This document shows positions 1-40,109 of a DNA stretch of 40,109 nt, one piece after another. The translations under genes were made by a program, and so were the position numbers. The stretch is from NCBI GenBank assembly GCA_018897155.1, contig JAHILE010000010.1:1-40109 (forward strand). The letters run 5' to 3'. The first letter of the stretch is position 1. Every line of letters begins with the position of its first letter. The stretch comes from Nanoarchaeota archaeon. Its GTDB lineage: Archaea > EX4484-52 > LFW-46. Below the pieces are notes generated by a model. The model was given only the letters and a program-made list of their open reading frames with translations. It did not search any database and had not been told where the DNA came from.

Positions 1-166
1 ACGATTTTTATTCGCACATAAGACATCCAAACACCTACTATAATTTAGGCACAACATAAATATATACTTTTCGGTGTGAATTGAACAAATATATTGAGAT
101 AGATTAAAGTTACTCAAATCAATTATAAAGTGTACTTAAGATACATATAAGAACATGCTCAAAGAT

Positions 167-1672
167 TCACAAATTTCTTTTAAATTCCGACATCAAATCC
201 CTATATGCATAGAATGTAGATGTCCTATTCGTCTTCAATGCATTAAAAAACTTCGCAATGTCCTTAATTGTTTCGCTGTCGTAAGCAAAGAAATGCTTTG
301 AGTAAAAAGGATTAATTCCGGACAGATTGTCCTTTTGCGAGTAATAGGCCATTGCTTTAAGCCACTTTACATCCATATGCTTCTTCCATTCCCGGTCAAC
401 GCTTCCTTCAAACTCTATGCCTCCGGCCCAAGTTTCCATAATCCAGAATTCCTTTGCGCCGCCACTTGCTTTCCATTCCGGAACCAATACAATTTCAGTT
501 GCATCAAAGCCCGATATTCCGTAAATATCCACTCCGACAATATCAATCTTCGAACTCAATACCCCGGTAAAAAATTGTCGATCGTATGGGTTTTGCGGTA
601 TTATGCCTATTGCTGTTTTAATATTGGGATCTATGGATTTGATAATGTCGATTGTCTCGTTTACCAGCACGACCCACATTTTGGGCGTTACAGATTCATT
701 AAAGTTCAGGTAACGATAAGCATTAACTTTCGGGTCTACCGCCACAACAGGCTCTAAAATAACCGCAATGTAGTCCGGCTTAATATTTGCTGCCGCTCTC
801 AGATATTCTTTTTGCTTTTCCGAATATTCGCTCCATGACAGACTCTTGCCTCCAAAATATTCTTTATCGCCATTGGCATTATTTCCTATCATTACCTTTT
901 TGCCGCGGCTTTGAGCTGATTTTACTAATTTGCTTAAGTTGGCGAGGGCTTCAGTTTCTCTTGTTGTATCTGAAAATTTCGGTATGTCCATCCTTACAAA
1001 ATCCACACCTGTCTCTTCTATTGCGCGTTCATATTCGTCAGAAAATTCGTATGACAAGCCGTTCAATGGGGCATTGTTCATAGCGCCGAATAGCATTGGC
1101 TTGTAAACTACAGGCTTCCATTCGAGAATCTTTTGGTCAAGCCAGATGTCTGTCTTTTCGCAATCCACTTTATATTTTTCGGGAGCAGAAGCGCATGTGT
1201 CTTGAGGCAGTTCTCCGATAATTGTGCCGTTCTTGTATCTCCAGTAGTCATCTCCGCCTTTATAGATTTCAGTGTCGCGTTTCTGATTATCGTAGTCCAA
1301 ATTGCAATCTGCAAGATAATAAGTATGCAGGTTTTCATCCCCGATCAATATTGCACATAATTTGAATCCATCGGGCTGTTCATATTGGTGAACTATCGCA
1401 GCTGCCGGAACTCCTTGAATTATGGGCGGCTTTCCAGTTTGTGGACATTTGTCAGTCTTCTCCCATCCCTGCGGCACATCGCAGGGCGTGGAAAATTCCC
1501 TGCATTCTCCTGATGGTGAAACTGCGGGAGTTATTACCTGTGCACATACAAGTTGTTGCGTTCTATTTTCAGTTATTTTGGAAATATCGGCATTATCAGA
1601 AATATTATTAGAAATGCAACCGCTAATAAGTATTAGTACTGCCATGAATGCAATAGTCAGGAATTTTCTCAT
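167..1672 (-). CDS. Lipoprotein with a glycosidase-like TIM-barrel domain
   Basis: A 501-residue secreted protein. It starts with a hydrophobic segment ending in a lipobox (LISGC, Cys19), so it is probably lipid-anchored outside the membrane. Residues about 40-180 are Cys-rich (Cys43, 57, 64, 76, 106, 123, 160, 171), which suggests disulfides. Residues 190-500 read like a clan GH-A type TIM barrel: a FVRMDIP strand, ILEPVV (Glu307) as candidate acid/base and WIMETWAG (Glu413) as candidate nucleophile, with the spacing expected of a retaining glycosidase. The substrate cannot be named. No transporter or sugar gene lies beside it. The fold assignment is inference from motif spacing; a non-catalytic barrel is possible. 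Confidence 0.6.
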   Translation of the reverse strand: MRKFLTIAFMAVLILISGCISNNISDNADISKITENRTQQLVCAQVITPAVSPSGECREFSTPCDVPQGWEKTDKCPQTGKPPIIQGVPAAAIVHQYEQPDGFKLCAILIGDENLHTYYLADCNLDYDNQKRDTEIYKGGDDYWRYKNGTIIGELPQDTCASAPEKYKVDCEKTDIWLDQKILEWKPVVYKPMLFGAMNNAPLNGLSYEFSDEYERAIEETGVDFVRMDIPKFSDTTRETEALANLSKLVKSAQSRGKKVMIGNNANGDKEYFGGKSLSWSEYSEKQKEYLRAAANIKPDYIAVILEPVVAVDPKVNAYRYLNFNESVTPKMWVVLVNETIDIIKSIDPNIKTAIGIIPQNPYDRQFFTGVLSSKIDIVGVDIYGISGFDATEIVLVPEWKASGGAKEFWIMETWAGGIEFEGSVDREWKKHMDVKWLKAMAYYSQKDNLSGINPFYSKHFFAYDSETIKDIAKFFNALKTNRTSTFYAYRDLMSEFKRNL

Positions 1673-1747
1673 AGAATTTATTACTCAGTATGTTTTATAT
1701 ATCTCTTTTTAAAAGGGAGATTGAATATATGATAATGCACCGCGCAA

Positions 1748-2332
1748 TCACTTTTTCTCAGTTCCGACAACAGTCTTGTCTTCGGAACAGCTCCTGCAAA
1801 GCCACTGACCCTCAACATCAACAAGATCGTCATAAACCTGCCCGCATTCCTCGCAGCGCCCCTCTAGTGTCGGGTGCCTGCTTCTGATCGGTGGCGCGCC
1901 ATTCTCGATTTCGACATGCGCGTAAAGAATATCAATAATCCCGGGAGCTATTTTTGTAATGTCTGTTTCGGTGACAATTCCGACAAGATTGCCTTTTTCA
2001 TCAATTACGGGAATTCTTCCGACATTGTTCGCATACATTATTTTTGCAACATCGGTTATGCTGTCGCCAGGGCTCGCAGTAATAATTTTTGGGCTCATGA
2101 TTTCGCCCGCAGTGACGTCACGCGGGGATTTGTTTTCCGCAACAACTTTGCTGACGATATCTTTATCCGTAAGCATGCCGACAATTTTGTTTTTCAGAAC
2201 AATCGGAATGCCTCGGATGTTTTTTTCGCGCATCTGCATTGCAACTTTCTGGACAGTGTCTTTTGCATCAGCAACAGCCACTTTCTTTGTCATGATATTT
2301 GAAACAGCTAAATCTTCTTCGTCAGGCAGCAT
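1748..2332 (-). CDS. CBS-pair protein with C-terminal zinc ribbon
   Basis: The 194-residue protein has two CBS domains. CBS1 covers residues 10-65 (VSNIMTKKV to GMLTDKDIV) and CBS2 residues 75-128 (AGEIMSPKI to GIVTETDI). A four-cysteine zinc ribbon follows at Cys160, Cys163, Cys179 and Cys182. CBS pairs usually bind adenosyl nucleotides and act as energy or ligand sensors; the ribbon may mediate nucleic-acid or protein contact. Stand-alone CBS-zinc ribbon proteins are common in archaea and their targets are mostly unknown. The start is the ATG preceding MLPDEEDLAV, with a TATA box about 34 bp upstream. Confidence 0.85.
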   Translation of the reverse strand: MLPDEEDLAVSNIMTKKVAVADAKDTVQKVAMQMREKNIRGIPIVLKNKIVGMLTDKDIVSKVVAENKSPRDVTAGEIMSPKIITASPGDSITDVAKIMYANNVGRIPVIDEKGNLVGIVTETDITKIAPGIIDILYAHVEIENGAPPIRSRHPTLEGRCEECGQVYDDLVDVEGQWLCRSCSEDKTVVGTEKK

Positions 2333-2360
2333 ATAATCACATAATGATTTTGTCTAGATA

Positions 2361-2371
2361 GTTTATATATT
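2361..2371 (-). promoter_or_regulatory. TATA box for the CBS-domain gene
   Basis: On the minus strand this reads AAATATATAAAC, centred about 34 bp before the ATG at 2332. Transcription would begin near 2340, giving a very short leader. Confidence 0.5.
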
Positions 2372-2416
2372 TCAAGTGCTGGCGCTAAAGTTCGGCAAAT
2401 GACGATGGGATGTGCC

Positions 2417-2872
2417 TTATTGCACCAAGAGCTTCGCTTTTGATGCATCGTATTTCCAGTCCGCAGGAAGAACTCCAACGCGCGAGTAATATTTTCCGAG
2501 CCTTCTGACTTTTGATTCTGCAAGCATCAACTTATGCCTTCCGCTCTGATCTTTGTGGTTTTTCAGCAAATGCTCCCGGATGCCAACTGTCTGCTTAAGA
2601 ACATTAAATAAATCCTCCGGAAGCTTTGAATCAAGTTTCTTTTCTTTTAGTATCTGGCCAAGAGCCTTTCCGGTAATTGTCTGAACAGAGGGAATGCCGT
2701 ACTGGTCGCGCAAAGTAAGACCGATAGCTGCCGCGCTCTGACCCTGTTTTCTCAGCTTCATTATAAGCGCTTCAACTTCTTCAGCCTTATAATCAACCCA
2801 TGTTGGAGTTTTCTTATCCACTGGCTTTTTGCTGCCTGATTTTCCTCGCCTTCCGCAATATAGTCTTGACAT
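2417..2872 (-). CDS. rps15: 30S ribosomal protein S15 (archaeal/eukaryotic type)
   Basis: The 151-residue protein is the long archaeal/eukaryotic form of S15 (eukaryotic S13). The archaeal N-terminal extension (residues 1-55) contains KTPTWVDY and precedes the S15 core, which has KDLFNVLKQ-like and HLLKNHKDQSGRHKL segments followed by the RRLGKYYSR RNA-binding signature. It binds small-subunit rRNA early in assembly. The gene sits alone on the minus strand with a leader of roughly 100 nt that can form alternative hairpins. The start ATG is at 2872. Confidence 0.97.
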   Translation of the reverse strand: MSRLYCGRRGKSGSKKPVDKKTPTWVDYKAEEVEALIMKLRKQGQSAAAIGLTLRDQYGIPSVQTITGKALGQILKEKKLDSKLPEDLFNVLKQTVGIREHLLKNHKDQSGRHKLMLAESKVRRLGKYYSRVGVLPADWKYDASKAKLLVQ

Positions 2873-2980
2873 TTTAGTTCACCAAATTAACAAAATCGGA
2901 ATAGAAAGAGATTGGCTGATTAGGCCGCAAATGCTAAGCCTATGTACCGATCTGAGCGAGCCTAAACCCTTTCAGTCCAA
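2873..2980 (-). promoter_or_regulatory. Long, potentially structured 5' leader of rps15
   Basis: A TATA-like element at 3002-3011 predicts a transcript start near 2980, so the mRNA would carry about 100 untranslated bases. Most other promoters here imply leaders of 0-15 nt. The leader contains TAGGC (2921-2925) that can pair with GCCTA (2938-2942), or, extended to TTAGGC (2920-2925), with GCCTAA (2960-2965). GGCT at 2914-2917 can also pair with AGCC at 2959-2962. Regulation by S15 is only an analogy with bacteria. Confidence 0.35.
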
Positions 2981-3001
2981 ACACTATATCATAAACGAAG
3001 C

Positions 3002-3011
3002 TTTTTAAATA
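3002..3011 (-). promoter_or_regulatory. TATA box for rps15
   Basis: The minus strand reads GTATTTAAAAAG, a good archaeal TATA element. It lies about 130 bp from the start codon, which is what implies the long leader. Confidence 0.5.
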
Positions 3012-3092
3012 CACTTTCAAACAAAATCCAACATAAACCGTCGTTTATCGGCAATTCTAAAAGATAATGATTTTAAAGCTTGAAAGTAAATT

Positions 3093-3746
3093 GTGTGTGT
3101 GGAACCAAAAATCAAAATCAATGTTTCAGACGTCATAACATACGAATTCTGCCCGAAACAGTTCTACTTCCAGCGCGTCTTGAAAATAATTCCTCCGCAA
3201 TTGAGAGCGCTTTTCAGTGTCGGCATAAAAGAACACAATCATTATGAAACGTGCAACGACAAAGAGCATGCCAAAAAACCGGAAGCCGAAGAAGGAAAGC
3301 CGTATGTGATGCTTTTTCAGGAAGTGCCGCTAATTGATACGAAAAACAACATATCGGGAAGAATAGATGCGCTTTATATCCAAGGCAGTTCGTTTCTTTC
3401 AGAGGGGGACTTGCGCAAAGCCCTGATAATCGATAAGAAGCGCAAAATGAACGAGATATATTTCCTGCAGGTATTCGGATACGCGCATCTTCTTGACGCA
3501 ACTGACCGATTCGGCTTTCTTAAGCCTTGCGAAACATTCGGGCAAATTGTGCACAATTCAGGGTCAAGCGGAGAAATCGCAATAACGGATGCAAAGAAAT
3601 CAGAGTTCCTGAACAAAGCAATAATTTTGCGCGAGCATTTCACGCGCATGCTTGAAGGAGAGATACCAAAAACAAAGAAATGCGAAAAGTGCATTAATTG
3701 CCATTTTAAATCCAGGTGCTTTGGCGGGTTAAACGCTTTCATATGA
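3093..3746 (+). CDS. Cas4-like RecB-family nuclease
   Basis: A 217-residue PD-(D/E)XK nuclease of the Cas4/Dna2 type. Cys20 (EFCPKQFYFQ) and a C-terminal cluster Cys197-x2-Cys200-x2-Cys203-x5-Cys209 match the single-plus-three cysteine pattern that binds a 4Fe-4S cluster in Cas4. Active-site candidates are His48 or His50, Asp92 in GRIDAL, Asp114-x-Lys116 in IIDKK and Gln126 in QVFGY. The middle acidic residue is Asp where Glu is usual. No cas1, cas2 or CRISPR array is in the window, so a solo repair-type nuclease is as likely as a CRISPR adaptation factor. GTG 3093 is used; GTG 3099 is an alternative start. Confidence 0.8.
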   Translation: MCVEPKIKINVSDVITYEFCPKQFYFQRVLKIIPPQLRALFSVGIKEHNHYETCNDKEHAKKPEAEEGKPYVMLFQEVPLIDTKNNISGRIDALYIQGSSFLSEGDLRKALIIDKKRKMNEIYFLQVFGYAHLLDATDRFGFLKPCETFGQIVHNSGSSGEIAITDAKKSEFLNKAIILREHFTRMLEGEIPKTKKCEKCINCHFKSRCFGGLNAFI

Positions 3747-3768
3747 TTTAGCCACCACGTTCAAACAT

Positions 3769-3909
3769 ATGCGCGATTTTGATAAAAAAGTATATCAAGA
3801 TACACTCATAATATTAGAGCATTACACCGGTAAAAAAATCACGAAAATCATTAAAGGCGGTTATTCGATATTCGGGCTTTTTCAGAAAAAAATGATATCT
3901 TGCAGATGA
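3769..3909 (+). CDS. 46-codon ORF upstream of cheC
   Basis: The ATG at 3769 opens 46 codons ending in TGA at 3907-3909. The product is basic, with segments ILEHYTGKK and GGYSIFGLF. It is in the same frame as the CheC-type gene, so a single TGA separates the two, and the CheC ATG follows 6 nt later. It could be a real small operon gene or a decayed N-terminal extension. I recognise no family. Confidence 0.3.
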   Translation: MRDFDKKVYQDTLIILEHYTGKKITKIIKGGYSIFGLFQKKMISCR

Positions 3910-3915
3910 TTGCTT

Positions 3916-4557
3916 ATGCCAAAAACATCAGAACTATCGCCTATTGAAAAAATGCTCCTTACAAAGCTGATGATTGACTGCTCGGGCGAAACTGCCCGGG
4001 CACTTTCCGAGATGATGAATAAAAAGGTTTCTACAGCAGCAGATTCTCCAAAAGTATTGCTTATAAATGATGTTCCCAAGCTCTTGAATTCCGAAGACCC
4101 TGCCATAACCCTGCTTTTTACAAGAATGTCAGGAGCGATAAAAGGAACAATAATATTGTCATCCACTGCTGATAATATACTGAAAACCGCAGATATCTTC
4201 CTTCACAAGCCTCTTGGCTATTTCAAGAATTTAAGCGATGAAAATGTGTCGGTGATCAAGGAACTCGCAAACATAATGGCCGGCTACTATATAACTGCCC
4301 TAAACCATATTCTTCACGCAACCTGCGATTCGTCAATGCCTGAATTGTCGATAAACCCGAGGCGCGCAATTGAGGACTTCGGGTTTGGGTCTGTATATAC
4401 CGAAGAGATCTTAGTGCTTGCGCTGAAAGCAAAATTCGAGATTGAAGGAGGCATAAAAGAAGATATCCTGCTGCTGTTCAGGAAAAACGACATAAAAAAG
4501 ATACTTGAGCGGCTTATAGTTAATACAAATATTGTTTCAAACATGCAGTTCGGATAA
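3916..4557 (+). CDS. CheC-type CheY-P phosphatase with one intact site
   Basis: A 213-residue protein of the CheC/CheX/FliY family, which dephosphorylates CheY-like receivers. CheC normally carries two S/D-x3-E-x2-N-x3-G sites. The second is perfect here: Ser112, Glu116, Asn119, Gly123 in VSVIKELANIMAGYY. The first (residues 13-24, MLLTKLMIDCSG) has Lys at the Glu position and Ile at the Asn position, so it should be inactive. A receiver gene (11531-11899) and a histidine kinase lie within 12 kb, but no CheA. The ATG at 3916 is chosen over TTG 3910. Confidence 0.75.
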   Translation: MPKTSELSPIEKMLLTKLMIDCSGETARALSEMMNKKVSTAADSPKVLLINDVPKLLNSEDPAITLLFTRMSGAIKGTIILSSTADNILKTADIFLHKPLGYFKNLSDENVSVIKELANIMAGYYITALNHILHATCDSSMPELSINPRRAIEDFGFGSVYTEEILVLALKAKFEIEGGIKEDILLLFRKNDIKKILERLIVNTNIVSNMQFG

Positions 4558-4568
4558 AAATTTAGTAT

Positions 4569-4673
4569 CCATAGACAGGCGGCTATGGTGCTCAAGGTGA
4601 CGCTCCCTACCTTATTGGGTGCTAATGACTGTAATGGAGGAAATTGAAACAGAAGGCACTTAATTCGCAAGTG
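4569..4673 (+). other. Spacer with three predicted hairpins
   Basis: Between the CheC-type and AbrB-like genes there are 184 bases without a gene. They contain CCATAG (4569-4574) with CTATGG (4583-4588), AAGGT (4594-4598) with ACCTT (4609-4613), and CACTT (4657-4661) with AAGTG (4669-4673). This could be a structured leader or small RNA. It matches no riboswitch that I recognise. Confidence 0.3.
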
Positions 4674-4741
4674 TTGTAAATGGCGGAAGATTACTTGCAG
4701 AAGTGGTATGGATTTAAATGTTTCAGGCAATCATTTAACTC

Positions 4742-5080
4742 ATGGCTGAGATAAAAAGCATGGATATGCATGACGGAAAGATAGAGATAAAGCTTTCCAT
4801 AAGCAATGACGAGTACCGGATACTAAAGCACCATATGAGCAATCTTACAATTTTTCCCTGTGAAAAGGATACTCTTACATACAGCCTTACTACGGGAAAG
4901 CTCGGAAACAGCAACAGAGTGATGCTTCCCAAGAAATTCCTTGAGTCGTTCAACATAAAGGAACTCGACAAAAAGGTGCCTTCAAACATATTTGTCCTGA
5001 ATGGCGACGCATACCTGCTAATAAAGATAAAAAGCTCTAAAGCAGGTATTCCGACTTTCAAGGAGGATGAATTGAAATGA
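4742..5080 (+). CDS. Protein with a C-terminal AbrB-like domain
   Basis: A 112-residue protein. The C-terminal half contains TGKLGNSNRVMLPKKFLES followed by a short strand pattern, resembling the SpoVT/AbrB swapped-hairpin fold (typically a basic, Pro-containing turn with DNA contacts). The N-terminal 45 residues (KIEIKLSISNDEYRILKHH) have no assignment. Its stop overlaps the start of the KaiC-like ATPase (ATGA), so the two are translationally coupled and probably work together as a DNA-binding or adaptor partner. The fold call is tentative. Confidence 0.5.
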   Translation: MAEIKSMDMHDGKIEIKLSISNDEYRILKHHMSNLTIFPCEKDTLTYSLTTGKLGNSNRVMLPKKFLESFNIKELDKKVPSNIFVLNGDAYLLIKIKSSKAGIPTFKEDELK

Positions 5081-5751
5081 GAGTTGCAACAGGGCTAAAA
5101 AAGCTGGATGCTATGCTTTCCGGAGGGTTTCCTGAAAACTCTGTTATCCTGCTTTCCGGGGGACCGGGTACGGGAAAAACACTGGTCGCATTAAGATTTC
5201 TTCTTGAAGGCGCACGGCTTGGCGAAAAATGCTGCTATGTATCCCTTTGCGAAAAAAGGGAAGAGCTTCTGAAGGCAGCAGAGTCCGTAAAAAGCTTAAG
5301 CGATGCCAAAAAATACCTGGACAAAAACCTTGCCATAGAATACATAATGATGGGGCAAAGCAACATAGGCATGAAACGGTTCGTGGAGATCATGGCAAAC
5401 TATCCCAAGATAGACCGAATAGTAATTGACGATGTCAATAAGCTGCTCATGTTCTCCGAAAACGAAAAGTCCTACAGGGCATATCTCATAGAGCTCATAA
5501 ACAGCCTGAAATACGCAAAATCATCTCTCCTGCTATGCGAAACCAGAGACAGTGATGCCCTTGACGCCGGAGGGGATGAATCGTTTGAATGCGACGGAAT
5601 TATACAGCTTACGTTCTTGGACCTTGAAGAAAAACCTATGCGCGCACTGATTGTGCACAAGATGAGATACACCAACTTCGACGCAAAGGTGCCTCATGAA
5701 CTAAAGATTGACAACAACGATATCCGGCTGACAGAAACTAAGGTAATCTGA
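5077..5751 (+). CDS. KaiC-like RecA-superfamily ATPase
   Basis: A single-domain KaiC-type ATPase of 224 residues. It has the family opening RVATGLKKLDAMLSGGFP, Walker A GGPGTGKT (residues 28-35), an acidic SLCEKREE segment after strand 2 and Walker B IVIDD (115-119). Archaeal relatives include FlaH/ArlH and many solo KaiC-like proteins whose ATP-bound state acts as a molecular switch. There are no archaellum genes, so ArlH is unlikely. It lies in an operon-like run with the CheC-type and AbrB-like genes, and two P-loop-less relatives are 5 kb away. I infer a signalling switch. Confidence 0.85.
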   Translation: MRVATGLKKLDAMLSGGFPENSVILLSGGPGTGKTLVALRFLLEGARLGEKCCYVSLCEKREELLKAAESVKSLSDAKKYLDKNLAIEYIMMGQSNIGMKRFVEIMANYPKIDRIVIDDVNKLLMFSENEKSYRAYLIELINSLKYAKSSLLLCETRDSDALDAGGDESFECDGIIQLTFLDLEEKPMRALIVHKMRYTNFDAKVPHELKIDNNDIRLTETKVI

Positions 5752-5806
5752 CATTTCTGGAAATGATGCCGCTAAGGCCAGTAATATCCCTATGCAGAAG
5801 AGACTG

Positions 5807-5935
5807 TTACTGGGAAGGTTTGGGGTTCGGCCCGGCATTAAGAGCGTCAACTTTTTTATCCAGTTCCATTACTTTGTTTTCTAGATCGTTTATCGCCTTA
5901 AGAATCCTTTTCAACAGGATAACATCCGAATTCAT
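5807..5935 (-). CDS. Predicted 42-residue coiled-coil protein
   Basis: The ATG at 5935 lies 7 nt after the stop of the aminotransferase gene on the same strand and opens 42 codons. The product has a clear heptad pattern (LLKRILKAINDLENKV, then MELDKKVDAL) followed by a Pro-rich tail (NAGPNPKPSQ). This looks like a short dimerising helix. There is no clear ribosome-binding site, and I recognise no family. It may instead be chance sequence in the gap before the convergent KaiC-like gene. Confidence 0.45.
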   Translation of the reverse strand: MNSDVILLKRILKAINDLENKVMELDKKVDALNAGPNPKPSQ

Positions 5936-5942
5936 AGGTATC

Positions 5943-7085
5943 TTATCTACTATGGAGAGATAACTTTTTAAATGCCGCATCAATGCGCCCTATGCCTTCG
6001 GCAATATCGCATTTATCGGCAACAAAGCTGAATCTTACGTGATTTTTGCAATCCTCGTGAAATACCCTGCCCGGCATTGTAAGCACTCCGGCGCCAAGGA
6101 AAAACTCGTATGCTTTTTCATCGCCTCCCAATTCTGCAACATTGGGAAAGATATAGAATGCGCCTTTAGGCTCTATAAATTGAAGCCCGAGCGATTTAAG
6201 CCCGCGGACCATCAGATTTCTTCTTTCTTCAAAGCGCTTTTTCACCATAACCGGAAATTCCGTGTCGTTCAGGGCTGCAAGAGCGGCTCTCTGGCACGGA
6301 TTTGCGGTGCAGGTGGAGATGCAAAGCTTGAGCTTCAGCATCTGGTTGATAATTTCCTTTTGTGTGTGAAGGTATCCGACGCGGTATCCGCACATGGCGT
6401 ATGTTTTTGAAAAGGAATTTACTGTGATGATGTTTTCGGGCCGGGCTGCGACAGAAGCAAGGGAATGGTGCTTTGCGCCGTATGTGAAATTTTCATAGAC
6501 TTCGTCGGCCAGAATTATGCCGGGAAATATCTCGGAGATTGCGCGGAGGGTTTTTTTGTCAAATACAGAGCCGGTCGGATTATGAGGCGTGTTTATCATA
6601 AGCATTTTTGTCTTTCCGGTTATCATTTGTTTCAGTTTTTCAAGGTCCGGGCAAAAATTATTCTTCTCTTCCAGAATAAGGCTGACCGGTTTTGCGCCGC
6701 AGAATTTTACCATCGAGGCGGCTATGGGATAACTTGGCTCAATTATGATAACTTCGTCACCCTTATTCACAAGCGAAAGGATTGAAAACGAAATTGCTTC
6801 GCTGGCGCCGCCGGTTACAAGAATTTCTTCCGGCGCTGCATTGATATAATTTTGCCCGCGCAGCTTTTCTGCGATTTTTTCCCGCAGTTCGGCGATGCCG
6901 CGCACCGGAGCGTAACGGTTGCCTCCGCCTTTGAGCGACTGAATATACGCGCTGACCACGGATTCGGGCGGCGCATCCTTCGGCTCGCCAAGGGAAAAAT
7001 CAACTGTATCTTTTCGGGCGGCGCCGAAGTAATTTGTGGCCTTTGAGAATGGCATCCTTTCTACAGCTTCGCTGAAATTAAACAT
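5943..7085 (-). CDS. PLP-dependent aminotransferase, class I/II
   Basis: A 380-residue fold-type I aminotransferase of the AspC family. Visible elements are substrate-side GEPKDAPP near the N-terminus, TGGASEAI (91-98) for the phosphate, NTPHNPTG with Asn169, DEVYENF with Asp194 and Tyr197, the PLP lysine Lys227 in SFSKTYAMCGYRVGY, and a C-terminal substrate arginine in NHVRFSF. The acceptor specificity (aspartate, aromatic or other) cannot be read by eye. It diverges from the gene at 7128, sharing a compact double promoter. Confidence 0.9.
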   Translation of the reverse strand: MFNFSEAVERMPFSKATNYFGAARKDTVDFSLGEPKDAPPESVVSAYIQSLKGGGNRYAPVRGIAELREKIAEKLRGQNYINAAPEEILVTGGASEAISFSILSLVNKGDEVIIIEPSYPIAASMVKFCGAKPVSLILEEKNNFCPDLEKLKQMITGKTKMLMINTPHNPTGSVFDKKTLRAISEIFPGIILADEVYENFTYGAKHHSLASVAARPENIITVNSFSKTYAMCGYRVGYLHTQKEIINQMLKLKLCISTCTANPCQRAALAALNDTEFPVMVKKRFEERRNLMVRGLKSLGLQFIEPKGAFYIFPNVAELGGDEKAYEFFLGAGVLTMPGRVFHEDCKNHVRFSFVADKCDIAEGIGRIDAAFKKLSLHSR

Positions 7086-7092
7086 AAACGCG

Positions 7093-7124
7093 CCGTATAT
7101 ATACGGGCTCGAAGATATTATAAA
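7093..7124. promoter_or_regulatory. Compact divergent promoter pair
   Basis: A 14-bp palindrome CCGTATATATACGG (7093-7106) contains a TATA box about 28 bp before the plus-strand ATG at 7128. An ATATTTATAATATC element (about 7111-7124, read on minus) sits at a similar distance before the minus-strand ATG at 7085. Both spacings fit leaderless or near-leaderless mRNAs, and the two TATA elements are so close that binding at one may exclude the other. Confidence 0.5.
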
Positions 7125-7127
7125 TAT

Positions 7128-8159
7128 ATGAGGCTTTCTGAGTCGCTGAGGCGAGGGATATTGAAAAGTTCTGTTGGCGCACTTATAAATAAATTCAAAG
7201 TAAAAAGCAGGCGCACGGTGTTATTCTTCGAGGAAATTCTGGCAAACTATATAAAAGCATGTGAAGACGCCAGCTATGCGGAAAACTTTGAAAAAATCGG
7301 AGAAAGATGGTGTATTCTAGGAACAAAGGAACTTACTCCGCCGCCAATTAAAAAACTCCCTTTATCGCTGTTCTTCAAAATAATGAAAATGGTTTGGACA
7401 ACAATCGGAATACTTGATGATCTCTCATTCAAGAGAGATGGAAACATTATTATTCTTAAAGCGAAAGGAAATACAATAACAAGAACTATCGGCAGGAGCA
7501 ATTTCATGATTGGTTGCTTCGCAGGTGTTCTGAAAGCAATGTTATCGTGTAATATCAAATGCATCCGCGCCGTGCAGGACAAAAATGCCGGCGAGGAATA
7601 TGTATTTGAAATAGGTGCGCCAAAGCAGTTTTGTGCCGGCTCCAAGGAAAAGGAGACATATGACATGTTAAACGGCTCTAAAGGATTGGACGGGTTATCG
7701 CTCGCAGAAGCCATCAGGAAAAAAATATTCCAAGTCAAAGGAAACCGAATATTCTTTAGGGGGACGTCACTATGCAACTCTGAAAACACTCTGTTTCACA
7801 TACTCGGCGAAGAAAATATCATGCCAGAAGCAATACCTGAACTATCGTATAAATATTTCAGCAAACTTATCGAAAGCGACGCATCGGCGCCTAAAAAACT
7901 CACTTTGCTCAAGAATCTGCTGCAAATAATGGGGTGGGGAAGAATTGCAATAATTCAACGCGGCAAAAACATTATTATCAACGCACATAATCCGCCTTAT
8001 GGGCTACAGGCAGAAAAAGACAATTGGAATTTCATAGGAGGGACTATCCTCGGATACCTCTGGCTGATACGCAGAGATTTTAAGATGGTGTCTGTAAAAG
8101 AACGGCCAAGACATCTTATGATAACTTACAAGTATGGGAACTATGACAGCCGGAAATAA
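7128..8159 (+). CDS. Tandem V4R-like (4-vinyl reductase-like) protein
   Basis: A 343-residue soluble protein built of two similar halves. Both contain a helical run, a GNIIIL/GKNIIIN strand, a glycine-rich helix (NFMIGCFAGVLKAML at 125-139; NFIGGTILGYLWLI at 301-314), then a basic segment and a final strand pair (EEYVFEIG at 156-163; HLMITYKYG at 329-337). This pattern resembles the V4R/XylR-N small-molecule-binding fold, but the conserved metal or ligand cysteines are not obvious. It may be a sensor for the nearby signalling genes; that is inference from context. Confidence 0.4.
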   Translation: MRLSESLRRGILKSSVGALINKFKVKSRRTVLFFEEILANYIKACEDASYAENFEKIGERWCILGTKELTPPPIKKLPLSLFFKIMKMVWTTIGILDDLSFKRDGNIIILKAKGNTITRTIGRSNFMIGCFAGVLKAMLSCNIKCIRAVQDKNAGEEYVFEIGAPKQFCAGSKEKETYDMLNGSKGLDGLSLAEAIRKKIFQVKGNRIFFRGTSLCNSENTLFHILGEENIMPEAIPELSYKYFSKLIESDASAPKKLTLLKNLLQIMGWGRIAIIQRGKNIIINAHNPPYGLQAEKDNWNFIGGTILGYLWLIRRDFKMVSVKERPRHLMITYKYGNYDSRK

Positions 8160-8184
8160 AGCGTGATGCTTTCGCGCCGAAAGG

Positions 8185-9069
8185 TTATATCAGCAACCAT
8201 GCGGTCAGAAAAACAAAAGATAGGCTGCCAAAAAAATGGGCGCGCCGAGCATTGTCGCGGTGCATAAGTAGGAGCGTAATTGCTGAAAAAGGTAGCATAA
8301 CCGTAAGCTTCGGCAAAGCCGCCAATATCAGAACGAAGTAGGCAACAAGCAGCGATAATATCAGCGCCTTTGCAGCGGCATATCCAAAGCAAACCGGCAC
8401 AGTCCTTATTCCTGCCGCCTTATCGCCCTTATAGTCCCTTATATCAGATATCATGCTTAGAATCATAATAAAAAAAGAAAGCGCTACATAGTATAAAACA
8501 GCTTCGAATGTGAGTGATGTGGCTGCAGCACCGATTAAAAATGCCTGCATAACACCAAATCCTGTGTATATGTTCTTTATGAAGAGATATTTCTTGATCC
8601 TTAGATATGAATAAACAATGCCGGATGCTGCGGAACTTATGTAAAACATGAAAGAAGCAGATGATAAATGGGCAGATAGTATACCACCCAATAGCAGAGC
8701 CGCGACGGATATCACCTTTCCCTCAAAAACAGACGTAAACGGATTTTCAGATTTTCCGTTAGCAGCATCCTCTTTTTTGTCAGTTATATTGTTGAACGAA
8801 TATGTGCCGGCGCAGACTAAGAATGCCGATAGAATAACAAATATCATCTTCCCAGACGGCAGATTAAACATAAGATATCCGCTTAACGCCATAAAGGCGC
8901 AAAAAATACAAAGATTTATCCGCAGATACTTCAAAAGATGCGCGATACTTCCGTTTAGCAACCTAATCACATCCTTACTTGAAGCTGCCGTCACCGCCAA
9001 CCGATATTTTTTCCGCATTCCTGAAAACCCATTAATAGCCATCAGCAAACGACCCTCACAATCTCCCAT
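8185..9069 (-). CDS. UbiA-family prenyltransferase
   Basis: A 294-residue integral membrane protein with about eight hydrophobic segments. It carries both Mg-diphosphate motifs of the UbiA superfamily: NNITDKKED (93-101) and SDIRDYKGDKAAG (208-220). Archaeal members include digeranylgeranylglyceryl phosphate synthase, which adds the second lipid chain of ether lipids, and quinone or other aromatic prenyltransferases. I cannot separate these here. Its ATG abuts the stop codon of the upstream synthase gene (TGAATG), so the two are translationally coupled, which is an odd pairing. Confidence 0.85.
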   Translation of the reverse strand: MGDCEGRLLMAINGFSGMRKKYRLAVTAASSKDVIRLLNGSIAHLLKYLRINLCIFCAFMALSGYLMFNLPSGKMIFVILSAFLVCAGTYSFNNITDKKEDAANGKSENPFTSVFEGKVISVAALLLGGILSAHLSSASFMFYISSAASGIVYSYLRIKKYLFIKNIYTGFGVMQAFLIGAAATSLTFEAVLYYVALSFFIMILSMISDIRDYKGDKAAGIRTVPVCFGYAAAKALILSLLVAYFVLILAALPKLTVMLPFSAITLLLMHRDNARRAHFFGSLSFVFLTAWLLI

Positions 9070-10191
9070 TCACGCCAACACCCTCCTGCATTTAATCTCC
9101 GAAACAATCGTTTCAATTTCTTCATCCGACAATGAATCTCTCTTGCGTTCGTATGCCTCCTTTATAGCTTTTAAGACAATCTCCGCATCTTCGGGAGCTA
9201 TTTCATCTCCGCACTTTTCGCGAAGAACGTGTTCAATTCCTTTTCTTCCGCTATGCTTTCCGATACAAATCTTTCTTTTTTGCCCCACATCTTCGGGATT
9301 CAGGAACTCATAAGTTTTCGGATTCTTAAGAATCCCGTCAACATGTATGCCGGACTCATGCGCGAACGCATTTTCGCCCACAAGCGGCTTGTGCTTCTGA
9401 AGGCGTATTCCCGATAGTTCCTGAACCGTGCCGCATATTTCCTTCAGCATATTGAACTTTACATTCACCTCCATCCCGCAAAGATAATGCAGCGCAGTGC
9501 ACACCTCCTCAATCGGGGCATTTCCTGCCCGCTCGCCTATCCCGGTAAAAGTTCCTGAAAAGCAGTCGGCTCCTGCAAGTATTCCTTCGACAGTGTTCGC
9601 AGTCGCCATGCCGAAATCGTTGTGGAAATGAATCGCGACCTCGCATCTGGCGCTGTTCCTGACATACCACACAAGCTTTCTTGCTGATTCCGGAGTAAGG
9701 CATCCCACTGTATCCGCGATGAAAAACATGGCAATTTTGCCGTGAATCTCTTTAAGAAACTGCTTCAGATATGCCATGTCCGCCCTTGTGGCATCCTCTC
9801 CTGCAAAATCCACGGCAATTCCGTGCGAGCGCGCATAATCAATCATTTCGCAGGAATTCCTGATATTTTCATCGCGCGTTATTTTCAGCTTCTGGGCAAT
9901 GTGCAAATCCGAGAGCGGCGAGAACAAAGTGATTCTTTCGGCGCCTGCATTGATTGCCGCATCAATATCAGGCTTCTTAGCCCTGGAGGTGGCAGAAACC
10001 CTGTTGCCGAACATGCGCGTAAGCTCTTTTGTTGCCCTGAACTCTGTTTCGGAAACCGCCGGCATTATATCTATCAGGTCTGCGCCGAAATCCATTATTT
10101 TTTCCGCCATCCGGATTTTTTCGCCAAACCCGAACACAACGCCGGGCATCTGCTCGCCGTCGCGAAGCGTTGTGTCGTGTATCTTTACGAT
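9070..10191 (-). CDS. Homocitrate/isopropylmalate/citramalate synthase family enzyme
   Basis: A DRE-TIM metallolyase that condenses acetyl-CoA with an oxo-acid. The essential opening motif HDTTLRDGEQ is present, as are the metal site HFHND, GIGERAGNA and HESGIHVDG. At about 373 residues it lacks the C-terminal leucine-binding regulatory domain of LeuA, so it resembles AksA/NifV-type homocitrate synthases; substrate assignment is not safe. The motif lies upstream of the first ATG (10149) and no ATG, GTG or TTG occurs in frame before it. An AGGTGG ribosome-binding site sits 7 nt before an ATC codon at 10191, which I take as the likeliest start. A sequencing error is the alternative. Confidence 0.85.
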   Translation of the reverse strand: MVKIHDTTLRDGEQMPGVVFGFGEKIRMAEKIMDFGADLIDIMPAVSETEFRATKELTRMFGNRVSATSRAKKPDIDAAINAGAERITLFSPLSDLHIAQKLKITRDENIRNSCEMIDYARSHGIAVDFAGEDATRADMAYLKQFLKEIHGKIAMFFIADTVGCLTPESARKLVWYVRNSARCEVAIHFHNDFGMATANTVEGILAGADCFSGTFTGIGERAGNAPIEEVCTALHYLCGMEVNVKFNMLKEICGTVQELSGIRLQKHKPLVGENAFAHESGIHVDGILKNPKTYEFLNPEDVGQKRKICIGKHSGRKGIEHVLREKCGDEIAPEDAEIVLKAIKEAYERKRDSLSDEEIETIVSEIKCRRVLA

Positions 10192-10198
10192 GCTAAAA

Positions 10199-10204
10199 CC
10201 ACCT
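10199..10204 (-). promoter_or_regulatory. Ribosome-binding site pointing to a non-ATG start
   Basis: The minus strand reads AGGTGG, then 7 nt, then ATC GTA AAG and the conserved synthase N-terminus. A TATA element TTATTTAAATAA lies about 25-35 bp upstream (near 10223-10236). The layout argues that the gene starts here and not at the internal ATG. Confidence 0.5.
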
Positions 10205-10278
10205 ATGTTTTAATATTTGTCTTTGTTATTTAAATAATTTACTATTATGTTTAAACATAATCGCATATTGTAATCGAC

Positions 10279-10300
10279 TATATATAAAAGCGTATATAAT
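10279..10300 (+). promoter_or_regulatory. TATA elements upstream of the first KaiC-like paralog
   Basis: TATATAAAAG (10281-10290) and GTATATAAT (10292-10300) precede the ATG at 10322. The second lies about 26 bp from the ATG and would give a leaderless mRNA. Confidence 0.45.
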
Positions 10301-10321
10301 ATTATCTTATTAGGGATTTAG

Positions 10322-10864
10322 ATGAACATGCTTGAAGATGTCTCTGAAAGTAAATTTCTGTTGATAGTGCTTTCTGAAGAGCAATACATGAAACAGATAT
10401 ACGAAATAGTCATGTCCATCAAACAGACAAAGAACAAAGTCTGCTATGTGTGCATCAGCAAGCCGTACGGCGATGTTGTTGAAGACCTGAAAAAGAACGG
10501 CATTGACACAAAAGCCTTTGTATTTATCGATGTCTTAAGCAGCCACTATGAAAAGCCGCGGCCAATAAAAAACTGCATATTTCTTGATTCCCCGGACCTG
10601 GATTCCATAAAGCGCGCAATAGATGGAGCCATAGCACAAGAAGCCTGCAGTGTCTTGCTTTTTGATACCCTGTCCGCGATGCTTATATACCAGGAAAGCT
10701 TTCCGGTTCTCAGGTTCGCCCACAGCATGACAATGGGAAAAAATCAGGAAAACGTAAAGAAGGTGTTCCTCGTTCTTAAAAAAGGAAATGGTATTGAAAA
10801 AGAGAACGCTTCACTGATAAGCGACCTGAAGATGTTTGCGGACAAAACGCTAGAGATATGTTAG
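10322..10864 (+). CDS. P-loop-less RecA/KaiC-like protein, paralog 1
   Basis: A 180-residue protein with the strand order of a KaiC-type core but no Walker A: after strand 1 (FLLIVLSEEQ) there is no GxxxxGKT. Recognisable parts are VCYVCISKPYGDVVEDLKKNG, FIDVLSSHY, a Walker B-like strand SVLLFDTLSAML and the terminal DLKMFADKTLEI. About half the residues match the next gene, including FIDVLSSHY, FLDSP and MFADK. Similar P-loop-less KaiC relatives in archaea (for example DUF835- and DUF7504-type proteins) have no established function. I infer an ATP-independent signalling partner. Confidence 0.6.
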   Translation: MNMLEDVSESKFLLIVLSEEQYMKQIYEIVMSIKQTKNKVCYVCISKPYGDVVEDLKKNGIDTKAFVFIDVLSSHYEKPRPIKNCIFLDSPDLDSIKRAIDGAIAQEACSVLLFDTLSAMLIYQESFPVLRFAHSMTMGKNQENVKKVFLVLKKGNGIEKENASLISDLKMFADKTLEIC

Positions 10865-10880
10865 AGCATCGGGATTTAAA

Positions 10881-10890
10881 ACTATATAAA
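10881..10890 (+). promoter_or_regulatory. TATA box between the two paralogs
   Basis: ACTATATAAA lies about 25 bp before an ATG at 10911, which opens a three-codon ORF (Met-Arg-Ala-stop) whose TGA overlaps the true start at 10919. The second paralog therefore seems to have its own promoter. Confidence 0.5.
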
Positions 10891-10918
10891 CAGTATCGCT
10901 CAATAACTACATGAGAGC

Positions 10919-11482
10919 ATGAGCCTAAAAAAGGATATTGAAAAAAGCAAGTTCCTTGTTTTTCTGCTTGATGAGGACCATCACATTGACGAAGTTGTTG
11001 AGGTGACAAAGTCCCTTAAAAACAAGGATTCCAAAATCTGCTACGTGTGCCTGAGCAGAACATTTGATGACGTTTGCGGCGACTTCGAAAAAAAGGGGAT
11101 GGACCTAAAAAGGTTCTATTTCATAGATGTCCTGAGTTCGCATTACGGCAAAAAGAAGAACGAAAAAAACTGCCTGTTTCTTGATTCGCCGACAAACATT
11201 CAGGAAATAAAGCGCACGATACTAACCGTGCTGAAGGAAAAGAAATGCAACACCCTGATACTGGACACAATATCCGCAATGCTTGTTTATCATGACGCAA
11301 GAAACATAGAGCAATTCACCAATGATATCCTTTTGGAAGAGCAGAACAAAGAAAAGATCATTTACATGGCGTTCAAGCATAACCTTTGCACTCTGCCTCA
11401 TGAGAACGAAATGCTGATAAATGACCTCAACATGTTCGCAGACAAGATGATTGACATATCGCTAAAAAAAGCCAGTAAATAG
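10919..11482 (+). CDS. P-loop-less RecA/KaiC-like protein, paralog 2
   Basis: A 187-residue paralog of the preceding gene. It shares KICYVCLSR, a FEKKGMDLKRFYFIDVLSS block, NCLFLDSP, IKRTILTVL, a Walker B-like LILDTISAMLVYH and the closing LINDLNMFADKMIDI. It also lacks a Walker A. The high conservation around the LDT-SAML strand and the C-terminal helix suggests that those surfaces matter. It is followed 33 nt later by a CheY-like gene in the same direction, so a link to phospho-signalling is likely but unproven. Confidence 0.6.
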   Translation: MSLKKDIEKSKFLVFLLDEDHHIDEVVEVTKSLKNKDSKICYVCLSRTFDDVCGDFEKKGMDLKRFYFIDVLSSHYGKKKNEKNCLFLDSPTNIQEIKRTILTVLKEKKCNTLILDTISAMLVYHDARNIEQFTNDILLEEQNKEKIIYMAFKHNLCTLPHENEMLINDLNMFADKMIDISLKKASK

Positions 11483-11530
11483 GCAAAATGTTTTTAATGG
11501 ATTAAATCAAAAATAATGGAGGAAGAAAAA

Positions 11531-11899
11531 ATGGCAAAAAAAATAATGGTTGTAGATGATGAGGAAAGCCTGCGGGAACTGTTAGATGCCGTATTGACGC
11601 CAGAAGGCTATGAAGTTACGCTCGCATCAGACGGAAAGGACTGCCTTGAGAAGCTGAAAACATTAACTCCTGACCTCATTCTGCTTGACATGATGATGCC
11701 GGGTTTGTCGGGAAGGGAAACCTGCGAGAAAATAAGGGAAAACCCGAAAACAAAAGGCCTGAAAGTCGCTTTTCTCACAGTAGCAAGATTTTCCGAATCA
11801 GGAAAAGACACTTTGAAGAAGATGCAGGTATCGGATTACATAACAAAGCCGTTTGACAATGCGGATTTAATCAAGCGAGTAAAGAAGATTATTGGCTAA
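11531..11899 (+). CDS. CheY-like single-domain response regulator
   Basis: A 122-residue receiver domain with nothing attached. It has the acidic pair Asp9-Asp10 (VVDDEE), the phosphoacceptor Asp53 (LLLDMMMPG), Thr83 (FLTVA) and Lys106 (ITKPF). A GGAGG site at 11518-11522 is correctly spaced for the ATG at 11531, so I prefer this start to the ATG at 11516. The probable phosphodonor is the Cache-HAMP kinase at 13981-15612, and the CheC-type protein is a candidate phosphatase. The 3' end overlaps the convergent small gene by 11 bases. Confidence 0.95.
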   Translation: MAKKIMVVDDEESLRELLDAVLTPEGYEVTLASDGKDCLEKLKTLTPDLILLDMMMPGLSGRETCEKIRENPKTKGLKVAFLTVARFSESGKDTLKKMQVSDYITKPFDNADLIKRVKKIIG

Positions 11900-12110
11900 A
11901 TACGCGCTTTATATGGTATTTTTTATAAAGGGGGATAATCTTTTTTTCTGCAGCTTCATCGCCCATTAATTTCTGCATAAAGAAAAAACATTCGTCAAGA
12001 AACTCTTTCGGGTATTTTTCCGGAGCATCAAAAGTTCCGACAACAAGTTCTGCAGAATCTGCTCCCAAAACATCGCCAATTCCCGCCAGCACATCGTCCT
12101 TAAGCCCCAT
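11889..12110 (-). CDS. Small signalling-island protein, paralog A
   Basis: About 73 residues from the ATG at 12110 (a TTG at 12134 would add eight). It is clearly paralogous to the gene at 13264-13491: both have MxLKxD at the start, a FDxPxKYPxxFLxEC block, then GxExAEKK and PLYKKY at the end. No cysteine pair, metal site or DNA-binding motif stands out. It follows a membrane protein gene, as does its paralog. I do not recognise the family. It is probably a helical cytosolic adaptor. Confidence 0.6.
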   Translation of the reverse strand: MGLKDDVLAGIGDVLGADSAELVVGTFDAPEKYPKEFLDECFFFMQKLMGDEAAEKKIIPLYKKYHIKRVFSQ

Positions 12111-12153
12111 TAAAACCACAACATCAACATCCAAACATTACTCTTTCAAATAA

Positions 12154-12258
12154 TCAATATATCTCTTCTGAATGCATCCGACACATTATCAAGCCAACGA
12201 TTCCAAGCACATACCGATGAATGAAGAATCCTGCAGCATTGCCCGGCAGTTCTGTTTA
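12154..12258 (-). other. In-frame ORF continuing past the stop of the 7TM-like gene
   Basis: After the TAA of the membrane protein (12256-12258) the same frame stays open for 33 codons to TGA at 12154-12156. It encodes AAGFFIHRYVLGIVGLIMC, which would make one more membrane helix. This may be a decayed 3' end, a readthrough extension or chance. Confidence 0.25.
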
Positions 12259-13029
12259 TTTCACATCAAGCAAATCCTTTGTATAGTACATTCCTGCGCC
12301 TATTGTGAAGAATGCCAGAGAAAATAAAATATCCACCCAATTGCCCGTATAATATGTGCCCGCCGAAGTAGTCCATGAGAATGAAAAATCAGCCATAGAC
12401 TGTATGATGAATCCCGCGCATATTATCGAAATCGGCTTAAACATCTTTCCTCCGCGGATTAATGTCAATAAAACAATCGTAAACGACAAAAACACGGCAT
12501 CGCCAACAGGATAAAACACGTTCAATGCCTTTTCAATGCCGGATACATTTTCAACAAGCTTTGACTGGATAAATAGAATATAAGTGACTGCGAAAACCGC
12601 AACAGGAATTACCGCCAGTTTTATGATTGTTCCGGCATCAAACGAATTCTTTATGCTTTTCAAAAGCCAGAAAAGCCCCCACGAAGCAGAAAGCACGGTC
12701 CCGACAAACAAAGCATCTGCTATTGAAGGATATGGAACTTCAAGTTTCATCGCGATGTTGTAATACAGCCATGTGAGCGCGCCAAAGCCCCAAAAAAGAA
12801 GCCCAATCGAGATAAATAAAAGAGATTTTCCGAGCGCGCTTCCAAACGAAAACGCCTTTGCCTGCTTAATTCCTATTGCTGCAGCAAATGCAATTATGAG
12901 AAACTGCCCGACATCTGTGATAAAATACCTTAAATCCGAAGGGGCTCCCTTAGACGGCTCAAGAGCCATTCCCGCAATAGCGAGCGCGCTTATCAGCACG
13001 AATCCTAAAAATAATTTAGCAGATGCCAT
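12256..13029 (-). CDS. Multi-spanning membrane protein, probable sensor
   Basis: About 257 residues with seven or eight hydrophobic segments and short loops. The segment LEVPYPSIADALFVG resembles the P-x-PS-x-AD signature seen in the membrane sensing regions of many bacterial diguanylate cyclases and kinases, but no output domain is attached. Translation most likely starts at ATG 13029 (TTG 13041 is possible); a TATA element TTTATATATG lies around 13061-13070. It is followed by the small paralog A gene. I infer a membrane receptor working through a separate partner. Confidence 0.55.
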   Translation of the reverse strand: MASAKLFLGFVLISALAIAGMALEPSKGAPSDLRYFITDVGQFLIIAFAAAIGIKQAKAFSFGSALGKSLLFISIGLLFWGFGALTWLYYNIAMKLEVPYPSIADALFVGTVLSASWGLFWLLKSIKNSFDAGTIIKLAVIPVAVFAVTYILFIQSKLVENVSGIEKALNVFYPVGDAVFLSFTIVLLTLIRGGKMFKPISIICAGFIIQSMADFSFSWTTSAGTYYTGNWVDILFSLAFFTIGAGMYYTKDLLDVK

Positions 13030-13067
13030 AGCTACCCACAATACTTAATATTCATGAAGGCATATAT

Positions 13068-13224
13068 AAACAATTATTTTTTCAATTGTTTCGCGCGCAA
13101 CCGCCGATACGCTCGTGAACTATGGTAAATTCAAGAACTTCTGATAACAACAGTTCATAATGCTTGAATTCACTATCTAGTTAATTGCCAATATTATAGT
13201 TATCAAAAGATGCGCAATTAACTA
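13068..13224. repeat. Cluster of inverted repeats
   Basis: Three perfect inverted repeats lie in one 222-bp spacer: AAACAATT/AATTGTTT (13068-13075, 13084-13091); AATTCAAG/CTTGAATT (13128-13135, 13163-13170) enclosing GAACT/AGTTC (13135-13139, 13152-13156); and TAGTTAATTGC/GCAATTAACTA (13178-13188, 13214-13224). They lie between the 75-residue gene and the 7TM-like gene. They may be terminators, RNA-processing sites or operators. Confidence 0.5.
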
Positions 13225-13263
13225 TACTCCCGGCTTTGCAAGGAGACTTCTCAGCGTTAATTT

Positions 13264-13491
13264 CTACTGATGGGCTTTCATATATTTTTTATATAAGGGC
13301 CCGAACTTTTTTTCCGCGCTCTCCTGACCTATAATATCCCCCAGAAAGTGCGTACACTCCTCCAGAAAGTCCGCAGGATATTTTCTAGGATCATCAAAAA
13401 GATACACTTGCTTGGCTACAAGTTCCCCGCCAATTTCTTCAATTATTTTTTTAGCATCCTCTTTCAGCGCCATATTAATCATTTCATCCAT
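13264..13491 (-). CDS. Small signalling-island protein, paralog B
   Basis: A 75-residue protein, the partner of paralog A. After a variable N-terminus (MDEMINMALKEDAKK) it has FDDPRKYPADFLEEC, then GQESAEKKFGPLYKKY. The conserved cysteine, the KYP-x2-FL block and the PLYKKY tail are kept while the rest diverges, so both copies are under selection. It starts 10 bp after the stop of a signal-peptide membrane protein. Function unknown; the neighbours suggest a soluble component of a membrane-sensor module. Confidence 0.65.
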   Translation of the reverse strand: MDEMINMALKEDAKKIIEEIGGELVAKQVYLFDDPRKYPADFLEECTHFLGDIIGQESAEKKFGPLYKKYMKAHQ

Positions 13492-13501
13492 GCAAATTTA
13501 C

Positions 13502-13909
13502 TCAATGTTTTTTGAGGGCGCCGCTAATCAATTTTTTGCGCCCGGCGTACATAGAATATCCCGCATATGCAAATATCAAGAGTGCTACTGTCCTTAAATT
13601 ATCCTCGATTTGCACTGACAGCTCGGATGAATCTCCTATGCCTGCAATGTAGAAGATGAAGCAGGTAATTGACGCTATCCCTATCAGAATGATACCCGCG
13701 GCATACAGCTTCATAGTGCTTCCTATCATCCCCCCGAATGCCTTGACACCCGTGTATGCTGCGACAAACGCGGCTATAAACCCTATGAAGCCTATGCTCC
13801 ACTCCAAATATTCCGGCTCGCTTAATTCTCCGGCTTCCTCGGCGAGAACAGGCGCAACAAGGGCAAACAAAAATACTGCTGACAATAAAAGTATTTCTAG
13901 TTTTTTCAT
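13502..13909 (-). CDS. Small membrane protein with signal peptide
   Basis: From ATG 13909 the protein is 135 residues. It begins with a cleavable-looking signal (MKKLEILLLSAVFLFALVAP, then VLAEEAGE), followed by three membrane helices (GFIGFIAAFVAAYTG; YAAGIILIGIASITCFIFYI; VALLIFAYAGYSMYAG) and a short basic tail. A palindromic TATA element GTATATATAC at 13931-13940 is 25 bp upstream, which predicts a leaderless mRNA and argues against longer starts. It is paired with small paralog B. No family recognised. Confidence 0.6.
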   Translation of the reverse strand: MKKLEILLLSAVFLFALVAPVLAEEAGELSEPEYLEWSIGFIGFIAAFVAAYTGVKAFGGMIGSTMKLYAAGIILIGIASITCFIFYIAGIGDSSELSVQIEDNLRTVALLIFAYAGYSMYAGRKKLISGALKKH

Positions 13910-13930
13910 ATGCAATATATTGCAGAGGTA

Positions 13931-13940
13931 GTATATATAC
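13931..13940 (-). promoter_or_regulatory. TATA box for the small membrane protein
   Basis: GTATATATAC, a perfect palindrome, is centred about 26 bp before ATG 13909. It sets this start and gives the downstream pairs a promoter separate from that of the kinase. Confidence 0.5.
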
Positions 13941-13980
13941 ATATTATGCATATAGCCCTCATCATTTGGTCTGCCATCCC

Positions 13981-15612
13981 TCATTTTTCAGCAATCTTCT
14001 GAATGCCTCTTTTCAAAGAGCCTTTTGCCGGCAGCGTGAAGTGGAACTCGCTTCCTTTTTCATGCACGCTCTCGAACCATATCTTTCCGCCGAGCAGATC
14101 CACAAGCTCTTTGCACAGGGAGAGCCCGAGGCCCACTCCGCCCACACTCCTTGTATACGACGAATCAACCTGGTAAAACCTCGTGAATATCTTCTCCTGA
14201 TTCTTCCTTGCTATGCCTATGCCTGTATCCTTGACTATGAAGTGCAGGATGCCGTCTTCTCTTGATATTTTCACGGTTATTTTCCCCTTCTGAGTGTATT
14301 TGACCGAGTTGTTTATGAGGTTCATCAATATCTGCGTCAGGCGCTCGCGGTCAGTGGTGATTTTCGGCAGGTTTTTATCAATAATGTATTCGGACTCCAG
14401 CCCCTTGGCTTTTATCTGAACGTCCATTTCCGTGCGCACAGTGTCAATCACATCATTTATATCAACTTCGGAGAAGTCAAAGTTCATGGCATTGAGGTCA
14501 ATACGCGAAAGGTCAAGCACGTCGTTTACAAGCTTTGCAAGCCGCGTTGTCTCATGATCCATTATTTTAAGGTATTTATCCCTTTTTTCCGGATCATCCG
14601 CAACTTTTTTGTCCTGCAGAAGCTGTGAGAATCCGTGAATGGACGTCATCGGCGTTTTCAATTCATGCGCGGCAATTGACATGAATTCATTCTTTTTTAT
14701 GTCAGTCTCCTTCAGCTCATCCACACTTTCCGACAGCTTATCACGCGCCTCTGTAAGCGACTTGTTCAGCTCCTCTGTGTCATCCATCATGTTGAGAACC
14801 GCGTTCTTGGTTGTAGTCAGCTCATCCACTTTCTGGTTCAGCTCCTTTGTCTTCTCGGCAACTTCTTCCTTGAGAGTCTTGTTGAATGTTTCAATCTTTG
14901 CCTTGGATTCCTTAATGTCAGAAGCCATTTTGTTAAACGCGCCCGCCATTCTTTCGAATTCATCCCCTGTCCTGAGTTTCACTTTCACATCCAGATTGCC
15001 TGCGCTAATGCTATCTATGCCCGATGCCAGTTCCCCGATTGGCTGCGCTATCATTCTTCGGAACAGGAAAACGCCCGAAACTATTATTGACGCCGTTATA
15101 AGCGCCACGGCAATGCTGCTCATAAGATTCAGGCGGGCGAGTATGTTTTCGATATATTCCTTCTTGTATCCGACATGAAGATACCCTGCCACATAGGTCC
15201 CGTCCTTTAATGGCATCGTGGCTTCGATAATGGGCTGGTTTCCCATGTTCAGCTCCTTTGTGCTAAACGCATCATCCGGTTCTTCCTGGCTTTGGCGCAT
15301 CTCTTCAGGCACGCCTGTTAAAAATGTGTGCGCCGTAATTTTATTGTCGATGCCGTGAACAACAATGTACTCCACAAACCCTTTTTTTATTTCCTTTTCC
15401 TCGAATATTAAGGCAGTCACGGATGCATAATCCTTGTCCGCGGCGTATGGAAATATCTTCTTTTCCAGAATCTCAAGCCCTATCTTCTCTCGCGCAACCA
15501 GATTTTTCTCAAGCTCGCCCCGCACCAGCTCGGAGTTTAAAATAATGAGCATAGCTCCAGCTATTAAGATTAAAAAGGCAAAAACCAAAGACAGCTTATA
15601 TTGGAGTTTCAT
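13981..15612 (-). CDS. Membrane histidine kinase (Cache-HAMP-HisKA-HATPase)
   Basis: 543 residues. TM1 is at about 8-27, followed by an outside single-Cache-like region (28-160, with EYIVVHGIDNKI and GYLHVGYKK). TM2 is at 164-185, then HAMP (186-240), a coiled coil (240-305), HisKA with His316 in AAHELKTPMTSIHGFSQLL, and HATPase with the N box NLINNSVKYT (431-440), G1 DTGIGI (462-467) and G2 GGVGLGLSL (491-499). It autophosphorylates on ATP and should pass phosphate to a receiver; the only one in the window is the CheY-like protein. Its ATG overlaps the stop of the binding-protein gene (ATGA), so the two form a sensor unit. Confidence 0.95.
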   Translation of the reverse strand: MKLQYKLSLVFAFLILIAGAMLIILNSELVRGELEKNLVAREKIGLEILEKKIFPYAADKDYASVTALIFEEKEIKKGFVEYIVVHGIDNKITAHTFLTGVPEEMRQSQEEPDDAFSTKELNMGNQPIIEATMPLKDGTYVAGYLHVGYKKEYIENILARLNLMSSIAVALITASIIVSGVFLFRRMIAQPIGELASGIDSISAGNLDVKVKLRTGDEFERMAGAFNKMASDIKESKAKIETFNKTLKEEVAEKTKELNQKVDELTTTKNAVLNMMDDTEELNKSLTEARDKLSESVDELKETDIKKNEFMSIAAHELKTPMTSIHGFSQLLQDKKVADDPEKRDKYLKIMDHETTRLAKLVNDVLDLSRIDLNAMNFDFSEVDINDVIDTVRTEMDVQIKAKGLESEYIIDKNLPKITTDRERLTQILMNLINNSVKYTQKGKITVKISREDGILHFIVKDTGIGIARKNQEKIFTRFYQVDSSYTRSVGGVGLGLSLCKELVDLLGGKIWFESVHEKGSEFHFTLPAKGSLKRGIQKIAEK

Positions 15613-16871
15613 AAGGCATCACGTGGATCCCCCCACCCTACCCCCCCCCCCTCAAACAGCAAAAATCTCCCGCCGGCAAGGCGCGAAAAAAATATGCGGT
15701 CAAATGCCTGATGGTCTGCGGGCCCGTAATTCACTGGTATGCCTATGCCCACGCTGTAGTCCTCAAAAGATTCGAGTGTTTGGATAAGCTTTTCGCGGCT
15801 CAAATCCCTGCCTGCGGCATCCAGGGCGCGCACAAGAAGCTTGGCATTTACAAAACCTTCAAGCCCTGTGTAGGTGGGCGAATTGCCCGGGAAGTACTTT
15901 GCAGTAAGGTCCCTGTAATCCTTGACTATTTTTAAGTGAATCGCAGATACCTCGTACGGGTCAGAAACCACCTGCGTAACGATTATCTTATCCGAAGAAT
16001 TTATCCCGCGCTTTGACAGCTCTTCGGCAAATGCGTCAGATCCCACAAAAGACACCGAGTGGAAGTACGGGTCCTGCCCTTCTTTTTTATAAAGAGCCAC
16101 GAACTTTGCAATCGGAGCATAAGTGCCTATCATGATAACTGCATCCGGGTTCGAATTCATTATTGTCTCAACGCCTGCCTCCACGTTCTCGGTCCCTCTT
16201 GCATACGACGCTTTGGCGGCAAGCGACATGCTGCGTTTGCTTAAGGCGATTTCTGTTCCCTTCAGCCCGGTCATGCCGAATGCGTCGTCCTGATAAAACA
16301 CAGCTATTTTCTTTAAGCCGAGATTATCGGCAAAGTAAGCAACTGCGGCTTCTGTCTCGTCATAGTATGATGCCCTGACATTGAATATGTACTTGCGAAA
16401 GGGGGTTCTCAGCTCCTCTGCCCCGGTGAACAGCCCGAGAAGCGGAATTTTTGCCTCGTCAACCATATCGATTATCCTGACGCTTGTCGGAGTTCCCACA
16501 TAATCGAACAGCATGAAGACCTTGTCGTCTGCAATCAGCTTCTGGGTGTTTGCCACTGTTTTTGGCGGGTCGTACTCGTCGTCATAAGTTATCATGCGGA
16601 TTTTCCTGCCCTGAACGCCTCCTTTCTCATTTATATCGTTTATAAACGCCAGCGAGCCGCGCGTGTACTGGGTGCCAAGAAAGCTCGCATGCCCGCTTAA
16701 GGCAGACGAGGAGCCGATAAGGATTTCGGAATCCGTAATGCCGTTTGTATCTCCCGGATTCTGCGCCCCATCAATCTGCGCCGGGGCTTCCCCGCTTGTG
16801 TAATATATGTAGCCTCCGGTCAATGCAATCGCCAGTATTGCTGCTGCGATAATTAAGTACGTTTTATTCAT
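15609..16871 (-). CDS. Branched-chain amino acid-type solute-binding protein (LivK-like)
   Basis: 420 residues: an N-terminal anchor or signal (YLIIAAAILAIALTGG), then a type I periplasmic binding fold. Typical signs are ILIGSSSALSGHASFLG, GGVQGRKIRMITYDDEYDP, NTQKLIADDKV, KKIAVFYQDDAFG and NPDAVIMIGTYAPIAKF. No permease or ABC ATPase gene is near. With its stop overlapping the kinase start, it probably delivers a ligand signal to that kinase and not to a transporter. The last 13 residues (GGGVGWGDPRDAL) are encoded by an 11-G run and look unlike the family, so the C-terminus may vary or be misread. Confidence 0.9.
   Translation of the reverse strand: MNKTYLIIAAAILAIALTGGYIYYTSGEAPAQIDGAQNPGDTNGITDSEILIGSSSALSGHASFLGTQYTRGSLAFINDINEKGGVQGRKIRMITYDDEYDPPKTVANTQKLIADDKVFMLFDYVGTPTSVRIIDMVDEAKIPLLGLFTGAEELRTPFRKYIFNVRASYYDETEAAVAYFADNLGLKKIAVFYQDDAFGMTGLKGTEIALSKRSMSLAAKASYARGTENVEAGVETIMNSNPDAVIMIGTYAPIAKFVALYKKEGQDPYFHSVSFVGSDAFAEELSKRGINSSDKIIVTQVVSDPYEVSAIHLKIVKDYRDLTAKYFPGNSPTYTGLEGFVNAKLLVRALDAAGRDLSREKLIQTLESFEDYSVGIGIPVNYGPADHQAFDRIFFSRLAGGRFLLFEGGGVGWGDPRDAL
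15641..15651. repeat. Homopolymer of 11 C (G on the coding strand)
   Basis: An 11-base run, followed by a six-C run at 15629-15634, lies about 30-40 bases before the binding-protein stop and the kinase start. One base fewer creates a TAG directly after the run; one more changes the tail and stops at a TGA upstream of the kinase ATG. It may be phase-variable or an assembly error. Confidence 0.8.
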
Positions 16872-16892
16872 GGAAATCCCTGTTTAGTTTTA

Positions 16893-16920
16893 TTTTCAGT
16901 TTGATTATACAAACTGAAAA
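16893..16920 (-). terminator. Intercistronic hairpin 2 (perfect 11-bp stem)
   Basis: TTTTCAGTTTG (16893-16903), loop ATTATA, CAAACTGAAAA (16910-16920). On the minus strand it lies between the dCache gene and the binding-protein gene. The flanking A and T runs make it look like an intrinsic terminator or an RNA-processing site. Confidence 0.5.
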
Positions 16921-16924
16921 GATA

Positions 16925-16945
16925 GAAATTGCCGTAGGCAATTTC
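16925..16945 (-). terminator. Intercistronic hairpin 1 (perfect 9-bp stem)
   Basis: GAAATTGCC (16925-16933), loop GTA, GGCAATTTC (16937-16945). It begins one base after the dCache sensor stop codon on the minus strand and is followed by TATCTTTTC. Archaeal termination usually needs only U-runs, so mRNA stabilisation is an alternative. Confidence 0.5.
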
Positions 16946-16946
16946 T

Positions 16947-18569
16947 TTATTTCTTCTCCTCCAGTTCCTTTATCCTTTTCTTCAATTCAATCATCTTCAG
17001 TTCCCTTCCGACAGCAATCTTGTTGAACCGCTCCATTTCTGCAACCTTTTCCTCGAGCTCTTTTGTTCTTTCAGCAACCTGCTTTTCCAGAGACGCGCCG
17101 TGCGCCTTCAGCTCTTTTGTCTTCTCTGCAACCTCTTTTTCCAGAGCAATATTGTAATTTTTCAATTCCTTTGTTTTCTCTGCAACTTCCTGCTCAAGCT
17201 CTTCTGTATGTTTTCCGAGCGCTCCGTGGGATTTCTTCAAATCTTCAGCCATGTTGTTGAACACTGCGGCAAGCACCCCCACTTCATTTTCAGACGCAAC
17301 ATCCGGCTTAACGTTGAAATTGCCCTTGGAGAGCTCCCTCGCTGCTTCTGTCAGGTTCTTTACCGGCCCAACAATCCTGCCGATAAGAAAAAAGCCGGCA
17401 GCCCATGCAATAACAAGAATCAATAAGCCTGTGGGCAAAATGCGGAAATAGGTCAGCTCGCGGACAGAATTCTTCAGCTCTTTGTCAATTGTTTTAACGG
17501 CTCCGAGCAGGACTTCCTCCTCGACAACTATACCCATGCTAAATTCGGTTCCCTTCAGGGGAGCATAAGCAATAAAGAGATTTTTATTGCCTGCTGTTAT
17601 ATTCTCAAAACCGGTCGAGCCCGCCTTCATTTTATTCAAAACAGAAGAAAATTTGCTGTTGGTAATATTGTTAAGATTTACCCGGGATTCCCCTCTGCCT
17701 CGTGCCCTGCCGACTATATCTGTGTACGCCTGTTCCGGAAGGGCAATGGAATATCCCTCTTTGTCAACAAGGAAGGAATAAGAGTCCTCTATCGGATTGT
17801 ATTCTTCAATATTCCCGATAATCTTGTTCAAAGTGACGTCAATGCCCAGGACCCCTATGAATCCGCCTTGCATGGCATAAACCGGCGCCACAGCCGATAT
17901 CATAAGCCCCTGCCCGGCAGGGTCGTCATATACCGGCGTCCATACGACTTTCTGCTCCGGATTGTTCTTGGGATTGGCAGACGTAAAGAAAATATCTTTT
18001 GTAGCCTCGAAATCCGGAGGCACGATGTTGCCCAGCCCTATATTCGGATAGTATCTTGATGTCTCGCGGGCGCCCACCATCCATATGGCAACTATGTTCT
18101 GGTCATTTTCAAGGACTTTCGGGAATGCGTAATCCAGATATGCGTTCAGTTCCAGTTCCTCTTTCACATCGCCGGTAATCGTGATCTGCCCAGGAACAAA
18201 GACCGATGACGTATCATTCGGCCCGTTGAGGTATTGCCCTCCGCTTCCGGTAAAGACGCGCTCGCCAAATTTCCAGTAGTTATCCCTTGAAAAGGCTTTG
18301 GGATTTTCAAATATATTTTTGGTATAATCCGCAAGGCTGCCTGCGTTTTTACGCACATTTTCAAAAACAAGGTCGTTCTTTTCGGCTGATGCTATAGTAA
18401 GCTGAACCAGAAAGCCCTCTGCCTGGCTGCGCAGGGAATCAGCCGCAATCTCCCGGGCATTGCTTCCGGCATCCATAATCGAGTTGATTCCTATATAGCC
18501 TGTGACAAATATTGACACAGTAGTCAGACCCAATAAAAAAACAAACATTTCTGTTTTAATGCTCTTCAT
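16947..18569 (-). CDS. dCache-HAMP sensor with coiled-coil tail, no output domain
   Basis: 540 residues. TM1 is at about 8-28 and is followed by a large double-Cache domain (about 40-365; strands such as IVAIWMVGARETSRYYP, VVWTPVYDD and GGFIGVLGIDVTLNKI are typical). TM2 is at about 375-400, then HAMP. The rest is coiled coil with three copies of a unit containing EKEVAEKTKELK. It ends in ERFNKIAVGRELKMIELKKR. There is no methyl-accepting hairpin, HisKA, HATPase or GGDEF domain. The same end is found in the neighbouring 4HB-HAMP protein. I infer that it signals by binding another protein through this tail. Confidence 0.85.
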   Translation of the reverse strand: MKSIKTEMFVFLLGLTTVSIFVTGYIGINSIMDAGSNAREIAADSLRSQAEGFLVQLTIASAEKNDLVFENVRKNAGSLADYTKNIFENPKAFSRDNYWKFGERVFTGSGGQYLNGPNDTSSVFVPGQITITGDVKEELELNAYLDYAFPKVLENDQNIVAIWMVGARETSRYYPNIGLGNIVPPDFEATKDIFFTSANPKNNPEQKVVWTPVYDDPAGQGLMISAVAPVYAMQGGFIGVLGIDVTLNKIIGNIEEYNPIEDSYSFLVDKEGYSIALPEQAYTDIVGRARGRGESRVNLNNITNSKFSSVLNKMKAGSTGFENITAGNKNLFIAYAPLKGTEFSMGIVVEEEVLLGAVKTIDKELKNSVRELTYFRILPTGLLILVIAWAAGFFLIGRIVGPVKNLTEAARELSKGNFNVKPDVASENEVGVLAAVFNNMAEDLKKSHGALGKHTEELEQEVAEKTKELKNYNIALEKEVAEKTKELKAHGASLEKQVAERTKELEEKVAEMERFNKIAVGRELKMIELKKRIKELEEKK

Positions 18570-18586
18570 ACGTTATCACTTCCCTA

Positions 18587-19534
18587 TCATCTTTTCATGC
18601 TTTCCAATTCATTTATCCTCTTTTTCAATTCAATCATCTTGAGCTCTCGCCCCACTGCAATCTTATTGAAGCGCTCAAGCTCTGCAACCTTTTCCTCGAG
18701 CTCTTTCTTCGATGCCTCAAGCTTTTTGTTTTTGATGGATATTTCCTCATCCCTTTTTGTGATATCCTCAACCATGCAGTTGAATGAATGAGTAAGCTTC
18801 CCTATCTCGTCATCAGAAGCCCCCTCCACTATTTTTTTGATGTTCCTATAGTCGCCGCTCATTTCTTCCGACGCCCTTGTCAGTTCTATCACAGGATCCG
18901 CGATTGAGTGGGCGAAGATAATGCCGCTTAGAATTGCCGAGATCATGGAAACGATGATAATTATCAAAATCGAAACCAACGACCTGTTTATCGTCGTATT
19001 GACGGCTTCGCCCCGATATTTTATTTCCTCTGACTTATGCTTCAGCGCAGAGTCCAGCGATACAAAAAGCTTTGCCCTGGCGTACTCAAGCGTTTCGCCG
19101 GCTTCTGCAATTTCGGTGTCCTTTGTCCCGCTGTTTTTCAGCAAAAACATTCTGTCCGAAGCGCCGATAAAAGCCGCGGCATTCTCTTTAATCTCATCCC
19201 TTGGCTCTCCATCTTCGAGAAAAGGCTCGCCGATAATGGCACGGTATGCCTCAACAGAACTTATGAATTCCGCTTTGCTTTGAATCCTTGCGGCATCCCC
19301 TATATATTCGCGGGTATTGTTGCGCGCCTGTGCAAAATCCATTGTTGCGGCAAAAACCTGCATTGCGGCAATTTTCGCGTCTTTAAGCAAATTAATTGCG
19401 GGAATGGTCTCATTTTCCAGGGATTTGATGCCGCTGTCAACATATTTCATACTCACAAAGCCGACATAGCCCACAATAACAGAAAATACAGAAAGCGCCA
19501 GAAATCCGGATACCAGTTTTTTGCTTAGGTTCAT
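18587..19534 (-). CDS. 4-helix-bundle HAMP sensor with the same coiled-coil tail
   Basis: 315 residues. TM1 (about 8-28) is followed by a helical outside domain of the 4HB_MCP type (about 30-185), TM2 (SILIIIIVSMISAILSGIIF), HAMP (about 210-262) and a coiled coil ending in ERFNKIAVGRELKMIELKKR. It has no MCP signalling domain or kinase. The tail is nearly identical in protein to that of the dCache sensor, yet the DNA differs at many third codon positions, so the match reflects selection and not recent copying. It is the first gene of the minus-strand run, with a good TATA element and a GGTGATG site upstream. Confidence 0.8.
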   Translation of the reverse strand: MNLSKKLVSGFLALSVFSVIVGYVGFVSMKYVDSGIKSLENETIPAINLLKDAKIAAMQVFAATMDFAQARNNTREYIGDAARIQSKAEFISSVEAYRAIIGEPFLEDGEPRDEIKENAAAFIGASDRMFLLKNSGTKDTEIAEAGETLEYARAKLFVSLDSALKHKSEEIKYRGEAVNTTINRSLVSILIIIIVSMISAILSGIIFAHSIADPVIELTRASEEMSGDYRNIKKIVEGASDDEIGKLTHSFNCMVEDITKRDEEISIKNKKLEASKKELEEKVAELERFNKIAVGRELKMIELKKRINELESMKR

Positions 19535-19565
19535 TCATCACCACATCAGACAGTTAAATGCGCTC

Positions 19566-19573
19566 TTATATAT
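19566..19573 (-). promoter_or_regulatory. TATA box for the signalling run
   Basis: The minus strand reads ATATATAAGAG, centred about 36 bp before ATG 19534, with a GGTGATG ribosome-binding site just ahead of the ATG. It is the furthest-upstream promoter of the eight-gene minus-strand cluster. A second TATA-like element lies near 19587-19593. Confidence 0.55.
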
Positions 19574-19758
19574 GGTGTTTTACGGGTATATATGCGTTTA
19601 CATCTGATTTTATGATTGCTGTTCAGAAAGGCGCGCTTTTCTTTTCACATACATTCGAAAACATCCACTATGTTTCCTCGAATCTATTTTCAGCCAGCCA
19701 TCAATCGCCACGGGCTAAAAAGCCTCGAATGAAAATGAGAGGATTCGCCGATAACATC

Positions 19759-20367
19759 TTAAAAAACACCATTTTTGCTTCGGCGAATATACCTTCCGCG
19801 CGACTTCAATTTTTCAAGCCGGAGAATAACTTCTTTTTTTCCGCCGGATTTTTCATACTCTGACAAAACCAGTTCAATTGCTTCATCCGCGATTCCCGAA
19901 TGGGTGGAATTCAGCGCCTCGAAAAGCGTATGCAAGTCCACCGCCATGTCCTCCGGCTTTTTTGAGAAAAACCCCAGGCCGAAATCGATGAAATAAATTT
20001 TTCCGCCTTTTAAAATAAGGTTGCTCGTTGTCAAATCGCCATGGATTATTTCGGCTTTGTGCAGCGCAACGATAGATTGTGAAAGTTCGGCGCAGATTTC
20101 GCAAAAATTATTTTTGCCAAGAATATCCTTGACGCGCGGGCCGTCGATAAATTCCATTTCTATTGAAAACATATTTTTATTCAGGACTTTTGGAACGGAC
20201 ACAATATTCGCCGCGCGTTCCAGAAGCTTTGCTTCGGCACGTGTGCGCTCTTTTCTGAGCTTGTCGTCAAGCGCTTTTATGCGGTATGATTTCGGGACGC
20301 GATCTTTTAGCACAGAACTATCTGTCCGATAAATGTCCGCTTCGGCGCCTTTCCTTAACAGCTGCAT
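19759..20367 (-). CDS. bud32: Bud32 (KEOPS complex kinase/ATPase)
   Basis: A 202-residue small kinase of the Bud32/PRPK family. It has RKGAEADIY at the N-terminus, KSYR, RTRAEAKLL, the catalytic HGDLTTSN (109-116), DFG (128-130) and the Bud32 signature EDMAVDLH with a following NSTH. Bud32 supports Kae1 in making the t6A modification of tRNAs that read ANN codons. In many archaea it is fused to kae1; here it is separate, and kae1 is not in the window. It diverges from the PH-domain gene by 51 bp. Confidence 0.95.
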   Translation of the reverse strand: MQLLRKGAEADIYRTDSSVLKDRVPKSYRIKALDDKLRKERTRAEAKLLERAANIVSVPKVLNKNMFSIEMEFIDGPRVKDILGKNNFCEICAELSQSIVALHKAEIIHGDLTTSNLILKGGKIYFIDFGLGFFSKKPEDMAVDLHTLFEALNSTHSGIADEAIELVLSEYEKSGGKKEVILRLEKLKSRGRYIRRSKNGVF

Positions 20368-20418
20368 AAATCCAGTTTAAGTATTAAAGTTAATAAACAC
20401 CCTTCTTCAAATAAGATT

Positions 20419-20997
20419 ATGGTCGATTGGCACCTTCTTCCGGGAGAAAAAGCAATACACGAGACAAAAATCTCGCGCATGATTTTCTGGAAATATTATT
20501 TTATTGCAGTGGCGCTGCTTGCGCTTTCTGTATTTGTGAATTTCACAGACTTCTCAAAATACAATGTCGCAATACCTAAGCTTGAAGTGTCCGGCGCCAT
20601 GATTGCAATTGCCGGAATAATCGCATTTGTCGCAGAAAGGCTGGCTGCACGCGAAATGGTGCTTCTTACAACAGAGCGCGTGATGATAAGAAAACGCGGC
20701 TTAAATGATGACGAAATGGGTAATAGCGACATAAAAAGCAGCGCTGTTGGTATGGTAGGCACTGTGCGCATGGAAGCGCTAAAGCTTGAAACAATAACAA
20801 ATGTGCAGGTAAGGCAAACCATGATACAACGCATTCTTGGAATGGGCGACATTGCAATACTGTCCGGCTACGAAGAGCATGTTGTAAAAGACCTGCACCA
20901 CCCGTTTGATATAGAGCGCGCGATTTACCGCATAATAGAAAAAAAGAGCGAAAGCAGGGCAAATGCAAATGCGCGACCTGCGATTGAACGAAGATGA
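20419..20997 (+). CDS. Membrane protein with bacterial PH domain (YdbS-like)
   Basis: 192 residues. It begins with the typical LLPGEKAIHETKISRMIFW, followed by two membrane helices (about 23-40 and 60-74) and then a bPH2 domain (80-175) with LTTERVMIRKRG, KLETITNVQVRQTMIQRILGMGDI and HHPFDIERAIYRII. Proteins of this type sit on the cytoplasmic membrane; their role is mostly undefined. It is preceded by AT-rich DNA and faces away from Bud32, so both promoters fit in a 51-bp gap. Confidence 0.85.
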   Translation: MVDWHLLPGEKAIHETKISRMIFWKYYFIAVALLALSVFVNFTDFSKYNVAIPKLEVSGAMIAIAGIIAFVAERLAAREMVLLTTERVMIRKRGLNDDEMGNSDIKSSAVGMVGTVRMEALKLETITNVQVRQTMIQRILGMGDIAILSGYEEHVVKDLHHPFDIERAIYRIIEKKSESRANANARPAIERR

Positions 20998-21034
20998 TGA
21001 GATGCGCAGAAAAATATAAAAAACTTCAGTCAAA

Positions 21035-21499
21035 TTATCGTTCAAGAATCTCATTTATGAACATATTTGTTTTTCCGGTCAAATCAAGCTCATGGCCGCG
21101 AATATTTTCCCTTACAGTGGCTCCTCCTTTCTCAAAATGCTCTTTATTAAACACATAGATTCTATCAGAACAGTACATCTCGCGCCGCGTAAGATATTGC
21201 ATGCTTGTCATAATGTCTCTTAATTCGGGGGATTCTTCGGATACAATAACAGATAATTCTGTGGATAATTTTCTTTCTGCCTCATCGCTATTCTCAGCTG
21301 TTTTAAGTCTAGCTATAATGGCATCATTTCCACGATACATTTTTAGCTGATGCGCTCCGGTTTCAATACTGCTAAGTTCATCAAAGATATTCGGCGTAAC
21401 TAAAAGAATTCTATAGTCTTTGATAAAATAATTATCACCATCATATTTCGCTAGGTTGCTAATGCATTTTAATACTGAAGCTTCATCAAGCACTGTCAT
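21035..21499 (-). CDS. Hypothetical protein co-transcribed with glyS
   Basis: 154 residues, soluble, mixed alpha/beta. Visible pieces are YFIKDYRILLVTPNIFDELSS, a charged helix AENSDEAERKLSTELS and a final DRIYVFNKEHFEKGG. There are no catalytic or metal motifs and I recognise no family. A GGTGA site lies 7 nt before the ATG at 21499, and the gene starts 18 nt after the GlyRS stop on the same strand, so it is probably expressed from the GlyRS promoter. Confidence 0.65.
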   Translation of the reverse strand: MTVLDEASVLKCISNLAKYDGDNYFIKDYRILLVTPNIFDELSSIETGAHQLKMYRGNDAIIARLKTAENSDEAERKLSTELSVIVSEESPELRDIMTSMQYLTRREMYCSDRIYVFNKEHFEKGGATVRENIRGHELDLTGKTNMFINEILER

Positions 21500-21517
21500 A
21501 TGAATTCACCAAAATAA

Positions 21518-23008
21518 TCATTTCAAGTCTTTCCTCAATCGCTCCGCCAATTCCCCAATCTTCACCCTCACCTGCTTTCCTGTATCGCGCTCGCGTATTG
21601 TGACATCTTTCTTTTCAAGCGAGTCGTAGTCTATTGTCACGCAGAACGGCGTTCCGACTTCATCCATCCGCGCGTATCTTTTCCCGATGCTTCCGGCTTC
21701 ATCATATGATGCCATGAATTCTTTTGCAAGCATCGCATGGACTTCGCGCGCCTTTACATCAAGATTGTCGCGCGCCATAAGCGGAAATACTGCAACCTGT
21801 ATCGGCGCAAGGTGATTTGGCAAGTTCAAAACATTGCGCTCGCCAACGCCTGCATCAGGCTTGTAGCAGATATCCAGTATTGCAAAAGCAGGCCTGTCTG
21901 TACCAAATGCAATCTCAATTATCTGCGGGAATATTTTGTTGTTCTCTTCGTCAGGCACTGACATATCAGTTCCTGATGCCTTTGAGTGGTTGCCAATATC
22001 ATAATCCGTCCGGTCTGAAATTCCGCACATCTCGGTCCAGCCGAAGCTTTCAAGCTCGGCTTCGAGGTCCCATGTATCGTCTGAATAAAATGCCTTTTCG
22101 TCCGGCGCGTGCTGCCTGAAGCGGATTTTTTCCTGCGGGATACCGAGCTCAAGAAATATTTTGTATGAGACATAAAGCGTCCATGCATAGGCTTTGTTTT
22201 TCAGGACATTGCTGTTAATCGCTTCGTCAAGTGATGTTGATGCAGGATCTTTTTTATTATCCTGCATATACCACGTCCATAGCGGCAGCTTCTCTTTTTT
22301 AACCTTTTCAAAAGGCTTCCAATCATGCTTGAGTTTTTTTGTCAGGAATAATTGCGCCTCTGCCTGTGTGAACTCCCTGCACCGGATAACGTGCTGGCGC
22401 GGGGAAATCTCGTTCCTGAAAGCCTTTCCTATCTGAAAGACCCCGAACGGGAACTTCTTTCTGAAAAATTCATAATATCTTTTGAAAGGAAGATAAGTTG
22501 TTGTCGCTGTCTCGGGCCGATTGTACGCCTCAGTATTTGTTCCAATCGTTGTGCGCATCATCAGGTTATGCCTGCGGATTTCGGGAAGGAACTTGGAGCC
22601 GCATGTAGGGCATTTCACGCGCAGGTCATTGATGTAATCGAGAAACTGGTGCTCTTTGAATGCAGAAACAATAACATCCGGATATTTTTCTTCAATCAAT
22701 TTGTCAATCCGAAAAACGCCTTTGCACTTGCTGCATTCAACAAGCGGGTCGGTGAATCCTTCCAAGTGGCCGGATGCCTTCCAGACCTCGCGCGGCATAA
22801 CAATCGGGCATTCCACTTCCCAGAAATTGTGCGCAATGAAGACCTCGCGAATCTTATTCTCAATATTATTCTTAAGCCTTTTGCCAAGCGGCGCGTAAGT
22901 GAAAAAACCCGCGAGCCCGCCGTATATCTCAGGCTCCGGCCCCCACACAAAACCGCGGTGGGTAAGCATCTGAATTAGCTGTTCCTGGAATTTTTTGTTT
23001 GACGGCAT
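21518..23008 (-). CDS. glyS: Glycyl-tRNA synthetase (class II, alpha2 type)
   Basis: About 496 residues. It has the N-terminal RRGFVWG-like THRGFVWGPEPEIYGG, the Zn sites CSKC (92-95) and CPTC (133-136), class II motif 2 FRNEISPRQ with CREFTQAEAQ, motif 3 around FGTDRPAFAIL, and an anticodon-binding domain from about residue 395 (APIQVAVFPL). It charges tRNA-Gly. AGGATG just upstream is well placed for ATG 23008; ATG 23017 would add three residues. It is shorter than many archaeal forms but all core motifs are present. Confidence 0.97.
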   Translation of the reverse strand: MPSNKKFQEQLIQMLTHRGFVWGPEPEIYGGLAGFFTYAPLGKRLKNNIENKIREVFIAHNFWEVECPIVMPREVWKASGHLEGFTDPLVECSKCKGVFRIDKLIEEKYPDVIVSAFKEHQFLDYINDLRVKCPTCGSKFLPEIRRHNLMMRTTIGTNTEAYNRPETATTTYLPFKRYYEFFRKKFPFGVFQIGKAFRNEISPRQHVIRCREFTQAEAQLFLTKKLKHDWKPFEKVKKEKLPLWTWYMQDNKKDPASTSLDEAINSNVLKNKAYAWTLYVSYKIFLELGIPQEKIRFRQHAPDEKAFYSDDTWDLEAELESFGWTEMCGISDRTDYDIGNHSKASGTDMSVPDEENNKIFPQIIEIAFGTDRPAFAILDICYKPDAGVGERNVLNLPNHLAPIQVAVFPLMARDNLDVKAREVHAMLAKEFMASYDEAGSIGKRYARMDEVGTPFCVTIDYDSLEKKDVTIRERDTGKQVRVKIGELAERLRKDLK

Positions 23009-23120
23009 GAAAAACATCCTTTGTAAAGACTATGGCAGATAAGGAATTTAAAGGTATTTTAAAACCATGGGTTAACGATTAAGTACGTTTGTTTTATATT
23101 CTGCAGCCATTCAGCTATTT

Positions 23121-24338
23121 ATGCCGCATAATGCAATAACGCATATGAATGTTTCAAATTTCCTAAAAAGCGCGGGTTATTTCTTCCTGCTCATGCGCCC
23201 GTTCTCAAAGCCTGAAAAAGACGCTCTTGACACGATTCTCCCGGACCTGCCGAAAGACGCGCGCACCACTGCAAAAAAGCTCGTAAAGCAATACAAAGCA
23301 AGAATCGCAAGAAAACAAATGCCTTACAGCGAAAAAATAACTTCCATAAGGCATTATTCGCTGCTTGAAGCATACGGCGAAGAATCAAAAGACGAAATTG
23401 CGCGCTTGAATAAGATTCTAATAGATGCAGCAGAAACCCGCATAACTGAAGAGTTTTCAAAAAACGCGTGGCAGAACCTCCAGAAGATTTTTGCTCCACA
23501 CCTCATAGGATTTGACGACATAAAAAAAGGAGTTCTGCTCCAGATATTTTCAAAGGATCCAGTTCACGTTCTTCTTATCGGAGACACAGGAACCGGAAAA
23601 ACAGACATCCTGCGCGCAGCAGAAGACATCTCACCCATTTCAGCATTCGGCCTTGGCTCAGGAACATCAAACACAGGCCTTACAGCCACAGTGCGCGGAA
23701 AAGAAGTAAGAAAAGGCATACTTTCGCTTGCCGACAACGGCATGGCGCTGATTGATGAACTGAACCTTATGAAAACCGAAGACCGCGCAGGGCTTTACAA
23801 TGCAATGGAAAAAGGCTTTATCACATTTGACAAAGGCGGCAACCACTTTAAGTTCGATGCGCGCTGTTCTGTACTAGCCAGTGCAAACCCGAAAGGGAGT
23901 AAATTCAAAGGAACTACGCTTAAAGAAACAAAAGCCCAAATGCCGTTTGAGCCTGCGCTTATTTCAAGATTCCATCTAATATACCTCATTCGCGAGCAGA
24001 CAATAACTCAATTCATGAAAATCGCTGACAGCGTTCTCGCGCACACCGATTCTGCAAATAAAAAAGACGCGGAATTCCTCAAAAAGTACATTGAAAAAGC
24101 AAAGTCACTTAATGTTGATTTCAACGAGACATACAACGCTGCAATAAAGGAATTTGTCAAAAAAGCAAAAGAAAGTGAAAGCCGCCTCGTGATAGAAGTG
24201 ACGCCGCGGTTTGTTGTGGGATTGAAGCGAATGATTGATGCAAGCGCGCGGATTGAACAGCGCAGCCGCGTTGAGAAAAAAGATGTGCTGCGCGCAATTG
24301 AAGCTGTTTCTTACGCGCTGAGTACGGCAAGGATTTGA
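23121..24338 (+). CDS. Reduced MCM-like AAA+ ATPase
   Basis: 405 residues with an MCM-type helicase core but no MCM N-terminal OB/zinc region. Elements: Walker A GDTGTGKT (154-161, replacing the usual GDPGTAKS), SGTSNTGLTATV (180-191), Walker B ALIDEL (209-214), sensor 1 ASANPKG (253-259), arginine finger LISRF (280-284), and a C-terminal helical lid with TPRFVVGLKRM. The first 120 residues are helical and charged. It is probably an accessory MCM-like motor and not the replicative helicase. TTTTATATT 25 bp upstream suggests a leaderless start at 23121. It is convergent with the ACT-domain gene. Confidence 0.85.
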   Translation: MPHNAITHMNVSNFLKSAGYFFLLMRPFSKPEKDALDTILPDLPKDARTTAKKLVKQYKARIARKQMPYSEKITSIRHYSLLEAYGEESKDEIARLNKILIDAAETRITEEFSKNAWQNLQKIFAPHLIGFDDIKKGVLLQIFSKDPVHVLLIGDTGTGKTDILRAAEDISPISAFGLGSGTSNTGLTATVRGKEVRKGILSLADNGMALIDELNLMKTEDRAGLYNAMEKGFITFDKGGNHFKFDARCSVLASANPKGSKFKGTTLKETKAQMPFEPALISRFHLIYLIREQTITQFMKIADSVLAHTDSANKKDAEFLKKYIEKAKSLNVDFNETYNAAIKEFVKKAKESESRLVIEVTPRFVVGLKRMIDASARIEQRSRVEKKDVLRAIEAVSYALSTARI

Positions 24339-24342
24339 GGCA

Positions 24343-24975
24343 TCACAGTGATTTTATAACCTCATACGCCGCTAGCAAATCCGCATTGTCGACATAAATC
24401 AGCAGCTCCGGCGTTGATGTGAGCAGCTCAACGACATTTATTTTGTTCATCGCAAGCTCTGCGCTGACGTAGGAAACTATACCGCGCGTCTCTATCGCAT
24501 CATGCGGAAAAATTACGTCGATTTCAGCGATATTGTCGCGCGCTTCAATTATGTCTTTTGCGTCAAAAATCTCTTTGATTTGTTTTGCGCGCGATTTGTC
24601 CAGAAATATCTTTATAGACAGTGAGCTCTGGACAATTTTGAATGTCTCGCTTGGCGCATGATTGATGGATTTAACCGCTTGCGCAAGCTTTTCAAGCGCA
24701 GCTTCTGAGTTTTTGAGGCATATGATTGCGATATTGTCTTTCGCGCTTGTGCGCATGTTTTTTATCAGATGCTGCAAATCTTTTGATTTTAAGGATTCTT
24801 GTGGGTGCCTGCGCAAGGCCATAATCAGCGCTTCAGACTGCTTAATCGGGATTTTCTCGTGTTCTGCAATGTAGCGCGCAAGTGCCCTGCGATTAATCAG
24901 GCCTTTGTTTCGGGCTTCGCGCACATCGGGGTTTTTGCTGAAAAAACGCTCAAGAGTTAATTCTATTTGGGACAT
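24343..24975 (-). CDS. ACT-domain regulatory protein with N-terminal helical/HTH-like region
   Basis: 210 residues. Residues 1-75 are helical and basic (REARNKGLINRRALARYIAEH and SEALIMALRRHP) and look like a winged-helix or HTH module. The C-terminal part, about 135-210, reads like an ACT ligand-binding domain (AIETRGIVSYVSAELAMNKI, then ELLIYVDNADLLAAYEVI). This arrangement occurs in a family of uncharacterised archaeal regulators. Upstream, TTATTGGTC and GACCAATAA repeats flank the divergent promoters, so it may regulate its own gene and the neighbour at 25111. Confidence 0.75.
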   Translation of the reverse strand: MSQIELTLERFFSKNPDVREARNKGLINRRALARYIAEHEKIPIKQSEALIMALRRHPQESLKSKDLQHLIKNMRTSAKDNIAIICLKNSEAALEKLAQAVKSINHAPSETFKIVQSSLSIKIFLDKSRAKQIKEIFDAKDIIEARDNIAEIDVIFPHDAIETRGIVSYVSAELAMNKINVVELLTSTPELLIYVDNADLLAAYEVIKSL

Positions 24976-24984
24976 AATACAATA

Positions 24985-25067
24985 TTATTGGTCAAAATTT
25001 ATATAGTTTGCGCGTTTATGACCAAACATTTAAATACCTGGTAGTGACTAAGATAGAAGACCAATAA
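24985..25067. promoter_or_regulatory. Divergent promoter with three GACCAA boxes
   Basis: A perfect 9-bp inverted repeat, TTATTGGTC (24985-24993) and GACCAATAA (25059-25067), flanks the region, and a third GACCAA is at 25019-25024. TATA elements for the minus gene (ACTATATAAATT, about 24996-25006) and the plus gene (CATTTAAATACC, about 25027-25038) lie between the boxes. Box centres are about 31 and 40 bp apart. Confidence 0.45.
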
Positions 25068-25082
25068 CAAAAGGTGATTGGA

Positions 25083-25145
25083 ATGAATGGATTAAACGAA
25101 ATAAACAAAAATGGCGAAAACGGTGAAAACCGGTGGCTACATTGA
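25083..25145 (+). CDS. 20-codon leader ORF overlapping the next gene
   Basis: AGGTGA (25072-25077) lies 5 nt before ATG 25083, which opens 20 codons rich in Asn, Gly and Glu (NKNGENGENRW). It stops at 25145, inside the next gene in another frame. The downstream ATG at 25111 has no ribosome-binding site of its own, so coupling or frameshifting is possible. Confidence 0.35.
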   Translation: MNGLNEINKNGENGENRWLH

Positions 25146-25470
25146 CGGATTTAAAGAGGCGAAACGCCTTGTTTCTGAAGGAAGGGCGCAATTAGAATCT
25201 GCGAAATACTTAGAATCACATATTACAGACCTGGAATTTGTAGGTCTTTGCAGAAGAGCTGATGAAACACAGAAAGAAACACAGAAAAACGCAAGCGAAA
25301 AAATATCGCGCGGGCTTGAAATATATCGCAGCTTGCTAAGGCATAAAAACATACAGCATTTTCCGCGGGTAAAAACTGCCATAGAATACACAATAAATGA
25401 ATTTGAAAGGCACATTCCATCTTCAGTGCAGGCAAAATGTTATGGCGCGCTTTTTATAGGGCCTGAATAA
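25111..25470 (+). CDS. Hypothetical helical protein
   Basis: 119 residues, mostly helical and charged, with a YIDGFKEAKRLVSEGRAQLE start, RRADETQKETQKNASEKISR in the middle and RVKTAIEYTINEFERHI near the end. I recognise no family. The start has no ribosome-binding site and lies inside the overlapping 20-codon ORF. It is followed 11 nt later by another unknown gene, so they probably form an operon from the GACCAA-box promoter. Confidence 0.6.
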   Translation: MAKTVKTGGYIDGFKEAKRLVSEGRAQLESAKYLESHITDLEFVGLCRRADETQKETQKNASEKISRGLEIYRSLLRHKNIQHFPRVKTAIEYTINEFERHIPSSVQAKCYGALFIGPE

Positions 25471-25481
25471 GCGGTGATGCG

Positions 25482-25880
25482 ATGGTAAAACCACATTATA
25501 TGGACCTTGTTGAAAGCAGCGAACTTGGAGAAAAATTGGCCGAAATTATGACACGAACATTTTATAATCTGGTTGATACACCATTCAAAAATCTGGGTGA
25601 TCATCACGGTTGCAGTGCGGCATGCGAAATTAGGGAAATTGGCAGACTCAAACAACAGATGACTGATCAATCCCACACATACTTGGGCGAAGAAATTTAC
25701 AAAGACGCGATACTCGAATTAACAGAACGGATAGACGATATAATCACTGAAAATAAAATAAATGATGGAAATCATTTTCAGGATTGCTCAAACTATGCTG
25801 CATTAATCAACAGGTATCTTGGGGAGTTGAAGTATGCGCGACAAGCGGAAGATTTTGGAAGAACTATGAAATCCTTTTAA
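25482..25880 (+). CDS. Hypothetical protein with HHGC motif
   Basis: 132 residues, largely helical. A distinctive GDHHGCSAACE segment near residue 40 groups two histidines and two cysteines that could bind a metal; another Cys is in FQDCSNYAALIN. I recognise no family. It follows the previous unknown gene by 11 nt with a GGTGAT site in the gap, and ends 24 nt before TrpRS. A helical protein with a metal or redox site is only a guess. Confidence 0.6.
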   Translation: MVKPHYMDLVESSELGEKLAEIMTRTFYNLVDTPFKNLGDHHGCSAACEIREIGRLKQQMTDQSHTYLGEEIYKDAILELTERIDDIITENKINDGNHFQDCSNYAALINRYLGELKYARQAEDFGRTMKSF

Positions 25881-25904
25881 AGAATCAAATACAGCATGAT
25901 ATAT

Positions 25905-27035
25905 ATGGTCGTTCAAAAAGTCACCCCTTGGGAAGTCGAAGGAACTGTAGATTATGACAAGCTCATTAAAGAGTTCGGGACAAAACCAGTAGACGCGCAG
26001 CTTAAGGCAAAAATTGAGAAGATAACTGGCGAATCAAACATATTTATGCGCCGCGGCTTCTATTACTCGCACAGGGATATGGACTTGATACTGAAGGATT
26101 ATGAAAGCGGCAAAGGTTTTTTTCTTTACAATGGAATCGCGACAGGAGGGGAAATCCATATCGGGCACTTGATTTCTTTCATTTTCGCAAAATGGCTGCA
26201 GGATAAATTCAAGGTAAATTATTACATCCAGATACCTGATGAAGAGAAATTCCTATTTAAGCAAAACCTCAACTGGGAAGACATGCAAAACAGGGCAATG
26301 GAAAACGCGCTTCATCTCGCCGCCCTTGGTTTTGACCCTGACAGGACGTTCATGTTCCGGAACACAGAATACATAAAACAAATGTATCCGATTGCCATGA
26401 AAGTAGCAAAAAAAGTAAATTATTCCACTGTTAAAGCAGTCTTCGGATTTAATGACCAGTCAAATATCGGCATGATATTTTATCCCGCATTGCAGATTGT
26501 GCCAACGTTTTTTGAAAATAAGAGATGCCTGATACCTGCGGGAATTGATCAGGATAATTACTGGAGGCCTCAGCGCGACATCGCAGAATCCCTTGGCGGC
26601 TGCAAAACTGCAGCAATGCATAATAAATTCCTTCCGCCTTTGACAGGCATCTCGGGAAAAATGAGTGCGAGCGCAAAAGACACCGCCATTTATCTTTCTG
26701 ATGACGAAAAAACAGTAAAGCAAAAGGTCATGAAATACGCATTCTCAGGCGGTCAGCCAACAGTAGAAGAACATAGAAAACTGGGCGGAAACCCCGACAT
26801 AGATGTTTCATTCCAATGGCTCTCGATTTTATTTGAAGAAGATGACAAAAAACTCGAACAAATCCGAGAGGACTACAAAAGCGGAAAGCTTCTCAGTGGT
26901 GAAATGAAACAGATTCTTATAGAGAAACTCAATGCATTTTTGCGCGAACATAAAAAGAAAAAAGAAAATGCAAAAGCGCTTGCAGAAAAGATAATGTATT
27001 CGGGCAAACTCGCACAAGCAATGTGGAAATGTTAA
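25905..27035 (+). CDS. trpS: Tryptophanyl-tRNA synthetase (archaeal/eukaryotic type)
   Basis: About 376 residues. It begins with VTPWEVEG, typical of archaeal and eukaryotic TrpRS, and has the class I signatures GGEIHIGH and GKMSAS, plus FGFNDQSNIG and PAGIDQDNYWRPQRDIA. It charges tRNA-Trp. ATG 25905 fits the conserved N-terminus better than ATG 25896, and CTTTTAAA about 25 bp upstream suggests a leaderless transcript. It is convergent with the membrane protein that ends at 27038, with only 2 bp between them. Confidence 0.97.
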   Translation: MVVQKVTPWEVEGTVDYDKLIKEFGTKPVDAQLKAKIEKITGESNIFMRRGFYYSHRDMDLILKDYESGKGFFLYNGIATGGEIHIGHLISFIFAKWLQDKFKVNYYIQIPDEEKFLFKQNLNWEDMQNRAMENALHLAALGFDPDRTFMFRNTEYIKQMYPIAMKVAKKVNYSTVKAVFGFNDQSNIGMIFYPALQIVPTFFENKRCLIPAGIDQDNYWRPQRDIAESLGGCKTAAMHNKFLPPLTGISGKMSASAKDTAIYLSDDEKTVKQKVMKYAFSGGQPTVEEHRKLGGNPDIDVSFQWLSILFEEDDKKLEQIREDYKSGKLLSGEMKQILIEKLNAFLREHKKKKENAKALAEKIMYSGKLAQAMWKC

Positions 27036-27037
27036 GT

Positions 27038-27562
27038 CTATAATTCATGCTCTGAAATCCTTCCAAACAGCCACACCAGCATCAACGCAGTAATTCCAAG
27101 TACATTCGGCAGCCCATAATTGAAGCTAAGCGATTCAAAAAGAACATATATGATAGCTTCAAGAAAATAGATTTTTCGCAAAGTGTTAAATCTATGCGCC
27201 TCAGCGCGTTTTAGAACGTATTCTGAAAGCATCCGTGAAATTCCAAGAGCATCAACAGCCCGCAAAACAGCAAGGGCTGCAAAATAAAACCCGATTTGCA
27301 AAGAAGCGGCTTTCATAATAAGGAAAAGCACAAACATTGCAATTATATCTATGAGAACGCCAAGCCCGTTTTTTGGAGGAAAACGCTTCACTGAATGCTT
27401 GTGCCGGACCCAGTACGCCACAATAAGAACGTATGTGAATATGAATAAAACATACTGCACGGTATTAGAAACGCCAATCCAATCAAAGAATCCCTGCACC
27501 AATATGATAGCAAGTAACCCAGTCACTAGTTTATGGCTTATGCCGCCATAGTGTTTTTCCAT
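27038..27562 (-). CDS. Hypothetical membrane protein
   Basis: 174 residues with about five hydrophobic segments (LVTGLLAIILVQGFFDWIG, VLFIFTYVLIVAYWV, LIDIIAMFVLFLIM, IGFYFAALAVLRAVDAL and NVLGITALMLVWLFG) and a basic loop HKHSVKRFPPKNG. No catalytic motif is visible and I do not recognise a family. It lies 27 bp downstream of minD on the same strand and may share its transcript. Confidence 0.6.
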   Translation of the reverse strand: MEKHYGGISHKLVTGLLAIILVQGFFDWIGVSNTVQYVLFIFTYVLIVAYWVRHKHSVKRFPPKNGLGVLIDIIAMFVLFLIMKAASLQIGFYFAALAVLRAVDALGISRMLSEYVLKRAEAHRFNTLRKIYFLEAIIYVLFESLSFNYGLPNVLGITALMLVWLFGRISEHEL

Positions 27563-27589
27563 AAATATCTATTACAAGCAACTATTTTT

Positions 27590-28369
27590 CTATATCTTAA
27601 GGAAACTGAAAATTCGCTCGAAAATCGACATGGCAGGCCCTCCCTTTGTTGGCGGCTGCCATTCGATTCCGCCTATTTTTGCCGCAAGCGCCTTCATGGC
27701 CACTGCAGATTTTGAACTCGGAGAATAAGCTGTAACCGGCGTCTTTGCTGCAAGAGAATCGTGCACAGTAGGATCTTCAGGAATTGATGCGATTATCGGA
27801 TGCCCCAAAAGAGACTCGATATCTGCATTTGAAAGCTCTGATGAATGCCCGCGAACGCGGTTTAAGACAACACCGATAACACCAACGCCAAGCTCTTCTG
27901 CAAGCTTTATTGTCTTAAGCGCGTCAGTTACTGCCGGAAGCTGAGGATTTGTGACAATCAAAAGCTCGTCAACGGATTTTAGCGTTGCTACAGCCTCTTT
28001 GCCAAGGCCTGCCGCGCAGTCAAGAAATACCACATCGTGCCCATCTGCAGCATCGGCAACAACTTTCTGGAGCTTGTCCGGCTTTGTGTTTTTAAGGTCG
28101 CTCATGGAGATTCCTGCAGGAATTACCCTAAGCCCCGAAGGATGAACATACATAGCCTCGTTGACATCAGCCTCACCTCTAAGAACATCGTGAAGTGTTT
28201 TCGGATACAGCGGCACGCCTAAGTGAAACCCAAGATTTGGGGTCGTGAGATTCCCGTCAATTACAAGAGTTCTTTGACCGAACTCATTTAGAGCAGCACC
28301 TAGATTTGCGGTAAGTGTGGTCTTTCCAACTCCGCCTTTTCCCCCAGTAACAGCGATAACGCGCGTCAT
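27590..28369 (-). CDS. minD: MinD/ParA-type ATPase
   Basis: 259 residues. It has the deviant Walker A GGKGGVGKTT (9-18), a switch I-like region VIDGNLTTPNLGFHLG and FLDCAAGLGKEAV (switch II). The last 13 residues, MSIFERIFSFLKI, form an amphipathic helix like the MinD membrane-targeting sequence. Archaeal MinD homologs dimerise on the membrane with ATP and position cell-surface or polar structures. No MinE or archaellum genes are present. A TATA element near 28405-28418 drives it. Confidence 0.92.
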   Translation of the reverse strand: MTRVIAVTGGKGGVGKTTLTANLGAALNEFGQRTLVIDGNLTTPNLGFHLGVPLYPKTLHDVLRGEADVNEAMYVHPSGLRVIPAGISMSDLKNTKPDKLQKVVADAADGHDVVFLDCAAGLGKEAVATLKSVDELLIVTNPQLPAVTDALKTIKLAEELGVGVIGVVLNRVRGHSSELSNADIESLLGHPIIASIPEDPTVHDSLAAKTPVTAYSPSSKSAVAMKALAAKIGGIEWQPPTKGGPAMSIFERIFSFLKI

Positions 28370-28623
28370 TAAAACACCAGAATGATATTAATATTGTGGA
28401 CTCGGGTATATATATTTATGCGCTCAAAAATTAGCTATGCGAACAGGGATTAACACAAAAAATGAATTTTCTGCACCAACCCATCTAGTCCTAATTGCGC
28501 TAGTGCTGGTATTCTAAGCACTTGCATCGGCTTCTAATACGGAACATATTTTTTGCGCGCATTTTTCCGTAAATGTCATTCTGTTTTTTGTGGCCGGTGT
28601 GTTGTTAAAACGAGTTAGGTGAT
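28370..28623. other. 254-bp gap with the minD promoter only
   Basis: The largest gap in the window. A TATA element read on minus (ATAAATATATATAC, about 28405-28418) serves minD. A 26-codon ORF at 28437-28517 (plus) ends in a hydrophobic THLVLIALVLVF, and AGGTGA lies at 28617-28622. No RNA gene is recognised. Confidence 0.4.
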
Positions 28624-28998
28624 TTGATTAACAATGAAATAAAAAAAGAAATAAGTTACGAAGAAATTGAAGCAATACGCAATTCAGCCGAACCTCCGAG
28701 TATTGGAGGCATACGAGCAATATGCGACTATTTCGGAATGAACAGCTCTTCCGGCAAGCAAATAATGCATATCCATAAATTCGGCGTGCCGATAAAAACG
28801 ATAATAGACGCGCTTGAAAATGGAGAAAATAGAATAAATGCATATGGCGGCGACCCGCGAATAACCGGTATTGCAATTGGCGATAAGAATAGAAAATATG
28901 CTCTTATTGTGTTTGGCGATTGTGGCAAATCTATGGACATACAATCCGTCTATCCGCTTAACGATTTTAAACCGGTTAAACAAATCGGGCGCTTTTAA
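28624..28998 (+). CDS. Hypothetical protein
   Basis: 124 residues, mixed alpha/beta: a charged N-terminal helix (INNEIKKEISYEEIEAI), PPSIGGIRAICDYFGM and a C-terminal beta part (RITGIAIGDKNRKYALIVFG). I recognise no family. The start is uncertain. TTG 28624 is the first usual start, but AGGTGA at 28617-28622 is only one base away from it and would better suit the ATT at 28627. No ATG is available in frame near the beginning. Confidence 0.5.
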   Translation: MINNEIKKEISYEEIEAIRNSAEPPSIGGIRAICDYFGMNSSSGKQIMHIHKFGVPIKTIIDALENGENRINAYGGDPRITGIAIGDKNRKYALIVFGDCGKSMDIQSVYPLNDFKPVKQIGRF

Positions 28999-29078
28999 AA
29001 AACGCGAAGCTTAAACATTTTGTCTATCGGCAATGTGAAGCGCATAACTTTAAATATACCGCCCGATAATTCACTGTT

Positions 29079-30101
29079 ATGAACCTAGACGAAAACGATA
29101 TAATAAAGGAAATAATGGCAAAAACAGGCAAAACTGCCGATGAAATCGCAAAGCTTATCGAGGATAAAGAGCTGGAATTTTCAGGGATGGTATCGAGAAC
29201 CGGCGCGGCTTTTATTGTCGGCAGGGAGCTTGGCGTAAATCTCCTAAAGCCTGCTGCAAATGTGCTTAAGATAAAAAACATAGTGCCGGAACTTTCGCGA
29301 GTCAATTTCTTTGGAAAAATCATACAAGTGTCACAGGTGCGCGAGTTCGAAACAGAGCGCGGAAAAGGAAAAGTTGTAAACCTTGTTCTTGCGGATGACA
29401 CAGGAACCATACGCATTCCCCTTTGGAATGAAAGCGCCGACCTTGTTGGCGGAGAAAGCGGATTTGCAGTTGGAGATGTTGTTGAAATATCCGGCGCATA
29501 CACGCGAAAAGACAATTACGGACGCGCCGAGCTTCAGCTTGGAAAATATGGCGCAATGAAAAAGAACAGCGAAGTCAGCATAACTGTCTCAAGTGAAGTC
29601 CCGACTCAATCAGAAGCATACAAAGACATGACGCTTGACAACATCACAGAAAATACTTTTGTGAATATCAGGACAACAATCATTCAGGTTTTTGAAAGAA
29701 AAATGATTTACCGAAAATGCTCAATATGTAAAGAAAAACTTGAAGGAATGCTTTGCCCAAAACATAAGGATGCAAAACCGGATAAGCTTCTGATGATTTC
29801 TGCAATGCTTGACGACGGCTACGCATCGATAAACGCAGCATTCTTCAGAGAAGCCGCAGAAAATCTTTTGCAGAAGAACACAAATGAAGTGGAAGAAGAT
29901 ATAATAATAAATGGGGAGCGCACCATATGGAACAATCTCAAAATCGTTGGAAAGACATACAACATACAAGCGCTCGTCCGAAGAAATGAAGTAATGAACC
30001 GGCTTGAGCTTGCCGTTCATAAGGTCAAAGCAGTAAATGTTTCTTCAGAATGCAATGCGCTTCTCTCTGAATTAAAAACAGATGGCGTCAGCGTACAATG
30101 A
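29079..30101 (+). CDS. rpa: Replication protein A (single-stranded DNA-binding)
   Basis: 340 residues. An N-terminal helical segment (1-30) precedes an OB fold (about 75-160, VNFFGKIIQVSQVREF to GRAELQLGKYG). A second OB fold (about 185-325) contains a zinc finger, Cys214-x2-Cys217-x8-Cys226-x2-His229. This is the archaeal RPA layout. It coats ssDNA in replication and repair. radA follows 52 bp later in the same direction, which fits a shared role in recombination. Confidence 0.93.
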   Translation: MNLDENDIIKEIMAKTGKTADEIAKLIEDKELEFSGMVSRTGAAFIVGRELGVNLLKPAANVLKIKNIVPELSRVNFFGKIIQVSQVREFETERGKGKVVNLVLADDTGTIRIPLWNESADLVGGESGFAVGDVVEISGAYTRKDNYGRAELQLGKYGAMKKNSEVSITVSSEVPTQSEAYKDMTLDNITENTFVNIRTTIIQVFERKMIYRKCSICKEKLEGMLCPKHKDAKPDKLLMISAMLDDGYASINAAFFREAAENLLQKNTNEVEEDIIINGERTIWNNLKIVGKTYNIQALVRRNEVMNRLELAVHKVKAVNVSSECNALLSELKTDGVSVQ

Positions 30102-30153
30102 AAAAACAGAATAACAAATAAATAATGAGACTCTAATCTATAAGGTGTGACCC

Positions 30154-31164
30154 ATGTCAAAAAAAGAAATAATGAATGTTGAAGAATTGCCTGATGCAAT
30201 GCCTAAAACATCTGGAAAAAAAGAAATAACTTCAGTTGAAGATTTGCCCGGGGTGGGGCCAAAGACAGCGGAAAAGCTTGCAGAAGCAGGATATGGCGAA
30301 TTAATGTCAATCGCCACGGCAAGTGCAGCAGAAATCGCGGTAATCGCTGATTTAGGCGATGGAACTGCGGCAAAAATAATTCTTGAAGCGCGAAACGCGC
30401 TTAATCTAGGATATGAAACTGGGCTTTCTGCTCTTGAAAAACGTAAAAATGTAGGAAAGCTAAACACGGGAAGCAAAGAATTGAACGCGCTTCTTGGCGG
30501 CGGAATAGAAACGCAGGCAATAACTGAATGCTACGGAGCTTTCGGCTCTGGAAAGACGCAGATGTCGCATCAGCTTTCGGTAAATGCCCAGATGCCAAAA
30601 GACCAAGGCGGACTTGACGGCGGAGTACTTTTCATAGATACTGAAAATACGTTCAGGCCTGAGCGAATTATTCAAATGGCTGAAGCCTCTGGCCTCGACC
30701 CTCAAAAAGTTCTTGCAAACATACATATCGGCAGAGCATATAATTCAGACCACCAAATACTTCTGCTTGAAAAGGCAAAAGACATAATACGGGAAAACAA
30801 TGTAAAGTTAGTGGTTGTTGATTCCATAACTTCGCAATTCCGCTCAGATTATGTCGGCAGAGGAACGCTTGCAAACAGGCAGCAAAAGCTGAACCAGCAC
30901 ATGCATGCGCTGCAGAAGTTCGCGGATACGTTCAATCTCGCAGTTTACATAACTAATCAAGTTATGTCACGTCCGGATATGCTTTTCGGCGATCCAACTG
31001 CGCCGATTGGCGGAAATATTGTCGGCCACCAATCCACATTCAGAATATATTTGCGAAAGAGTAAAGGCGACCTACGCATTGCAAAACTTGTGGACTCGCC
31101 CAACCTCCCTGATGGAGAAGCGATTATCAAAGTCACAACTGAAGGGATTAAAGATAAGGAATAA
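30154..31164 (+). CDS. radA: RadA recombinase
   Basis: 336 residues. It has an N-terminal HhH domain (about 25-85), Walker A GAFGSGKT (128-135), Walker B LVVVDSI, the FRPERI stretch, and the L1/L2 loops with [17 protein letters not shown]. It forms filaments on ssDNA and carries out strand exchange. The N-terminus has a partly repeated unit: residues 3-19 and 22-38 match at 11 of 17 positions (KKEI-x2-VE-x-LP-x3-PKT). A GGTG site precedes the ATG. Confidence 0.97.
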
Positions 31165-31213
31165 CAAGAAAGACAGTGGGGTTAGTTAGTGAACTCGTCA
31201 CACATGCAACATA

Positions 31214-31252
31214 AGAATATATATTCCGCCACGCATAAATAAATGCGTGGCG
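31214..31252 (+). promoter_or_regulatory. TATA box with operator-like palindrome
   Basis: A TATA element GAATATATATT (31215-31225) is followed by CGCCACGC (31227-31234), a 10-bp spacer and GCGTGGCG (31245-31252). The predicted transcript start falls inside the repeat, just before ATG 31257. Such placement fits a repressor operator; a hairpin in RNA is less likely if the mRNA starts within it. Confidence 0.5.
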
Positions 31253-31256
31253 TTAT

Positions 31257-31451
31257 ATGAAATTTGAAGAAACAGTCATTCCCGTTATGAAAATAGTCTT
31301 TCTTGCAACAATACTGTATTCCGTAATGCTGTTTATTGCGTCAAAATTTCCGTCAGTCAGTCAGCCGGGGACTATGCTCATAATATCAATTCTTGCATTG
31401 ATTATAACATTCACATTCAGCGCTTTTATGCATGGTAAAGTGAATTATTGA
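31257..31451 (+). CDS. Small two-helix membrane protein
   Basis: 64 residues with two membrane helices (IVFLATILYSVMLFIASKF and MLIISILALIITFTFSAFM) and a short basic end. I recognise no family. It lies 81 bp before the ZIP transporter in the same direction, behind a GC-rich palindrome at its promoter. A metal-related role is possible from context only. Confidence 0.6.
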   Translation: MKFEETVIPVMKIVFLATILYSVMLFIASKFPSVSQPGTMLIISILALIITFTFSAFMHGKVNY

Positions 31452-31532
31452 ATGTTGGAGCTTATTGAAAATCATCAATTGCGTTAAAAATCATTCCGAA
31501 AGAATATAACTGCAAGTGTTCCTGTATTATAT

Positions 31533-32282
31533 ATGGCATCCGAATTAATCAACATCATTATTCTAAGCACTTTAGCAGGATTAGCAACTGGGGTCGGAGG
31601 GCTATTAGCAGTAATCAGAAAGCCCGGGAAAAAATTATTCGGATTCCTGACAGGATTTGCAGCAGGCGTTATGCTCGTTATTTCTTTTATGGGGCTGGTT
31701 ATAGAAGCCTGGAAAGATATAGGGTATTTAATGACTACTCTCGGCTTTGCAATAGGGGCTATAGTGATGTTTTTGCTTGATGTTTACATACCGCATATAC
31801 ACTTTTCAACAAAAGAAACAGGAAAAGTTAATAAAAAATTATTTAAAACAGGCATCTTGATTGCACTGGGCATTACACTCCACAATATTCCTGAAGGTAT
31901 TTCAGTCGGCGCAGGTTATATCCACCTGCCGGAATTTGGCGTGCTGATTGCAATAGCAATTGCTTTGCACAATATCCCTGAGGGAATAGCAACTGCGCTA
32001 CCAATCTATATGAGCGGAGCCTCACGAATAACTGCAGTTAAAATTGCCTTTTTCTCAGGAATGGTTGAACCAATAGGCGCGCTTTTCGCAGGACTATTTC
32101 TTAAAAACTACGTATCGTCGGTGTCTATAGCGCTTGCTTTTGCAGCCGGAGTAATGGTTTTTATAACTCTGGACGAATTGATTCCAAGCACAACTAAAGG
32201 AAGCCATGAACATTCCACGGCACTCGGGATTATCGCAGGAACGGTCTCCACATTTTTATTGCTCGGAATATTCCATATCTGA
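31533..32282 (+). CDS. ZIP-family metal transporter
   Basis: 249 residues, about eight membrane helices. It carries the duplicated ZIP metal-site motif HNIPEG at 117-122 and 146-151, on helices IV and V, plus a His-rich loop (PHIHF) and a C-terminal HEHS. ZIP proteins move zinc, iron or manganese into the cytosol. A TATA-like GAATATAAC near 31501-31509 implies a leaderless start at ATG 31533. Its 3' end overlaps the convergent kinase gene by 27 bases. Confidence 0.93.
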   Translation: MASELINIIILSTLAGLATGVGGLLAVIRKPGKKLFGFLTGFAAGVMLVISFMGLVIEAWKDIGYLMTTLGFAIGAIVMFLLDVYIPHIHFSTKETGKVNKKLFKTGILIALGITLHNIPEGISVGAGYIHLPEFGVLIAIAIALHNIPEGIATALPIYMSGASRITAVKIAFFSGMVEPIGALFAGLFLKNYVSSVSIALAFAAGVMVFITLDELIPSTTKGSHEHSTALGIIAGTVSTFLLLGIFHI

Positions 32283-32789
32283 ATGTATATGAAATGTATG
32301 GCATGTTTTAATTACAGGGACGCGAAATGCTTTATGGCTTAAGTAACTATCTTTTTTTCTCTGAGCTTTTGTATAACGAGTAGGTGTGTCGAGAAAAATG
32401 CTATAATCAATCAATTTTCTTACGCTTTCATTCCATAAGGCTAAATAACTTTCAAGAATGATTATTTTTTTAGAATGTATTATTCGGAATGTTCTTATCC
32501 TGCCGCTGATTTCATAGCCAGGATTTAGCTTTTTATCCTTTGTCATTATTTGAACATCGTTGCCATTTCTTAGTTGGCTAAGGTCGTGTATTAATTGGTC
32601 AAAATCGATAGCATCAGGATGATCCCAATTTCTCATTCCCTGATGAATTGGAACATTCGGTTCAAGTTTCTGGTAATCGTCAAAATGCACAATTTCAATC
32701 AATTCAGGAAATTTGTCAAGAAGACCATAAGCCAATGTAGATTTACCCGAACCAGTTCCACCCGCAATCGCTATTATGTGAGCCATCAT
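32256..32789 (-). CDS. Uridine kinase-like P-loop kinase, short C-terminus
   Basis: 177 residues of the phosphoribulokinase/uridine kinase superfamily. Walker A is GGTGSGKS (10-17), and HFDDYQKL, GMRNWDHPDAIDFDQL and KKIIILESYLALW follow in the family order. The C-terminal end runs to AQRKKDSYLSHKAFRVPVI and then an unusual HTFHIHSDMEYSEQ, where longer relatives usually continue. This tail lies over the 3' end of the ZIP gene, so it may be truncated or shifted. It probably phosphorylates a nucleoside or similar small molecule. Confidence 0.8.
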   Translation of the reverse strand: MMAHIIAIAGGTGSGKSTLAYGLLDKFPELIEIVHFDDYQKLEPNVPIHQGMRNWDHPDAIDFDQLIHDLSQLRNGNDVQIMTKDKKLNPGYEISGRIRTFRIIHSKKIIILESYLALWNESVRKLIDYSIFLDTPTRYTKAQRKKDSYLSHKAFRVPVIKTCHTFHIHSDMEYSEQ

Positions 32790-32876
32790 TAGTTTTATTT
32801 GTTTGGAATATTTTTATAAGAGTAACACAGCACATTCACTAGACATACCACAAGCAATTGCGCATCACAACAAAAC

Positions 32877-34808
32877 TTATCCCGCCAGCACATTCAAATT
32901 ACCCAGCGCAACCGCCTTCAAAACCTTGTCGCCAAGTTCTGATTTTTTCTGGATTTTGACCTGCGCTTTTTTGCCAATTGTTGCAGAAAACAAAAATTCG
33001 TCGCCTTTGTAAATATCGACTTTTGACCCAACATAATTTTCTGGAACAACTATCGAAAGATAGCCGCCTGCTTCAAAAACACTGTATTTGATAGTTTTTT
33101 TCAGCGTTTCTATAATCGGCTCAACTGTCAAAGACATTCCGGTAAGCTTTTCAAGCTCTTTGATATTACTGCCTTCGCGTCCGATTACATATGCCATGTC
33201 TGCCTCCTCCACGCGCAGTATTGCGCGGTTCGCTGAAATGATTTCCACGCGCGGATTGGCAATTCTTTTTTTCAGAATTTCGTAAAGCCGCTCCTCTGCA
33301 AGCTTGTTTATTTTCGAGGTTTCTGCCTTGCTTTTTATCGGTATGACAACTGTCTGCTCGCCGTAAGTGTAGGCCTCAAAAAGCAGCCTGCCTGTCTCAA
33401 AATCAAGAATCTCAATAATGGGCCGCGCTAAATCTGCCTCAGTCATTCCGGTCGGGGTGCGCACATCAAGGTTCAGCGTATAGACCTGCTTTATCTCGCC
33501 GTTTCGAACATATACTATTGTGTCAATTACCTGCGGAATAAGGCCAAGCTCAATTCGCCCGATGAAACGATGAATCGTATCTATTGCCTGCGTTGCGTGA
33601 ATAACACCCAGCATTCCGACTCCTGCAAGCCGCATGTCTGCAAAAATCTTAAAGTCTTTTGTGCTTCTGACTTCATCATATATTGTGAAGTCGGGCCTGA
33701 CAAGAAGGAGTATGTCTGCGGTATTTGCCATGTCGTTATTCAGGGCGCCGTACTGCGTTATTTCCGGACCGACCTGCAAATCGCGTGGATGCTCCATTGT
33801 CTTTACGATTTTTCCTTTTTTCTGGTAAAACTCAGCCATTGCCTGAGCCAAAGTGCTTTTTCCATGTCCCGGAGGCCCGGCAACAATTATGCCTTCCGCA
33901 CGCTCATCAAACCGCTCAAGCAGTTTTTTCGAAAGCTTGTATTTTTCGATATCGACCTTAACAATGGGCCTTACCGCAGTTATTTCCATTTTCTCGGAAA
34001 ATGGATGCCTCGTTATTGCAATGCGGTATTTGCCAAGCTGTATCACTGTCGCCCCGCGCAAATCCATTTCTAAAAGCCCGCCCGAAGTTCTTGATTTTTC
34101 AAAAATTTCATGCGCCATATTTTCAAGAATATCCTCTGTCAATAGTTCGCCGTCGATTTCAATCAGCTTGAATTCACCGGGTTTCCCTCGTTTTGCTTTG
34201 GGAGTGCAGCCCTCCTTAAGATGAACCGACATAGTGTCCGAAGTAAAATAATCCTCAAGGCTCATTCGCTCGATTTCTGCTTTTTTGAAATAAAGCACTT
34301 TGACGCCCTCTGCTTCCGCAACCTTTGCCTGGACCATATCAGCAGTCACAAGAGTCGCTTTTAAGTTGCGCGCAATATCCCTTATCAGCGAGTCTATTCG
34401 GCCTGATTTTGCAAGCTGAATTTCCTCGATTGTCGGCTTTCTGCCGATCGTTGACATAGTAATGCCTTTTTCTTCTGCAAGCTCCCGTATTATTTTCAGC
34501 TCCTCAAGGCCTTCAAAGCCGATGTCTTTTCCGTGATTTGCCTGGTTCTCAAGCTCAGCTATCACGAATTCCGGAACAACGAGCTCGCCTGTGAGCTTTC
34601 CCTCGCGCACAAGGTCGGTTACATTGCCGTTTATTATTGCCGACGTGTCTGGAACGAACTTTTGAACATGTGTTTTTTGTTGATCCGCCCGTTGTTTTTG
34701 CTGATCTGCATTTTGTCTTAGAGCACCATGTTTTTCTGCAGCATTTGCCGCGTTTTTGGAAACAATTATGTTTTCCGTTTCTATCTTCTGTTTTTTTGTG
34801 TTTTTCAT
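32877..34808 (-). CDS. PIN-ATPase-KH protein (PINA type)
   Basis: About 643 residues. A Gln-rich N-terminus (ADQQKQRADQQK) precedes a PIN domain (about 50-170; VPDTSAIINGNV, ENQANHGKDIGFEGLEEL). A VirB11/PilT-type ATPase follows, with Walker A AGPPGHGKST and VIHATQAIDTIHRFIGRIELG, and then a C-terminal KH domain (MAYVIGREGSNIKELEKLTG). This is the architecture of archaeal PINA, a hexameric ATPase described in Sulfolobus as acting on Holliday junctions. The nearby RadA, RPA, HerA and XPD genes agree with a DNA repair role. ATG 34817 is an alternative start. Confidence 0.9.
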   Translation of the reverse strand: MKNTKKQKIETENIIVSKNAANAAEKHGALRQNADQQKQRADQQKTHVQKFVPDTSAIINGNVTDLVREGKLTGELVVPEFVIAELENQANHGKDIGFEGLEELKIIRELAEEKGITMSTIGRKPTIEEIQLAKSGRIDSLIRDIARNLKATLVTADMVQAKVAEAEGVKVLYFKKAEIERMSLEDYFTSDTMSVHLKEGCTPKAKRGKPGEFKLIEIDGELLTEDILENMAHEIFEKSRTSGGLLEMDLRGATVIQLGKYRIAITRHPFSEKMEITAVRPIVKVDIEKYKLSKKLLERFDERAEGIIVAGPPGHGKSTLAQAMAEFYQKKGKIVKTMEHPRDLQVGPEITQYGALNNDMANTADILLLVRPDFTIYDEVRSTKDFKIFADMRLAGVGMLGVIHATQAIDTIHRFIGRIELGLIPQVIDTIVYVRNGEIKQVYTLNLDVRTPTGMTEADLARPIIEILDFETGRLLFEAYTYGEQTVVIPIKSKAETSKINKLAEERLYEILKKRIANPRVEIISANRAILRVEEADMAYVIGREGSNIKELEKLTGMSLTVEPIIETLKKTIKYSVFEAGGYLSIVVPENYVGSKVDIYKGDEFLFSATIGKKAQVKIQKKSELGDKVLKAVALGNLNVLAG

Positions 34809-35006
34809 AAAAATCAATCTTTATATCTCAATTATTTTAGGCAATGAATTTTTGCATTAATCCGCTTAACTTCAATCGCCAATCCATATTATTTTGAAAT
34901 TAGTGTTCTAGATTTATATGGCTAAGTCCGGCTTTATTCTGAATGTTAGTTATATAGGACATACTAAGAAATAGAGAGCGAGGTGCTATTTCGTTTGTTT
35001 TTCCAA
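34809..35006. other. Gap between the PINA-type and L21e genes
   Basis: About 190 AT-rich bases with no gene that I can support. A 17-codon ORF (MAKSGFILNVSY) at about 34919-34972 on plus is probably chance. Confidence 0.4.
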
Positions 35007-35291
35007 TTAAATCGTCTTTAGGTGCTCTCCTGCGGCAATAAGCCATTTTGTCTTTCCGCCATCTTTTATCTCGACAACATAAGACCTTCCGCGCTTCTCG
35101 ATTACTGTGCCAAGAGCCCCATAATATCGTGGGTGCGGTATTCCGTCATGTATGGCTGGGTTAATTCGTATAACGACCTTTGCACCGTGTTTGAATTCCT
35201 TCATTCGCGAGGCTACTGTAACGCGTTTTTCTGCTGCGCCTGACAAAAGCCTTCTTGTCTTGTTCCGAAATCCTGTTGAGCGTCGTGCCAT
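35007..35291 (-). CDS. rpl21e: 50S ribosomal protein L21e
   Basis: 94 residues, the archaeal/eukaryotic L21e with GFRNKTRRLLSG, a central KVVIRINPAIHDGIPHPRYY and GTVIEKRGRSYVVEI. It belongs to the large subunit. The first gene on the minus strand upstream of the PINA-type ATPase, it stands by itself with an AT-rich upstream region; TATTATA-like elements for it and for the divergent helicase lie in 35292-35402. Confidence 0.97.
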   Translation of the reverse strand: MARRSTGFRNKTRRLLSGAAEKRVTVASRMKEFKHGAKVVIRINPAIHDGIPHPRYYGALGTVIEKRGRSYVVEIKDGGKTKWLIAAGEHLKTI

Positions 35292-35402
35292 AAAATATTA
35301 CCTAGCCATTATAGAACTTACATTAATATAAAGGATATATTTTTAAAGGTATCGGCAACGCCAAGAGATTATAAATATAAGCATCCTTTCCGAAAAAAGA
35401 TC

Positions 35403-37301
35403 ATGCATGCTAACCCGCCAAATTCATTTCCATTATTTCCGTTCCCTCAAATCCGCGACGGGCAACGGCAGTTGATGGAAGCGGTGCAAAAAACAGTAAA
35501 GAACAAAAAAATCCTTCTTGCAAACGCCCCCACAGGCATCGGAAAAACCGCAGGCGTGCTTGCCCCTGCTCTTGAATATGCACTTGAAAACGGGCTCACC
35601 ATATTATTTCTTACGCCGCGCCATAGCCAGCATAAGATTGTTGTGGACACTTTACGCGAAATCAAAAAAAAATCAGGAAAAACCATACAGGCCACCGACT
35701 TAATCGGAAAGCGATGGCTTTGCAATCTCGAGGCTGCCCAAGATATGCAGCAAAGCGATTTTGAGGCGCACTGCGCATCAATAAAAAAAGAGGGCACCTG
35801 CCCATACCACAATAACACATATTCCAAAGTGGGTGCACTTTCTGAGAATGCCTTAAAAATGCTTTCAAAGCTGGAAAGCGAAATAATGCATGCAGAAGAG
35901 GCAAAAAAAGCGTGCAAAGGCCTCTGCCCTGCGGACATAATATTCGAATCAGCTAAAGCAGCAAACGTAATTATTGCAGATTACCATCACATTTTTCATC
36001 CGTCTGTCCGTGACGTATTTCTCGCAAAAACCGGAAAATCGCTTGAAAACTGCATAATCATTGTTGATGAGGCGCATAATGCCCCTGCGCGCATCCGTGG
36101 GCTTCTTTCAGCGCAACTGTCCACATTCCAGCTTGAGCGCGCGATAAACGAAGCGGAAGAATTCGGCAACAAAATGCTTGCGGATGACCTTGAATTTATG
36201 CTTAAGGCAATTTCAAAAATGTGCGGCGATAAATTTTCAAGCATAAAATATGCAAATGAAGCATTCGTAAAAAAAGAAGAAATTTCCGCGGTGTTTGAAA
36301 AAGTCGGCGGAAAAGACATATTTCTTAGTTCTATTGAAGAAATTGCAGAACTCGTACGCGAAAAAAGAAAAAAGTCATTCCTCGGCGGAATTGCGTCCTT
36401 TTTTCAAAGCTGGAGCGGCCCGGATATCGGATTTGCAAGAATCATGCGCAAATCAGATGAAAAAAGGGGCGAGTTTCTTGTAAGCTACGACTGCCTTGAC
36501 CCAAGCATTGTCACAAAGCCGCTTTTTGAAGAAACGCATTCAATTGTGCTTATGTCAGGCACTCTTTCGCCAATTGAAATGTATGAAGAGCTTTTCGGGC
36601 TCACATCCATGCGCGCGGAAAAACTTGTCCTGACATCCCCATTCCCTCCTGAAAACCGCCTCTGCATCGTGGTCAAGGATGTAACAACGAAATTCACAAA
36701 ACGCAGTGAAGAAGGCCTGCTTAAAATCGCCGGCAATCTTGTCAAAATCATAAATCGGGCGCGCGGAAACACAGGCGTCTTTTTCCCGAGCTATTCGCTT
36801 CGCGATTCGGTGTTTGAGCTGATAGAGCGCTCTATTGAAAAGCCCGCGCTTCTTGAATATCCGAACATGTCAAAGGAAGAAAAACAGAATCTCTACAAGA
36901 AATTTGTGAACGCCGCAAACAATTTCAGGGGTGCTGCTCTCTTAGGAGTAATTGGCGGAAACTTCAATGAAGGCGTTGATTTCCCTGGAAAAATAATGAA
37001 CACAGTTGTGATTGTCGGGCTCCCGCTTGAACGGCCGGATCTTCTTACTGAGGCGCTGATAAGCTACTATGATTTTAAGTTTAACAAAGGCTGGGACTAC
37101 GGATATTCATATCCGGCAATAACCAAAGCCGTGCAAACCGCAGGCAGAGTTATACGTTCAGAAACAGACCGCGGGATAATCGTTTTTATGGACGAGCGCT
37201 ATCTCTGGCAAAATTACAGGAAAGTGCTTCCGCCTGACATGGATCTTAAAATCAGCACAGACATTGGAAAAGAAGTTGAGGAATTCTTTAAGAAAACATG
37301 A
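35403..37301 (+). CDS. XPD/DinG-type superfamily 2 helicase
   Basis: 632 residues. Walker A NAPTGIGKT (41-49), DEAH box (222-225), LMSGTLSP and the C-terminal Q-TAGRVIRS-like QTAGRVIRSETDRG place it among XPD/DinG 5'-3' DNA helicases. Cys107, Cys124, Cys133, Cys171 and Cys175 lie in the stretch that holds the 4Fe-4S cluster; four of these probably bind it. TTATAAATATAAG upstream is a TATA element. It works in nucleotide excision or replication-linked repair. Confidence 0.93.
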   Translation: MHANPPNSFPLFPFPQIRDGQRQLMEAVQKTVKNKKILLANAPTGIGKTAGVLAPALEYALENGLTILFLTPRHSQHKIVVDTLREIKKKSGKTIQATDLIGKRWLCNLEAAQDMQQSDFEAHCASIKKEGTCPYHNNTYSKVGALSENALKMLSKLESEIMHAEEAKKACKGLCPADIIFESAKAANVIIADYHHIFHPSVRDVFLAKTGKSLENCIIIVDEAHNAPARIRGLLSAQLSTFQLERAINEAEEFGNKMLADDLEFMLKAISKMCGDKFSSIKYANEAFVKKEEISAVFEKVGGKDIFLSSIEEIAELVREKRKKSFLGGIASFFQSWSGPDIGFARIMRKSDEKRGEFLVSYDCLDPSIVTKPLFEETHSIVLMSGTLSPIEMYEELFGLTSMRAEKLVLTSPFPPENRLCIVVKDVTTKFTKRSEEGLLKIAGNLVKIINRARGNTGVFFPSYSLRDSVFELIERSIEKPALLEYPNMSKEEKQNLYKKFVNAANNFRGAALLGVIGGNFNEGVDFPGKIMNTVVIVGLPLERPDLLTEALISYYDFKFNKGWDYGYSYPAITKAVQTAGRVIRSETDRGIIVFMDERYLWQNYRKVLPPDMDLKISTDIGKEVEEFFKKT

Positions 37302-37413
37302 TATAACTGATTGCGTTTTATTGAAATCGATTGCGTGCGACAATCCCATTAATACCGAAGCCTTAATTTTTAAACAATGCAAATTTTAAGACCTTAGACC
37401 AAACATCCAAAGC

Positions 37414-37671
37414 TTGATAAAAATCTCAAACTACAAAATCCGCGGAAAAAATACGCAGGGCTTCTTGAAAAGAATCTCAACCCAAAAATTTCAGGACTTT
37501 TTGAGTAAATATGGAATTAAAAGCAAGTCTCTTGAAGACGTTTATTCTGAGGATTATCGCGCATTTAACCTTCTTGTAACCGATAATGAAAGAAAAACAC
37601 AACAAAAGCAATTTCTATTTTCTCGCATAATTTGGAATTTGGACAAAGTTTACGCAAAATGCTTGGGGTAA
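37414..37671 (+). CDS. Hypothetical small basic protein
   Basis: 85 residues from TTG 37414, with KISNYKIRGKNTQGFLKRIS, SLEDVYSEDYRAFNLLVTD and a basic C-terminal half (NERKTQQKQFLFSRIIWN). I recognise no family and no ATG is in frame at the start. AATTTTAAG about 25 bp upstream could be a weak TATA element. It might be a fragment. Confidence 0.4.
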   Translation: MIKISNYKIRGKNTQGFLKRISTQKFQDFLSKYGIKSKSLEDVYSEDYRAFNLLVTDNERKTQQKQFLFSRIIWNLDKVYAKCLG

Positions 37672-37710
37672 TAATTTGATTTTTCGAGCAAGCCACTAAT
37701 TTCGCCAACC

Positions 37711-37914
37711 TCAAATCTTGCTCGCAAGGCGTATGTCTTCCGCTTTTATCGTTTTTCTTTTTGCATGCGCAGCCATTGTCGTTGCCTGCTTTGAGATGTC
37801 AACCGCAATCTCTTCAAGAATGCCTGCAAGCTCCTCTGCGGCTTCTTTTGAAACCCTTCCGCCGCCGCCTTTTTTTATCAGGCGCTCGCATGCTGAAATA
37901 GAAAGCTCGACCAT
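37711..37914 (-). CDS. Archaeal histone (HMf type)
   Basis: 67 residues with one histone fold. The core is clear: ACERLIKKGGGGRVSKEAAEEL, LEEIAVDISKQATTMA and AAHAKRKTIKAEDIRLA, closing just after the third helix, so there is no tail. It dimerises and wraps DNA. The ATG at 37914 is preferred over 37920 by alignment with typical histones (MVELSISACERL). Confidence 0.95.
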   Translation of the reverse strand: MVELSISACERLIKKGGGGRVSKEAAEELAGILEEIAVDISKQATTMAAHAKRKTIKAEDIRLASKI

Positions 37915-37988
37915 AAGCATTATATGATGCGCGGATTTTAAAAGCTTGTTTTGGCAAGTGTGCCTTTGCCATTATCTGCCGGCAACAC

Positions 37989-38285
37989 TCAGGATTTTTT
38001 GCCAAAAAGTTTCTTGAACACGCCGGTATCAATATTGACTTCGATTCTGCTCTGTCCGCCTTTTTTGCGCGCCAATAGCGACAGCCCTGCTTTCAGAAGC
38101 TCCGGAGTTGTAAGGACTTTTTTAATGTCGTTGATTTTCACATTGACAGAAAGCAACTCTCCCTTGTTTTTCAGGCTTACGCTAATTGCGCGCGAGCCGT
38201 CAAGAATAATATCCGCCGCAACATCATGCTTTTTTGCAAGCCGCTGCAGGTTGCTGAAAACTTTTTCAAAGCCGTCTTTAGACAT
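37989..38285 (-). CDS. Hypothetical protein near histone gene
   Basis: 98 residues, alpha/beta: FEKVFSNLQRLAKKHDV, then a strand pair (ADIILDGSRAISVSL and ELLSVNVKI), LTTPELLKAGLSLLARKKGG and a closing strand RIEVNIDTGVF. I recognise no family. The gene lies upstream of the histone on the same strand and shares a 92-bp spacer with the HerA-like gene that diverges from it. Confidence 0.6.
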   Translation of the reverse strand: MSKDGFEKVFSNLQRLAKKHDVAADIILDGSRAISVSLKNKGELLSVNVKINDIKKVLTTPELLKAGLSLLARKKGGQSRIEVNIDTGVFKKLFGKKS

Positions 38286-38377
38286 ATTTATCTAATATAT
38301 ACTTTCAGCCCCAAACATATATATCTGCACATAGGTGCCAAGCTTTTAAATCCAGAGAAATTGGGGAATGATTCAAA

Positions 38378-39814
38378 ATGCGCGAAATGCACAACATCGT
38401 TGTCGGTAGGGATGAAACGGATTTCAATAAATTTGGCGAACGAGGAACCGGCATCATAGGCAAGCATTTCGTCGGCGAAAAAAAAGAGGCGCATCTTACC
38501 AACTATGTCCGGATGGATTTTGCGCGGCCGCACATTATCGGAATTTTCGGAAAACGTGGCACTGGAAAAAGCTTTACAATGGGCGTTCTTGCAGAAGAAA
38601 TTGCTCTTCTTGAAGATGATGTACGCAAAAACCTTTCGTGCATCATAGTTGATGCAATGGGCATTTTCTGGTCTATGAAAAACCCCAACGACCGCGACAT
38701 GAGCATGTTCGCCAACTGGAACACAAAACCCCAAAGGTTCGCAATAAATCTCGTAATACCGCGCGGGCAGATAAAGAACTTCGCGGAAAATGACATTCCT
38801 TTTGATGCTGTTTTTTCTCTTAATCCCGCGGAGCTTTCGGCAGAAGACTGGGCGCTTACATTTAATATAAATCTTGATTCCGAAATGGGCATTCTTTTGC
38901 AAAAGGCGCTTAAGCGCGTAAAAAAGCGCGGTGATTTTTCTCTAGAAGATCTTGCAGTTGATGTGAAAAATGAAAACGGCCCGGATCACCTGAAAGACGC
39001 GCTGATAAATCGGCTCGCAGTGGCATCAGAATGGGGTATATTTGAGCAGGAATCAGTAATTTCAAAGCGCAGCAAACAAAAAATATCTGAAGAAGAACTG
39101 CTGAAGCGCGACTTAGAATACATTAATCCGCCGGCCAAAAACGATGCTAAAGAAAAACCCCCATATCTCTTTAGCGGCTCAAGCGAAATACAAAAAAAGT
39201 CTGACTATAGAAGCTATTCATCTCTTCTTGATTGCATTATTCCTGGAAAAATAACTGTTGTCGACCTGAGCCTTCTTGGCGACTGGTCGGTGCGCGCCCT
39301 TGTTGTCGGACTGCTATCAAAAAAAGTCCTTGAAGCGCGAATGGAATCAAGGCGCATAGAAGAAATGGAAGCTGTAGAAGGCATTTCAAAATCATCAAAA
39401 ACCCCGATGACCTGGATAATGATTGATGAGGCTCACCAGTTCCTTCCTGCAAATGGAGAAACGCCGGCAACTGCACCGCTACTTCGATGCGTAAAAATCG
39501 GAAGAGAGCCAGGAGTATCTATGGTCTTTATTACACAGCAGCCAAACAAGCTGCATGAAACTGCGATTTCGCAGTGCGACTTGATTATCGCCCACAGGCT
39601 TACTGCAAAACAGGATATTGATGCATTACGCAACATCATGCAAACCTACCTAAAATATGACCTTCAGGAATATATTGATGCGCTCCCACGGGTAAAGGGT
39701 GCGGCAATAATTCTTGATGACAATTCTGAGCGAATCTACGCAGTAAGAATCAGGCCAAGACTAAGCTGGCATGCAGGAGGAAGCCCGAACGCGATAAAGG
39801 AAAATGTGAAATAA
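38378..39814 (+). CDS. HerA-type ATPase
   Basis: 478 residues of the HerA/FtsK superfamily. It has an N-terminal beta region (about 1-48), Walker A GKRGTGKS (58-65), IIVDAMGIFWS, a Walker B WIMIDEAHQF, and a C-terminal FITQQPNKLHETAISQCD with the arginine-finger region. HerA is a hexameric pump that works with NurA in end resection; no NurA gene is beside it. AGCTTTTAAATC about 30 bp upstream is its TATA element. Confidence 0.88.
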   Translation: MREMHNIVVGRDETDFNKFGERGTGIIGKHFVGEKKEAHLTNYVRMDFARPHIIGIFGKRGTGKSFTMGVLAEEIALLEDDVRKNLSCIIVDAMGIFWSMKNPNDRDMSMFANWNTKPQRFAINLVIPRGQIKNFAENDIPFDAVFSLNPAELSAEDWALTFNINLDSEMGILLQKALKRVKKRGDFSLEDLAVDVKNENGPDHLKDALINRLAVASEWGIFEQESVISKRSKQKISEEELLKRDLEYINPPAKNDAKEKPPYLFSGSSEIQKKSDYRSYSSLLDCIIPGKITVVDLSLLGDWSVRALVVGLLSKKVLEARMESRRIEEMEAVEGISKSSKTPMTWIMIDEAHQFLPANGETPATAPLLRCVKIGREPGVSMVFITQQPNKLHETAISQCDLIIAHRLTAKQDIDALRNIMQTYLKYDLQEYIDALPRVKGAAIILDDNSERIYAVRIRPRLSWHAGGSPNAIKENVK

Positions 39815-39922
39815 GCGCGCCTAACCTTACAGGAATCCCGATGCTGTCTGCCTCTTGCGGGACTTCAAAGGGAATGTTGTCGGAATTCATATTCTTGGAA
39901 ACTACCTTACGGAGGATACTAT
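39815..39922 (-). pseudogene. Possible gene remnant next to the transposase
   Basis: Read on minus, this interval has protein-like codons (SILRKVVSKNMNSDN, then IPFEVPQEADSIGIPVRLG) from just after the transposase stop, with an ATG at 39890. It could be the remains of a gene cut by an insertion sequence. I recognise no family. Confidence 0.25.
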
Positions 39923-40109
39923 CTAACTATCGTCATCCATATTAACAACATAAGCAATCAAATTCAATAACTTCATTCGCCCTAATTTCAAATGTATTTC
40001 AGCTTCTTCAGCAGGCGTTTTTCCTTTCAAGCTCATATGCGGATTAACGAAATTGTGGATTATTCGCCTCAAATTCAGAAAATCCTTTGCGCCTTCATGA
40101 CATCCAAAG
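39923..40109 (-). CDS. Transposase, C-terminal part (cut by window edge)
   Basis: The last 61 codons of a gene that continues past the window. The peptide contains NLRRIIHNFVNPHMSLKGKT, PAEEAEIHLKLGR and LLNLI, a close match to the conserved end of DDE/integrase-type IS transposases from archaea (H/YNFVRPHMALGGKTPAE pattern). Whether the whole element is intact cannot be seen. No terminal inverted repeat was found downstream of the stop. Confidence 0.75.
   Translation of the reverse strand, partial: FGCHEGAKDFLNLRRIIHNFVNPHMSLKGKTPAEEAEIHLKLGRMKLLNLIAYVVNMDDDS

Follow-up and report, generated by a model that had tools for sequence, protein, structure and literature searches.

A probable two-component signalling island wired to KaiC-family proteins in a nanoarchaeal genome

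Gene content of the island

The window analysed here is a stretch of 40,109 nucleotides from a nanoarchaeal genome (G000; 1.43 Mb, 96% complete), for which G001 is the sole same-genus relative. A preliminary description had placed a 16-kb signalling island in it. Pfam and NCBIfam confirm the genes, which by their sequences are real and catalytically plausible, but the island is not continuous: it consists of two gene blocks, with an aminotransferase, a UbiA and a LeuA-like gene between them.

On the plus strand a CheC-family protein (3910..4557) is followed by a small AbrB/MazE-like protein (4742..5080), a KaiC-family ATPase (5077..5751) and a protein of 343 amino acids, u7128 (7128..8159), which comes after the AbrB-KaiC pair in the loci seen. 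Further along the same strand lie two P-loop-less KaiC proteins (PLLs), PLL1 (10322..10864) and PLL2 (10919..11482), and a stand-alone receiver (11516..11899). The minus strand carries a small FDxPxKYP protein, FDP2 (11889..12134; the ATG start probably lies near 12110), which converges with the receiver gene, then a multi-TM protein of 261 amino acids (12256..13041), a second FDxPxKYP protein, FDP1 (13264..13491), and a small membrane protein taken from the ORF table (13502..13984). This last gene shares an ATGA overlap with a histidine kinase gene (13981..15612), which in turn overlaps by 4 bp with the gene of a solute-binding protein (15609..16871). Two kinase-less transmembrane sensors (16947..18569 and 18587..19534) complete the set.

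The KaiC ATPase is well defined (PF06745, 127 bits), with an intact Walker A motif (GGPGTGKT) and 82%, 58% and 63% identity to its orthologues in G001, in locus L113 of the Aenigmatarchaeota and in G294, respectively. Its proposed coupling to an AbrB-like protein holds as far as position is concerned: the two genes overlap by 4 bp, and AbrB-like orthologues precede KaiC in all three of these loci. The name AbrB is a weaker matter, as PF04014 gives 18 bits against a cut-off of 24.7, with a weak match in three of four orthologues as well. Despite this score, conservation in the family spans LTTGKLGNSNRVMLPKK. Orthologues of u7128 are found in the same three places at 37-39% identity. No Pfam family matches u7128; two TRAPP-like PDB matches (E 0.3) offer a weak lead towards a V4R/Bet3-like sensor, and V4R membership was rejected after a profile comparison that was not significant.

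The CheC-type protein belongs to its family according to both Pfam (PF04509, 33 bits against a cut-off of 22) and its alignment with CheC of T. maritima (1xkr, E 2.4e-10). It had been described as a phosphatase; this activity is a prediction. Of the two E-x-x-N sites only the second is kept (KELANIM) and the first is lost. As Aenigmatarchaeal CheCs carry Q/D in place of the catalytic E/N, the copy in the window and one of those in G001 are the only plausible phosphatases. In SKW179 and G119 (loci L075 and L114) a CheC gene directly follows a receiver gene.

PLL1 and PLL2 are 41% identical to each other and match the KaiC and DUF835 models of Pfam weakly. Profile comparison aligns them with KaiC (hhalign, E 7e-8), and an AF2 model (pLDDT 85) finds PH0284, KaiC and FlaH as top PDB fold matches (E 2e-7 to 6e-6). 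The Walker A motif GxxGxGK[TS] occurs in neither protein, nor in the members of A3/A5. By sequence and predicted fold the two are thus 'inactivated KaiC' (iKaiC) proteins, and the description of two P-loop-less KaiC relatives beside a lone receiver proved correct.

FDP1 is predicted to be a four-helix protein (AF2 model, pLDDT 88). The FDP family is small and helical and is seen only in G000 and a few other archaeal genomes; neither sequence nor fold comparison gave a PDB relative for it. Homologues of the multi-TM protein adjoin FDP in L113, L114 and L075 (26-30% identity), whereas the small membrane protein has no significant Pfam match and no relative was found for it. The binding protein is of the Peripla_BP_6 type (PF13458, 197 bits), although the binding-protein family varies from island to island. 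The two sensors are a dCache+HAMP and a 4HB_MCP+HAMP protein, respectively, and both lack the MCPsignal domain. They end in a common tail (VGRELKMIELK), and the pattern VGREL[KR]M[IV][ED]LK closes 10/10 of the kinase-less sensors listed.

One kinase and one receiver

The sequences contain what is expected of a two-component system. In the kinase, HAMP, HisKA and HATPase_c domains were found and the H, N, G1 and G2 boxes are intact; the receiver (PF00072, 97 bits) retains the D, T and K residues for phosphorylation (VVDDE, LLDMMMP, LTVA, ITKPF). The label 'Cache kinase' is only partly justified, since Cache is a weak single match here (sCache_3) and a more convincing Cache domain sits in the separate HAMP protein.

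Genome-wide counts were drawn from searches, with the sequence read just around the matches. G000 has one receiver, one histidine-kinase HATPase_c and one CheC, against zero CheW and zero MCPsignal. A second HATPase_c match reads as topoisomerase VI-B and was discarded as a kinase. In G001, too, one receiver and one histidine kinase were found. The two must therefore be partners, provided that no other candidate escaped the searches; with G000 being 96% complete, a further kinase or receiver could be missing. That G000 and G001 each have a sole kinase and a sole receiver speaks for phosphotransfer from the one to the other. The reported lack of CheA, CheW and an MCP domain was confirmed, as neither PF01584 nor PF00015 has a match in G000 or G001, and no CheA/CheW/MCP system that might use the island genes was found elsewhere in G000. 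CheB, CheR and CheD are not among the annotated window proteins.

Recurrence in other archaea

Variants of the gene set are present in other archaeal phyla (L112/L113, G294, G286, G360 and L114/G119). The most complete is L113, which holds within 15 kb AbrB-KaiC-u7128, a PLL followed by a receiver, FDP and the multi-TM protein, a histidine kinase, an SBP_bac_3 binding protein, two kinase-less HAMP sensors and a further PLL. L112/G243 combines KaiC and PLL-receiver-FDP with a multi-TM protein, a histidine kinase, an SBP_bac_5 protein and sensors. In G294 the AbrB-KaiC-u7128 unit lies beside a histidine kinase, a sensor and a fusion of iKaiC and receiver (REC at residues 201-313), and in G286 and G269 SBP/FIST or NMT1 proteins occur with sensors, histidine kinase, receiver and PLL. 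No PLL match was found in G119, where the receiver must then act through a different output.

Within the genus, G001 shows the order KaiC-u7128-...-LeuA-PLL-receiver-kinase-sensor, with AbrB before KaiC. FDP, the solute-binding protein, CheC and PLL2 have no conserved counterpart at this locus, and the core consequently comprises only part of the set.

Proximity of receivers and PLLs was also counted in a survey of 49 PLLs, with a first batch chosen without regard to receivers. A receiver lies within 5 kb of a PLL in 6 cases against 0.8 expected in the first batch (P 2e-4), and in 12 against 1.2 expected over all 49. Receiver-linked PLLs, PLL1 and PLL2 included, form one clade (SH-aLRT 100) in which 8/8 adjoin a receiver or are fused to one. 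PLLs outside it are mostly found near KaiC or type IV pilus genes without a receiver, and overall 29/49 have a KaiC gene within 5 kb. The genes evidently do not scatter independently. Given this recurrence in distant archaea, the island looks like a real sensory pathway in which KaiC proteins are likely the switch.

Proposed pathway and alternatives

Taken together, the sequences make it reasonably probable that the island forms a two-component pathway of its own, coupled to KaiC-family proteins. The solute-binding protein and the two kinase-less HAMP receptors would modulate the single histidine kinase (13981-15612), and so might the sensor region of the kinase itself, together with the multi-TM proteins and their FDP partners. 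The kinase would phosphorylate the single receiver (11516-11899), and receiver-phosphate would be read through binding by PLL1/PLL2. These may pair with a true KaiC ATPase and set its state, most likely the one in the AbrB-KaiC pair (4742-5751); its AbrB-like partner would then convey the output to DNA. Receiver-phosphate would be reset or buffered by the CheC-type protein. The preliminary idea of a distinct sensory network with a KaiC-like switch or output is supported by the recurrence and by the lack of a CheA/CheW/MCP system elsewhere in G000, with iKaiC as the predicted output.

A broader reading is offered tentatively, and we would not call it likely. The architecture would resemble chemotaxis, but with none of the Che kinase machinery. 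Solute-binding proteins that can replace one another, and kinase-less HAMP receptors with a common C-terminal docking tail, would feed a single histidine kinase of the ordinary type and a single receiver. A CheC clade outside chemotaxis and FDP, as a new family of small helical adaptors, would act as buffers, and the path would end on an iKaiC/KaiC/AbrB switch. Some minimal archaea might then run all their phospho-signalling through one island that moves between phyla.

The output could also be a type IV pilus or archaellum-like machine, with receiver-phosphate and iKaiC acting on the KaiC at C28, elsewhere in G000, as a motility or adhesion switch without CheA. ArlH, which binds ATP without hydrolysing it, is itself a KaiC homologue (PMC8978795). 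Besides its KaiC, C28 carries two ArlJ-like halves and two pilins; two orphan CheC genes of G001 adjoin the orthologous cluster, and T2SSE/TadC genes lie within 5 kb of 10/49 PLLs. The earlier claim that archaellum genes are absent finds only partial support: matches in G000 to the archaellum family models score below cut-off, and the claim has to be qualified by this cluster and by three FlaI-like ATPases elsewhere in G000, all below the curated cut-off. Most pilus-adjacent PLLs, however, are placed in the other half of the PLL tree, and the receiver-linked islands hold no pilus genes; we consider a pilus output unlikely.

It might further be argued that CheC, the receiver and the HAMP receptors are remnants of a che operon stripped of CheA, CheW and MCP domains. 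The 4HB_MCP domain is typical of chemoreceptors, and relatives from the same order (G006, G017, G018 and G033) have CheW and CheC. Such decay is hardly credible in view of the CheC tree, where the window copy groups with the G001 orphans and the Aenigmatarchaeal REC-CheC copies (SH-aLRT 99), apart from the che-operon CheCs of its own order. Moreover, the kinase is of the HisKA type and not CheA, and the receiver is 74-76% identical to those of L112 and L113, which belong to another phylum. Finally, an ordinary two-component system might lie near unrelated KaiC genes by chance, the neighbourhood having no functional meaning. KaiC genes are numerous in archaea, and metabolic genes part the two blocks. 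Stand-alone receivers make up about 40% of archaeal response regulators, and most REC-only regulators have no conserved neighbourhood (PMC5847659). Coincidence is nonetheless very improbable where the set recurs in other phyla, iKaiC and receiver are fused, and the receiver-linked iKaiC proteins form a clade.

The proposed pathway bears on the mode of action of archaeal receivers that lack an output domain and on the role of inactive KaiC proteins. A single receiver and a single kinase recur with members of a defined iKaiC clade, in one case as a fusion, and in several of these genomes there is no second receiver. Elimination thus predicts which protein a stand-alone receiver partners with, and a handful of proteins would suffice for a test. 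In addition, the island suggests that CheC has a lineage outside chemotaxis.

Comparison with known systems

The proposal that KaiC and iKaiC proteins act as hubs of archaeal signalling goes back to Makarova et al. 2017 (cited in PMC5847659), and iKaiC-REC fusions are also already published. The recurrent composition, the FDP family and the non-chemotaxis CheC clade appear to be new. Our literature search returned nothing joining Aenigmatarchaeota with two-component systems and histidine kinases, and DPANN, KaiC and response regulator together only in PMC5847659.

Known iKaiC-receiver regulators are the iKaiC-REC proteins of Methanosarcinaceae, REC-DUF835 and MEDS-REC (Galperin et al. 2018, PMC5847659). 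As in the island, a receiver is joined to a KaiC-fold domain without ATPase motifs, and G294 shows the fused iKaiC-REC order. The islands, however, belong to other lineages and mostly encode receiver and iKaiC as two genes side by side, and FDP, multi-TM, solute-binding, kinase-less receptor, AbrB-KaiC and CheC partners are added. With ArlH/FlaH and stand-alone archaeal KaiC proteins the island shares the KaiC fold, but PLL1 and PLL2 lack Walker A entirely and are tied to a receiver rather than to an archaellum operon.

Chemotaxis systems with CheC (Thermotoga, Bacillus, Haloarchaea) similarly combine several transmembrane receptors, one kinase, one CheY-like receiver and a CheC-family protein. 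They differ in having CheW, an MCP domain and CheA in place of a HisKA kinase, whereas the island CheC lacks the first site and falls in a separate clade. TorT-TorS and LuxP-LuxQ are histidine kinases assisted by solute-binding proteins. In the island, too, a periplasmic-type binding protein is encoded with the kinase and no ABC permease or ATPase gene adjoins; unlike these systems, it has extra kinase-less HAMP receptors with a common C-terminal tail, and its binding-protein family is variable.

Layout and two-component complement

The island lies on contig C10, which is the entire window, of a 96% complete archaeal assembly (G000; 1.43 Mb, 62 contigs); for comparison, one same-genus genome (G001) and 32 genomes of the same order were available. 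Annotation of the window bears out the domains that the preliminary description had named in its proteins. The proposed members are present, but not as a single contiguous set: CheC (3910-4557, +) and AbrB-KaiC (4742-5751, +) are separated from two P-loop-less KaiCs (iKaiC or PLL; 10322-10864 and 10919-11482, +), receiver (11516-11899, +) and kinase (13981-15612, -) by an aminotransferase (5943-7085), the 343-aa protein u7128 (7128-8159), UbiA (8185-9069) and a LeuA-like gene (9070-10149). Also as described, there is a small FDxPxKYP protein (FDP; 13264-13491, -), with the correction that a further copy (11889-12134, -) adjoins a 261-aa multi-TM gene.

Searched genome-wide, G000 and G001 each yield a single receiver and a single histidine kinase, no CheW or MCPsignal, and one (G000) or two (G001) CheCs. 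The remaining HATPase_c protein was rejected as a second histidine kinase; it reads as topoisomerase VI-B. Since kinase and receiver are each the only one, they are by elimination partners, and the receiver is by elimination the only possible phospho-substrate of CheC, both within the limits of the assembly's completeness. The receiver has every phosphorylation residue, and the kinase motifs are intact (identity 42-59% over aligned parts).

In the CheC tree, the proteins of the window and of G001 join the REC-CheC proteins with a support of 99, and the che-operon CheCs of G006, G017 and G018 fall outside this group. The first active site is lost across the whole clade. At the second, the window CheC and one of the two G001 copies have E/N, the remaining G001 copy E/D and the Aenigmatarchaeal pair Q/D; given these differences, phosphatase action is plausible for the window CheC, judging from its residues, and some clade members may bind receivers yet be inactive.

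Recurrence in other archaea

In G001, contig C18 carries CBS, S15, AbrB, KaiC, u7128, UbiA, LeuA, one PLL, receiver, kinase, a PAS sensor, Bud32 and more; FDP, TM, solute-binding and CheC genes and a second PLL are missing from this locus. Both G001 CheCs are on C30, adjoining KaiC, V4R-like, ArlJ-like and pilin genes, and the G000 counterpart, C28, has no CheC. The C28 cluster (L065, 8605-14811) is divergent, with KaiC-V4R-two TM genes on one side and KaiC-two ArlJ-like halves-two pilins on the other, and is possibly a KaiC-regulated type IV pilus; the two orphan CheC genes of G001 lie next to its orthologue (L043).

FDP, a predicted four-helix protein with no PDB relative, occurs in 4 of 394 genomes (G000, G119, G139, G243). 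A GTDB contig scan for it gave four loci, every one from Ca. Aenigmatarchaeota: L112 (AUK182, same contig as G243), L113 (LacPavin), L114 (SKW179) and L115 (DRTY-6, same contig as G119). A multi-TM gene adjoins FDP in all five non-window loci (L112, L113, L114, L115/L075, L076). Within about 15 kb, L113 holds KaiC, AbrB-KaiC-u7128 and PLL-REC-FDP-TM and, on the opposite strand, the kinase, an SBP_bac_3 protein, two kinase-less sensors and a second PLL. L112/G243 has KaiC, PLL-REC-FDP, TM, kinase, two solute-binding proteins (SBP_bac_5 in the one tested), two sensors and PLL; L114 and G119 have kinase-TM, FDP and REC-CheC. Comparable sets are found in G294 (on a single 23.5 kb contig: PLL, KaiC, AbrB-KaiC-u7128, a fused iKaiC-REC protein, kinase, sensor and PLL) and in G286, where solute-binding/FIST proteins alternate with tail-bearing sensors, followed by kinase, receiver and PLLs.

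What varies from island to island is the solute-binding family (Peripla_BP_6, SBP_bac_3, SBP_bac_5, ABC_sub_bind/FIST, NMT1); kinase, receiver and PLL are retained, a fixed core with swappable inputs. All ten listed sensors, two of them in the window (16947-18569 and 18587-19534, -), end in VGREL[KR]M[IV][ED]LK; the PAS sensor of G001:C18 has this tail. The longer form ERFxKxxVGRELKMIELKK is common to kinase-less sensors across genomes, including both window C-termini, and is a candidate docking helix that would contact the kinase. The window receiver is 76% identical to that of L113, 74% to L112 and 72% to G001; such closeness across phyla, equal to that within the genus, suggests lateral transfer or strong constraint.

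UbiA prenyltransferase adjoins the islands in G000, G001 (L015, 4663-5433) and G294 (L138, 932-1726) at 34-40% identity, possibly as a co-transferred or functional passenger. The u7128 family has no Pfam match, lies downstream of AbrB-KaiC in four genomes and is possibly a V4R/Bet3-like ligand sensor. Another neighbourhood combining KaiC and two-component genes is that of G041:C5 (L022, 8803-15332), where KaiC/small membrane protein genes face a PAS sensor, histidine kinase, receiver and another KaiC; the receiver is the only one of its genome. Contig G107:C61 (L152) has five receiver genes in a row next to a P-loop-less KaiC and also encodes a u7128-like protein.

Receivers beside P-loop-less KaiC

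PLLs keep the KaiC fold but lack Walker A. A search at E <= 1e-6 finds relatives in 140 of 394 genomes; among the weaker matches are KaiC or ArlH-like proteins. A first batch of 20 regions was retrieved around top-scoring PLLs before any neighbours were inspected. Of its 26 PLLs, 6 lie within 5 kb of a receiver, where the receiver counts of the whole genomes would predict 0.8 (Poisson P 2e-4). For all PLLs the figure is 12 of 49 (1.2 expected), the second batch being non-blind, with G360 and G294 selected partly for their receivers. Of the 49 PLLs, 29 have KaiC and 10 have type IV pilus genes within 5 kb. Both window PLLs group with those of G001, L113, G243, G286, G360 and G294 in a single branch (SH-aLRT 100), with a receiver adjoining or fused in 8/8 members; the tree is a quick search that does not settle branch order inside this receiver-linked clade. 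The receiver/kinase label changes 5 times on the tree against 15.9 when shuffled (0/500 shuffles). The complete genome G052 is a second context for the family: some of its five paralogues (L017, 7999-10377; L018, 3977-4636; L019, 7430-8020; L020; L021) adjoin KaiC and a type IV pilus operon, and no receiver is listed for it.

Proposed pathway and known systems

A ligand would act through the solute-binding protein and the HAMP receptors on the kinase, which would phosphorylate the receiver; this would then act through iKaiC on KaiC-AbrB. CheC would serve as a brake, and FDP together with the multi-TM protein would supply another input from the membrane or act as an adaptor. What the sequences show is the gene content, the motifs, a sole kinase and a sole receiver, the fusion and the recurrence of the set; the signalling steps are proposed. 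The output step is the least certain part, and the main rival is that the output is a pilus or archaellum-like machine.

We found no published description of a composite island of this make-up, of the FDP family, of a non-chemotaxis CheC clade adjoining a receiver or of genomes with their sole receiver in such an island; overlap with the neighbourhood lists of Makarova et al. 2017 is possible. Regulators of the iKaiC-REC, REC-DUF835 and MEDS-REC kinds are listed in PMC5847659, where KaiC proteins are presented, after Makarova et al. 2017, as archaeal signal transduction hubs.

Follow-up and report, generated by a model that had tools for sequence, protein, structure and literature searches.

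Outputless HAMP receptors of the MCP/CheA system act on a separately encoded kinase, with many receptors served by one kinase. In split histidine kinases the kinase core itself is divided. Kinase function in these proteins, including the Hik36-Hik43 pair (PMC7656254), is spread over two genes (PMC3591291). Histidine kinase-like sensor proteins without a catalytic domain that possess HisKA but not HATPase have been described in archaea (PMC5847659). The S-helix is a coiled helix linked to PAS and HAMP domains and to histidine kinases; it bears an ERT signature and almost always sits between two domains (PMC1592074).

The window analyzed here is a stretch of 40,109 nucleotides from a nanoarchaeon (contig JAHILE010000010.1) that encodes two receptors with the same C-terminal tail and a nearby histidine kinase. 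Like MCPs, the tail receptors combine a 4HB or Cache sensor with HAMP, but have no MCPsignal hairpin (E ≤ 1); the locus further differs from MCP/CheA in the length of the tail (~35 residues), in having an ordinary HisKA/HATPase kinase and in the putative contact, which is the coil before HisKA. The tail resembles the S-helix (PMC1592074) as a coiled helix associated with PAS, HAMP and histidine kinases, and repeats directly before the tail of one receptor may be ERT-like. The tail itself has a different invariant core and is positioned C-terminally in nearly all proteins rather than between two domains. Function is spread over more than one gene as in split histidine kinases, but a single chain holds both HisKA and HATPase in the window, and the sensor is separate. 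In contrast to the archaeal histidine kinase-like proteins, the window tail receptors lack a HisKA-like domain.

Comparison of the sequences makes it likely that the tail is a docking helix for a coil in the kinase, designated NILED, and that the outputless receptors are inputs of a shared kinase. The pairing of the tail with this second, previously unannotated kinase coil is new here. On balance, we lean slightly toward the broader proposal that the C-terminal receptor tail and the LNILED kinase coil constitute an unnamed docking code by which many outputless sensors would converge on one histidine kinase in many bacterial and archaeal phyla, a second such arrangement and a simpler one than that of chemoreceptors and their kinase. 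Many PAS, GAF, HAMP and REC proteins show no visible output. If the tail docks, the output of such proteins would be assignable from sequence as the NILED kinase of their own genome, and bacteria, those of candidate phyla included, as well as nanoarchaea would use a design in which many receptors share a kinase. With 35 residues for the tail and 21 for the NILED unit, both would also be compact building blocks for synthetic sensors.

Two Receptors with Unrelated Sensors Share a C-terminal Helix

Both receptor genes are intact open reading frames on the minus strand where the sequence-only reading had placed them. The 540-aa receptor (16947-18569) includes a HAMP domain (E 1.7e-13) and an MCP-like_PDC_1 match above the Pfam cut-off, together with a dCache_1 match (E 4.3e-9) that is below the curated cut-off. 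The 315-aa receptor (18587-19534) comprises 4HB_MCP_1 (E 1.6e-12) and HAMP. Neither protein matched HisKA, HATPase, MCPsignal or GGDEF in Pfam even at E ≤ 1, in agreement with the earlier proposal that a dCache-HAMP and a 4HB-HAMP receptor share a tail and have no output domain. The sensor parts are unrelated and, beyond the tail, alignment of the two proteins is limited to the HAMP/coil region.

The terminal helix that is common to the receptors, ERFNKIAVGRELKMIELKKRI, was delimited with a tail HMM to residues 503-537 of the dCache receptor (16959-17063) and residues 277-311 of the 4HB receptor (18602-18706). Searches of the 1.43 Mb genome with the tail profile recovered these two copies (E 2.7e-18 and 1.6e-19) and no others. 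AlphaFold2 predicts a single unbroken helix in the dCache receptor that starts where HAMP ends and stops one residue short of the C-terminus, with pLDDT ~98 across the tail. Three S-helix-like VAE(K/R)TKEL coil repeats, evident in the translation of the HAMP-tail interval of this receptor (17064-17207), directly precede the tail and do not recur inside it.

Purifying selection has kept the tail conserved as the C-terminal end of the receptors, as had been surmised from the two genes alone. The last 34 aligned codons of the window receptors specify only two residue differences (M/L and K/N), whereas most synonymous sites differ (pS 0.68, pN 0.03), which corresponds to a dN/dS of ~0.017–0.02. 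Among tails, the charged residues R20, E21, K23 and K28 are near-invariant and a second hydrophobic stripe also is present.

The Tail Is C-terminal in Bacteria and Archaea

A broad scan in which each species was represented by one genome yielded 80 tail loci. These are distributed among Patescibacteria, Omnitrophota, Nitrospirae, Deltaproteobacteria, Acidobacteria, Planctomycetota, Chloroflexi, and Bacteroidetes, as well as a gammaproteobacterium (Simiduia), Woesearchaeota, Aenigmatarchaeota, Thermoplasmata, methanogens, and others. Because the loci were ordered by how closely they match the tail, the proportions of C-terminal tails hold for close relatives: all 80 proteins in the broad scan end no more than 40 residues past the tail and, with all loci read, 172 of the 175 distinct tails, which come from many phyla, are C-terminal (protein end within 45 residues). 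The view that the segment is a linker ahead of other domains in bacteria thus was not sustained in this survey. The possibility that the tail is an archaeal peculiarity likewise was rejected, as C-terminal tails occur across many bacterial phyla. The three internal tails, which were the only ones found, are in PAS-tail-V4R fusions (L120, L122, and L123) in which V4R follows the variant tail VGREIRMLxLKQEINELR.

According to Pfam counts, PAS domains are present in tail proteins at 50 or more of the 80 loci, and HAMP, dCache, REC, and GAF also feature. No catalytic domain was among the Pfam families shown for the tail proteins of these loci; one long tail protein (L077) matched a home-made HATPase profile. 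Matches to Bcl-2_3, SymE, and Cse60 were discarded as artefacts in which weak matches were summed over PAS repeats.

Certain tails and settings are unusual. PAS proteins at three loci in the home phylum (L007-L009; genomes G014-G016) end in the divergent tail VV(D/E)RELKMIELEKEL, and a NILED kinase was not detected in these cases; the proteins may act with a diverged partner. The variant tail ELERWHKLTVDRELKMVELKKRIRELEDGRS is directly upstream of an aspartyl-tRNA synthetase-like gene in several genomes of one group (L115, L117, L125, and L132), with no adjoining NILED kinase. FIST-domain sensory proteins recur beside tail genes (L182 and other loci).

A Conserved Coil Precedes HisKA in the Adjacent Kinase

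The 543-aa protein encoded at 13981-15612 on the minus strand has the order HAMP-NILED-HisKA-HATPase. HisKA (14500-14694; E 1.4e-19) is followed by HATPase_c (E 4e-32), which identifies the protein as a two-component histidine kinase; Pfam also returned a weak sCache_3_2 match. The NILED motif, (R/K)AxLNILEDxxxE(K/R), is a second unannotated conserved coil that is located just N-terminal of HisKA and in which N16 and D20 are invariant. The coil in the window kinase, TTTKNAVLNMMDDTEELNKSL (14752-14835), was detected with the NILED profile (E 2.0e-8); the motif reads KNAVLNMMDDTEELNKSL within residues 260-290 and lies inside one long helix that extends from the HAMP exit to HisKA in a structure model. 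The archaea and Patescibacteria examined have a single NILED copy, and up to six copies with 21-residue spacing are present in many other bacteria. The idea that the tail and NILED are homologous coils was rejected as their profiles show no similarity to each other.

Neither the tail nor the NILED segment matches any Pfam family above cut-off, and the PDB contains no convincing relative of either. The strings VGRELKMIELK and LNILED were not found in the open-access papers searched, although a lack of published descriptions does not establish novelty, and open-access text searches for sensors that act in trans on a kinase retrieved nothing that matched. Plasmid and phage tblastn searches gave no match, which is uninformative as the low-complexity filter may mask the helix.

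Linkage and Co-occurrence of the Tail and NILED

The gene that follows a tail gene is on the same strand in 67 of 75 cases and within 50 bp in 53, numerous tail and kinase genes share a 4-bp overlap, and HATPase_c was present in the next gene in 32 of 65 cases. In tail loci, all 52 NILED-positive genes lie downstream on the strand of the tail gene, compared to 0 of 432 elsewhere (p = 4e-21), and NILED is carried by 49 of 78 histidine kinases downstream of tails versus 0 of 18 elsewhere, a locus-level test that is not independent of discovery as NILED was spotted first in kinases downstream of tails. The other 29 downstream kinases had no NILED match. The window contains outputless sensors bearing C-terminal tails and a NILED-HisKA kinase downstream on the same strand.

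Whole-genome draws, in which genomes often were fragmentary, were made after motif definition and are independent of discovery except for a few shared genomes (G041, G038, and G062). Among 279 nanoarchaeal genomes (the group of L021), the tail was detected in 19, NILED in 15, and both in 15 (p = 1.5e-21). The 76 genomes in this set that are HisKA-positive included 15 with both elements, three with the tail only, none with NILED only, and 58 with neither (p = 2.9e-13). As the association persists inside HisKA-positive genomes, it is not explained by histidine kinases as such. Each NILED-positive nanoarchaeal genome had one NILED match compared to one to seven tails, the pattern expected of a single kinase that serves many sensors. 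The set of 218 genomes around G041 included 32 with the tail, 19 with NILED, and 16 with both (p = 6.5e-13); NILED was undetected in 16 of the 32 tail genomes and the tail in three of the 19 NILED genomes. The tail-only genomes are attributable partly to the short NILED profile and partly to variant tails in other contexts, some cases being variant tails beside unrelated genes. The 34 genomes of the home phylum comprised eight with the tail, six with NILED, and five with both (p = 1e-3), and NILED was present in 30 of 33 tail genomes from the scan.

The Tail and NILED Are Equidistant from HAMP in Most Proteins

Of 19 receptors, 14 have V18 of the tail 52 or 56 residues beyond the HAMP DE motif, and the same values separate the DE motif from L15 of NILED in 13 of 14 kinases. 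Other spacings (45, 49, and 63) are one heptad off 52/56, and longer intervals of 74 (twice) and 92 residues also were noted, the latter in the window dCache receptor. The matching spacing places the tail and NILED at the same height in most of the membrane-bound receptors and kinases. The simplest reading of these alignments would be a side-by-side, parallel contact between the tail and NILED, but descent from a shared receptor ancestor could also give equal spacing in proteins that make no contact. In the sister species of the window (L019), 4HB-HAMP continues directly into a NILED kinase in one protein; the 4HB receptor of the window and the N-terminus of this kinase align over 284 columns that stop where the tail and NILED begin.

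Proposed Docking on the Kinase Coil and Alternative Explanations

From the conservation of the tail, its C-terminal position, operon linkage, genome co-occurrence, and the matching HAMP spacing, we infer a direct contact between the tail and NILED. Outputless receptors, whether 4HB-HAMP, dCache-HAMP, PAS arrays or the REC-tail proteins found elsewhere, would dock via the C-terminal tail, which would pack against and control the histidine kinase from the neighboring gene. On the kinase, contact would be made by the NILED coil, in the helix that leads from HAMP (or the N-terminus) to HisKA. The sequence-only reading regarded the tail as the output of the receptors: its assignment as the C-terminal end stands, whereas the tail probably docks on the NILED kinase of the same operon instead of being an output in its own right. 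Its choice of the kinase and KaiC-like proteins as candidate partners was apt.

An unlikely alternative is that the tail binds a different partner such as the receiver, a KaiC-like protein or a scaffold, and that proximity to NILED reflects clustering of signaling genes. Receiver and KaiC-like genes do recur at archaeal loci, and some tails adjoin FIST or unrelated genes. However, KaiC-like homologs are present at few, archaeal loci among the 80 whereas tails are common in bacteria too, and clustering alone does not account for an association of the tail with NILED kinases in particular instead of HisKA kinases in general, when 58 HisKA-positive genomes have neither element. That the tail merely is a coiled-coil cap which stabilizes receptor dimers, with signaling via HAMP or general coil contacts, fits with its prediction as one continuous helix after S-helix-like repeats. 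This explanation is quite improbable: the near-invariant charges and second hydrophobic stripe exceed the needs of a plain coiled coil, and co-occurrence with NILED would be unexplained.

It is very improbable that the two receptors arose from kinases by truncation or are what is left of longer proteins. Support for truncation was not found, although the 4-bp overlaps of tail and kinase genes leave room for an ancient gene fission; relatives in the same phylum also end at the tail, almost all distinct tails stop at the same place, and the tail codons have a dN/dS of ~0.017. The receptors had been interpreted as complete proteins at the outset, and this interpretation holds.

Genes Neighboring the Receptors and Kinase

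The substrate-binding protein encoded between the receptors and the kinase (Peripla_BP_6, E 7.9e-58; 15609-16871, minus strand) likely is a ligand carrier for a receptor. Solute-binding proteins also are located between receptor and kinase at L011, and a homolog is beside tail genes at L236. A single receiver domain protein (Response_reg, E 1.1e-27; 11516-11899, plus strand) is the likely phospho-acceptor, and close homologs are encoded in the tail/NILED loci L011, L019, L021, and L025. The KaiC-like small protein at 10322-10864 (plus strand), a homolog of the DUF7504/KaiC protein of L011, is the likely effector. A second small KaiC-like/DUF835-like protein, with a weak Pfam match, is encoded at 10919-11482 on the same strand, and a membrane protein at 12256-13041 (minus strand) has homologs at two other tail/NILED loci (L011 and L025).

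In two-component systems generally, signals flow from receptor to kinase to receiver, and from this we infer the direction of signaling in the window and the receiver and KaiC-like steps. The two receptors, probably with the substrate-binding protein, would feed the kinase, which would phosphorylate the receiver, and the latter would act through the KaiC-like proteins. Tail receptors, often solute-binding proteins, a NILED kinase, a single receiver and KaiC-like/DUF7504 proteins form a recurrent archaeal layout, every member of which is present in the window between 10322 and 19534. The receiver and KaiC-like genes sometimes are convergent (L235, L239, and L240), as in the window.

The first KaiC-like protein starts with MNMLEDVSESK, which resembles the NILED core, whereas its twin at 10919 does not; the resemblance may be due to chance. 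Elsewhere in the window, at 32877-34817 on the minus strand, a single PIN-T2SSE ATPase-KH chain combines a nuclease-like domain with a secretion-type ATPase and with KH domains.
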